64,000 nt of DNA from positions 18,766,760 to 18,830,759 of the forward strand of contig OX344762.1 of the NCBI GenBank assembly GCA_947034895.1, in the 5' to 3' direction. Source of the DNA: Rhytidiadelphus loreus. Its lineage: Eukaryota > Streptophyta > Bryopsida > Hypnales > Hylocomiaceae. The notes beneath the pieces were generated by a model. It was not told the origin of the DNA, ran no database searches, and saw nothing but the letters and a program-made list of their open reading frames with translations. Of this stretch, positions 1-64,000 are shown piece by piece; within the stretch, counting starts at the first letter, position 1, and each line of letters begins with the position of its first letter. A program made the position numbers and the translations under genes.

Positions 1-1449
<1,449 letters not shown>

Positions 1450-1650
1450 GTTGCTAAGCCCTGTCTCGGAACCCTCAAAGAATGGCAGCAACCTTCCGCG
1501 ACGAAATGGCAGTCTACCCACCCTCACTGCGCAACCGAGGAATAGATACCCAATGTGGAATCGTGCCCTCAGCACCTCTCGCGGAGGATCCCGGGTACAG
1601 AATGCAAAGAGGAAGGAATGTTGAGGGCAGAATGGGAGCCGGAGTGAGGA

Positions 1651-1657
1651 TATAATA
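1651..1657 (-). promoter_or_regulatory. Candidate TATA box of the KARI gene
   Basis: On the minus strand the sequence reads CCCTATTATATCC about 200 bases before the KARI start codon, a normal distance for a plant TATA element plus 5' leader. No experimental start is visible, so this is only positional inference. Confidence 0.4.
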
Positions 1658-3081
1658 GGGCTCGGGGTTTAGAACCGCCTTGGGGCACAAGTCGCTGCGT
1701 CACACAAGGAAGGAGGGGCTCGAGAACTGCTGTCCATAGATTGAACGCTGCAGAAGATCGACGGCACGTAGCTTTTGCGTAGTGGGCACTCCGTGGGAAC
1801 ACGCTGTTTTTGGCTTGGGAACACAAATGGAGTGACCATTGCACTAGGGAGTATCTATACAACCGGAAGAGGGGCAGAAGGTCCTCCCCAATGAGATTTG
1901 CAACCCGTATACGAGGAAGAGAGTTGCAAGCTCAAGTGACTTTGAGATGCATATACGGCGCCCGTGTCCAGATGCAAATACTCCGTATAACTTAATAGTT
2001 CCTGACTTGCTGTACAGAGTACACGAATACCGGTGGTGACTTTACAGTGCCACATATTCTTGGGAAGCTGATCCTTGAAAAAAGGAATCCAGATTCTTTT
2101 CGTCCTTGTGGAGCTGCCACAACACCATTTGAAAGGAATCGAGATTTTTTCACTGTTTAGTAGCTGCTTGAAACACCCTTGAAGAAGGATTCCCAATTCC
2201 TTTACTATTACGGAGCTGCCTCTACTAATACGTCTAGAACAGGAATCCAGAATTGCAGATTCTTTTTGTGCACAGTCATGAGCTCATCCCAAGTGGGAGG
2301 TACCAATAGCTACAGAAATAACGCAAAGCGCTTACCACTCACTTCATACCAGGCATGCACAGCATTGCTCCCTAGTTCCTACTATAACGTCGGACGTTCT
2401 TGCAACCCACTGTGAATAATAGATTCTTCTCAAACCCCAAAGAATGTTCCAGGGGTCTCCAGGAAGAGTGACTGATGAATAGCCTATTACATGCTGCACT
2501 ACTAAAACCCGTCAAATACCAACACATTGTGTAGACCAGGTATAAATTTATTTATTTCAGAGAGAATACATCGCAGTAGCTACGTACACGAGAACAAGAC
2601 TCCAGCTCAACTTCTGTGGTATCCAGAAGCGTATTATTCCTTTATTTCCTCCAGGGCTCTTCATGGCCTGAAAGCTAAGAAAGAATCCCTCTCATGGATA
2701 ATTGGCTCGAAACTCTTCAATTACTCTTTCAAAACTCCTGCGCTATCAAAATTATCCAGTGCCTCAATTCAGTCCGGTGATAACTCCAGCAGATTGATAT
2801 TTCCGCGACTGAGGCCGGGGCAAAATGATCCCACGTCCAAATAGATCGCATGAAAAGTGATAAAACGGGTAGCAGCAACAAGTTTCCTGGATGTATCAGC
2901 CCAAAGAAATCTACCATGTCGACTCACTACAGCACCTTAAAGTGGTTCTCTTACACCCAAAGATGAAGTGACATCTCTCAATCTACCTCAAAATTGTCTA
3001 AACTAACCTTCCCTAAATCAAAATACAAACCACCAGCGGAACGGTAACACAAAAATATCATCCCGTATGGCAACCAAAACA
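1658..3081. other. Intergenic region between KARI promoter and DiT1 3' end
   Basis: Nothing protein-coding recognised. Between about 2040 and 2270 a degenerate motif (variants of GGAATCCAGATTCTTTT and GGAGCTGCC) recurs two to three times, suggesting an old local duplication. The part adjoining 3081 should hold the DiT1 3' untranslated region. Confidence 0.5.
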
Positions 3082-5683
3082 CTACCACAGGCCCAAAAAC
3101 TTCCACCATACACCACCCACTCCCAGCCAGATGATGATGTTCACCACGCTGCACAGAAAACCGTAACCCCACCACTCAGACAGGGGAACGTAACCTGCGC
3201 CGTAAAAAACGGGAGCCGAACCGATGCCGTAGTGGGTCAAACCCCCCATCAGATTCGAAAGGAAAGACAAAACCAAAGCTCCGAACAGCGGGGGAGTGCC
3301 CAGAGCCGTCGATACCGAAAGGAACGCAGTGAACATCGCTCCAATGTGAGCGGCCCCGCTCGCAAAGAAGTAGTGAGTGTAGAAGTACAGCAACACCAAA
3401 ATTCCGAAAGAAGCTTGCCAGGCCAGGCCAAGCCCTCCAACCACCTGACAAAAACATCAGGCGAAACAAAAAACTCAACCTTCAGACACAATCAACCAAT
3501 AATGTCCAACACTAGAAATGATTCCACAGACACCAACACTACGACATACTTCACTCCTGTAATTCAATACACTCAGTGCCACAAAAACCTCACTTACACA
3601 CCCGCATTCCACCCAACCCACACCAACAGCATCCAAAAAACTCGTGCAACCTAGCAATGCAGCTGCCGAATATCAAGGTTCGGTCTGGACGTTACCTTCA
3701 CAACATTCTGGCTGAACCAGGCGATCAATCCGTACTTGTTCAAGTAACCCGCCATGGCAATCAGCGCAGCGAACCAAGTCAGGGTGTCCCAAGCAACGGA
3801 CTCGGCCAAGCACTCCTTCCACGTAACCACACCGGTCGTCAGAAGAACCGACAGGCCCAGAATGGCAGCAGAAACAGCATCCACGCCCAAAACGCTTCCG
3901 AAGATCCAAAGACCAACCTGGGAAAAAGTACACAATAATCCAGATTTCATTAGCTACAACGAAATCCATGAATCGGGTACAAACTTCAATCCGGACAAAA
4001 TGATTCGGAAAGAAAACAACTTCGGACAACGTCCACTGAAGATAATCCTCCACAAAGCGAGTTGCTTGAAACATGAATTTGAATGTGCCCTAATGCACAA
4101 AATAAACAATCGGCGGGGAACACATGAATGCCATGAAACAAAGTGGAACCTATCAGATCACTCACTTTCCTGAAAGATGCAGGTAAAAGACCTAGTAAAT
4201 TAAAAATATCATAAGCTTACCCAAGATCTTCTGCTATAATTATCATAAAAATGTACACATTCTAGATATTGCAGCACTAAGGGGCAAATATCCCAGCACA
4301 CCAAATGGAATTTGGAATTTGTTAAGAGTCACGGATTTACAGACTACACTACAGATCTACAGAAGCAAGGAAACCAAACCAAAACATCATCGATGGAAGC
4401 ACACACAAACGTTGCAAGGCACTTCTCACGGAAATAATGCAACATCACAGGCACTCGAAAATAAAAGGAACGACGGAGAAACGTAACCTAATAAACCTAG
4501 AAAGAAAAACCTTGACGTTGGCGTGCAAACGTACCGTGGCGACCAGGGTGACGGCCATGATCTTCTCGTTCTTTGACATAGGACCCATTTTCGACAAATT
4601 CTCCTCAGCAAGACGAGGCGCGTCAGGGCTGCTCTTCACCTCAGGAGGGTAGATCACGTACAGCAAAGCAGGAATCACCAGCAAAGAAATCACGCCCGGA
4701 ACGGACGCCGCCACCGCCCAGTCCGTCCAACTGATCGTCTGACCGATCGCACTCATCGCCAGGTTCACGCTCAAAGGGTTCGCCGCCATCGCCGTCAAAA
4801 ACATCGCCGAAGTGATCACAGATGTCTGAAAGCAAGTCAGCATCAGCCAAGAACCCAACTTACGCTCCGTCCCGTCGCCCGTCCTGCTCCCGCACGCCAG
4901 GCAAAGCGCCTTCACCAAAGGAAGGAAGATCCCGCCCGCGCGAGCCGAAACCGAAGGAATCGCAGGCGCCAAAAAAGCCTCCGCGAACACCAGGCTGTAC
5001 CCCAGACCCAAAGACGTCTTCCCGAACAGCTTCACGAATTGGTACGCCACGCGGTTGCCCAGACCCGTCTTGATGAACCCCTTCGCGAAGAAAAACGCGA
5101 GCGCGATCAGCCAAGGGATCGGATCGCCGAACGCGCTGAACGCCGCCGCGAACGTCAGCGTCTTCGTCAACACCGCCGCGCCCAAACCCATCAACGCCAC
5201 GGCTCCCAAAGGAAGCGGCTGCGTGATGATGCCCACCACCGTCGCCAGGAAAATCGAAAGCAGCTGCCACGCATTCTTCGTCACCCCCGTCGGCACGGGG
5301 ATGAGCCACACCAGCACGCCCACGGCGATCGACGCCGCCAGAGGCTTCAGCGCCGCGCCCTGCCAAGGCTCCTCCTTCTTGGGCGCGGGCGCCGCGGGCA
5401 CGGCCGCCGCGGCTGCGTCCACGCGCACCACGGATCCGCCCCGATGGCTCCCGCGCTGCTGCAACGCAATGGCGCCCTTCCCCAGCAGCGACGACGCTCC
5501 ATGTTCGCCCCCGAAGAACAACCCCCTCGCCGGAGCCTCCCAATTCAGTCCCCTCGCACTCTTCCGGGCTCGCAAGCCCTGGCACGCGACCCGGCAGCGC
5601 GACGACGTCGTAGTTGCGACAGACATGGAGGGGCATCGTAGCAGCCCGTGGGAATGCACAGCTGCCGCGGCCATGGTCGCCAT
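3082..5683 (-). CDS. DiT1: Chloroplast 2-oxoglutarate/malate translocator (dicarboxylate transporter 1)
   Basis: Inner-envelope transporter that exchanges malate for 2-oxoglutarate, linking ammonia assimilation and photorespiration. Three exons in phase 0: 5683-4535, 3917-3696 and 3444-3082, with canonical GT/AG borders (donors GTACGT and GTAACG), giving about 577 residues, close to the usual ~570. Residues 1-90 are an Ala/Ser/Arg-rich transit peptide. The body is very hydrophobic with about a dozen membrane segments and SODiT1 hallmarks such as KNAWQLLSIFLATVVGIITQ, AFGDPIPWLIALAFFFAKGF, FLAPAIPSVSARAGGIFLP, FYTHYFFASGAAHIGAMFTA and MGGLTHYGIGSAPVFYG. The chosen ATG (5683) begins MATMAAAAVHSHG. 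An in-frame ATG at 5950 abuts the candidate TATA box and would give an atypical N-terminus, so I rejected it. The coding GC content is much higher than the surroundings. It lies in the same orientation as KARI. Confidence 0.95.
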
Positions 5684-5950
5684 CGCTGCCGCCAGCGAGC
5701 CGCGATTCCAATGCCAACTGAAAACCCAAGCGGGAGTGCACGAGATCGTGCGGTGAAACTCTACGGATGCTGCAGCAACAGCAGCAGCACAATGGCAATG
5801 GGAAGCAGCGAGGTCCACATCGAGCGATGGGAACGCGAAGAGGCGATGAGCGAAGTCACGGGAACTCCGGGCGACGGACCTGGGCGCTGCAGGTTGGCAC
5901 GTCCTGCAATATTCTAACTTATGATACTGACGGTAGATGCCTGCGAACAT

Positions 5951-5957
5951 TATATAT
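5951..5957 (-). promoter_or_regulatory. Candidate TATA box of the DiT1 gene
   Basis: The minus strand reads CCATATATAATG some 265 bases before the chosen DiT1 start. CAG-rich triplets follow in the leader (around 5760-5790). Confidence 0.45.
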
Positions 5958-5959
5958 GG

Positions 5960-6597
5960 ACGGCTCACATTTCATGTGGCTTTTCATTTGTTTATTGGCT
6001 ATGGACTGGAGGCTTTGCGTTAACAGAAGCTACGCTTAAGGTAAACCAGACTATGACATGCAAAAGATCCAGTTGAGACTGACACCTAGGGAATAATCTA
6101 TTAAAGTTTTGCATCAACCCATTAGAATTTTTTTTATTAATGGAGATTTGGGTTAAGTTAATGCCGCAATCAATGTTTGCGGATGATGGTGATGAAGTGA
6201 TTAGTGAAGGTTGCTTTAAGGTAGGTGGCTCTAAAACAGACCCGTCTCTAAAAGCGATCTGGCTGCAGAGGTACATTCTGCTTTCTTCGATGTACCAAAG
6301 ACATACATTTCACGAGGGGGTCGCTTTTAGAACCACTGCATTTCAAACTTCAAAAATTCATAATTAATTCCACAGAGATCCAAAAAATATGAAACGACTT
6401 GGGTTGGATGCCAATTCCATTTTTCTTCTTATGAAAAATTACTGAAATTTGTTTCATGAATGTTAGCTTCCTCCAAAATGCAATCAGCTCTTAAAGGGTC
6501 GCTTTTAGAGCATCCTACCTTACATCTAAGCTTGAAGGTCAGACCAATTTCCCCTTGAAGTCAATTGCACAAAATTTCAGCTTCTTTCAAACTTAAC
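5960..6597. repeat. AT-rich spacer with inverted/direct copies of a TCGCTTTTAGA motif
   Basis: No gene seen. TCTAAAAGCGA near 6247 is the inverse of GGGTCGCTTTTAGA, which occurs near 6318 and again near 6496. The arrangement suggests remnants of a short inverted-repeat element. Confidence 0.4.
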
Positions 6598-6803
6598 CCC
6601 TTAATGCCTCGATCCTTTTTCAAACTTTGGGACATTTTTGCTTATATCTTTCTACAAAAATATAATTTACTACAATTTTATGAAATGGGTCATTAAGGAA
6701 GGTTGTCTTTTCAAGATTCAAGTGTTACATTGGAAGTTTGTTAGACTAAGCAACGCCTCCAAGCCCTCTATTCATTGTCCACAATATGGACGTCAGAGCA
6801 CTT
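6598..6803 (+). repeat. Dispersed ~205-bp repeat, copy A
   Basis: Diverged but clearly alignable with 31018-31238. Shared blocks in the same order include TTAATG, ACATTTTTGCTTA, ATTTACNA, AAGATTCAAGTGTTACATT against AAGACTTAAGTGCTACATT, and ATTGTCCACAATAT followed by GGACGTC or AGACGTC. No coding potential seen. Its right end is interrupted by the Tourist-like pair. Confidence 0.65.
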
Positions 6804-6806
6804 TAA

Positions 6807-7069
6807 GAGCATCCCCACCAATGTGTTCTCTATCCCCAAAGTTGGGACCTCAAACTAGTCAACCTTGACTTTATAGAGATGAGACCTCGCGAGTTCTCTA
6901 TATGAGCTCCAATATAGGGAATTGGGCCCAATTTTTACCGAGTTCTCTATAAATTTGGGGTAGAGATCTTGTTTCGAGACCGGTGCACGCAAGCTTCTAT
7001 ATTCCCATCCCCATCTGAGGTCCTCTCCCTAAATTTTTAGAAATACAGAACACGTTGGTGGGGATGCTC
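6807..7069. mobile_element. Tourist-like MITE, copy 1
   Basis: A 263-bp non-coding element with terminal inverted repeats GAGCATCCCCACCA / TGGTGGGGATGCTC. Length, ends and TTA/TAA flanks are typical of PIF/Harbinger-derived MITEs. The left flank is TAA and the right TTA, so the duplication is imperfect here. Internal sequence includes a run of CTCTATA motifs. Confidence 0.8.
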
Positions 7070-7072
7070 TTA

Positions 7073-7335
7073 GAGCATCCCCACCATTTTGTTCTGTATC
7101 CCCAAAGTTGGGACCTCAATCCAGTCAACCTTGACTTTATAGGGATGGGACCTCGCGTGTTCTCTATATGAGCTTGAATATAGAGAATTGGGCCCAACTT
7201 TTACCGAGTTCTCTATAAATTTGGGGTAGAGATCTTGTTTATCGACTCGTGCGCGCAAGCTTCTGTATCCCCATCTCCATCTGAGGTCCTCTCCCTAAAT
7301 TTTTAGGGATACAAAACAGATTGGTGGGGATGCTC
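7073..7335. mobile_element. Tourist-like MITE, copy 2 (tandem to copy 1)
   Basis: Also exactly 263 bp, same orientation, very similar to copy 1, separated from it by only TTA. It is flanked by TTA on both sides (7070-7072 and 7336-7338), a perfect 3-bp target duplication for a PIF/Harbinger-type insertion. Confidence 0.85.
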
Positions 7336-7464
7336 TTAAGGATTAAGGCCATCCTCGGTTACTCATTAGAATAAGATTATAATCAGGGTCAATTCTCCCA
7401 TGTGTAAAGGCCTTCAGATCAAGAAGTTGGTCTAATTCTATAAAACCCAAAAAAATTCAGCCCC

Positions 7465-7496
<32 letters not shown>

Positions 7497-9671
7497 TTTA
7501 TTGCTATTTGGAACCAAGAAGGTTGTTTAGATTTCCTTATGATCCAATAGATTTTATTTGTTGAAAATAATAATATTTTATAAAATAAAATAAAAATTTA
7601 TTGAAATTTGACATTAGCCCTCAGACAAAGAATTGGACTTCCATTCTGAGAGCACCTAATTCATTGAGGTTGAGCCATGTCAAATCATGTCTTTTTTGAA
7701 TTAAAAATGCATTCCACCAAATTCGCCCTTATACTTGGTACAAAGTGGTTTGGACCAATTTCAACCATTTGTCTAATCAAAAGAAATGATTTTGGACCTT
7801 TTACACACTCACTTATACAACAAATTGGCTCAACCTGTGGATGTAAAACGCCCTTGATTATATTAGGAACTTCTACCTTTTAAGTATAAATTCATCACAA
7901 GAAGTGACTTTTGTAAACCTTCATGTTGTGGCTATGCTAAGAAATATTGTGATTGCTTTTGGTGAGTAAGATGACCATTATGGATACACTTTTTATTGGT
8001 TTGGAAGTAGTCTAAAGATTCTTTGGGGCCAATTGGGTAGGACACTTCAAAAATTCATAAAAAATTTATAACAAATTCATACTTTGTCAAAAAAATTCAA
8101 TTACTCTCACCATTTTTCATGTTTGTCTTTATAAGGGAAAAAAATTAATTTTTCAATAATATCAATAGGAAAAAACAATCATTTGACTTGTCATAGACTA
8201 ATTTACCTTATTGTGAGAAAGTTTGAGTAGTTATCTTACTTGAGAATAGAGACTTTATAAAGAATGAAAAAAATGAAAAAAGAGAGATTTTTCCTTCATC
8301 ACAATTCTAGATTCTTCATTCCACATTATTAGTGCTATAGGGACACAATTTCTCGCAGCATAGCTTCTTATTGGCTATAGACAAAAGGGAAAAGTATTTG
8401 CATTGACAAAATGCACATGTGAGAAAGTTTAAATTGGACTTTACTTGAAAAGTGATCCTATGCTACTTGGACAAAGCCTTGTAGCTAACTAATTAATTGC
8501 TTACTTTTAGAATAGCAATGCAAAAGCTATAGTGTTGATGCAAACTTTATTAAAAAGAGTGTCCAAGTGTCTTCTCATCTTTTAATGGAGCAAGTCATTT
8601 GCACACAATACACAATGACTATGAACATGTACACCCGTTCCTCTCCTACTTCCACTAAAATGATTGGTCTTTGTCCCTTATCACCCCATAGAAAGGCCAC
8701 ATTTGATTTCTAAAATCCTATCTCACCAAGAAAGAAAATGATAATATAGGATTGGTCATGATTTTTCAAATTTTGCTTTGACTTCCTTGGAAATTCTCAT
8801 AGCCATTCACTCAATTTACCTTAGTTGCACCACTCTCCACCACTGCCGACAATCTTTCTGTTGTGAACCATGAGGCTAAATTATTTTGGCCGTTTTTGTT
8901 TTGTTCATCCTACCTTCTCAATCTTTGCCTTCTTGTTTGACTGGCTTCATACTCTTCTCTTGTTGCCTTATTGCTTATGCCCCCATGGTTTTGTCATAGG
9001 GATTTTTTGCATTACTTTTTGCCTTGCGCTAATTGAATTGTCACCTCTACATACAATACCATGCCTCCATTGTTCTCTCATGCTCACTTTCTCCTCTTAC
9101 TAGGCCTCATTGGTGCTATGATCTTCTCATTGTTCTCTCTAATGTTGGTGTAGCTCGTTGTTGCCTTGTGTGTGTTTTGTTCTCCTTCTCATCTATTCAA
9201 TTTCTTTACCTTGTCATTTCTTTCAATTGGTTGTCATGAGTGGTGTACGAAGTGTAGTTTGACTTGGAAGTGATTCAAATGAATCCAAAATTTTCCTTCA
9301 TTGTACACTCAAGCTTAGTCGACATCATCAATTGATTTCAAAGGCAAAGCAAGAGGCAAAGCTTAAAATTCTCCATACAAAACTTTGTAGCAATGATGTA
9401 TTGCGATCTTTCTATGTACTAATCGGATTTGTAATCAAATCCGTTTGTACAAGAATTTGACCACTTTTGTATCCTATTGCCTTCATAGCCTCAAATTTGG
9501 TAGAATTGTTGAACTAATAATTGGCATTTTTCCATTCTAAAACTTTAAAAATCATGCTCCTTAAATCCAATGAGCCTTCATTCAAAATCCCTCACAATCT
9601 ATTTTTTCCTTCATTTTTATGTAAATATAAGAGGAATTTCATTCAACAAATGTTCTAAATCTCCTCCCTTA
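7336..9671. other. AT-rich gene-free region with (TTTC)n microsatellite
   Basis: A TTTC microsatellite occupies about 7465-7497. A short palindrome (ATCGGATTTG / CAAATCCGT) is at about 9422-9444. Open frames here are short, AT-driven and unrecognised; no gene called. Confidence 0.6.
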
Positions 9672-9675
9672 TCTA

Positions 9676-9700
9676 AACATCATATTCATTATTTTGGGAG
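9676..9700 (+). repeat. Left terminal inverted repeat of the giant element
   Basis: Identical over 25 bases to the reverse complement of 48286-48310. Its inner part, TTATTTTGGGAG, is also repeated in inverted form as CTCCCAAAATAA a few bases later (about 9711-9722), making a local hairpin present only at this end. TCTA precedes it. Confidence 0.85.
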
Positions 9701-9908
9701 ATTGAGGACCTCCCAAAATAACATTGTCTATTGTTGGGTCCTTTAAATGAAGTCGAATTGAAATGAACTTGAAATTGTGGAAACTAAAATTTCCAATTAT
9801 GTAAGACAATTTCCATTAAAATGATAGTTTCTTGTACTTTGGGAATCTCAAGCATTTATTGGTTGCTGTGATTACAGTCATTTTGGATTTAAATGCAAAA
9901 AATGGTCT

Positions 9909-10122
9909 GCATTGACCACCAAGTCATGAGCTGAATGGTTGGTTGGAAGGAGCTACCTATGTCATCCAGGTGGTCCAAGTTCGAATCTCATTGAACTCGT
10001 GTGAGCGGCTATGACATAGACATGACTTGGTGCTGCTAGTGAGCATAGCAAGCAGGAAAGTTGTAACCACCAACCGGCCCCCTACCAGAAATTGTGAAAA
10101 GTGCTTTACACGTTAACAAAAT
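9909..10122 (+). mobile_element. tRNA-derived SINE
   Basis: About 214 bp with RNA polymerase III promoter-like boxes: A box TGAGCTGAATGG near 9927-9938 and B box AGTTCGAATCTC at 9978-9989, a tRNA-like spacing. It is flanked by a near-perfect 12-bp direct repeat (AAAAAATGGTCT at 9897-9908 and AAAAAGTGGTCT at 10123-10134), which fits a target-site duplication. Inserted just inside the left end of the giant element. Confidence 0.75.
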
Positions 10123-10523
10123 AAAAAGTGGTCTTAGCCAATACCAATTTTTTGAACTCACATTACTTTTTTAAAAACATTGAGTTCCAGAACCAATTAA
10201 TACTGAAAAGAAACCAACATACATAATGCGCCACGAATAATATAATAAAAAATATATTAAATAAAAGAAATATTAAGTTCACTCACTCTTCAAGTGACTA
10301 CACACAAAATATTGAAGTACTTCTATATCAAATCTATGAAACTTAATCATAATATTCCAATCCACACCATCTATTCAACACAACACGCGTTAAATAATTA
10401 TATAAAATCGTCTACACTTATGCAATAGCATTACCATACCAAAAAACTAAACATATCGTCTATCAAACTTAAATTCAAACACTATCTTGGTGTCTTCGTA
10501 ATCCCCCATTAGTCCATTAGAGA

Positions 10524-13352
10524 TCAATCGGAAGTGTATGATGCCAAATTGTCATGGATGACTTCAATTTGAGCAGTAGGAATCTTAAGGACACACTCCA
10601 CTGTGTCCTTCTTCACCTTGGACCTCCATGCAGTGACAAGAGAGTTTGTGTCCTCCCATATGGGATCTTGCGTCTCATCCACTTTCCAACGTAGTCCTCT
10701 TACAGAATCCCAACTAGTGTAGAATTCTTGAACACTTCGGTCTCGCGAAGTGGGCCGAAAGTACTGAATTTGGATACAATTTGGATGCTCGGGATTAGTG
10801 AAAGGGTTAGATGAAGCCCTTGCAATCCATATAGGCTTCATATCAGCATCTGCTAGTCGAAGAGCAACAAAATAATGCTTCTGAACATCACACCCAACAC
10901 GGAAAGACGGCAATGGTTGATCGCGGCGTTGCCCTACGAAGGGATCATCCTTAGCAAACTCCTCACGAATCTCGCCATCATCATCAAGTTCATCCTCCTC
11001 TGCTGCCTCAACTCTAGTTGATGGCCAAAAGCCATCCATCAAAGTTTCATTTGGCACGATTGGCTCTATCAGACATGCTTTCACATTCCACCAATAGAAT
11101 ATCAAATGCTCAAATCGTCTTCTATACTCCAAACTCTCGTTGCATAATGCTTCCCAATATTTGATGAAACCGGATATGCCCTTAGAGATGTCTTCTATGC
11201 CCCGCATTGGAAGGTGGGCGACAGGTAGAGGCTCCCCACAAGGCCATAGACTACCTCCTTCAGAATCTTCTTTCCACAATTTGATCCCCCCTTCTTCAGG
11301 GAGCCAATCACTATCCGTGCAATACCTTTTGTACTTCATGATTGGAACACCCGAAGAGTTGAGGTAGAATTTAAATTGTTGAGCCTTTGTGTGGCCAACA
11401 AGTGCTTCGTCTCCATCCAGAATTGCACCTTCTATAAAGGCTTTGAAATCTGGTACCTCCTCAATCAAGTGAGGAATCGTAGGCACAGAATCCACATCCA
11501 TGAAAGACTTCATGAGGGATGGGATGGTAGGGAAGCTCTCTTTCTTCAACTGCATGCTCCATCTCCCAAACAAAGCATCTATGTCATCATGTGTATGGCC
11601 AACCAACATGAAACTCAGATACACCTCTTGAAAGATTTTCTTTGCAACTAGGAGTGACCAAAATGCAAAGACAAACCGGTTTTTGTTGTCTCCGGTGGCG
11701 TTGTCCATTTGAACATTGAGAACTGGAGGAAGAGAAGTCGCTGCAACAGGAACATCTGGCGCTGGTCGCAGGGATGATTGACAAATTTCTGATCCTTTCA
11801 ATACCGCTTCAAAGAGTGGAGCAGAGCATGATCCAACAAACAATTCTCGAGAGGAGTACTTTGGAGGGAGTTCTAGATCTCGCAAAAGCTTCGCTAAAGA
11901 ACCCACTGTGTAGTTCGAGTCGTGAAGGAAAATATCGAGTCCATAATGTGCGTAACGCACATCACCATGTCCATGTGCTATCATTCCGGTCATTGACACA
12001 GGCAACTTTGTCAGCCCATCAAGTTGCTTGCTCTTGTGGGAGAATACCGGTGATGCTGTCTTGGCATGATCCATTTTATCATGCATGATTGTTAAGCATT
12101 CGTGAGGGTATGCACTTGAGCTATATCGATTTGCATAGTACAAATCTCGGTGAGCCCGAGCACATGCATTATGTTTTTCCAGCTGCTTGTCCCACTTCTG
12201 TCGAGATCCAACTGGACATGCCCGCCTCATTGCATAAAATCTATCACAAACGGCACATCGAGCGAAGTTATCTCCAGGCTTCTTCACGCTGTACTCAAGA
12301 AAGTTCAATTTCCTGATTTTGCTTATGTTAGAAGGAGAGACTTTTCCCAATCCAAACACCGCATTTGCAGCGTTGATATCAGGAATTGTTTCTTTCCAAA
12401 GGAATGTGGCTGGCAGAACCTTGGAGACAACCTTCTCCCCAGATGGAAGGGTATGCGTGCGATGTGGCATATGGTCTGCTTCCTTCTCAAGCACACACCT
12501 CAATGTTGCACGGGCTTGTAGCGTATGCTTTCGAGCCTTCTGAGTCCCCACATTCCCGTGTGGTTGAGCTTGTTCACCTCTAACTGCATATCCTTGAAAC
12601 CGGTGGAAGGTGGATTCCGAGACACCTGCAATATGCCTCCATGCCGCCATGCAGACATCGATGCCTTCAAAAGTGACAACTCTCTTACCGAGAGCATCAC
12701 GGTGGACCTGTCGATGAACATCCAATTTCATGTGATAGCGGAACTCGAAGCTCATCTTATAGTACATTCGTTCACGAAAAGCTCGAATCTTCTCTCTAGG
12801 AAAAGGTTGCACACAATTCTTTGAGCAACAATCTTTGCTGGATACAAAATTGATAGATTCTGGCATGAGTAATTCGTTGGCTTTCACAGGTGCTTGAGGA
12901 ACGGACGGGTTCCTCAGAACGCTTGTGTATTGCCTTGCACCTGATGAAGAAGGCTGCAACAATCTCGCTTGACGTTTGTTGTACTCATCCTTGAGCTCGT
13001 GATCGTGTAGACTTGAACCATTCAGAAACACTTGTTTAATGGGCCATGCTCGAAGAGAATACCTCCAGTCCTTCGGAATGTCCTGAACGTTGAGGGACCT
13101 AGAGATGTGCACAGCTACAAGGGAATCACCCAGAGGGCCATCACCACCGACGACGAGATCGGAATTCACGTTGTGACAAATGCCCTCTCCCACTACAAGG
13201 CCGTTGATATTGTGCAAAGTCACAACTTTCGTACTCTAGGACAACCTAGGGATGCCATCGCAATCTGGAATGTCCATAATTTCTTCGGGAACATTTTCAA
13301 CCTCATCTAAGTCAGAGAGGTCATCCAGTAAAGGCTGAAGTGCCTCCTCCAT
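10524..13352 (-). pseudogene. Putative transposase with D..N...NKN / GHTHDDID core (DUF7869-like), one in-frame stop
   Basis: One open frame from ATG at 13352 to the stop at 10524, 942 codons, broken only by TAG at 13238-13236 (codon 39); after it 904 codons are uninterrupted. Visible order: acidic N-terminus; CCSKNC and basic segment (about 165-220); Cys-rich CAVCDRFYAMRRACP near 350-370; first acidic motif IMHDKMDH; QMDNATGDNKNRF; LVGHTHDDIDALFGRW; a C-terminal domain with IWIARASSNPF and YTSWDSVRGLRWKVD. The spaced Asp residues followed by NKN and GHTxxDID resemble the RNase-H-like core of proteins I know as DUF7869, widespread in plant and animal genomes and often transposon-borne. A catalytic DDD/E role is inference. 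Divergent from the ParB gene and preceded by the shared palindromes. It may translate from a downstream Met if the TAG is real. Confidence 0.7.
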
Positions 13353-13423
13353 AATGCCTGAACATTCATAAAAATGAATTAAAATTCATCAGTATGTTCA
13401 ATCAATTGAAAGTGTCCATGCAA

Positions 13424-13918
13424 TTTAACTCGGGTCGAGTTAAATGTTCGTCTATTCATGTTTAAATTCGATTAATTATTTATAAAAAACTGTCGAGATA
13501 GAAATCAACTCAAAATCTTCGGAAAACTTAACAGTCGCCAGATATTCAATGTCGACAGGATGAGAGAAATTTAACTCGACTCGAGATGAATATCTGGAAA
13601 TTTCATTCAGTCACTCATTCCTTGAACCACTATTGGTGTAATCGATAAGCATCCTACAGTTCTAAATTTGTAATCCTCACAGTGAAAACAACTCACAATA
13701 AATTTTTATTTTATTAAAATGTATTTTTCAGCTCTTTATGAGAATCAACATAATACAGTTTTCCTCCTATTATTATAGTTGAGTAGAATTGGATATGGCG
13801 GTTTAACTCGAGTCGAGATGAATTGATTTTATCTAGGAGATCAATTTGAATATTATTATCCTCGTCATCTCTCTGAAACCGATACTGTTTCCTTCAATTT
13901 AACTCGATTTTAGTTGAA
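13424..13918. repeat. Left cluster of TTTAACTCG/CGAGTTAAA palindromes
   Basis: Four 21-bp palindromic units upstream of the transposase-like gene: 13424-13444 (best match), 13570-13590, 13802-13822 and 13898-13918. Each has TTTAACTCG on one arm and CGAG(T/A)T(A/G)AA on the other around a 3-base centre. The same unit recurs 27 kb away around the ParB gene and, as far as I can see, nowhere else in the window. Confidence 0.8.
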
Positions 13919-14027
13919 TCGCAAGTGAAGAGACCATCTTGAAGCGAAATGAACCAATCTTAAAAATTATCCCGTAAATTCCGGCGGTTTTTTCGGAGCT
14001 ATGAAAACCCTGATTCAATTGAAACCA

Positions 14028-14880
14028 TCAACAACAGGAGCTGCGAAAGTCGACATCGACGCAAGGGAACATCACTATGACGGGAAAAGGAATTGGTTGC
14101 ACGACAGCAAAGTACATTACAACGTATAGGATGATTAAAATATGAATCCTCTGGTTGCGCGTGCTCTCAACAGAAAATAGTACGTAAACAAGTGTTTCGG
14201 GAAAACATAGCAAAGTAGATAGAAGAGTCTGTCTTTTCATACGCAAAACCTGAGAGATATAGAAGTTATCAATCGTAGAGCATGCTACCGTAATCTGTAC
14301 CTTGAAATTCCTTAATGCAATAACTGTCAAAGAAAGAACGGAACGCAGACAGATAGCAAGCCGAAACGAAAAGCAAAAACTAATGAAATGCTTAGCCGAC
14401 GAGGAGGCTGGCATGGCAGAGCAGCGCGGTGAAAGGCGGGAAGCAAGAAGCGGGACTGCGAGGCTGATTTGGAGGAATTTCAAAATGCTGTCAGACTACT
14501 GGTATTCTGGGGAGTGTAGAATATCCGACGCACATGAATACCATGCTATTGTCATCATTGTATAATTTTCTAGAAAAAGGACACAATCGAACTTGTAGTG
14601 AAGGGATTCTTCTTTGGCATTAAAGGATGAACTAATTCTGTGTTCCCCTTTCCGGAACTTCAGGGAAAGCAAAGATGCCGTTATGTCATTTTTGTGCGTG
14701 GCAGCATGATTGATTGTAAGGGACTCCCGACCTGTTGTCACCAAATTCTCCAGCGTCGTTGAAATTAGAAGGGAATATTATTTGCTGTATTGCTTTCCCA
14801 ATGTTCTCCAATACCTTTCACCGCTTTCCACCAAAAAATGAGGGACTTATGGAATGAATTCCAACGTCTACAAATAGTAA
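14028..14880. other. Non-coding or unrecognised interior of giant element
   Basis: A plus-strand open frame at 14302-14565 encodes a short, highly charged stretch (KERTERRQIASRNEKQK and a following Arg/Glu-rich part) that might be an isolated coiled-coil exon. No splice partners or homologue recognised, so no gene is called. Confidence 0.3.
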
Positions 14881-14892
14881 TCAGGGTCTACA

Positions 14893-14941
14893 ATTTAGGG
14901 TTTAGGGTATACGGTTTAGGGTATAGGGTATAGGGTTTAGG
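14893..14941 (+). repeat. Interstitial telomere-type repeat (TTTAGGG variants)
   Basis: About seven degenerate units of TTTAGGG mixed with TATAGGG and TATACGG. TTTAGGG is the plant telomere unit, so this is either a short interstitial telomeric tract or a 'telo-box' type promoter motif cluster. Confidence 0.75.
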
Positions 14942-15147
14942 TTCTGGATTCAAGTGTTTAATATCACTGCCCATAAAGAACTCAATAAACTCTTGAAGTG
15001 AAGTTCATATTCTGGCGATTTGTTGATAATTTGGACCTTAATACTTTGTGGATGTCTAATCGAACAGAAAGAAATGGTTCTAAGCGAGCGCAAATGTGCC
15101 CGACAACTTCAAACAAACGAGAAGAAGAAAGAAAATAATAAGTCCAA

Positions 15148-15944
15148 GTTTTAAATTTTTCCCCAAGTGCCTACTTGACCTTGAAGTTCATTTTTGTCTT
15201 ATTTTGAAGTTAGTGTTGTAGTGTATAAAATGGCCCAAAGGCTTCCATCAATTACCAAGCAACTCATGGAAAAAATATAAAGCAAAGAAAAAAAAAGATA
15301 TTCATACTATATTCCTAGTTCTAAATCCTTCCGCCAAGTGCAATGCATGACGTTGAAGTTTCTTTTTGTCTTGTTTTTGAAATTAGCATTGGAGAACATA
15401 AAATGTTCCAAAGAGTTGCAATGTTCTCAAAGAAGCTTCCATCAATTACCAAGCAACTCATGAAAAAAATATAAAGCAAAGAAAAAAAAAGATATTCATA
15501 CTATATTCCTAGTTCTAAATCCTTCCGCCAAGTGCAATGCATGACGTTGAAGTTTCTTTTTGTCTTGTTTTTGAAATTAGCATTGGAGAACATAAAATGT
15601 TCCAAAGGGTTGCAATGTTCTCAAAGAAGCTTCCATCAATTACCAAGCAACTCATGAAAAAAATATAAAGCAAAGAAAAATAAAATATTCATACTATATT
15701 CCTAGTTCTAAATCCTTCCGCCAAGTGCAATGCATGACGTTGAAGTTTCTTTTTGTCTTGTTTTTGAAATTAGCGTTGGAGAACATAAAATGTTCCAAAG
15801 GGTTGCAATGTTCTCAAAGAAGCTTCCATCAATTACCAAGCAACTCATGAAAAAAATATAAAGTGAAGAAAAAAAACATATTGATATTATATTCCTAGTT
15901 CTAAATCCTTCCCTCCAAGTGCAATGCATGAGTAGTTGACTAAG
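15148..15944 (+). repeat. ~193-bp tandem array, about four copies
   Basis: Landmark TTCATACTATATTCCTAG recurs at 15301, 15495, 15688 and (variant) 15881, giving periods of 194, 193 and 193. Each unit contains AAGCTTCCATCAATTACCAA and ACGTTGAAGTTTCTTTTTGT. The first unit is the most diverged. Not coding. Confidence 0.9.
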
Positions 15945-16924
15945 ATTGTGCCATGATACATTGGTACTTGTATTGTACATATTTATAAAAATGAATTGTA
16001 AATAGAATAAAAATGAATTGTAAATAGAATTGTACAAGAATAGAATTTATAGTCTTTTGAAATTTAATTTTTATAGACATATCTGATAATCACACACATA
16101 TTGAATGAGTGTTTTAGGGTAATTATAGTTTCATTATGAATTCTAAAACGTTCAATGTTGTGAACTCCTAAAGAGTAGAGGTTATTGGTGAAGTTCGACC
16201 AAAAGTCCGAAATTGCCTAGTACTCTAATGCATTGTCTAAAAAAAAGTATATTTTATGGTTACGAAAAGATGCTCTACAGATGCTTAGATTTCAAGGGTA
16301 GCCAAAAAAATTTTGGGCGGATGAATTTTATATTTTCACTTATAGGATGCATGTTTATATCTTCTATCCAAATTTTATAAACCTGTGATCAAAATTGACT
16401 TCTTACAATAGGAGCACAATATCAAACGAATTTTTGTGAACATGGTTGGGGGCAGGAGAATATTGAACACTTAAATTCTATATGTAAAATAGGCCTCTTT
16501 TAGAAGAATTATATACAACACGATAATGTTTTAATTATTTAAGACATGAATAGTTCGATTTCTTTGAAATATAGTGGACGAAATTGTTATGGTTACTACT
16601 AAATTTTACACGTGGGCTCCGAAGAAGCCTTTTTTTGAAGGAAACTTTTATGTAGGAAATATGTAGGAAACTTTTATTTCAACAGACTTTTGCATTAAGC
16701 CTTTATTGAATAATTAGTACAGAACTTCAGTTTCAAGAGGGTTCTTCAATTATTAATTGAACTTGAAAAAGCCTTTTTTTAAAGGTTCTTCTTAAATTTG
16801 TTTTGGTAAATAATGTAGGACTTACTAAATGGGCTCCAAAGAGGCCGTTTTTATAGAGAGGTTCGTAACTTTAATTTCAAGAGAGTTTTGCACTTAGTAC
16901 ATGCGTTTGAGGAAAGCCCTTTAT

Positions 16925-17075
16925 AAAGACAAGTATATAACTTTCAAGTCTTTCTAAAGACAAGTACATAACTTTCAAGCCTTTATAAAGACAAGTACAT
17001 AACTTTCAAGCCTTTATAAAGACAAGTACATAACTTTCAAGCCTTTATAAAGACAAGTACATAAATTTCATTTCA
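16925..17075 (+). repeat. 31-bp tandem repeat, five copies
   Basis: AAAGACAAGTACATAACTTT starts at 16925, 16956, 16987, 17018 and 17049, an exact 31-bp period; the linker is CAAGCCTTTAT. Lies just upstream of the promoter-like region. Confidence 0.9.
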
Positions 17076-17099
17076 AATGAATTTAGGACTTCTAGGATA

Positions 17100-18358
17100 T
17101 ACGGTTCTCAACTGGTCCTGTCCGGGTATCTGTTGGGGCACTTTGTCTCTCTCCTGGAAATCCGTGGAATCAGTCGCTAGGGTTTCGCTGAGCATGCCAA
17201 ACCTTCCAACTGCGCGGCCATGTGTTTGTGAGTGATTTTGAGTGTTTTCACTGCTTCATCGTATTCATAGCTTGTACAAAAAAGTAGTTTTCTCGTTCTT
17301 CATACTTCAATTTGTGTGTACAAAGACATCGTAGAAAATTGGCGTCATCGGAGTTGTGTTTCGCATTTCCGTACTTTGTTGAGTCTTGGGGCGGCATTCG
17401 TGGTTTATTCAGCCTTCGGGCGGCAAAGGCAGCAACAACAGGCAACGTGGCTTGCTGGAGGATTGGGCTTGCGTCGCCACCGGCAGCTGTTGCGAGCTCG
17501 CGAGGACTAGAGTTACAGGATTTCTGCAGTAGGCGGCAAGTTTTCAGGTATTCTTCTTCCCTTCTTTTCACACTACTATAGGCATGTTTGCTTTCTTTTT
17601 AGGGTTAGAAATAGAACCCTAAACCGTGGCTTTGCACATTGTGGGCTTTTTGCATACGGTCACCAAGAATTGTTTGCGTTCACAGAATACATTTTTGATT
17701 ATTTCTGAGCGTTTCGATGTGTGTTGTTTGCCAATTGGCAACCAGAAGTGCTTGCTTTTGTTTGCCTTCTGATTCAGGGTTTGCTTTCGATGTCGATGTG
17801 TCTTGTTTGCAAATGAGCAACCAGAACTGGCTGCGGTTGTTGCCTTCGTTATGAGGGTTTGCTTTCAGTATCAGTGTTTGGCAATGTCGTGGGTTTCCCG
17901 GATTTAGGGTTTCCTTTCTGTATTAGAGTTTTGCAATGTCGTGGGCTTGCATGATTGTAGCCTTTTTTTTTTGCATTTGGGTTTAGACAACAACCTATCG
18001 TTGTGTTGAATCCTTAGAGTTAGGATTTGAGGCTTAGAATTTTGCATTCACTGTCCAAATCGCTATAAGAATGGGTTGAATGCTAGGATGTGTTTGTTTT
18101 TAGCAATTGAGTTTAGGAATCACGTATCGTTTTCTTGAATCTGTTGAGCTAGCATTTCAGTGTTACTTGCATGGACTGTATGAATGGGTTGAATAGTTCT
18201 TGAATGCTAATTGCTGTATCAAAGAGTTGAATAGTTCTTGAATGCTACGAATGCACGGATCAATAAGTGTTCATAGATTTTTTATTCTTCTGATGCAGGT
18301 AGCAGAGTTTTAGGAGCGGACAATCTTCTGTAGTTCCATTATGCTGCGTGAACACCAA
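17100..18358 (+). other. Promoter-like/5'-leader-like region with a candidate intron
   Basis: GC content rises and the sequence has plant 5'-leader character (CTAGGGTTTCGCTG near 17180). A strong donor TTTTCAG|GTATTC at 17548 and an acceptor TTCTGATGCAG ending at 18298 delimit a ~750-bp candidate intron. The following exon would begin at 18299 and is cut at 18358 by the CACTA insertion. Rejoined across it, that exon would end at TTTGCAG|GTATGC near 39966. I infer non-coding leader exons of the ParB-like gene that starts at 40798. No long coding frame is convincing here. Confidence 0.35.
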
Positions 18359-18719
18359 CACTAGAAGGATGTCTTGTTTTTTGTGACAAGCGTAAAAACG
18401 TGGGTAGATGTTCAGTTCGTCGTCCGGCACGTCTACTGCGAATGTCTAGGAAAACCCGTCCAAGCTGACGAGCAAAAAACACGAGGAAATCAACATGAAC
18501 ATCCTCTATTTCCAGAAGAACGTCCCAACAAACATGGTTAATTTTTTGGCACCAAAGAAGCCAAGTGGCGACCACGTGAGCGCCATGTCAGCATGTACTG
18601 TAATTTTTTTTTTTGGCTGCAGCCCGTTGCTGACGTGGACAAAGACGTTGAAATTAACAGATAATGATGTGGCTTTTTAGAATTCTGACGTGGCTTCTGT
18701 CCTTAGCAGTTAGTGACAG

Positions 18720-21700
18720 GCTTCTATTGGGAAGAACACGCTTTGGAGGATGTCCAGTTAGACGGAGAGTTGTTCTCTGTAATGCTGGTTACTACATGGA
18801 ATCAATTCAGGGGCATGTTCCTTTAGCAACAACCATATTATATCGTATGCTGAGTGCATCATGTGCACCCTTTCAATTTACAGTGCTTTTGTCATGTTTG
18901 ACGTCTCCTACATGGATGCTGGTTGTTTTCGAAGATGTCATTACTGACAAGAATGCTCACTTGTACGCATCTTCAGCTTGCCATTATTTGTGTCACAGAC
19001 GACATAGGAATGCAGAAAATCGTCATTTGAAACACCAGAATCCATGTTGAACACAACGTTGCATCGTGCAAGTATACATGTTTTAGTGGACGTACACATC
19101 GACATTGACAATCACGACAAAGCCTTCCCAGGTGCGGACGTCACGTTCCGCCAGTAATGTTGCTGGACATGCTGGAAGACATGCTGAACTAACACTTCTT
19201 TTGCAGTGTTCATTGGTCACAAGATATGTTACACGTGATACATGTGGAAGTGCACAGCAACATCCAAAAGACGATCTTCTACAAAGCATGTACAGAACAT
19301 TGTGGAAACGCAGACAGGACGTTAGAATAGCAAGCCTACAAGAAGTAATTGTCCTCTGCGATGCACAATTCTGTAACATCCTGAATCCTCAATTACAAGT
19401 ATTTTATCGTGAAAATGGCAAGCTGTATTTGGAATCACCGGAAATATAGAATTCATTCATAGAAACATGAACGTTTTTTGCATTCTGTTCAATCCACACG
19501 TAGTATAATAGTACATGCTACTATACTTTGTACAATGGCAACTTCAGAAGCATACCTAGCTTGTACCTCCATCGATCAATGACACATGAAAGTAGCCTGT
19601 CATCACTACATATCCATGGCATATAATGTACGAATACCTCCGCTCAAAAGTTGTGGGATCGGAATATGCCAATGCGCATCTTGCGCTTGTTTGTCCTCTG
19701 TTCTTGTGATGGACAGTTGACAAAATAGAGTCCTTCACACTGCAAGCGTACTTCTTCATTTCCAATGTCTTCCTGTCGTCTTACATTTCAGCTGCGGTAG
19801 TACAGCATTCACATTCAGTCACAAAATGTCATGTTGACCCACAACAACAGCGTTTACAACTACAAGTGCATGTTGCTGTCCTTCTTGTAAGAACCACGAG
19901 AACGTTCAGCAGTAGTTCTATTACTTCGTTGAACAGTAGACTTGCAACATTACAGAAATGTACCTCATTTTCCATTTGAAAGGATGAAAGCCTGAATTGC
20001 TTGTCCTAGCACTTGAGGAATTGCTTGCACTTTTGGACATGACCATGGAAACGCACAAATTACCTGCCATTACGAGCATTTAGTTAGCGTTGCATGCACT
20101 GCCAATAAACGAAACATACAGACATGGGTAGTTAGAGGAACTACAACATCAATAACATGAGGGAGTACAGTACAGGTTTGCAAATGCATAGTGTATGAAC
20201 ATTATGTGATAGGGTCCAAGGATGCCAGAAATTATTTTCATTATTTCATAGCCCTTGCCATCATTCATCTTACTTTGAAGGCCTGCACAAAATTAGTGAA
20301 CGCTTCCTAGGATGCTGCCGAACATGTCTAAGTTTATGAGGACTCTCATCCAACGGAAGTGTTACAAATCTGTGAAGAAGAGCACATCACTACGAATGAC
20401 CACTTTTTAGTGTAGAAACAACTCTTCTGTTGTGAAGGAGAGAATGGACTTCTGCACTGCACGTTGAAGAACAACATCCGTAAAATAATGAAGTTGCACA
20501 AGGGGAAATAGTACAGCAGGACTACCAAAAACAGCAAGCGTCATGTCATCCTTATGCCTACCGTTCATAGCATGAACCAAAGGAACGAAAAGTATTTAAG
20601 CTACATACAATGAAGACTATGACAGGAGGCAATCCTTCTCCGTTGTATACAACTATAGCGAATCCTGTTTTCCCATTCGTGGTAGTGAAAGTGCTAGTAT
20701 GGCATGCCGCTAAATTTGTTGTCTCTCTTCGTTTTATTATTCAACTCTTAAGCTAATAAGGCCACTAATAATGAAAGCATGACAAGGTTACATGAGGCTT
20801 GTAATTGAGTATTCTACCTAAGTAATTGTGACCTCCAGAAGCATATGAAACGGTACTTTGTATAGAGCAACGCAAGGGAATTGTTTGAAAGCCACGCCTA
20901 CCTTCTATAATAGTATAATACGCAGTTCAGAAATGCTTTCTGATCATATGTGCCCACTACAATGCTCACATGAGTCGTCCTGTCTTTGTTTGCTACTGTC
21001 GCCCACAATGAAATAAGTGAACAGCGTAAGCATATGCGGAGAGTGCACACTTTTAAAAAATTTGTCGGACAACCTATATTGTACATATGAGATAGTTACG
21101 AATTCCCTCAATGATTGTTACATAAGATATAGAGAAAGCGACAGTTCCATTGACATGTCGTCGCACACATGCTACACACCCAAACTCATTTACCAATCCC
21201 TTTCACATTAAAAACATGCATGCACAGTAAATTGCTTACACATGATTATCATGTACATCAACCCTGAACAGAAGCGCAATAGAATCATTTGACAATTGAT
21301 AGGCGTTTTTGAAGGGCTCTGAAGTATTGAGCTTCAAAGTATATGCACATGTGACACATAAGAAATGACTTGCCTATTACTGTACGCACTCCACATGAGA
21401 AGAGCTCAAAGTACATACCTCGACAATGACCACCGACTTTTCAATGCAAATCAATAATACCAATCCCAATAGCTTCGCAAGCGCACGCTCATGTGGTCGA
21501 AGACACAGACCGTGAAATGGCTGACTCCTTCCACGATGCAATCTAGCATCAGAAAGTGCAATATCAAAAGAAACACATTGTACTTCAAAGTGGGTATATG
21601 AATTCTATGGAAGTTCATGAAAGTGGGAATGTACCACTTTCTGCAGCGTGTAATGACCAAGCTCTTGTTGGTCATTGTTATCTGTGACATGCAGAAAAAT

Positions 21701-24020
21701 ACACTTCTCAGAAGCAATGTGCAGCGTTGCCTGAAGACGGTACTGTCCTGAATTTGCATGAGCGGCTACATCAAAGCCGTCTATGAGTGCCACACTCCTA
21801 TAACTGAAGACAATTCAGGAATTAGAAGCACGATCCAAATCACAAAACTTTGGACCATTAGGGTGATGGCAAGAAATGCAGAACTGTACTTCTCCAAATG
21901 GCAATAAGAATATACACTTACATGTTGCCTGAGTCATCCTCCAAATGGCTGATTTTCATTTTATTACCTACAAGAGATTGAGGCTGATGAAACACAAAAG
22001 AAAGGGGATGCAACACTTGAATACTTTATACAGAATAGGAGCACGAAGTATCAATGATTCATGAAAGACACAGAAATTGTAGCCTATTCTGATGAATGAC
22101 ACACCTTCGTTCTTATTCAAGATCATTGCACACCTTTGTTGCAAGAGCAAGGCACTGTTCTTCACAATGCATTCCAATATATGCAATGTCTACAGAAAAC
22201 ATGAAGACGTCTGAAGCCCCTGCAACGTGTACATCACTTTATGCCCTCTTGTTTTTTTAGCAAACATCCTCGTGCTCTCCATAGTCACAATAGTTCATAT
22301 GCTATACGTACTATACATCTTCAATTCATCTAAATCAATGAAGACATTTCCTTTTGCACACGTGAGATTAATCTTCATGTATAGGAGGCATTACCTTTGC
22401 TGTTTTTTCTGAAATGGAATGCGTCTGTTTGGTAACACTTTCAAATACAGCCTGGACATATATTCACAGCTCAAAAAATGCCCTATCAAATTTGCAGTGA
22501 ACTGCTTCTTTGATTGCCATGCTTGAAGAATTAGTATCACGACAACATACTTTTCGTACATGTACACTCTATAATTGAAAAGGTCAGCTTGTAAGTGGGC
22601 GGACTAAATACATTTCTCTCTTCTGTACAAGCAAAGAAAGGTGCACATTTCATGAACGACAGCCCATCGGATCATTTCTAGACAAAACACAAGCTCTACA
22701 ACATATGACATGACTGCCAAATTGCTTGAATGCACTTCAATATAAAGACAGCATGAACTTGAATGTGACCTCATGCAAGGCCTTGTCAACTATTGTGGAT
22801 GTGCATAGAATACACCTCCGTCCTTGGAGATGTACGACTTTGGCCTGCACTTGCACAAGACGGAATTCAACGTTTTGTTTTTCATAGAGCAAGGTTTCGT
22901 TTCTGTACAATTGATAGAAACTAATAGGACAATGCAAATTCCTTCCTAACAAGAGATATGAGGCAGCACATGTGGGCATGAATGAGCACACAGACATGTA
23001 GTCGTGAAAAGTATGACAGTGGACAGACACATCATTCGTGCTTCATGCAAGTGGTCACTTTCTTTGCAATGTGGAATTCTAGTTCACGGTTCCCTCATGT
23101 CCATCGGCTAGTTTCCTACAACGTAGACAATATATACTGCTATTTTCCTCACAATAATGTACCTGTCGTCATGGTAGTCATGCAGCCTGCACAGAACTAT
23201 GGAGCAAACTATGGCACTCATGTCCACCAAGCTAGTGTGTCCATTTCTTGCAGTGAATATGTATGGTTTTTGCCTACCAATACCTGAGACTCTTCATACT
23301 CTGCTCTTTCTGAATGCAGGTACCTCCGTAGCATGAGGGAGCGGAAACATTCAAGGAAATGCACATGATGGAACATACATCTTCAACATTGTAGATGAAA
23401 TGGCAACATAAAGCACGGTACACTGCGCACTTCTTCACTGACCTTGCAAACAGAAAATTAAATGATTCAAGGAAGTGGACTTCTGGACCTCTTCCATGCG
23501 TCAATGAACAAAGAAGTACAGAAGTTCAGAAGTACAGATTCAATACCTTCGAGCATGGGAGACTATAACAAAGGCACTTCCAACAGTGCTTACTCTATTC
23601 ATATTCCCTTCTCTTTACAAAGAAAACGTACAAGTACCTGACAACAATTTAGCATAATATAGACAAAACAATGCCATCATACTTATAGTAGGCAAAACAA
23701 AGAACTACGTGACGCCAACCTCCTGTACACAAGAAATGTTTTTGAACACAACAACAACCAGAAAACCTGCGATGGACTACTGGTAAACGGAAGACCGTAC
23801 TTAGTGTCCCTCATATATCGCCTTAATATTGTGTAGGCACCGCTACATCCTTCATACGTTCAAAACTGACAGACGCAAATGTCTGCGTATGTTCAAGAAG
23901 CCAAAAAAACATTGTTTGTGATGGGAAGCGGGTAGCACACGTCCAAGACAAGACAAACACATCAGCACGTGCATGTGCATTCAACTGTTGCACAGAACTA
24001 CAAATTGGAAGTGTCGTTCT
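18720..24020. other. Long non-coding left arm of the CACTA element
   Basis: About 5.3 kb with base composition like the rest of the CACTA. Open frames are short and conflict with each other; none shows recognisable motifs or good splice chains. No RNA gene recognised. Confidence 0.5.
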
Positions 24021-27000
24021 TCATTTCTTCTTGGACACTTCCCCTTTTTTGCCCATAGGAACCTGCACTTTCAGAATTCATGAATTACTGCACGTGCTTC
24101 TGCTCAACTACAAGTGTGCCTATCTTTCAATGCAACATAAGAAGCATTGCCACAACTTTTTCCTAAAGTGTGCTTCAAGAACGACACAGCAGAAGTTGTA
24201 GAAAATGAGGAAGAAAAATAACGTGCACATGATCACATATACGATACCTTGGGTGTGTTGTCTACAGTTTTTGATGTGGCAACCCCTTTCAAGGCACTTG
24301 CCTTTGGTGTCTTCACTGTAGCATTGAACTTCGTAGGAAGCCCTTTAGACTGTGTCCTCACAGTGCGCCTCGGGGCCGCCGGCGATTCACCTCCGCCTCG
24401 CACTTCCACGTCATCCTACATGTGCACTGTGACATTCAATATAGAATGCTGGAAGACACTGTCCGTGTCATCATCAGCTAGGAATTTCATTGTAATATGC
24501 CGACAAAGCCCTCTACATGACAGCATTTGCAAAGTTCAGCGGCACATGCATCCGTTCTGTACAACAATGCTCCTAAGGCCATGCTTCCTAGATTCAGCAG
24601 AAAGACACAATAATCTTGTCAGGAATTGTCATTCCAGAGAAGACCAATATAAGATCTTGCGGTACTAACTATTATATTGTCTCCAACTAGACGTGGTGTA
24701 AAACGTGCTGAATGAGGTCGTAGCCCTCTTCTTCACCTGCCACGAAGTGTGCATGACGACATGACCACAATTTCATAGAAAATGGCAACAATGCTTCCAT
24801 ATTACATGAATACATTTCCACGGACTTCTACCCTACAACAACACTCATAATCTTACAAGGACTGTGGCAATTACCTTCGACAGTTGTACATTCTCTTGGG
24901 CGCTGATAGGCAACTGTATGGGATCGGCACTTGCATGTTCTTCGGGTAGTGCGTACACATCAACGTCTTCAACCATGCCGTCTTCGACACCTTCGTGAAC
25001 AACGGCCTCCAAGGATTTCAAAGCTTCAGGGACGACATTCTGAACTGCAACAGCTGTTGTTTCCTTGGACTGCGTCAAAGGAGTCAAGGGCACTACCTCG
25101 ACTGCGTCAGACCTGGTCACTCCACTTTCATCTCCAGTGGCTATGCCCTCCTGCGTGTCCTCATCACCTGCGCTCTGAAGAAGTGCGTTCATTTCTGTTG
25201 ACGTGAAGGCAGTGCACTCTTTGGAAATGACGAGTCCTCCATCGTTGGGCTCGCAGAATGTAGATTGTCGTGCCTTTGCCGAAGCTATGCTTCCATAGCC
25301 GGGACAGCCGTTCAGCACGTCCATCAGCAAAGCTTCTAGTCGTTGTTGGGCTGCATCGACCTTCGACTGGTGTACTGCCATTGAATGTTCCATGGCATTT
25401 AGGCGTGTACGGACGTCGTCTATGTCCGTTGCAGCATCTACGGGCCCTTTACGTTTTTCTTCTTCTTGGCGGGTGAATTCTGCCGCTACCGCAGCCTGCA
25501 CCTCCTCGAGCTGCGGAGGTCGTTTCTTTGCTAAAGTCTACACACATCCAGAAAACAAGCAATGACAGGAAATCACAGAATTCTATACTAGTGGTATACT
25601 GCCAAAAACTAATATGGTTCCAAAGACTTTTGTAATTTGCAACCCCTGATGTCATTGGCGGCAACCATGTTCTAAGAATGTCAGTTGCAACTTCCAGTAC
25701 ATTGGTCCAATGGAATTTTAGAAAATGAGCTCACCAGTTGTACAAGCATGTCCCTCTTGATAGTTTGCAGTTGTGTGGCCCTTGACACTCTACTTTTTGA
25801 AATGGAACGTATGTGCTCAGAAAGCTGCTTCGATTCCTCAGTTTTTCGCTTTGTACAGAGGACATTCCATTGCTCTAGGTCAACATCAGCAGGTCTTTTC
25901 TTCCCTGCATCAATGAGTTGGTTTACTTTCCAACGAGCATGAATCAAGGCCTTCGTGATGAGCGGCGCAAGCCACTGGTCACTAATCTTGGTACACGGCC
26001 CAATGAGGCGCCACTCTGAAAGTACAATTGCAGCTATTAGAAGATTACATTCTAATTCTCTATTCCATCAGCAGTACTGTCTTGAAAAAGTTCGGTAAGC
26101 TTCGACATGATTCGTCTTGAGTGGCCCAGCGTGGTACGTCACATTGAGGTTACAAACAGCATACATATAGAAATGGAGCAATACTGTCACATGTTGCACG
26201 CGAGAACAACAAGTACTTGCTTCATACCTGCATACAGTCTTTCATATAGACGTCTACGATCAAGTTTGTCTTGCTGCTCCCAGCCCATTGTCAAATCCAA
26301 ATCAGCAGCAAACAAGCGGACATCTTCCCGCAGTGTTTTCATCATTTTGCCATGCGGGAAGCCTATGTCATCCACCATGATCGGTTTTCTAATGCCCTTG
26401 CCACCCACATCGACGAGCTGCTGGACAGGCACCTCCGCGTTTCCGTCGTCTTCACTTGTATGGTCTATTTCATCGTCGCTTTCCTCTATACTATCAGAGG
26501 GAAGGCTGCATACATAAACAGAATGGTCAGAAACATCGTGTGGTATGCTCTAGTATCCGTGCAGTTGCTATGCAAAGCAGTTCGCAACGTGTACGAGAAC
26601 AAAGCAACAGACCTTCTAGAGACCCTAAATCCCGACTTTATTCAAACTCTGTCGTTGCTTATTAGATACTGCTGTTCTAAATGTTCAGACTGACGTCGAA
26701 GGAAACGTCCACATTGAAGACCAGCACATCCACTTTGACATCAGCAGAAACATGCTCAATGTCCATCAAGACGTTGACGGAAACGACTATCATGTCCACT
26801 GTGACATCACTAGAAACACGCAGAATGTCCACCTTGACATGCACGCGAAGGACTGTCATATCTAGTTCAGCATCACGAGAAACATGTACGTTCACTACAT
26901 TCTCCATGAACAGATGTACGAGAACACAGTTGCCATCCTTCCCCGGCGTAGTCACCACATATTGTCTTCCTGTTCGAACTAACATGACGACGAACATGTG

Positions 27001-27426
27001 GACGTCGGTTTCAGTGATGACGACAACATCCAACAGAACAAGGTGACTACAAGCAGTGCATACAACACGTGCAAATTCAACGGCAATTGAGGACATTCAC
27101 CTCTCGATTTCGGCTATGGCGGTCGACTGCTCCCTGCGTGACTGAGGGCGCTCTTCGTCTGATGACGAGCGCTCGTCCACAGCCAATGCCTTCCGCTTCC
27201 TTGCCCGTGGCATGGATGAAGAAGCATGGACCTTGCCCTTCGATGGGACACTGCTCATTGGGCGCTTGTCATGTAATTTTGTACTGCGCACCTCACCGAC
27301 AAGGCGCATCTTCGCCTCGTTCGGGGCTTGCTGGAAGTCATCATCTCCATCACTGTTTTCTTGAAGACGTGGTTGCAAACCTGGAAGCACCGTTCGCTTC
27401 GTTGTTGTAGCACGGCGGGGTCCCAT
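24021..27426 (-). CDS. TNPA / Transposase_24-like protein of the CACTA element
   Basis: Six exons, all with GT/AG borders and compatible phases: 27426-27101, 26505-26228, 26015-25735, 25537-24875, 24415-24248 and 24062-24021 (TGA). Total 1758 nt, 585 residues, no internal stop. Exon 1 is basic with an Arg/Ser/Asp-rich end. Exon 2 is acidic (DSIEESDDEIDHTSEDDG) then VDVGGKGIRKPIMVDDIG. Exon 3 (EWRLIGPCTKISDQWLAPLI, EQWNVLCTKRKTEESKQLSE) resembles the plant Transposase_24 (Ptta/En/Spm) domain. Exon 4 has a coiled-coil-like start and an acidic tail; exons 5-6 are Lys/Thr-rich. In En/Spm, TNPA binds subterminal repeats and brings the ends together; that role is transferred by family and position. 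A further upstream exon ending near 27470 is possible (acceptor TTGGCAG). Divergent from TNP2. Confidence 0.8.
26690..26960. repeat. 66-bp imperfect tandem repeat in an intron of the TNPA-like gene
   Basis: The segment (G)ACATCANNAGAAACA recurs at about 26737, 26803 and 26869, period 66, with GTCCA and TTGAC motifs at fixed places between. Both strands stay open because of the 3n period, but it lies between exons 1 and 2 of the minus-strand gene and I treat it as intronic. Confidence 0.7.
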
Positions 27427-28404
27427 TTCTGACGGCTGCGATGTCCACTTCACAAAATTCGGACGGCTGCCAACCTGCCAACAGTTCACACATTTAAGCT
27501 CACAACGACATGCATGACAATGTTACTTCGGCAATTCCATTGACTGTGACTACTGCACTGTGCATCACTGCAAGCTGTCAGAGTTTGGGCATACGCATTA
27601 GCATGCCTCTCAAACATTGCAACTGCATTCTTGAAGGTAAGAAGACTCCAAATGCAAGTGACAGTTCAACATAACTGTGGCAGACTTGTGCTTCACATAT
27701 ACCACGTTCACTAGCACCTGAAAACCACAACTATGCGCGACTTGTACATTGTAGCACCTTCAGAATTGCTCAATGAAGACAGATGACAGAAGTTATTTCA
27801 GAACGCATGTAGCAGTACATCTTATCCTGTGAAGGGTTGACGGCATGCATGCTTATCAATGACCCACGTCATCCAAAGTTTTCTGTAACTGGAAGAGCAG
27901 AATTAAAGAACATTGCACGGTACTATAGACTACGTAGCACTACTGCTGGGAGTACCAATTTGTGCTTCACAGAGGGACAAATAGTGGTACCGTAGTGCAC
28001 AATGATACCCAAGGAAAATTCACGGCATAACCTTCGCTACAAGACAACAACGTGTACAGGAAATGGCGCTCACTCTCAATTACTGTAGCACGTGGACGTC
28101 GTGTACACTGGGCAATGGACTTGCTCCCAAAACACTGCAATACAAAATGGTGTTGTTGGAGACATGGTGGACAAATGCTGTATATAGCAACACATGTCGT
28201 GAAAAACCCTACAATTTCCACGTGCCTATGACCGCTAGGCCTATGAGCGTGCATGCCTCATTAGAACGGGCTATGGCGTAGTAAAACAATTTAATGGTTT
28301 GTACGCCACTGCATGGCTCTATGAATCCGTGCAGTGAATGCTTTCCACTCAGTATTGCAAAGTGACAATTTAATTCAAAGCAACAGATGCGCAAGAAATG
28401 CGTT

Positions 28405-28925
28405 TTAGGGTTTCAAGGGACTACATCCCCTAGACATTTGTTTGACGGCGCGCGGAATCGTCATACTAAACGTTGTGGAATCTCCGGTAATCGGGACTGC
28501 AGCTTGTTGTGGAGAATGTGAACTCCGCACAACAAGAGTAGTGTCTGGCATGGTAGCTGCATTGGAAGCGAAGACTGCAATCTGCTGCACGAAGTTGTCG
28601 AACACGCGGACTGCTGCCTCCGTGACGTGCAATTCCGGCGACCTAGTCTTCGGTAATTCTCGCTCGAACCTACAAAGTGTATGGTCAAGATGTATCACTG
28701 AATTCACAGCCATATCGAACAACTGATTGCCGTAAACGGATAATTAGGTGTCTGAAAGTGTTGTTGCGTTGTGGGCAAGAAGAAGCGCAAGCTTGTTCTG
28801 CAGAGGACTGTGTGGAATACTACACACGTGGAATGTGTAGGACTTACGAGATTGTCGACGATGACATTGTGCAGGATGTTTAAAGTGATGTTTGTCAGGA
28901 CGTCGCTGATAACGTCCCCTTGTTG
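28405..28925 (-). CDS. Unrecognised CACTA-borne protein, C-terminal two exons
   Basis: Exon about 28925-28848 (GDVISDVLTNITLNILHNVI, donor CTC|GTAAGT) joins in phase 0 to exon 28722-28405 after acceptor CAATCAG. Together at least 130 residues, helix-like and without internal stops, ending SPLKP and TAA. I do not recognise the family. A stop lies upstream in this frame near 28938, so a 5' exon is missing from this model; an AG near 28925 could be its acceptor. It lies between the TNPA-like gene (same strand) and TNP2, so it is probably an accessory element protein. Confidence 0.4.
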
Positions 28926-29423
28926 ACGCAAATGTCATTTCATCAGTTCAAAACGGTTCCGACGCGCCTATGTGGCCGCCTCGAGTTGCTCAGTTGGCAT
29001 AGGTAAATCGGATAATATTCAATGATTCGTCCAAGCATACTTCATTGGCAGTTCCTTGAAACTGTATGTAGCCACGCACACAGATTAAGCACACGGTGCA
29101 CAGGTTCACTGCAGAAGAACTTGGCAGTGCATGCAACATTGTGCACAAATTAAAATATCATGCGACGATTGCTTTTCATTTTATTAGAATGTCACGTCTG
29201 TTCGGTAACCTTTTCTCGGAAACAACGATGTGGACGCCAGAGGGATGTCAGTCCCTCTGCATTTTCGAATGCGTCCACAAGGATATCAAACATGACGTCT
29301 TCCTCTTTTCTCGGACGTTGAATTTAACAACTGTAACCATGCTAAAACGTAGGTGGAAGCGTGCATGCATTTGTCCACGGCACACTGGAGCAAATGCTGA
29401 CCTACGCACTTTTTTTGCAAGAT

Positions 29424-29744
29424 ATGTCAATGGGAGCACAGGTGGTAGACATAGAGGAGGTGTCGGACGACAATTGCATGGAAGACATAGATGAGAGACT
29501 TGCCATATATCTACAGGCCTTAGTTTTCCACTACACTACGCACATGTATTACTGTGAACGTGGTATTGTAGGTGGTAAGGATTTCATGCCTAGCACCATG
29601 GACGATATGTACAGCCAAAACATGTATTGCATATCTTGGTTCTATAACGGGTGCTATCCCTTCGACCAGTGGGAGGAAGACTATGAGAATTGGTTGTATG
29701 AACAAGTGTGTCTGGCAATGGCGGAAGGACAGTACAGTGTATGA
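29424..29744 (+). CDS. Unrecognised acidic small protein in the CACTA element
   Basis: Open frame of 106 residues from ATG at 29424, rich in Asp, Glu, Tyr, Cys and Met (for example MYSQNMYCISWFYNGCYPF, DQWEEDYENWLYEQ), composition unlike chance translation. It ends in TGA at 29742-29744. Oriented with TNP2. It could be a single-exon accessory gene or an exon; no family recognised. Confidence 0.35.
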   Translation: MSMGAQVVDIEEVSDDNCMEDIDERLAIYLQALVFHYTTHMYYCERGIVGGKDFMPSTMDDMYSQNMYCISWFYNGCYPFDQWEEDYENWLYEQVCLAMAEGQYSV

Positions 29745-29829
29745 CTGCATGCACTTCAGACGCGCTTGCATGAAGAAAAAATTGTATAGTGCACATATGC
29801 CAAATTTGTGGAACGTGCAGTGAATGTGA

Positions 29830-31017
29830 TGTGGTGCTTCAATGGAGGCTCTTCACCTATACTCAGAATGTCAATGACAAGTGAAATGTGTAGTTAGCGG
29901 ACGTCTGGAAAAGCTTCACTGTCGCGTTGTCCATGTCTATAGACATGAGCAGCAATGGCATTGGATGACCTGAACTCCATCTTCTTGAGGACCATCTCTC
30001 ACAGTATTTTGAACGTGGAAGTGTTTCAGTATGAAGAAGTTGCATAATACGTCATAGTAGTGGCATTTCCAAATCTGTTATGGGAAAGTTTTCCTCACAA
30101 TATAGCATCTTATCATTGAACAGAACAACGTCAGATGCAAAGGAAGGCAACACTTCTACACTTGCTTCTGTCATTACGTAATTGGCAGAGTTTCTGTAAG
30201 TAAGTAATTTGAAGCCTTGTGGCATGCCATGTTTGTGAAGCCCATAATCTTCTATGTACGATGGCTGCTGCAGCAAACATCGCTGATTGCAAAGGAGCAT
30301 ACTCATATCGTGTGACAACACATGCCTTCTACAAATGGTGCGTTTGCTTACTTTCTGATATGCAACCATCATGTAATTAGGCATGTGCATACAAGTCAGT
30401 AGACAACATGTATTGCTTCGTCAAAACGGTAGTGAAGGATAGGTCTATCCTTTTTCGTGTAGCACACTTTCTGCAGACTCGCAGTGAGCATGTAGTGCAA
30501 GGAACGACACGGTATTCTTGCAGTAGAACGTTCTTGCCTTGACGTTCATTACTCTGAATATGTATTCACAGTGTGGGAACACGGTTGGCGCATCTTCTGC
30601 ATGTTGGGGACATGTGCTGAACATTATATCGCACAGAGTGCCATTTCTGCCATCGTGCCAATGTGTCGCAGTACACGTTGTTCTGCTTGGACGACATGCC
30701 TATAGTAGAGTCCTCCTATTTTTTATATACAGGCACGAAAGCACAGACTTGGAACATAGAAATACTTTTATTGAAAAGGAATGATCGGAAGCTCGATATG
30801 TACAGCTATACGACCTTTATCATGTGACTTGTAAGTTTATAAGCATGAACAAGACGATGAGCAGGACCTTGAATGTATGTAGCGAGCGTAGTGTTTCTAC
30901 GCATAAGTACTCAGACACATGATTTCACCCTTTCGGGGGGAGAATTCATGTTTACGACCAGCATATGGTACGAGTGAATACCTGTGAACAATATACATTC
31001 TCAAATGATATCATGAA
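29830..31017. other. Non-coding spacer within CACTA
   Basis: Nothing recognised. This stretch should hold the promoter of the downstream TNP2 gene or a bidirectional control region. Confidence 0.4.
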
Positions 31018-31238
31018 CTCTTTAATGGCAGAATCCTCTTTCGAGTTTCGACACATTTTTGCTTACATGTTTGTATAGTAATTGCATTTACCAAAATTTC
31101 ATGGACTTGGGCTAAAATTGAAGAAGCTGCTTTTCTCAAGACTTAAGTGCTACATTCGATGAATGAGAAGGTAGTTCAATGAATCAGCGCTTGCTTGTCC
31201 TCCGTTAATTGTCCACAATATAGACGTCCGATCGCTTA
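31018..31238 (+). repeat. Dispersed ~205-bp repeat, copy B (inside CACTA)
   Basis: Alignable with 6598-6803: TTTAATGGCAGAATCC, ACATTTTTGCTTACAT, AAGACTTAAGTGCTACATT, GTCCACAATATAGACGTCC, ending near CTTAAGG. Presence inside the CACTA means the family was mobile, or the CACTA captured it. Confidence 0.65.
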
Positions 31239-31835
31239 AGGATGAACAGCAGATACACATGACAGAAAAACTTTTAGAAAATACTAAGCACGTTTTCCAT
31301 TACATGAAGTTGAACTTCATGAGAGAAACCATAATCACAGCATTATAGAAGTCACGTCTTCATAGAAGACCATTCTTTAGAAGAAACTTGTATTGGACTA
31401 ACAAAAAATATTATTGACGTCAGCCTATTCTTCTGATGCACGCCACCTGCAGGTATAGAAGCGTCGCATATGGTACATGTGGAGTACATTCCTGTAGTTG
31501 TCAAATGCATAGAAAACATTGTTTGTGCATATAAAGAGCTATACATGGCCATGTCGACGCCACGGTTTGTGGCTGCAGCAGCCCAAGCTCTTGAGCGTTT
31601 CAATTGCTGAACATGTTTTCACAGCAGTGGCATACGTCAACTGCCTTCAACCAATGTGTGGACATTATGTCTACATATATGCATGTCAGCATTTTTCAGG
31701 GCATGGATGTTGACAAGCATTTGAACAGTGTACCATTGTGCAGTAGTAAGTGCTGTATTTGTACCTGCAGTCCGCTTGCGTTCAACACCAATGACAACAA
31801 GCAAGGCAATACATGTTAGAGGAAGTTCAATCAAG

Positions 31836-34800
31836 ATGCCTGAATTTCGTAATCGTCCTACTAGAGTGCGCATCGCTAACGACGGTCGCACATTGCGACA
31901 CATCCCAGCAGGTGACCTGATTTTGCAGACAGAGTTGCGAGTGGCAACTGAACAAAATGTGCATGCGTTTCTATGCCCCTGCCAGGACTGTCATGGGGGT
32001 TTACGAAAAAGCATTGCAATGATTCGCAAACATCATGCTGCAGTCGGGCGTGATCCATTTCTAACAAAGTCTATGATTGGTGGAGACCCGCCTGAGGGAT
32101 ACCCTGCTCGGGGCATTTGGGTTGAAGATGTAGCATATGATGACGACGTTGTGGAGCACGACGAAGACTTCGATGTGGAAAGCGCTGATGTAGTTGACGA
32201 TGTGGTCGATATTGATCCAGGAGATGCGTCAGTTGATGCTGAGTCATTGCTGGATGAGTACCACGACGTACAAAGGCAAGTTATGGAGGCGCTCGATCGA
32301 GGAGATGCTCTACATAGGGAGACGCTGCCAGGGGACAATGTGCCAGGGGACAATTTGCAGGACAATGACGACATGGAGACGGATGGCTTGGACGGGCTAG
32401 AGGATTTATATGAACAGGCAACAACTCCATTGTATGCAGGCGCGAAGACAAGTGTTGTTTCAGCAATTGTTGTGATAATGAACATGTGCCTAGTGTTCCG
32501 TGTCAGCAACAAATTCCAAAATGAGTTGCTGCATTACTTGTCGGAAGACCTGTTGCCCATAGGAAACAAGCTTCCTGGTAGTCATTATGCAGCACGCAAG
32601 ACGATTCGACAATTGGGTTTAAACTACCATAATATACATGCATGCTGTAATGGATGTGTCCTATACGACGGTGAGCACGCGGCATTGGAGAATTGTCCAC
32701 AATGTCAGCAATCGCGGTGGTTGGAAGGAAGCTCAACAATTCCAGCGAAGGTGATTCGTCACTTTCCACTCATACCTCGTTTGAAGCGCATGTGGCGATC
32801 AGTTGAAATAGCGAGTATGTTGACAGGGTACACGAAGCACGTCAGCAATGACGGCATCATGAGGTCAGTTGTGGACAGTCCTGCATGGAAGCACATTGAT
32901 CATGATGTTGCATTTGGCAACTTCGGAGCTGAACAGAGAAATATGCGCTTGGCATTAGCATTGGATGGTGTCAACCCATTCAAATTGAGCAATACAAATT
33001 GGTCAACGTGGCCTGTGCTCATTTTGATATACAACTTTGAGCCATGGTTTGTTACGAAGAAGTTCTTCATTTCATTGTGCATTCTGATTTCTGGCAAGCA
33101 TTCTCCGACTTGCAGAAACATTGGGGTTTTCCTACAACCACTGTTGAAAGAGTTGAAGGAACTATGGGATGGGGTACCAGCACTAGATTTCAGTAGAGCA
33201 GAGGATTGTCGACGTTTTCAACTACATGCAGTGCTCATGTGGACCATTTCCGATTTCCCTGCATACGGACTCATAGCTGGCGTATGTTGTAAGGGTTACA
33301 AGGGTTGTGTGTCTTATAGACCTGAAACTGATGCACGAATGGCCAAAACGGGTGATGTTCTACGTAACCGCCGTAGTCGAGGTTCAAAGGTGGTGTATGG
33401 CGGTATGCGTCGGTACTTACCACGACATCACCCTTATCGTCGCAACAAAAGGTTCAATGGCAAAATTGAACATCGTTGTGAACCTCCTATCATGTCAAGC
33501 TTGGATGTGATCAGGTATGCTGCATGGAGGCAATCGTACCTTGACCTAGGTAGAAAGGAGAATGCAAAAGATGATCCCGTACATTGCACAAGCGTGAAAT
33601 TACTACCAGCACTATTTGAACTATCATACTGGCAGGTACAATTTTTGAAAGCGTCGAACAATCTTTTCAAAGGATGCCATGCATTAGTGAAGAACAAGTG
33701 TACAATGAAGTACGTACTATAGCGTACATTGTATATGTAGTTTGTATGGGAATTGTATCTTCAGTAAGTCTTGCTTGCATAAATATGCCCTAAAGAACAA
33801 CATTTGCAGTGTCGAAATGAAAGATGTCCACAATGTCCGAGCAATGTAGTTTAATGTACATGAAAATCAAAATAGTGCACATGCACAACAATGTATAGAA
33901 GAAATTCCAATGAAGGTGATGCATATGCTGTAGTAAGAGGTTAATGCATGCACAACATTACAGTGTACCTAATGCACATGACATGCTCTGTGACACAGCA
34001 TTTGTTGGCCCCACACATTTTGGATGTCATGCACTGCGAGAAGAATTTGTGTGAAAACATTTTGAAGACTATTCTCGGTATGAACGATAGCGTTGGAAGT
34101 CGACAAGATGCGGAGGACTTACAAGTGCGGGAAGAAATTTGGTTGCAACCAGGAAGGCGTCAGCAAGAGGAGTTGTACATGCCGCCCGCACCTTATGTAT
34201 TGAAAGCAGAAGAGCGCAAGGAGTTCGTTCACATAATTTCAAATATACGGACCCCAACGAACTATGTGGACTCAATTCACAAACGTTTGAGAGACGGGAA
34301 GCTGCAATATATGAAAACCCATGACTACCATGTATTGATGCAACAGGTATGGGAATGCCATTTCCATTATATGCTTCCGTACAACGTCATTGCATGAGTT
34401 GTAGTTCATATGCACTACGTGTTGTTGTTCATGTGAAGAATAGAATTAATAGTGATATAGAAGAATATGTGAAAACCAGTTTTACAAACGCAGGTTGACA
34501 CGTACACATGGTACATGACATCCATTGAAGGTAATGACATTCTATGAAATAGAGTACTATAAAATATAGACGAGTGCCTTGTGACACGCTAGAGGAATGG
34601 AGCTTGTACAATCGAAAGGACATTTTCAATAGAATTTATTTGGACACAACAAACGTTCATTGTCCACAATATTGATGTTAATTGTTTGTTTGTATGTGGT
34701 GCACAGATACTTCCAGTGGCTGTTCGAAACGTCTTGGACGACAATGTTCGTTTGGCCATCATAAGAATTTGCAGAGTTTTCCAAAAACTCTGTGAGAAAG

Positions 34801-35261
34801 AGGTACACCAGTCTGAACAGCAGGAGTTGTTGCGGAATGTCGTCATAGCGACGTGCATGCTTGAGAAAGAATTTCCACCAACGTTTATGAACATTATGTC
34901 ACACCTACCTGTGCATCTTGTCCAACAATTATTTGTTTGCGGTCCGGTTCATTGTCGATGGATGTATCCCATTGAGCGATACATGAAGACATTGAAGGAC
35001 CATGTTCGTACATTAGCACATCCTGAGGGAAGCATTGCGGAGGGTTACTGCATGGAGGATGCATTAGGATTCTGTACAGAGTATTTGAAGCAGTACAGAG
35101 GGACTACGCATCGTGTGTGGGACCCCATGGAAGACGCAAACATGAATGATGAGGTCCTGCATTCGAACGAGAGGCGCAAGCGGAAATTAACAGACGACGA
35201 GCGTCAGTTTGCACATGCATTTGTTTTGGACAATGCAACAACATTGGAAGCCCAGCGCTAG
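31836..35261 (+). CDS. TNP2-type transposase of the CACTA element (Transposase_21 plus DUF4218 region)
   Basis: Exons 31836-33635, 33999-34346 and 34707-35261, joined in phase 0 at TGGCAG|GTACAA, ACACAG|CATTTG, CAACAG|GTATGG and CACAG|ATACTT. Exon 1: FLCPCQDCHGG near the N-terminus, an Asp-rich stretch, then the TNP2 core GNKLPGSHYAARKTIRQLGL, IHACCNGCVLYDGEHA, LENCPQCQQSRW, LALALDGVNPF, ISDFPAYG, RRYLPRHHPYRR and FNGK. Exon 2 gives LDVMHCEKNLCENI, exon 3 the DUF4218 segment (FPPTFMNIMSHLPVHLVQQL, VHCRWMYPIERYM). In the superfamily this is the catalytic DDE-type transposase. Earlier in-frame ATGs at 31728 and 31791 are alternatives for the start. The frame ends at TAG, which is read whether or not the strong following donor (TA|GTAAGT) is used. 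Confidence 0.85.
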
Positions 35262-35570
35262 TAAGTGTCTATAGCTCAAGACCCATGTTTTCATGTGCAC
35301 AAACCAATTGCAAGCAAAACAAAAACCATTTTCATTACTTAATTATTTATAAGCTTATGCAAATGTGGTTGGTATTGAATTAAAACATAATGATGAGTGT
35401 AGTATGCCCGATGCTTGTCAAGTTTGAAGTGATTGGTAGAATTATAATTCGAACTTCATAGACTACTTTTAAATATGCAATCATACAAAACATTATAACA
35501 GGCATCTGTATGTTAATCTACATGCATGCTATGCTTGAGGTACTGATGAATTGTTACTGCATGCATTTGC

Positions 35571-36415
35571 AGGGAGTACATTGTAGCAAAGGCAAGCAGA
35601 TGGGCAGAACGGGAAACATTTCGTCAGCATCACGTCGAGGTCGTGCTACGATGGGCGTGAGGTACCCGCCTGAATTGAGGGACTTGCCAAGTTTTGTTGA
35701 TTGGCTGCGTTCGCACATTAAGAACGCCTTGCGCGCAGGTGAACATGTCGATGCTGACATCGTGCAATATGCACAACCACCAGAGAGGTATGCTGTTTCG
35801 CATCGGCACATGCATGCATTTGGAATGCATTTACGAGTCCGAAGTTCCGAACATGCCCTCGTCACAAGAGACTCTTGTGTCGTCGCAACTTTCACACGGC
35901 AACTACGTTGGGGTCTTGTGAATGGAATGCCAATCGAGTGCACAGATGACTACGTCGGTTATATAGAGGAAATATTGGAGTTGGATTATCGAAATCATTG
36001 CACGACAGTGCTCGTTTGTGATTGGGTGAAGGCTCGCCGTGACATTCGTTACCCAACCATTCAGCGGGATTCTTACGGCTTCAGCATGGCCAACTTCAAC
36101 CACATGGATGGCAACGTGCATGCCGATTCCTTTGCGTTTCCCCTACATTGCCAGCAAGTGTTCTTTTCAGATGATCCACATAGACACGGTTGGAAGATTA
36201 TATGTCGGATAGACGTTCGAGGTAGACGTGGAGAAGTGCAATTTGCACAAGCCACTCCGAATGTCATCAATGTAGGCAACGATGACGACTTTGTAGGCCT
36301 CCAACCACGGATGTGCGATGTTGAGCCTACAAAAGAAGCTGCAACTGTAGGCGAGCAATATGTAGGTGTTGTACAAGATACTGGTGTTGAAGACAACCAT
36401 TTTGTGGAGGACTAG
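35571..36415 (+). pseudogene. C-terminal TNP2 / DUF4216-like segment, disconnected from the TNP2 frame
   Basis: After acceptor TTTGCAG at 35570 the phase-consistent frame reads EYIVAKASRWAERETFRQHH, the expected TNP2 tail, but begins with the TAG formed at the junction and ends at TGA near 35660. From there another frame continues to 36415 with SFVDWLRSHI and a DUF4216-like region (DYVGYIEEILELDY, VLVCDWVKARRDI, YGFSMANFNHMDG, HCQQVFFSDDP). So TNP2 and its tail are separated by a stop and a one-base frame change. Alternatively a separate product starts at ATG 35651 (MGVRYPPEL). I think this is incipient decay, but a real split gene is possible. Confidence 0.55.
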
Positions 36416-37521
36416 GCTACAGAATATGACATACAAGTATGCGGCCTTTCTTGTTTTGAAGAACGTATGAATAAAAATATAGTTTTTCAGCATCACACAT
36501 ATAGACATCTTCAAGAACATTGTTGATGAAGTTATACTTTGAAGTAGACATCATTATGCATGCACAGGTGGTACTTACAAAGTTTAAAGCAATGCATATA
36601 TACAATATTGCAACACAATAACACAGGCGAAGCATGAGTCCTCTACATTTTCAGTAGCATGTGGATCAAAGCAAGCACTACGAAAACCACTCCAGTACTA
36701 CCATATGTGCATCTTTGTTTTTGAAATACATATATTTATTTCCTTCAGATTGTATATGTGGATGTCATAACTATGAAAGGTATGAACAAGAATGTTCATA
36801 ACAGAGGCGCACGTTGTCGAACATGACGTTTTCATTGATATTGCCCTATGACAACTACAATGCTGAAATGGTGCTCTGAACTTTTTGACTGCAGTACTTC
36901 GGTAGTTGTCTACATATTTCATGGAATATTCTGGATGGCATTGTCCAAATTCTTCAAAATTGTTCGCATTGTTCAAGGCACAAAAGTTTCTCGTGAAAAC
37001 ATAAACAGAACTTCAAAGAATTATAAGATGGGATACGCATTACAGAAGATGCATTGGCGCTTACCTTTCTAATGTAAGCTTCTTTAATTCTACAAAATGT
37101 AATAGACGAATAAAACATTTTGTTTTCACTTATTACTACTAAATGTACATTGTCCCATACAAAATTTATATTATGTAAAGGGTAGTATAGTTGTAAACCT
37201 ACACATCATAAATCTGAATCAAATGGAAGGAAGTGTATTGTGCGTATACAGAAGAAGTTACTATTCATGAAATAGTATGACCTACGTTTCCAACCCAAGG
37301 GAATAAAAAACAATTGTAATTCCAATGTACCACGTCAATGCATGCATTAGTCACTTGACCACAGAGTTCTTTACAATTAGAATGGTAAGAAGAAGATCAT
37401 TTATGTGACAAGTGAAGAGTTAAAATTCATGTACACAAAGCAATTACTTGTCATGTACCGCTAACTATACAAACATGCTTGATATAGAAGTATTCCGGGA
37501 ATCGTGTAATTCAAATATTTC
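36416..37521. other. Non-coding DNA after TNP2
   Basis: Low-GC spacer; poly(A) signals such as AATAAA (around 36470) suit the TNP2 3' end. No gene seen. Confidence 0.4.
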
Positions 37522-38000
37522 AACCCATAAATGACCATTGTCCCTTAGCTTAGGGGGACAAATGGAATTTCAGGCAGGTACGTATTGGCTGAAATTTTGG
37601 CCTCATTTTTGTGAAGTATTTTTCAAGTTACATAAGTTGATAAGTTTCGTGGGAATATAAATAATTATTTGTTTGGTGGCTACGAACAAAATTTACGTCC
37701 AAAGAAGCTCTAAACAAAGGACGGGAGGCCCCTCCGAAAAAAAAAAAAATCAGAAAAATATATTTCCAATTTCTTGCCCTTGTACATTAAATTTTTTTCT
37801 ACATGGAAATCTTTGATTCATTCCACATGGATTTGTGATGAGAAAGTTATGGACAATATTGTTTTCCGAGCAATTACAGCATTTTCCAAAAAACAACTAC
37901 TTATAGGATTCTTTTTTTAATGCTATTTCTGCAATTCTAAGGAAAAATAAATTTCACATGGTTCACTTCTCTTGCTAGAATAATTTTACCATTGGGATCA
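37522..38000 (+). mobile_element. piggyBac-like element fragment inside CACTA right arm
   Basis: Starts AACCCATAAATGACCATTGT and is collinear with the reverse complement of 50716 downward: shared GACAAA, AATTTCNGGCAGGT, GTGGGAATATAAAT, TTTTTTTCTACATG, TTTGATTCATTCCA and ACTTATAGGATT. The homology covers roughly the first 450 bases; I could not place its right end. Confidence 0.6.
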
Positions 38001-39540
38001 ATGCATTTGAATTCCGTTTAAAAGAAATTAATATTTCTGATTTTCCTTTCATCTTGTACCTATTTGTACACAACAATTTTTTGAAAACTGAATATTATTT
38101 TTTTCTGGATTTTTCTTTCCCTACACTTTCAACTCCAGTATTCACTTTCAACAACCTTGAAATGTACAATCAAATTACGGTTCTAAGTACCAAATATTGG
38201 AAGAGGAAGCCAAGGACGGCAATGCTCCATTCCTAAGGTAGTGTGCTCATGAACCCTCACTTTAAGGGCTGATTCGCCTTCTCCATAGGTTTCCAGGGAC
38301 ACAATGATTTGTAGCTCATTTTCCAGAGAAACGAAAATTGATGCGGAACCCAACACAAGTAGTTTCATATTTTTCCAATCATTTTTGAATTACTTATAAA
38401 TTTTCAAAGATACGGGTCATAGGTACCTATTTGTGACCATAGCTGTCCCGAAATCTGTCCCCTTGTAATTTACAAAGAAATGTGCAGAAATCATAGCCAA
38501 GGATTGGCTCTTACCCAAAAAAAAAAAACTTCTTCTTGAATACATCAACAGAGCAAAGAAGTCCATTCAAGGATCACCTTGCATCCATTCTATAGCTACC
38601 TAGAGGCCGATCTGAAGAAGATGGGCGGATTTATAACCATCTACTTTATAGGTCTAACACTATGGTGGCACCAACAACGGTATTATACAAACGTTCAGCT
38701 TGTAAGTATCAAATTACGGGAAAAACCCATTTCTGCATACATTTCAATAGCAAGCCACTTTTTGAAGTTGTAGAGCAAATGTCAATTACAGTTTTCCACC
38801 GTGTATATTGCAAGATATGAGCATTTCTATTATAAGAACCCCTATTCTATGTCATGCAAAAAAATGGACAACTACACTTCCAAATGTGACATTTGTATGA
38901 TAAGAGGTCCAAAATGGTGCTTACTCTTTCAATTCATTTTCCAAAGCACGTTACCTACATGCTTCAATAATTACAGAGCATTTGGAATTGTACAACATTT
39001 AGGAAGCAATTAGTAAGTAGAAGTAAGTAAAGCATGATTCAAATAATAATATTGTTCAACATTTCATTATGGAATTGAGAAATGCTGATCTACACACTCG
39101 TACTATCGTTAATCAGCATGCTCAGTTTTTTTGTATTTCTTTCTTATTAGAAATTAAGTGAAGTAAAGAACTAGGAATTTCTTTTGGAATACAGATTCTA
39201 TAATGGTGCACAACTGTAAGACCTCATACCTTTCCTTCATAAAATATAAATGTAATGAATAAAATATTTACACATACATATATATAGATCTATAATACCA
39301 ATTAGTAGAGAAGTGTTTATCATACTTATAAATTCAGTTGGTCCAAATGTAAATCATGTTAATAGAACGACATTTTCCCCATGAACAAACAATTTTTTTT
39401 CTCTCCAATTAGTGAAACTTTTCTGTATGATACATACTGAAAAGAGAAATGAGACCAATCAAAGTAATATTTTATGAATACGAATACAGAAGTGCTTTCG
39501 GAAATTGATGAAGTTTTTTTTTAACATATAAGAAATCCAT
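38001..39540. other. AT-rich non-coding right arm of CACTA
   Basis: Homopolymer-rich, no coding evidence. Probably contains further degraded insertions. Confidence 0.4.
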
Positions 39541-40082
39541 GATATAGTTGGGCCCCTGTGCTGCAACAGCATCCATCCATCCAATGTTTCCTGCGAAAGA
39601 ATCCTCAGACCGTACCGTCCTCTGTGTTCTGCAGCGACGGGCAGAGTTTCACCTTACCCGAAAGTTACCTACTGTGACTTACTAGTTGTAAAACGGAGAG
39701 AAAAAGCCAGCATGGCACTTCGAAATTCTGTTGAATGTCTCCCGTAACATTTTCACGTTTCCCGTGATGTCTTCTTTGACATCCATGTTCCACTGAACAT
39801 GACCATGTTCTTACTGTGACATGCCGGCGTTTTTTACAACATCACACTCAATTCTGACTCCTTGGGCCAAAGTCAAAACTTATACTTGATGTTCTAAACA
39901 ACAAACTCGTTCTACAGCAACGTCCACAAAAGCAAGGGCTCCTACTAGTGCAAGATTCTTTGCAGGTATGCACAGGAGTGGCCACAGTGATGCGAGTTCA
40001 TTGCATGAGTAACAGAAATGTCAGTGACATGGTTAGCAGGGGTAGTAATCATTGCAAAGAAAATTAACTCTTAGGGAGACAA

Positions 40083-40742
40083 TTTAACTCGAATGGAGTC
40101 AGTTTAACTCGAAGGAAGCCCTTTTCCGAGGTATGCAGCATAGAATTTCCACCATAGATCCTCTCGTTTCAACTTGATTCGAGTTAAATAGGATCCCTAT
40201 AGAGCGACTACAGTCCATGTGGACGTCAATTTAACTCGATTCGAGTAAAATCACCTACAGAATAGAAGAAATAATCAACTCCAATGAAAGATTTAACTCG
40301 AATCGAGTTAAAATTCACCAAATCCGGAGCATAACCTTCCTGAAAAGGACCAATTTAACTCGATTCGAGATAAACTGACAACCTCGGGCAATAGTAGAGG
40401 CCAGAAAGGTCCCAAAAATAAATCATCAAAATGAGAATTATGTACCCAGAAGTTCAAAGTAGGTAATCTCAACAAAACCTACTCAGCAGAGAGGAACATA
40501 TAGCAGTAAAATCCTAAGTCAGTTTATCTCGAATCGAGATAAACTGATGACAAAGACTAGTAGTGATTAAATACGAAGCCAAAAACAATATATTCCAGAG
40601 AGAACCATCAACCGATGGAATGAAAACCCTTTTTCATAGTCACACAGTTCAACTCGAATCGAGTTGAATTGTAAAAACAAAACAAGCACACAATGAAAAA
40701 TAACATCACCCGGTCGTGGTTTTTAACTCGAGTCGACTTAAA
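40083..40742. repeat. Right cluster of TTTAACTCG/CGAGTTAAA palindromes upstream of the ParB-like gene
   Basis: Eight good units in 660 bases: about 40167-40187, 40230-40250, 40292-40312 (near perfect), 40354-40374, 40523-40543, 40648-40668 and 40722-40742, plus degenerate ones at 40083 and 40103. Variants TTTATCTCG/CGAGATAAA and TTCAACTCG/CGAGTTGAA change both arms together, so the pairing is kept while the sequence drifts. Confidence 0.85.
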
Positions 40743-42237
40743 TTGATTACGATCAAAGTGCAATCATCTAACCATCTCTGTTTGTCCTGTAACAGAAATG
40801 GAAGATCAAATTCGACAACTATCGGTGTTCTTCAAGCCATTCAACATTGATCCTCAACTGAAGAACGCATACGGAGACGAAAAAGTTTTGGGAGAATGTT
40901 GGGAGTGGTCAGACCCTGAGAGAGTAGAGTACTGGACCATTATCCTGGTTCCATTTACCAACTACTTGGCTTTCAGGACTAAATACCATAACTCCAATGG
41001 CAATCTACCCGTCTCCTTGACAGAATCAGTGACAGAGTTCAGTGGAGGTCCTAATGGAGAGATTTTTGTATCATGCGAGACCCAAGACCCCGATCAGCAA
41101 GAGACATACATTTTCTCGTACATGGTAGATGCTACCAAGATACGATTCTGCATATCAGACTACGCGCGGAGCCTTATGGACACGGACTACGAACCACTTC
41201 TTCGCAATCTGCAGAATCACATCGACGAGAAACGATGGGAATCCGCAAATGGAGGAGAATTAACCCCTCAGGCTCTTCTTTCAAGGCTAAATCATCAGAA
41301 AATGGCCTTCGAGCGCATGCACATTAAACTCGTAGAGAAGAAGAGGGACATGCGACCACTTACTGTCGGAAGAGACTACAACAGCTAGGGAGATGGACAG
41401 TCTTCAATGGTGGTTGCAACTCCAGAGACTCGTCGCAGCGTCACAAGGCTAAAGAAGACGCAGGAATTCTCAAGAGGAATTCCACGGGACACACCACCAT
41501 CTGGGTCTAGGGGAAAAGCAAAGAAGGTTTCCGAGTCCACGGAGAAGTCGGCCGGGAGGAATGAAAGCCTTGTAACAGACCTGTCAAACATACCCCGTGA
41601 TGTCGGGAAGGACGTAAAGGACATAGACTACGATGAAGCCGTGAAATCGTACGAGGCCTACTGGTCAGAATGTACAGATTCATACGTCCCGAAAATAAGG
41701 TGGAAATTTACGTTGCCACTTGAGCAATTAGAGACCCCACCTGAAAACTTGAACATTAGAGGTCTGGAGGAGATGGGGATCATGAAAGCTCTAAATTTCC
41801 TAATAAACATGCTCGACCCAGACAAGAAAATGACCCTGTGCGCCATGCCGAAGGATGTAACGTCGAAGCCGAAAGATTTCGAGGAAATCATGAACGGGCA
41901 ATTTTACATGGTGAACGGGCAACACACAGTAGCAGCTGCCAAGAGGATGCAGGAGATGCCCAAATTGAGATCCAAGGCTGAGAAGTTCAAGAAATGGGAG
42001 TGCTTTATCATCTGGAACAAAGACGACCAAATCATTCAGAAGATCTCGGCTTATTACAACCGAGTGAACCATTTTCAAAACTTCACACCAACTTGGGCAA
42101 CAAACATCATCGGAGCCCGATATGTTTGGGAAAAGGTAGGCTGCCCACCACCAAACAAGGAGCCCAATGAGTTGGGAAGGGTTTTGGAGAAACCCCGGAA
42201 ATCCATCTCTGAGGCGTTGGCTCAGAAGAAGTTCAAG

Positions 42238-42368
42238 GTATATAAACAATTTAACTCGATTCGACATAAATTGTTTCTTGAATTACACGGTTCGATTGAG
42301 TGAAGTTTAACTCGATTCGAGATGAAATGAGATGAGGGTCATGACTAATTATTGATCTATTTATGCAG
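42238..42368 (+). other. Intron 1 of the ParB-like gene, carrying two palindromes
   Basis: Donor AAG|GTATAT, acceptor TTATGCAG|GAT. Of its 131 bases, two palindromic units at 42250-42270 and 42306-42326 make up a third. Confidence 0.8.
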
Positions 42369-43721
42369 GATTTTGCGGACCAGGTCAAGCTTCGTTTTGC
42401 AATGATTGACGTGAAGAAGAACCAGTCTGCTTTAAGTAGAGGGAAAGGGAAGGAGATCGACATTCATAACGAACTTAAAATTATCACCGCATCTAAGGAT
42501 GTCTACGAGCTCTGGGCTGAACTCATTTCAGCTCACTCGCAAGGAGAGCTCACTGATCTTGAGACATTGCTGAAGTTTCGGTAGGTCAAGGGTTGGGATC
42601 ACGAGAAGGATGGTGTGTTGACGCGGGAGTTTTTCAAGCATCTCGGTAATTGCTCAGCCAATGACTTGAAGCGGTTGGCATTGCACATGCTCAACAAGAC
42701 ACCGAAGCGGGGTCATTCCCATCCAAAGGTGACGCTCAAGCAAATCAAAAGCGTCCTCCCTGATTGCTACTCGGCGAAGGAGTGGCTGGAGCAGTGCAAG
42801 AGGAAGCAGATTATCAAGCTCCAGTTCCATAAGCTGAGGAAGGACTTGAACCTCGTGAGCAACAGTGGATACTTTCGGAGGGACAAGTGGAAGGACTTCA
42901 AGAAAGCCTACAGCGACACGAAGGCGACGAAAAACACACTCATCAACGGCCCTCCGGATGAGTACTTTTCGCAAATGAAAATGCCTTCAAACAAGAAGAA
43001 GAGCATTTCTGAGCTGTCTCCCTACGCCGCAGAATTCTTCAAAATTTTCCTCATGAGCAAGGGGAAGTTTGTGACGCCAGATGCCATCGCCTCGTACCGC
43101 ACATATGACATGGAGAAGGACGAAATCAGTATGTGGGGAGATCATATTTGGAAGGACAACTCGAGCTCAAACTTGAAGCTGGCAGTGTTGGACTTCCGAC
43201 AAATTCCGAAGGTCATAAACAAGGAGGGGTCTAAGGATGGGGATGCATACTTCGTGAATTTCCTGAAGTACCTTGAGGGCGACGCATATCCAGCAATAAC
43301 TGATCCTCAGGTATGACTATGGATTTGCGGTGAGAAGGAGGTTGAAGTCGATCTCCGCCAGTACATCCGGACGACGACGTTCGGCGAAGCGTACCTTGTT
43401 CACTACGCGGAGTATCTGCGTGGACCTCATGAGAGAATCGGGGATCTGTCCGAGAGGTCCACGAAGGCAAAGGAGGCCATTCAGCTTATCTTTCTCATTC
43501 GAAAGGGTTTCAGGCCGAAGGCCAAGAAGATACCTAAACGGTTCAAGATACTAGCTGATGGTAGATACGCAAAGTCCAAGTCAAGTAACGATGTGGACTT
43601 CAGAATCTACAACACGAACTTGCGCATGGACTTTTACATTCAAGTGCTAGATCTCTTCGCCTCGCCAAGGGAGGATGTTCTGTCCTACTTTGCAGGAGGA
43701 AAGATTATTTGCGCGGCTTGA

Positions 43722-43881
43722 GTATGTGATTTATGAAACTCTGTGAATTGGAATGACTGTTTCAATAGCATTGAGATGCATGTTTAACTCGAATCGAGTT
43801 AAATCTTTGCATTTCAAATCTGGGGGATTCAACTCGATGCGAGTTAAATTGTTGATATTGAACACTCTTGTCTTATTGCAG
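43722..43881 (+). other. Intron 2 of the ParB-like gene, carrying two palindromes
   Basis: Donor GTATGT directly after a TGA that replaces an expected sense codon, acceptor TTATTGCAG. Units at 43783-43803 and 43828-43848. Confidence 0.8.
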
Positions 43882-45176
43882 ATGCTTTCCCTCAACCACT
43901 TCGTTGTCGGCAATAAGAAGTGGAAGGACCGGTTCCAATCCCTAACGCAAGATTCAGAGAAATTGTCCAAGGACGATTTCTTGAATGGCAACTACCTCAT
44001 CGATTCAAAGGTTCACCAAAGGAGGGCGCCGAAGGGGTCATCCCGATCTGCCAAAGGGAAGAGGAGGATTACGGATGAAGAGGAAGCGGAGGAGAAGGCT
44101 CCGATTCATCTGGACACAGAGGACGAGGAGAATGACGACGACGATGTGCAGGAGATAGATAGCTGGCAGGATCCTGTGCCTGGGATTATTGACCGGATGG
44201 AGAGTTCCAGTGTGGGGACCTCGGGAGCGGGTGCTGCTAGTGAGAGGCCTCTTCCTGGGGGCGCATCGTCAGAGTTCTTGGGAAGGAGTGAACACCGGGA
44301 GACCTCAGATGCGTCTGCTCAAGTACCCCTCACGCCCACGCCAAGTCTGCCTTCTCAAACGCAGCCGAGTACGCGCTCCTCGCAGAAAAGGAAGAGGGAC
44401 CCAGTGATTCCTGCGTCGCAGCAGTGGCTTGTTGACTACGTCGCCGCCTCCAATGCACAGAATGAGAGAAATCGGGAAGCCGATTTCGAGAGACGAGAGG
44501 CATAGAAGGGAGCGGGAGGCGGATAGGGAGGAAGACAAAAGACTTCGATTGGAATCCAGGAAAGAGACCAATGACATGATGGTTTCCATCCTGCAAACCG
44601 TAGTCCCAGACATGGTGGCCAAGGCTGTCCAATTCTTAAACATGAAGCCCCTCTCCGTGGTCGACCCTTCATCCATGTCCCCGCAGCTCATGATCGGATA
44701 GCATGCGCATGCATCATCTGACAACATGACGCATCCGGGATCAGCTTCGCGGAATCCGTCGCTCAATTTAACCCCCGCTTCGACCCCTGCACAAGCCTCG
44801 CACCAGTCATCTCCGATTCTGGATACCTCACCATCGCATTTGAGGGACGTGTCCAGTGTTCCTTCGGCTGTGGGTACTGAAGCGCATGAACAGCTAGACG
44901 GGGAGACTGAAGCGGATAAATTTCCGGCCGAGGGTAATGCAGCGGGGGAAGTACAACCCGAGGAGGCAGCAGCGGATGAATATCAGGCGGAGGGTAATGC
45001 AACGAGGGAAGTACAGCCTGAGGAGGCTGATGCGGATGAATATCATGAGGAGGGAAATGAAGAGGATGTCAATCCAACTGAGGAGACTGACGTGGATGAG
45101 TTTCCGGATGACGAGACTGCAACGAAGGAAGTACAGTCCGAGCAGTCACAGGACCCTATGACTGGTGATCCTCCAG

Positions 45177-45392
45177 GTTGTTCCCTGTGACTCTTTCAGA
45201 CTGTATTTCAACTCGATACGAGTTGAATTGCATTCCGCTGCATTCAATTTTTTCCTAGGAGGTAGTTTCGGAGGGAGGAAAGGTCAGGACAGATATTAGG
45301 TTCTTCATATGTAAAACTATATCTCTTTTGAGATAGTGTAATATATCATTTGCCTTACTGTGTGTTTTGGTGTTCATCGTTTTATTTCGCAG
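45177..45392 (+). other. Intron 3 of the ParB-like gene, carrying one palindrome
   Basis: Donor CCAG|GTTG and acceptor TTTCGCAG|AA join a split Glu codon to the next exon. Palindrome at 45207-45227 in the TTCAACTCG/CGAGTTGAA form. Confidence 0.65.
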
Positions 45393-46966
45393 AACACATT
45401 GTCGTGGAACCAATCCTTTCCAACATCTCATTGGATTCTGGTAACCCTGCATCACAATTCAGTCCCGTGCGTTCTGTCTCGTTGTCGCTAGATACACCGG
45501 ACCATTCTCCTCTAGACTTTGTGTCGCTTGAAGAGCCTATTCCAAACGTGGGCGGGAATGTGGAGGACGTGAGTGTAAAAACAGTTACCGAACCCATTGA
45601 CGAAGCTCTACCAGAGTTTGAGAGTCCACGAGAGCCAGAGGTGAAGTGGGATGAGGTAGATTTGAATCAGGAACTTAACGTGGATGAAGAAATTCCTGAA
45701 AATGAGGTTCTGGAAGTGGAGGAGCTGCGAGAACCTGATGCGGAATGGGAAGGTCCTAGTTTGCCTGATGAAATTGAGGGAGATGTTGATGTCGAAAATT
45801 ACACGGAGACACTTCAGAAGGACAAGGATGTATCAACCGATATAATTCCTGAGAAGACGCCATCGGACGTTGTGGTGAACTTCCTTACCAAACTAAATTT
45901 GTTGTTGAATTATTGTTCCAGTGTCTCGCGTGTTTGTATCCCCTTCGTCCATAGCGCCTTTAGTTTTGAACCAGCACGGGCCGCTGCACTTAATTAACAC
46001 TCCAAAAATTTGGCGTTATATCATAGTCAGGTTAGCAGTCAGAGAACAAATCCTGTAGGTGGGGAGGGGGACCAGGTTTCTGCACCATTCAAGTCCAGGT
46101 CCACAGGAAAGTGGCTTAATGTGATCCTGGATCTGAATGGCCTCCTCTGCTTCTGTGACGATGTGAGATATCACATAAGTGAGAAGAGATTGTGCACTCC
46201 CGATGAGAAAGTGCTAGAGAAAAACGTCTTGCCTTTGGGGAGGGTCGTTGCACGCTCCCACCTGAAGACTTTCCTACAAGAGTTATCTTCGATCGCGAAC
46301 GTCATGGTGTGGAGTTCCATGAACCGGTCGTACGCCCTACTTGTATGTCATTTCCTCTTCTTTCGAATGGATCCGCCGGTGTGTATTCTCGGACAGGAGC
46401 AATGCAATGTCTTGAAACAGAGATCCAGGAACGGGAGGCTTGTAAATTACAGAGTGAGGGGGGCAACAAAAGACCTATGGGTGAAGCCGTTGGAGAAGTT
46501 GTTCAAGATTAAGAACACCGTCCTCACCAAAGATAATACTTTGATAGTCGACGATGTCCCTGAAAAACACTTCATGAATGATCCAAGGAATGTGGTGCTT
46601 TTTGAGTCGTGGTCGTTTGAAGGATGGGGTGCCAGGGAAGGGCTTCTCATTGACCACCTTCTTCCTTGGATTAAAAAACTGCACTTCGATTATCGCAAGG
46701 AATTGTATCGATTTCGGTCAGACAATCCAATGGGACGCTTCCACCTTGTAGATGAACCAGATCAGACACAATACCAGGAACTACAGAAGGCATTAGACGT
46801 CTCCAGTTCTCTACGAGCAGAGTGGATTGAAGAAAATCCGGATTGTCCCGTGAATCCGTGGATGACAGGAGGGTCGGAGCGCAAGGACATTAAGAAAGAG
46901 GATATGTGGTTCCTTCCATGTCTTCCTCCCCCGAGAGAGGATCCCCAGACTTTGGAAGATTTGTGA
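45393..46966 (+). pseudogene. FCP1/NIF-like phosphatase domain, probably the 3' part of the ParB-like gene
   Basis: An acidic exon begins at 45393 in phase with the preceding one (EHIVVEPILSNISLD then Glu/Asp/Pro-rich linkers) and runs to about 45872. A second exon, from an unresolved acceptor between about 46018 and 46072, runs to TGA at 46964. It contains the FCP1-homology pattern of HAD phosphatases: WLNVILDLNGLLCF (motif I), SHLKTFLQELSSIANVMVWS, a basic middle part, and TLIVDDVPEKHFMNDPRNVV (DD motif). FCP1/SCP enzymes use DxDx(T/V); here motif I is D-L-N-G-L, so the second catalytic Asp is Asn and catalysis is doubtful. The family acts on the RNA polymerase II tail and other nuclear substrates; a role here is unknown. 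Linking it to the ParB part rests on strand, spacing and splice phase. Confidence 0.6.
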
Positions 46967-47172
46967 ACAGAAGATGATTTCCAATTAACTCGGATGATCT
47001 CTTCTTGTTGTATAAATGCATTCTCTTGTGTAGGCACATCTTTGCTTATAGAGGATCGGATGATGTCATGGTCCAATCCATTGCGACCTGCCGGAGATTG
47101 ACAATTTTTTCGAACTCTGTTTGTTCCCAGGGTTTGCGTGCTACTACAGTCAGTGAAATTTAGTGTACATAC

Positions 47173-47908
47173 ATGTGTGCTGCCTCTGCTGATTCGTTCT
47201 CTGACTATGGACAGTTTGACATATCGGAAGGTGTGTTGGGGCACATCATGTATTCCGCAGCCACGGCCCAATCGACCATGGACTTCTCAATCATGCATGT
47301 TGATGATGGTGTTGTGGACAGTCCGCCGAATGGGGGGAAGTGCTCCGTTCCTGTTAGCTCGCCTTCACCTTTAAAAAGCCGTATGCATTCCCCTTCAGCT
47401 GCGGATCATGATGGGATGAACCCTGTGACCCAGAGGAAGTTGTACGGTGCTGATATGGTGGTGGACGCGGTCCATCAGGTATGGCGTTCTTTCACGAATG
47501 TAGCATTTCTTTCGATAGAACGCATATTACGTTATTGGCATGGTAAACTTATGATCTCATGTTGTTGTGTAGGGAGATGGCCAGAACGTCGCTAAGTCCG
47601 TCATTCATGTCAATGAGACACAACCTACAAAACTTCCTTTTAAAGAGCGGCATATGGCATCTAAGGGCTCGTTGCCTCCTTGACCCAAAAGCAATGTCCT
47701 TGCTGTAGCAGACCAGAAATGCAAGACTCATGATGGACAACTTCATAGTTATTCCCCTCGTCGTCCTTGGGATGTTGCGGAGCAAAGGTCCTTGAAGAAG
47801 CAACGGCGAGAGTTTCTACACCAAAGATCCTCTAATAACAATGGATACAGCCGAGGGCCTGAGATGTTGAAGGCATTGATGATTTTGAAGAGTAGGTCGC
47901 ACTCCTAG
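47173..47908 (+). pseudogene. Small unrecognised gene at the right end of the giant element
   Basis: Two exons, 47173-47478 and 47573-47908, join in phase 0 (CATCAG|GTATGG and TTGTGTAG|GGA). The product begins MCAASADSFSDYGQFDISEG, is Ser/Asp-rich, and ends with a basic segment (EQRSLKKQRREF). A single in-frame TGA at 47681-47683 interrupts it; the frame then stays open to TAG at 47906. Family not recognised. Same strand as the ParB/FCP1-like gene and only 206 bases after it, so it may also be alternative 3' exons of that gene. Confidence 0.5.
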
Positions 47909-48285
47909 TACCTAGATTGAAGGCCATGGAGGACATTGGACTCTGAGTGAGGTGGATGACATATAGAGTGATGTACAATTCCGATGTGAAACTCATATAC
48001 TATTCAATGATATAGAATACAAGGCTCATACAACTCTGCTATTTTGTAGCAATGATAAGAAGTCATATTTTACATAGCACTACGAATTTCAAATTGTAGA
48101 AATTATTCTTGCTAAATACATGTAACTACTCATTTTGCAAACTATATGTAATTACTTCGTGTACGGAAATTCAAACTTCGTACGTGCTTCGGCTGTGATT
48201 GTATTGAATTTCGTCTATTTTGATGAATAAATCCATCAATTTTTCAACCTAACCCTTCCCCCTCAACTCCCATTTCATTGAAAAA
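47909..48285. other. Right non-coding flank of the giant element
   Basis: AT-rich 3' region between the last coding exon and the right terminal repeat; AATAAA near 48226 could be a poly(A) signal. No palindromic units here. Confidence 0.45.
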
Positions 48286-48310
48286 CTCCCAAAATAATGA
48301 ATATGATGTT
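48286..48310 (-). repeat. Right terminal inverted repeat of the giant element
   Basis: Mirror copy of 9676-9700, 25 of 25 bases, followed immediately by TCTA at 48311-48314, matching the left flank. Confidence 0.85.
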
Positions 48311-48738
48311 TCTATAATTTCTATAATGTCCTAAACTCTAATAAACTCAATTTACACACACTAAGCAAGAGAGACAAAAATCCAAAACTAAATGAAACAC
48401 AACAACTAGTAAGACAAATGAAACCCTAATATTCCTAGTCTAATATTCCATTAACCTTTAACCTTCATCCACTAATTTCATCCCTATCCTAAATTACCAT
48501 ATGTAACCTATTCTACTTTATTTTTCCCCCATTTTAAAGAGTCTACGACTATATTAGTTTCCATGCATGTTCATTTCTAATGCTAATTTCTAGTTATATT
48601 ATTTTGTTTTTGATTTCTACTAATTGAATTCTTGGCCTAATTTGCTTAGTTGCCTATATTTCTTAACCCTTTAACGACCAGGTCGATGACTGATTATTCA
48701 AACTGACAGATTTTCATCGATAGCAGACTGGCTATTAA

Positions 48739-49500
48739 GAGCAAGTCCACAGCTGATTCCCCAAAGACGGACGTCAAATGGCTTGGCGTATCCCTCCATA
48801 CCAAGAGGGGACACTTAGTGGATATTTAATCAAACTTGACATTTGGTGAATTATTTATTCAAATCAAATTATAGATGTAATTTGAAGCTATGCGACTAAT
48901 GCTAGGAAGATTTGAATGAATTAATTGTTAAATTTTTAATATATCAATTTTCAAGCATGGTCCCCTTGCTTGATAATCTATGTTAAGAATTTATCATTTA
49001 ATCCATGGTAAACCCAAAAGCTTTAGAAGTTTATCTTCAAATATTATCACAATTAGATTTGAATGTCTCATGAGGGAAGACAATCTCTCTATATACACAT
49101 GGGGTGATAGGAGGAGGAACAATCCATGTGGGATAAGTCACTTGAATGAGAAGGAACTTCACTATTCATTCATGGCAAAGTTCTTTCTCATTCTAAGTGA
49201 CTTATCCCACATGGATTATTCCTCCTCCTCCTACCCCATGTGTATATAGAGAGATTCTCTTCCCTAGGAGTGCAAAGCAAGTTTCCTACCTTCTTCCTCC
49301 ATTGTATTGGACACAATGGGAAAAAACACTTCAATGCGTTTGAAGTTAAATTTTTAAAAATGTTTAGACCTGAAATTTGTTAGAACTTAGAACTTTTTAA
49401 AATCATCACAATTGGATTTTAAAACTCAAAGCAATTTCTACTCTGAAGTTGGCCTCACATGGCTAGTTACCGTGTCTCCGCAGCTTGGTGGGGCTTGCTC
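48739..49500. mobile_element. Tourist-like element nested in the TTAA MITE
   Basis: Ends GAGCAAGTCCAC and, in reverse complement, GAGCAAGCCCCACC; TAA at 48736-48738 and 49501-49503 is the target duplication. Ends resemble those of the 6807/7073 MITEs. It is 762 bp because a further foldback sits inside. Confidence 0.75.
49070..49262. repeat. Large near-perfect foldback inside the nested Tourist-like element
   Basis: Arms of about 85 bp (roughly 49070-49158 and 49174-49262) pair around a short loop: AATCTCTCTATATACACATG mirrors CATGTGTATATAGAGAGATT, and CATGTGGGATAAGTCACTT mirrors AAGTGACTTATCCCACATG. Would extrude as a long hairpin; not coding. Confidence 0.85.
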
Positions 49501-49802
49501 TAATGAAATTGTGTCAGTCTGCCACTTTTTCGTAACCCGTCATCGACCTGGTCGTTAAAGGGTTAATATTTATTCCGTTTCAGAATACTACTATTCCATT
49601 CCAAATGATATTCTTGTTGTAGTAGGAAGGGGATTGGCGAACAATTTTCCACCCACTGTAGCAAATACAATGGTCAAATCTATGAAAATACAAAGCATTT
49701 CCATTTTCATTGTAAATGATTCTTTAATTTCATTATAAGAACCTTGTGGGCACTTTATTCTCACCTTTAGAATATAGTGTACACAACCGGGTTCTTAGAT
49801 AA

Positions 49803-50716
49803 CCCCTAAAGGACCAGGGCCATTCTTCTGTCAAAAACTACTCAAAATTGTCATTTCTTCTGCATTCATCCAAAAAAACAAAAAAAACATTTTTTCTAGA
49901 ATCTAACCTTAGGATCTTGTACTTTACTATTCAAAGATTATGTAGTAAAATTTTCATGGATTTTGACCGTACAGATTGGAAGATATTAGCATTCAAAGTT
50001 GAAAAAAGAAAGTTTTTTTGAACATTGGCTTGCAATTTCAGATGACTTTGATTGCCATTTGTGAATTTTTTTTGCACCATGGTTAAATTTTTTTATGTTG
50101 AAGAATTGAGTTGAAAGTCCAGATAAAAAAATTCAAAAAAATCATGCTTGATTTTCATTCTTTAAAAAATTGTTAAGTAGGTGTAGGTCCAAGATTGAAA
50201 GAAAAACTAAATCGTTAATAGCTCTATGATGGGATTGAAACACAATAATCTCAACAGTGAGATTGTTCTAAATAGAAAACTTAACCTTGTCAAACAGTTT
50301 TTTTTGAAAAATTGTGAGAATTGCATTCAAAATTCAATCCTATAAGTTATTTTTCCAAGTAGATGCTCAAATTACCCAAAAAACAAGATTGTTCATAACT
50401 TTCACATTACTTATCCAAATGGAATGAATCAAAGCTTCACATGTAGAAAAAAATATTATCTTTAAGAAGAACAAAATTAAAAAATTAATTTCAAATTTTT
50501 GTAGATTTTTTTTCTACCCGGTGACGTGAAAATTATGTTTAAGATGCCATAGCTTTTGCTCCCGGGCACCAATTGAAATAAAATTTATATTCCCACAAAG
50601 CTAATAAGATTTCCTATCTTATGAGAAAATTTCAAAAAGTTTCACTAAAAATTGAGATCATAGGAACCTGCCCGAAATTCATTTTGTCCCCTAAGGGGAC
50701 AATGGTCCTTTAGGGG
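49803..50716. mobile_element. 914-bp piggyBac-like non-autonomous element
   Basis: Inverted ends CCCCTAAAGGACCA / TGGTCCTTTAGGGG; right flank TTAA, left flank ATAA. Its right half, in reverse complement, matches 37522-38000 inside the CACTA element. The interior is AT-rich with no open frame. Confidence 0.75.
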
Positions 50717-52000
50717 TTAACTTGTCGTAGTAAACTCCTAGTAGATGTCTAACAACGTGTAATCCAATTACATCTTCCAAACAATGGATCTTTTGTTGTT
50801 TGTTCCTACCTTACTTTCCTAATAGCAATGGCTAACTAAATCAAACCACATTAGTACCTAAGACCAAGTTCTGGCTACGACAACCAAAACTCAAGGCTGA
50901 TGAGGTTAGTCAAGTGTAAAAGTTAAGTATCCTAAGATAAAATAGGATTTTAGCCTTTCCAAACTAGGGCTGATTTTAGCCTTTCCAAAATGATAAAGAA
51001 GCTGAAATTTGACCTTAGTATCCAAAAGATATTTGTGAATGAAGTTAAACACTAAAATTACCTTCTAAAACTTCAACCGATGTTTTCTAGGATTCTAACT
51101 ATCGAAATTTGTTTTAGATTTATTGATTATTTTCTATTTTTTATCTTCTATCTAAGTTCTGATTTTACTTGATTTGGTCAACTTTGGTTGACTTTCATCC
51201 AAATCTATTTAATTTTTGTTGAAAACTTCATTTTATTTACGAATGAATTTTGACCGTTGACCAATTCATCAAAATTCTTCCATAATTCTTTTTTTTGAGG
51301 AAATTCAAAATTACTTCTATTTTTATCCTTTAACACCTATTTTGACTCTAGATTTTAAGATTCCTTAAAGATTCCTCAAAAGATTTCTTTTATAACTTTC
51401 TATTTTTCACCAATTTATACTAATTCTCTTCATCCAAAGTGATTTTAGGTAAATTCTAACTTCTTTGATAGTTGAGTAATTTTTGATGGCTACAACAATT
51501 TTCTAACTACTTCTAAGCCTGTTTTTCGCTTTTACAAGATCCTATGAATTAATCCCAAGTCTAACTTCCTATGCTAATGTATCCTCTTTTTTTATGGAAA
51601 TTCAAGAAGTGTTGGGTAAAGAATTCAATGACTATTTAGGGTGACTTGCCTGTCACACTTGGTTTTCAATCAAATGGCCCCCCTTCACAAAAATTAGGAG
51701 CCATTGGATGGAAGTGGAAAAAAATTTCCACCATCTTCACCGAAAAATCAAGAGCCATTGGATCTAAATACGAATACAAATACAAATTAGATATAGATAT
51801 GAATACAAATACAAATTAGATACAAATACAAATACAAATACAAACATGGACTCACGTATGACTATACGAATACAAATACGAATATGAATTCAAGTATGAC
51901 TATACAAATATGGATACAAGTAAGTATGTATTAAGGGAGGGAGAAGGTCCCCCTTTTATAAGTTCCCAAGGCCCCCCCCCTTAATTTACTACTAGTAACC
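50717..52000. other. Gene-free AT-rich DNA with ATACAA satellite-like tract
   Basis: About 51764-51920 consists of irregular ATACAAATACAAATTAGAT-type units. Nothing else recognised. Confidence 0.5.
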
Positions 52001-52199
52001 TCATCTTTCTGAATTTTCATCCTTATCTTTGGGTTTTATGTTGGTCCTAAAGTCTATCTCTTGGAGTTTAACTCCGAATTGCAAACGGATTGAGCCAATG
52101 GCTTCAGAAGGCCATTTTTAGTCTAAGTAGCCCCTACCCCCTATTTCCATCGCGAAAAACCTATAGGAAATTAGCGCCAATTGAAACCAATAAAAGGGT

Positions 52200-53220
52200 A
52201 AAAACCTAACTTCTGGAGTTTACCTTTTCAGACTTGGATAACTAGCTAGGGTTGTCGGGAAGGTCCTAAGGAGTAAGAAAAGACTCCTTGATGACTTTGT
52301 TCCAACTTCGTGCGCTCCCGAGACGCTGGTCAACTCCATAAAGATCTTGCCATAATTAATCATTGGGGGAATGTTGATGATTTGGTTGCCTCCCGCTATC
52401 GGAACACCGTGGAATTTGTTGGGGCGCATTATTAACATAAAAGATGCTATTCTAATTTTTTGTGAGATTTTATCGCAGCCTGGGTAATTTATATGAATTC
52501 CCGTCGTGGCTTTTGGTAGTTGATCACTCGGAAAAAGATCCTTTTGAGATCAGAAAAAACCAAGACTTTTGGGGGAACCTCTCATGGAGTCCCCCAAACC
52601 ACGTGCCAATTCTTGAATCAAATCTTGCGCATGGGCACTAGCGAGGTAGAAACGAACTTCTCTTGGATTACCGGCAATCAGGGAATCTTTCATACATGAG
52701 GGAATCTTGGCGAATTGATTTTGCTGTGAGCACTCAGACATGTTCCTGATCTGAGAGCACTATCTGGCGGCCGTGGATTCCTCTATGTAGCCTGTCTTGG
52801 AAAAGTGACACTTGCATGCTAACAATTGGGGTTCCTAATATTTTGTCGATGGAATGGGGAAACTAGAACCTATCTTTGGAGATTTATATAAAGATCTCCC
52901 TAACTCACTTGGGACCAATTTAGCCTATCATGGTCACATGCACTGGATTTGGTCTATTTCAGATAAGTTCCCTGTAATCTTATTGTTTCCCACTACTTTA
53001 TGGTTCTAACCTATATACAAGTGGGGTTTGTAGGTATTCTACGGATAAAAGGCTATTTATGACCAAAAACTATATACTGGTACATGACATACCTATTTTG
53101 GTTCTACACTCTTTTGGGGGCTTTTTGTATAATATTATGCCTTAAATTGCAACAAAGCAGAAAAAAGAAAACTATGAGTCTCAAGTGACAAATTTGGGGC
53201 TCACAAGGGGCTACAAAAAA
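52200..53220 (+). repeat. Dispersed ~1-kb repeat, copy 1
   Basis: Shares an ordered set of landmarks with 53490-54600 and 62770-63780: TAATTTTT(A)GTGAGATTTTA followed by GCAACNTNGGTAATTT and TGAATT, then a PuCTTTTGG segment, and at the far end the GGGACTTCTA / CAAGTGACAA-type tail with 'GGGCTCACAA'. Non-coding; perhaps remnants of a retrotransposon. Confidence 0.55.
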
Positions 53221-53489
53221 AGATGAAGAAGGACCTTGTATACTTGTCTCAAGCCTCCATTTCCCCTCTAATTACCTACATCTACTCCTAAGTAAACAAA
53301 AACTAACAAAATTCATTTCTACCATGACTGTTGTGATTTCTATAACTTTTGAAGAAAATCTCCAAATGCCAAATTGATAGTGACATTGTCTTCAAAAGAC
53401 CCAAATTAATCAAGATGGCCCTTGTCCCCCACTTCTAGGAGATTTCACAAGCAAAAACTATTGTTTAGCAAAGCAATGAAAAAGGTCCA

Positions 53490-54600
53490 AAATCCAAATG
53501 TTGGAATTTGCCTATTCTCAAGGTTTTGACTAGCTTAGGTGGTTTGGAAGGTTCAAGAAATTAAGTAAGAAGTCCAAGTTGATTTTTTTTGGACACCATA
53601 CGTCCCTAGTTCACCAATCAACCTACCGTAATTTCGTAAATTCTTTTAAAAATTGTCGTCGTCGCCGGTTGGGGTACTTGTCGGTGTCTAAATGTCATTA
53701 AATTTGGTTTGGCTCTTATTTATTCTAAAATACACTATCTTAATTTTTAGTGGAAATTTAACGCAACCTAGGTAATTTCTATGAATTTCTCACTTTTGAT
53801 AAACACGGTTGACTTCCCGTAGTGTCATCTTTTGCAATCCAGAAAAATATGAAACTTTTTGGAAAATTCTTAAGAGTTTCTCTAAAAATAAGTGCAAATT
53901 TATATTGGAACTTGAGACTAATAATGGTAGGTTGGAAATTTATACTTCCTAGTTCTAATTCCTCCGAGGAAGAATCATTCCCGTAGTGGAGAATCTTAGC
54001 AATCTGGCTTCATTGTTACACTCCTCGCATGTTAGATGAAGAAAGGTGTTTCTAACTAACATTGTTACGCTCTTCGCATGTTGGAAACACCTTTCTTCAT
54101 CCCTTGATGGCCCACAACTAGATTCGTGGATTTCACCTAATGTCACATATGATGGTCTTTTTCCCAACTTTTGCAAATTGGGTCATGCTTCCTTGTGAAC
54201 TCCTAACAGGGTTTCCAAGACTTCTAGAAGACCTTCAAAACTCCTAACTAACTTCTTTTTGTTCTAAGGATGTCATGTGCTATTGCTATGGTTAAATCCT
54301 TCAAAAAGTCTATTCTAAATGTTTTCACTATGTGGCCATTAGGGCTCAATTTTATTTCTAACTTGCAAATGACCTCTCTAACACCTATTAAGACATAAAG
54401 TTTAGCAAATGGAAGTATTAAGAGCACTTTTGGACTTTTCGGACCTAAAATACCATATTAGTACTTAGGGACTTCTATCAAATATGATGTTAATACACTT
54501 TTTAGGACTTTTTGAATAGAAATAATCATAAAAATGAGCATAAAGCAAAAAAAAGAAAAATCTGAGGCCCAGGTGACAATTATAGGGCTCACAAACCCCA
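53490..54600 (+). repeat. Dispersed ~1-kb repeat, copy 2
   Basis: Aligned in order with copy 3: GTTGGAATTTGC, GGTGGTTT, GGACACC...CTAGTTC(A/G)CC, TAAATTCTTNTAAAA, then TAATTTTTAGTGGAAATTTA and GGTAATTTCTATGAATTT, and finally TAGGGACTTCTA and CAGGTGACAATTATAGGGCT. Contains an 18-bp inverted repeat at 54035-54052 / 54083-54100 and a near-perfect 23-bp direct duplication at 54011 and 54060. Confidence 0.6.
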
Positions 54601-54601
54601 A

Positions 54602-54740
54602 ATTTTATGTGACGTTTTCATCACTATATGTTTTACATTGGACGTTATTATTGACACAAAAATACAAGTTGTTTTATTGAACATCCACTAAAATCCGTCA
54701 CAAAAAATGATAAAAACATCACATAAAACATGTGATTCTT
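54602..54740. repeat. Small foldback related to the CACTA-type MITE at 56940
   Basis: TTTTATGTGACGTTTTCATCA on the left pairs imperfectly with the reverse complement of TGATAAAAACATCACATAAA on the right. The middle (TTGACACAAAAATACAAGTT) resembles TTGACATAAAAATAGAAGTT at 57083. Ends not clear. Confidence 0.45.
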
Positions 54741-54765
54741 ATAGTAATTACAACTTTTCATTGAA

Positions 54766-55138
54766 GAATTTTGATTATGTAGGCTAAGTATGTTGCTACA
54801 AGATTGATTGATTATATATGCTCCAATGAGAGGAGATGGATGATAAAAACAAAAGTCAACATTATGCCTTGGTGGTCCCTTCTGTTTCAATGACACCCTG
54901 AATCAGAGTCACTCATGTCAATAAGTGAGTGGATAGTGACATTGTAGCATTTTCAAGTATCTTCACTCATGGGTCTTCTTGTAGCATACAATTGAGTGGA
55001 CACCAATGCTCCTCAAATTTTTTGAAAAAATTAATTTTCATTTACTCTAAAACCACACTTTAAAAAGGGTTCTGAAACTCAAAATTCTAGGATGATAGGA
55101 GTGCAGAATTTTGATTATGTAGGCTAAGTATGTTGCTA
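54766..55138 (+). repeat. 33-bp exact direct repeat pair
   Basis: The 33 bases at 54766-54798 (beginning GAATTTTGATTATG) recur exactly at 55106-55138. A 340-bp offset with perfect identity in otherwise diverged DNA suggests a recent duplication or recombination scar. Confidence 0.85.
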
Positions 55139-55139
55139 T

Positions 55140-56581
55140 AAGAATTTTACTTACAACTCAAAATAGATTGAAAAAAATGTCATTTTCAACCTTAATTTAG
55201 AACATTTTGTCTAACATAAAGACTATTTGGGGATAAAGAAAGTAATTTTTCCTAAATTTTTTCCTAAATTTTCCACTGATTGAGTTCTCTAAATTTTACA
55301 CCATTGTCCTAAAATCCCCATTTCTATCTATTGAAACCCCCATTAATGCATGGTTAGTGTAGATAAATTCTTCCTACTAATCATTCTTAACTCACAATTT
55401 CACACAAATTGCCTTAATTTTTCTAAATCTAAATCATGAGTCAATGTGGTGGCTCACATGGCACTACTCTCTACCAATACTAACCACCTTTGAATGGTAT
55501 CCAACACCCCATTAGGCCCAAACAATCTCACTTCAAAACTAACTACAAGCTTAAGACTCATTAATTGAGATTCACATTATATAGCTAGCCTACCATAGAG
55601 CAAATAACCATCAAACTAGTACCGTAGGTGAAGGACATGGTCAGCACTTCAATACTGAATATTTAATTAAAGTTTCTAAAGTAGGGTCAACACTTCAAAT
55701 TCAAATTTTTGAATTTGACATTACATTGAATTAAATCCAAAATGTTTGTCACACAACTCTGAAAGTCACTTACTTGATATGTGTGAAGTTGAAGAAGACA
55801 AGATCCTAGATGGTAGGAGGTAAAACAATTTATGTGGCATTACAAAAAAATTGAACCCACCGATAGACCATGAGTTTGCAGGCCTGACAAGTTGAATGGG
55901 CTCAACGGGTTCAATGGGTTGAAGTGGTCGAAATAGTGACACATAGGCTTCCCAGACCACATACATTGCTAGTATTGGTCTGTGGCATGTGGGTGTGCGG
56001 CTTACATGGTTCATTGAATTTTGGTGCGAGGCATTAAGCGTGCGGGAGAGTGGGAGGCTTATGAGACGGAGGCTTGAGGCAATCCATTTTTGTAGCGCTA
56101 GTGGAGATTGATTTATGGAGTGTTGTTGATTGTAATAGAGAGCGATCTCATTTGCTTTGAGATTTTTTTGAGCTTGTGTTTGAATTAGGGTTTGTGTTTG
56201 CATTGAGATTTACTCGGAAAAAAATAAGTTCAAGATTGTGGTTTCTAGTTGCCCTAGGATTGGCTCGAGAAATTAGGATTTGACTCAGGATTTCTGCTTG
56301 CACTGGAATTGCTCAAAACCGTGGAGATTGGGGCATAATACGCAAGGAGCTCCACAGAAATCTAGAGAGTGAGACAAGATGCAAAATCGCTTAGTTGCTA
56401 GCTGGAAGGTTGAAATTTTCCAATGAGATCAAAATTAAAGCTCTGCAACACTTAGTGCCTCAATCCGCAACAAGATTTTTTTCTCTCAGTGGGCAGTCTC
56501 TTATTACTTACTTTGCTACTATAGTAGTGAATTTAGAGTTCTAGTGATTACATAACAAAGGTGCCGAGCTTTTGCTGAGCG
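55140..56581. other. Gene-free region
   Basis: No gene recognised. A purine/pyrimidine-biased segment around 55870-56340 has GAGATTG-type repeats but no coherent frame. Confidence 0.4.
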
Positions 56582-56899
56582 ATGGAGAGTAATATCCAGA
56601 GTATAGTTTTGTATCATCTTACAAATGAGGATGGTAATAGCATTCCCTTAAGAGTTGAAGTAAACTCGTGGGTTACTTTACAGCTAGGAAAGAGAGGTGG
56701 ACATGCCAAGGATGCAAAAAGATATGGAGGAATGTCAATTTTAGGTGCTTATAAGACAAAAAAATTGGGATTCAAGGCTAGACGTGGCGCTTCAAGTGTA
56801 TCAGGAATCGAGGTTCAACACGCGTACATGTTTTGCTATTTAGTGCTCAATCCTAGGGCCCCTATTTTGGAGGATACATGTAACTGTAAACTTCTATAA
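56582..56899 (+). CDS. Possible small ORF or exon, unrecognised
   Basis: 105 codons from ATG 56582 with balanced composition (SIVLYHLTNEDGNSIPLRVE, GKRGGHAKDAKRYGGMSILG). Unlike its AT-driven neighbours it contains few low-complexity runs. No known motif, no clear splice partners. May be a decayed gene fragment. Confidence 0.2.
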   Translation: MESNIQSIVLYHLTNEDGNSIPLRVEVNSWVTLQLGKRGGHAKDAKRYGGMSILGAYKTKKLGFKARRGASSVSGIEVQHAYMFCYLVLNPRAPILEDTCNCKLL

Positions 56900-56939
56900 A
56901 TCCTAAGCTACAACACATACTAGTTTTGAAAGCAATTTA

Positions 56940-57176
56940 TACTAGAAGAAGCTCGTGTTTTTTTGAATTTTTTGACGTCAAAGTTGATGGATTTTGCTAG
57001 ACATCCTTTGTAACAACTTGTGTTTTTATGTCAACAATGACATCTAATGTAACATCTTGACATTACATTAGATGTCATTGTTGACATAAAAATAGAAGTT
57101 GTTATAAAAGATGTCTAGCAAAATTCATCAACTTTGACATCTAAAACATTCAAATAAATATGGGCTTGTTCTAGTG
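56940..57176. mobile_element. CACTA-derived foldback MITE, 237 bp
   Basis: Right end reads CACTAGAACAAGCCC in reverse complement, left end TACTAGAAGAAGCTC; flanked by TTA at 56937-56939 and 57177-57179. Nearly the whole element is self-complementary: TTTTTATGTCAACAATGACA and CATCAACTTTGACAT arms mirror each other. Ends match those of the 21.6-kb CACTA (CACTAGAAGGATGTC), so it may be mobilised by a related transposase. Confidence 0.85.
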
Positions 57177-57179
57177 TTA

Positions 57180-60100
57180 GACCTAAGGCTTGCATTGGAA
57201 AGCTGAATCAAGAAAGAATTAGTAATACAATATAGCTTTAAAAGAGTGCTCACAACAAATTGTTTTAATCCCATCGTCTAATTTTTACCACTAATTATTT
57301 GCTTCTGTAAAATTTTTTACCCCATCAAATGAAGGAGGCTCCACGAAATGCAAATTTGATGATCATTGATGGACATGGAATTGTTCTCCCTATTGTTAAC
57401 TTAAGTTCCTGGGAAGGCAAACATTTTGTGTTAAGCTTAGCATTCTATGCTAGACATTCTGAGTAAAGAGTTTTTTTATTTGCTTATGTGCATCTGCAGA
57501 TTTATATCCTTCAACTCATGTCGACTAGATTGATCCTAAAAGTGTTACAAGATATATTTGCTTTACTCGATTGTACTTAAATTGGTGAGGCTACTATTGG
57601 TGAAAGAACACATAGGCACATAGACAATTGTTAGAAGAATCTGTTTTTTTTCTATACCAACTTTTGATGATCCTAGTTGACCCTTTCTTGATATGGCTAC
57701 GATTTAAGCCTATAGAGATTGCTTGCAGATAGATTTTTTGTCTTCTATGAAGCAATCGATAGGCAGTAAACAAATGAGCTTGGAAATAACAAACGAGCTT
57801 ATAATCTTGCTTCAAATGCTTGCAAAACCTGTTGTTGATCATGTAACCTTCATGTTTTGGTTTTGCCAAGTGTAGCTCTCCAATATCTCCACCGCACAGC
57901 TTTCATAAGTTTAACACTTCAACGATTTGCACTTTCTTTCTATTTCCAAGCACTCCAATAGATCAGTCCAATTATTTTCCTTTCATAAATTCTTTCTTTT
58001 TGTTAGATTGATCATCTTGATATATGTGGATGAGCTAAGAGGATTATTTTATTTCACAACTTGGTTTGCTCGTTGTAGCTGATGTAGTTTAGAATTTCTA
58101 TGTTTTATACTCTTTCTCATGGTACTCCTATCCCTCACTCAATGTTGCAAGATACTTGGAGTGTGAGGATGGTTGGTGACCGTGACTCAGTAACATTGGG
58201 TTGTATGGTACGGCTAGTCCGCATCCAAGGAAAGCTTAACAAAGAAGATGCATTTCGAGACACACAAAAAGGACTTGCAGTAGAGGCCAGAACACTACAA
58301 AGGAGAGAAGCATCTATTTCATTTAGTGCTCAAGTTCATTGGAAGTTATGGCAAGCAAAATGTGATCGAGTCAGCAACAAATACAAACCTCACACAGTAT
58401 GCGGCTTTTGAACTCTCTTCCACCAACATAAACACTTGACTAAGCAAGTGTTGAATTTCTAATTAGTGCTGGATAATCTTGTACCAATGATTTTTTTAGA
58501 TTGACCACTTGAGTGTTGAATATGTCTTTGTTAGGCTGCCTCTGCAGCATAATGCGAGTACTCCATGCCCTAGCATGACCAGATTGCAAAGTGTGAGTGT
58601 TTCTAACTCCACCCTTAAGTCAGAAAGTTGCACACAGGTTCTAGCGGCATAAGTTAGTAAATTGTAGGAGTGAAATGTAAACATAGTGTTTTTTGGCCTT
58701 CCAAACAATTGACACTTTGTTTGTTATGGTTATATCCTAAATTTAACTGTTTCAAATCAATTTAGACGTTGAAAAGTTCAAGACAGTGATGAGTAAATAA
58801 AATCTAATCTAACCTAAAAATCCATCTAAGCTAATTTGTAGAATGCAAATTGCCCTTTCCAGAATGGTAAAGCAAGTTGAATTCTGATGTTCCTACTAGA
58901 AGATATTGATGGATGAAATTTGTCCCTAATTCTACCCTAAAAACTTCATTTGTTGACTAAAAATAGCAAATGAATTCTAAATAAATCTAAGTTTCAGGGT
59001 TAATTTGTTAATTAATTCAACTAATGAATTTTTGAGAGAAAACCTAGTTTTGACCTATTTTTTTAGATTTTTCATCCAAATTTAGGCTAAACTTCATCCA
59101 TCCTTTACTCCTTTAAAATTAAAGCAATTCTAAAGTAAAAGTTGGTTTTGGAATCTTCAAAAGATTCCCTAAATGCTTCTAGTCTCAAAAGATTCTTTAG
59201 TTATTCCTTAAAAGTATTCCTAATTATTCCTTTATTAATTCTTAATTTTAAGTCATAATTCTAAAATTAGTAGTTTTTGGAATCTTTATTATTTTTATGA
59301 ATAAAGTGCTAAATTACCTTTCTATCAAGGTAAAAAGTAAGAATTTAGGACTTCTAGGTGAAAACTTTTGAATGGATGAAAATTCCTTTTAGTTAGATGG
59401 AATTCGTTCCTTCAATAATTTTCAAGAAAATAAGGGGATAATTTAGGTTTTAACTTTCCCTAATTATTCTAATATTTTCTAAGTTCCTAAATTAAGTTAG
59501 ATTCCTTTTGAAATTCCTTTGGATGAAATTACTATTTCATTTCCAAATTACTTCAAGATTCATCAATTTATTACTTCCACAATGTTAATTAGGTTCTTTA
59601 AGAATTTTATCAATATTCAATCTTTTAAGTAGCAAATGGAATTCTAAATGTTAATTGTAAGCGAAATTAAAGAAAAACAAGGTTAGAAATCATACCTTAG
59701 TGTCAAAGATGTCGGTGGTTCCGTCGTCACAAAACACCATCATAATTGTCTCGAAATTCTCCATTGTCTTTTATGAATTTGAAAAGTCCTAGTGAGTTTT
59801 TGATGAATTGTTTGTTGAATTGTTGTTTCTAAGAACCTATCTAAAAAGTCCAATTTGTTAGTTTTGATAATAGTTTGGTTTTAGAGTTTTTATTGTAAAT
59901 TCATTAATTCATTTAAATTCTCTAATTCTAATGAATAGTGATATTATTCTTTTGCCAATTGTTTAATAGTTTTTAGTTTAATATTCCAAAGATATTAGTT
60001 GTTTTTGTTTTTATCTATTTGGCTTGTTGGGCCTAATAAAACAAAACACTAACCAACAATTTTGCCACTAATACAATTGGAATCCTAATTAATAACTAAA

Positions 60101-60372
60101 ACCAACCGAATGAATAGTAATCTAATAAAATAATCTTAAATAATCAAAAACAAATCTATCAATGAATAGGGAAAGGAATAATAGGATGAATGACAATCCA
60201 AATGAATAGTAAATCGAATAGAACAATCTAAACAATTCCAACTTCAATAGTAAGATGCTAATGAAAAGAATAAAATAATCAAAACAATTAAATAGTAAGA
60301 GGCCTACCTTGATTCTTCGTCTTCCTTTGCTAACCTTCTTATAACCCTCCTTTCCCTTCACTTTGTGTTTAA
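57180..60372. other. Gene-free AT-rich region
   Basis: Short open frames at 57594-57869 (minus) and 58100-58411 (plus) have no recognisable motif. From 58740 to 60300 the sequence is a long AT-rich stretch with recurrent GAATTCTAA/TTCCTAA words. Confidence 0.4.
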
Positions 60373-60980
60373 TTGTTGTTGTTGGCAAGCTATGGCTTTA
60401 TGGAGAAACTTGTGAGTTTGGAGAGAATTCATGGTGTTCGATTTCTTCCAAAAACCCAAAATTGGGGTGCATGGCAACAACCGCCTATGCTTGATTATAA
60501 TTTTGTTTGTATGTATCAAGTTTTGTTGCCAAAGTTCAGTACAGATTGGAGTTATATGTTTTGTCCTGTTAATCCAGGTGGAAGACCAGCTTGGTTGTTC
60601 AACGAGCCGGCCGATGGGTTCTCAGTAATCGCAGTCAATCACCAGCTCCTCTCTGCAGTCACCAGCTTCCTCTCCGCAGTCACCAGCTTCCTCTCCGCAG
60701 TCACCAGCTCCTTTTCCAGCAGTCACCAGCTCCCCTCTCTGCAGCTGCCATGTGTCGGGGCGCGATTGGCCGGCGCCCCGTTCGTCAGTCCAGCCCTCTT
60801 CGTTAGTCCAACCCCGTTCGTCCGTCAAGCTCCCGTTCCTGTAGCTCGTTCCCACGGTCGTTCCCCGTAAGTCCGTTCCCACATCCCCACAGCTTGTTCC
60901 CGCTCCTCCTTTCCGACTGCCTGGGTGTCCCGTCCTTCCTTCCGACTGCCTGGGCTGTCCCGTCCTTCTTTCCGACTGGA
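60373..60980 (+). repeat. GC-rich island with 21-bp and ~30-bp tandem repeats over an open frame
   Basis: An open frame (60373-60870) contains a plausible peptide start (MEKLVSLERIHGVRFLPK, GGRPAWLFNEPADGF), then GCAGTCACCAGCTTCCTCTC repeated about five times at 60631-60745. A second tandem pair of TTCCGACTGCCTGGG...TCCCGTCC units follows at 60911-60978. Base composition contrasts sharply with the AT-rich flanks. I do not call a gene: the repeat part translates to low-complexity sequence. Confidence 0.5.
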
Positions 60981-61327
60981 GACTAAATGTAAACAAATGA
61001 AACTAAACTTTATGGTTAACTTTCATACTGAAATTTTTAATAATTGTTTGGGCTACTAACTTTTAGTTATAAAAATTAAGCACCCGCAAATGAAAATCAA
61101 GAAAAAAATAATTTTTCCTTTTTAGAAATAAAGACAAAACAAAGACAACCAATTTTGATGAAATAACTACCACAACGTTTTTAAATTAAAGAGAATGATA
61201 AATAACAAGTTTGAAAGCCAAATACCTCCACCACGTGTACAACACGGAAAGGGAAGAAATCAACAGAGTTTGGTCTTTAAATAAGCTTCAAAAAAAATTT
61301 ATTTCATTGATTTTTATTTAGTTAGTA

Positions 61328-62030
61328 AAAGCTTCGCCGTGAGGGGGCAACCCCAAGTTTTTCTAGTTAATCAAAGGCAAATTTTCACCCTAGAAGGTCA
61401 AAGCTTTGCCGTGCAGGAGCAACCCCAGGAAATAACTGACAATTAAAGTTTCAAGTACCCGTTTCCAGGTTTCCAAAGTTAAAGCTCCGCCATGCGGGAG
61501 CAACCCCAGGGATAAATGGTATTCAAAGACCAAACTAGTATTTTGAAAACTTAATTCTTAAAGGAGGTATACATGATAGTGTTTAACCGAACATAAAAAA
61601 CTAATTTCCAAAATTCCAAACAAAGTTCTAAGTTTAATCACTAAAGGAGGTACACATAACGGTGTTTAACCGAACATTAGCAATTATTCAAACCAAACAC
61701 CCATTATACAACAAGTTTTGGCACGTGGTGATGCTTAAAACCTTTGGGCAAAGTCTAGCCTTGCCGCTTTAAAGTTTTAAGTTCACAAACTGTTATCAAT
61801 TCGCACAAATAGTTGGTTAGTATTCATAAGAACAATAAAGTCAAATAAAAGTTTGGGAACTACTCCCACAACTTCCAAAATATCAAAGTTTTGAGGCTTG
61901 AAGCCTCCAAATTCAAGAAAGAAGTTAGTTAACTCAAACAACACTAGAGTTAGGGGATTTCCTCCATCTAAACTCTTGAAAAGCAAAGTTTTTGGGCTTA
62001 AAGCCTCCAAATTCAAACAAGAAAATAAAA
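61328..62030 (+). repeat. Clustered short direct repeats (GC-hairpin motif and others)
   Basis: Variants of AAGCT(T/C)CGCCGTGCGGGAGCAACCCCA occur near 61330, 61400 and 61482. A second motif, AAAGGAGGTACACAT then GTGTTTAACCGAACAT, occurs near 61560 and 61644. A third, AAGCCTCCAAATTCAA, occurs near 61902 and 62004. Three independent duplicated families in 700 bp look like a degenerate tandemly built element. Confidence 0.65.
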
Positions 62031-62769
62031 GAAAGCTTTGAAGGGGCCCTTCGGACCTTCAAAATAGAAGAGAAGAGAAAAAAATAGAAAAAAATAGCCA
62101 AAACTTGGCTTAAAAAGTGCTCCGACAAGTGTCGATAGCACGACAAGAGCAACAACAAGAATGAAACAAGAGAATGAAGGCCACGAACAACCTCGAGGAA
62201 GGGCCTTATGTACTCGCTCCTGGCCCTCCCGATAAGTTGTTCGTAAATATTTTCTTACTTTCAATCTAGATATTTTGCTAAACTACCTAAACGCGTTTTC
62301 TAAATAATCTTTGTTTAATGGGAAGGAAGTTTCTCAAGCAAGTTCCTTATAGGCCCTAAATGGCCTTAGAATCTTTTTTGCAAATCAAATATTAGATTTT
62401 CCCAAAGATATTTTGAAAACCTACCTAATTAACCGAGATATTTTGCATTTTAATCTAAAGTTAGTTCTAAATTGTCTTTCTTTAGTCAAAAAGATGGCTT
62501 CTTACGCAAGACAAGTATCTTGGGCAAATCCAATCTTCGATTTTACAAAAGATATTTGCAAAATCAACCTAGATTAATCCAAAATTACCTTTTAAAAATC
62601 AAACTAAGGGTTGACCCCCTCTATCTTTTGAGAGACAATTCAAAACTGAAAACAAACTGCGCCATCACATTTAGAAGACCCCAATTAGTCCAAGGGGCAT
62701 CCAACCCCTACCTCTCCAGCCGTTTTAAAGCGCAAATTTGAGTCACGGTAACTCAGAACAAAAGTCAAA

Positions 62770-63780
62770 AATCTAACTTTTGGAATTTGCGTTTTCTGAT
62801 GAAACTGTCAATCTTGGGTGGTTTAGAATATTTGTGGGAGTAAAAATTGACCCTTGAAATGCTCCATTCGGACACCGCTAGCTCCTAGTTCGCCGGTCAA
62901 CTCGCTGCCAAGTTATAAATTCTTGTAAAATTTGTTGTTGGTCCTAATTCTAGTACTTGAGAATGTCGGAATGTCTTCAAACTTGATAGGGCTCTTTATT
63001 GGCACACAAAATACTATCCTAATTTTTAGTGAGATTTTACTGCAACATTGGTAATTTCTAGGAATTTACAAATGCAATTTTAAGTGGTTGACTCCCATGG
63101 AGTCATTGTGGAGTTTTGTAAAATCCCGAAACTTTTGGGCAATCTTCTATAAGATGTCCATCAACTAAGGGAAAAACCAAACCTTCAATAAGGATGCTAT
63201 TTTTAGCAATTCCTTAATAATTTCTACCCGTAGGGGAAATTATTCTTAATATCGGGGGAATCTTGGATGATCGGGCTTTTATTTGACCTCCTGGCATGCT
63301 TTGATCTAGAAAAGCACTTTTCTATATGTTCTAATCATCATTTCCTCCATCTTGATCTGTGAATGACTGTATTTCTCGAAAATTACCTGCAAACAACAAA
63401 TCTAACTCTTTCGAATTGGATTTGGACTAACTCTGACTAGACTCTAATTTTTAACCAATTTGTTATATGTATACTTATAGGTGTTGTATCACATGAACAA
63501 GACACTAGGACTGGTTAACTCTCAAATCCTTACTTTGCTCAAAATTACTGACTTAACTTACCTAATTCTACTAATAAGACCTAAAATTAGTGAAAATGCA
63601 AGGTTTTACATGTTTCACGCATTTAAGGCCAGTACACACCACTTTGGTAGGGACTTCTACCAAAACCCTCAATAACTATACTTTTATATGTTTTTTCCTA
63701 TTTTTCACCCAAAAATTAACTAAAAATTGCGAAAAATAAGTTCAGAGTTCCAAGTGCCAACTTGAGGGCTTATACAAAGC
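62770..63780 (+). repeat. Dispersed ~1-kb repeat, copy 3
   Basis: Collinear with copy 2 through TTTGGAATTTGCG, GGGTGGTTTAGAA, GACACCGCTAGCTCCTAGTT, TAATTTTTAGTGAGATTTTA, GGTAATTTCTAGGAATTT and TAGGGACTTCTAC, ending near GAGTTCCAAGTGCCAA. Non-coding. Confidence 0.6.
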
Positions 63781-64000
63781 TGTCATATGTATCCACAAAG
63801 TATGTTGCATGCCTAACAATTGCATGTTAAAACAAAGCACATTGTTATTAATTTTGTATTTTTTTTCTAATATATTATAGCAAACAAATTTTTTATAAAT
63901 TCAAATTCAAATTTTTTGGCATTGGTTCACTTACAATGTAATGGGTGACATGAGTTTCTCTGAATGCTATCACATATGACCTTCCCCACTTTACAATTTT
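63781..64000. other. Right edge, AT-rich, nothing recognised
   Basis: No coding frame, repeat or RNA gene seen in this last stretch. Confidence 0.4.

Follow-up and report, generated by a model that had tools for sequence, protein, structure and literature searches.

The window analysed here is a 64,000-nt stretch of the moss Rhytidiadelphus loreus (GCA_947034895.1, OX344762.1, 18,766,760 to 18,830,759, forward strand). Two perfect 25-bp inverted repeats, at 9676..9700 (+ strand) and 48286..48310 (- strand), are each bordered outside by TCTA (9672..9675 and 48311..48314), as a preliminary description of the locus had claimed; within the window, the 25-mer occurs only at these two ends. Between them lie four genes, not three as originally counted: a DUF7869 gene on the - strand and a ParB-like, an FCP1-like and a small fourth gene on the + strand. 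The same interval contains a CACTA element (18359..39950, + strand) that is not part of the larger element. This insert has CACTAG/CTAGTG ends, a 3-bp duplication (CAA at 18356..18358 and 39951-39953) and a Transposase_21 domain (31725-33722, E=1e-58), the complete set of features looked for in a CACTA element; a DUF4216 domain lies at 35462-36415. Another copy of the large element, E43, has the corresponding empty site with a single CAA. Because of this empty site, the CACTA insertion can be placed later than the large element, which agrees with the younger age initially proposed. Leaving out the CACTA and one CAA gives 8,683 + 8,357 bp, that is, the ~17 kb of the earlier estimate (computed ~17.0 kb).

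The DUF7869 gene (10524..13352, - strand) matches PF25273 with E=5e-45. Its ATG (13350-13352) is followed by an in-frame TAG (13236-13238) and then by a 903-codon frame (10527-13235). An initial model of the full-length protein was of low quality (pLDDT 61.5) and gave no structural match. The predicted structure of the core has an RNase-H/DDE fold, closest to the Mos1 transposase (5hoo, 3hot; 12-13% identity), with candidate acids at D386/D389, D511 and D551/D553. The model suggests that the DUF7869 protein, already proposed as a transposase candidate, is probably the DDE/D enzyme that moves the element. A Pfam domain of unknown function would thereby be tied to a probable transposase role. 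The modelled likeness to Mos1/mariner transposases extends to the RNase-H-like core and to acids at comparable places; in contrast, Mos1/mariner elements are about ten times shorter than the moss element and duplicate TA rather than 4 bp. A literature search on DUF7869 found no paper; DUF7869 proteins occur in Physcomitrium.

The ParB-like gene (40798..45190, + strand) has exons at about 40798-42237, 42369-43721 and 43882-45190, the end of the last one being a guess. The window copy is decayed, with TAG/TGA stops. The protein is named from a motif and by analogy: it gave no significant match to ParB or N4/N6 methyltransferase profiles, and a profile search around NGQH in P0121 gave weak matches to DUF6551 (E=0.06) and phrog_31036 (E=0.19). 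PDB sequence searches yielded no meaningful match. Inspection of alignment A4 by eye revealed no DPPY motif; LDFRQ/VDFRS is seen close to the expected DPPY place. The sole homologue among 5.8 billion proteins searched is KC19_3G000200, whose gene number adjoins that of a DUF7869 gene. The FCP1-like gene (45395..46966, + strand, the 5′ limit being a guess) encodes a NIF domain at about 46121-46684 (PF03031, E=4e-12) that scores 46.7 bits against a cut-off of 21.8, bearing out its original designation; P0122 scores 46.1. The catalytic motif of FCP1/SCP phosphatases is DxDx(T/V). At this place the window protein reads DLNG, and the three FCP1-like proteins read DLNG, DLND and DLHG. With the second acid of the motif missing, it is doubtful that the protein is an active phosphatase. 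A search for an FCP1-like homologue in Ceratodon found none; KC19_3G000100 had been predicted to be FCP1-like, which the search (0.55-1.75 times query length covered) did not confirm, returning P0122 only. The fourth gene (47119..47905, + strand) consists of two pieces, 47119-47478 and 47573-47905, and shows 35% identity (E=1e-27) to its counterpart in a second family, N.

In the single 407-Mb assembly searched, the 25-mer has 62 exact matches (32 on the + strand, 30 on the -), and the reversed-pattern control has none. At all 62 sites the 25-mer continues inward, for at least 20 bp, into element end sequence (LEFT or RIGHT); the better match per site covers 45 to 475 bp at 70-100% identity, 475 bp, 25-mer included, being the length compared. 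The 4-bp flanks are identical in five of six inward-facing pairs, and the 4-mer differs from pair to pair: TCTA in the window, CAAG in E43, TCTT in E25, TTTT in E66 and TCAT in C2:13234037/13305181, a 71-kb pair of which the ends alone were read. The right end of this last pair matches over 63 bp only. The exception is E74 (TTAA/TAAA). Two pairs were left out of the count: C3:5258526/5331618, an inverted duplication made of two LEFT ends that share one flank, and C3:50554466/50632521, where ends from two subfamilies are joined. The full copies E43, E74, E25 and E66 align colinearly with the window element once the CACTA is removed from it. Two further copies, at C1:22.7 Mb and L072, are truncated or interrupted. 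A viral_contigs scan gave no match.

Among the best 50 of 2,172 first-look DUF7869 candidates, 21 copies, the window's own included, are at least 85% identical; an exact end lies within 6 kb on the proper side in 19 of them, and at 850-854 bp from the gene in 17 of those 19. The copies at 75-82% identity in the same 50 have an exact end in 5 of 29 cases, and in each of four sampled from the other 24 this end, with 3 mismatches, lies 782-794 bp from the gene. Both checks that the preliminary description had named, for the 25-mer at many unrelated places and for gene copies without these ends, thus leave its proposal standing.

A 21-bp palindrome with an odd 1-nt centre, TTTAACTCGAnTCGAGTTAAA, recurs in the element (search allowing up to 3 mismatches). 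Four lie directly upstream of the DUF7869 gene (13424..13918) and seven directly upstream of the ParB-like gene (40168..40742), where a weaker one is found at 40083; two are in ParB-like intron 1 (42250..42326), two in intron 2 (43783..43848) and one between the ParB-like and FCP1-like genes (45207..45227). As first noted, they flank the CACTA on both sides, with four to its left and the rest to its right. Near the terminal repeats, no palindrome with up to 3 mismatches was found. In the set upstream of the ParB-like gene, 40083 included, 157/168 bases are conserved between copies, versus 492/679.

Family N encodes a DUF7869 protein about 62% identical to that of the window family, followed in the same order by ParB-like, FCP1-like and fourth genes; the four-gene layout is kept across two diverged families. 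The nested N element is flanked by TGAT/TGGT, with one mismatch. The ParB-like gene lies opposite the DUF7869 strand in the window, E43, E74, E66 and N; E25 has no ParB-like match. N carries a different palindrome at the corresponding places; palindromes are kept in sequence within the family and in position between families. We regard them as the most novel feature of the element. Between copies dN/dS is below 1, with values of 0.16-0.25 for two of the three accessory genes, those tested.

We estimate at roughly 85% the probability that the window element is a single decayed member of a cut-and-paste DNA transposon family of giant size (about 17-19 kb), with a plan closest to that of the Ectocarpus giant Sola1. 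The DUF7869 protein would bind the ends, excise the element and then join it at a stagger of 4 bp. The promoter and intron palindromes may be bound by the ParB-like protein, in a parS-like, self-marking or self-regulating manner, and the FCP1-like and fourth proteins might aid expression or escape from silencing. C-to-T change of the CG/CHG methylation type would account for the decay of copies; the one in the window carries an early stop in DUF7869 and later received the CACTA insertion.

Members of the Sola1 superfamily make 4-bp target-site duplications. Such duplications border five of the six moss pairs, E74 differing; a DDE/D RNase-H-like core is present in the DUF7869 model. The element also has the Ectocarpus-type layout, its ParB-likeness deriving from motif and analogy. 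According to the available text of PMC12477816, printed in 2025, Sola1-1_Ec32 is a giant Sola1 of 21.5 kb whose ParB-methyltransferase gene, encoding 1104 aa, runs opposite to its transposase gene; of the giant families treated there, most carry nested insertions, and the transposase gene is often pseudogenised. The moss element resembles Sola1-1_Ec32, by description and not by sequence, in size class and in the opposite-strand ParB-like gene; unlike it, as described there, the moss element keeps FCP1-like and fourth genes in two families and has palindromes marking promoters and introns. The earlier view that this system had not been described therefore stands only in part, Sola1-1_Ec32 being already in print (PMC12477816). 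A Physcomitrella Sola1 is named in a review table, without structure, the likeness being by name and host (PMC9033089); bivalve Sola1 elements, with a curated average of 5,445 bp, share the superfamily name and are, as described, much shorter (PMC10294476). A review of giant transposons does not mention "Sola" or "ParB" in its main text (PMC6431247). By layout and size, the element looks like a candidate variant of giant Sola1-like transposons. A probable moving enzyme, three conserved extra genes and family-specific repeated sites make it much like the brown-algal giants.

Assignment to another DDE/D superfamily, or to an unnamed one, appears rather unlikely. Ginger1 elements also make 4-bp duplications (PMC2836005, available text), so these are not unique to Sola; the moss flanks, however, differ from the CCGG/CCGT of Ginger1, and layout and size match those of Sola1-1_Ec32, while the table entry for Physcomitrella places Sola1 in a moss. 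That the match of the two repeats and of TCTA reflects chance, or an unrelated inverted repeat, is close to inconceivable: 4-bp flanks alone would agree about once in 256, but the element sequence inside 62/62 ends and the matching, ever-different 4-mers of 5/6 pairs refute it. It is also quite improbable that the three accessory genes (ParB-like, FCP1-like and fourth) were captured from the host as Pack-type passengers, with no role in the element. The breadth of the PF03031 family and the failure to find the FCP1-like protein in Ceratodon would fit such an origin; we reject it given the conserved order of all three genes in N and the low dN/dS of the two tested, and the gene number of the lone ParB-like homologue found, next to that of a DUF7869 gene, also speaks against it.

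What binds the palindromes is a closer call. That the binder is a host transcription factor or the DUF7869 transposase, with the sites serving as promoter elements or transposition enhancers, has a little less than an even chance. The location of palindromes immediately before the two main genes and within introns is compatible with it, but a transposase should act near the terminal repeats, where none with up to 3 mismatches lies, and different palindromes in two families of one genome are hard to attribute to a host factor. Bacterial ParB proteins are encoded beside palindromic parS sites. The moss element likewise has a protein with a ParB-like motif beside a palindrome set; it differs in lacking a significant ParB profile match and a ParA among the genes found, and in site sequence and 1-nt centre. 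We tentatively entertain the possibility that the element has its own parS-like system, in which the ParB-like protein recognises the 21-bp arrays at promoters and introns, protein and site having co-evolved until each diverged family (N on one side, the window family and its relative M on the other) marks its own kind only, perhaps countering host methylation or regulating copy number. The families, alike in where their palindromes lie but not in what these read, offer a natural experiment for identifying the element protein that recognises its own DNA, and the self-marking role proposed for these accessory proteins becomes directly testable. We also considered whether GANTC, a methylation site, is conserved in the middle of the palindrome, and dismissed this, since it is lost at several sites in both families; of the nine N sites upstream of the DUF7869 gene, for example, three read GACTA.

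The perfect 25-bp inverted repeats of the preliminary description were found again at 9676-9700 and 48286-48310, each with TCTA on its outer side. Searching the 407-Mb assembly (489 contigs) with the 25-mer gave 62 matches, against none for a reversed control. None of these lies at an unrelated place: all 62 ends run on into the LEFT or RIGHT end sequence of the element, the better match per site covering from 45 bp (20 past the repeat) up to the full 475 bp, with identities of 93-99% at many sites and about 70-77% in a second group. At G000:C3:5258526-5331618 (L026, L027), two LEFT ends with the same flanks face each other across 73 kb: either a large stretch is duplicated there in inverted orientation, or the palindrome stems from the assembly.

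Four more inward-facing pairs within 50 kb were taken whole, and all are colinear with the window element: E43 (19.0 kb; flanks CAAG/CAAG), E74 (22.5 kb; TTAA/TAAA), E25 (30.2 kb, middle missing; TCTT/TCTT) and E66 (49.2 kb, with nested insertions; TTTT/TTTT). No match to the ParB-like gene was found in E25. When flanks were compared pair by pair, including the window element (TCTA/TCTA) and a 71-kb pair on contig C2 read at its ends only (TCAT/TCAT), five of the six pairs had identical 4-bp duplications, which vary in sequence from site to site. The spacer of the element contains 194-bp and 31-bp tandem repeats (window 15241-15931 and 16918-17072), and E43, E25, E66 and E74 align over the 194-bp array as well. 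Outside the element, window 58592-63770 recurs within E66 at 5159-10211 and is therefore probably another transposable element.

The CACTA insertion (18359-39950; Transposase_21 and DUF4216, CAA duplicated) had been considered younger than its host element. E43 provides the empty site: window 18358 is joined to 39951 with one CAA only and, because this site is uninterrupted, the CACTA arrived later.

DUF7869 copies lacking these ends were sought among the best 50 of 2,172 candidates. At 85% identity or more, 19 of 21 carry an exact end on the correct side no more than 6 kb away, and in 17 of these the distance from the gene is 850-854 bp. At 75-82% identity an exact end accompanies 5 of 29; four of the other 24 were read, and all four have an end with three mismatches, 782-794 bp off. 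DUF7869 homologues with a stated organism, among the matches listed (120 of 130), belong to Ceratodon and Physcomitrium, and on this ground the host is described as moss-like; scoring in this search was restricted to the 7,988 candidates with the most words in common.

The element has four genes, not the three models counted earlier: DUF7869 (putative transposase), ParB-like, FCP1-like and a small gene 4. The same four, in the same order and orientation, are carried by N, a second family represented by a 19,303-bp element nested in E66, with its own ends (AACGTTATATTCAAAATTTTGGGAG, one mismatch between them) and flanks TGAT/TGGT. Compared with the window, N is 59-75% identical by piece in DUF7869 (62% overall, tblastn), 27-41% by piece in the ParB-like gene, 37% in the FCP1-like gene (E=4e-52) and 35% in gene 4 (E=1e-27). 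In a third group, M (L070, L071), DUF7869 is 77% identical, and the ParB-like N-terminus of L071 47%. A more remote DUF7869 relative (32-35% identity) lies in an interrupted copy (joined L001+L068+L069, 8672-11388) and represents a family of this genome that is more distant still.

The palindrome TTTAACTCGAnTCGAGTTAAA occurs 16 times in the window (up to 3 mismatches; 0 expected from 100 shuffles), always within the element: upstream of DUF7869, and upstream of, after, and in introns 1 and 2 of the ParB-like gene. N has 20 sites of TTTAGCGCGAnTCGCGCTAAA (up to 5 mismatches; 0.15 expected from 20 random sequences) at places corresponding to the window's sites, with one extra, past its FCP1-like gene, to which no site in the window corresponds. 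At up to 3 mismatches, W-type sites (those of the window family) are present in all four other copies of that family and N-type sites are confined to N, one N site matching both types. Upstream of the ParB-like gene, window and E66 agree at 157/168 palindrome bases versus 492/679 other bases; upstream of DUF7869 the contrast is smaller (75/84 versus 550/666). Intergenic DNA of M gives no alignment with the window at E 1e-8; despite this, M retains W-type sites (up to 5 mismatches), 9 in L070 and 16 in L071. Conservation and placement argue strongly for a function of the palindromes, and the sequences fit a scheme in which these and a putative recognising element protein would change together. 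In N (3752-4450, in E66), most palindromes upstream of DUF7869 follow one another at intervals of about 100 bp, in the manner of a phased array.

By its plan the element looks Sola1-like, resembling the giant Ectocarpus element Sola1-1_Ec32 as presented in PMC12477816; the passages concerned mention neither the palindromes nor the FCP1-like gene and gene 4, both of which are conserved here. Physcomitrella Sola1 is listed in PMC9033089. Curated bivalve Sola1 elements average 5,445 bp (PMC10294476), so the present element is much larger.

DUF7869 dN/dS is 0.08-0.12 between subfamilies (four comparisons with high synonymous change, one fully saturated comparison excluded) and 0.46 for two near copies. 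Between copies, values are 0.16-0.25 for the ParB-like gene, where saturation affects two comparisons (with M and N), and 0.18-0.25 for the FCP1-like gene, where it affects one (with N). The left arms of the window element and E43 differ by 114 transitions and 15 transversions in 5,121 aligned bases, with changes at 38/341 CG, 34/311 CHG and 42/1,522 CHH cytosines; judged by their context, these substitutions bear the pattern of cytosine-methylation decay. A stop-free DUF7869 match is found in 18 of the 50 copies listed (the best of 2,172 candidates), the window's own piece among them, and most of the 18 have frames of 900-980 codons; some lineages therefore look young. Adjoining the element is an ordinary host gene, a sodium:sulfate symporter/dicarboxylate transporter (window 4445-5971, minus strand; PF00939, E=4e-86).
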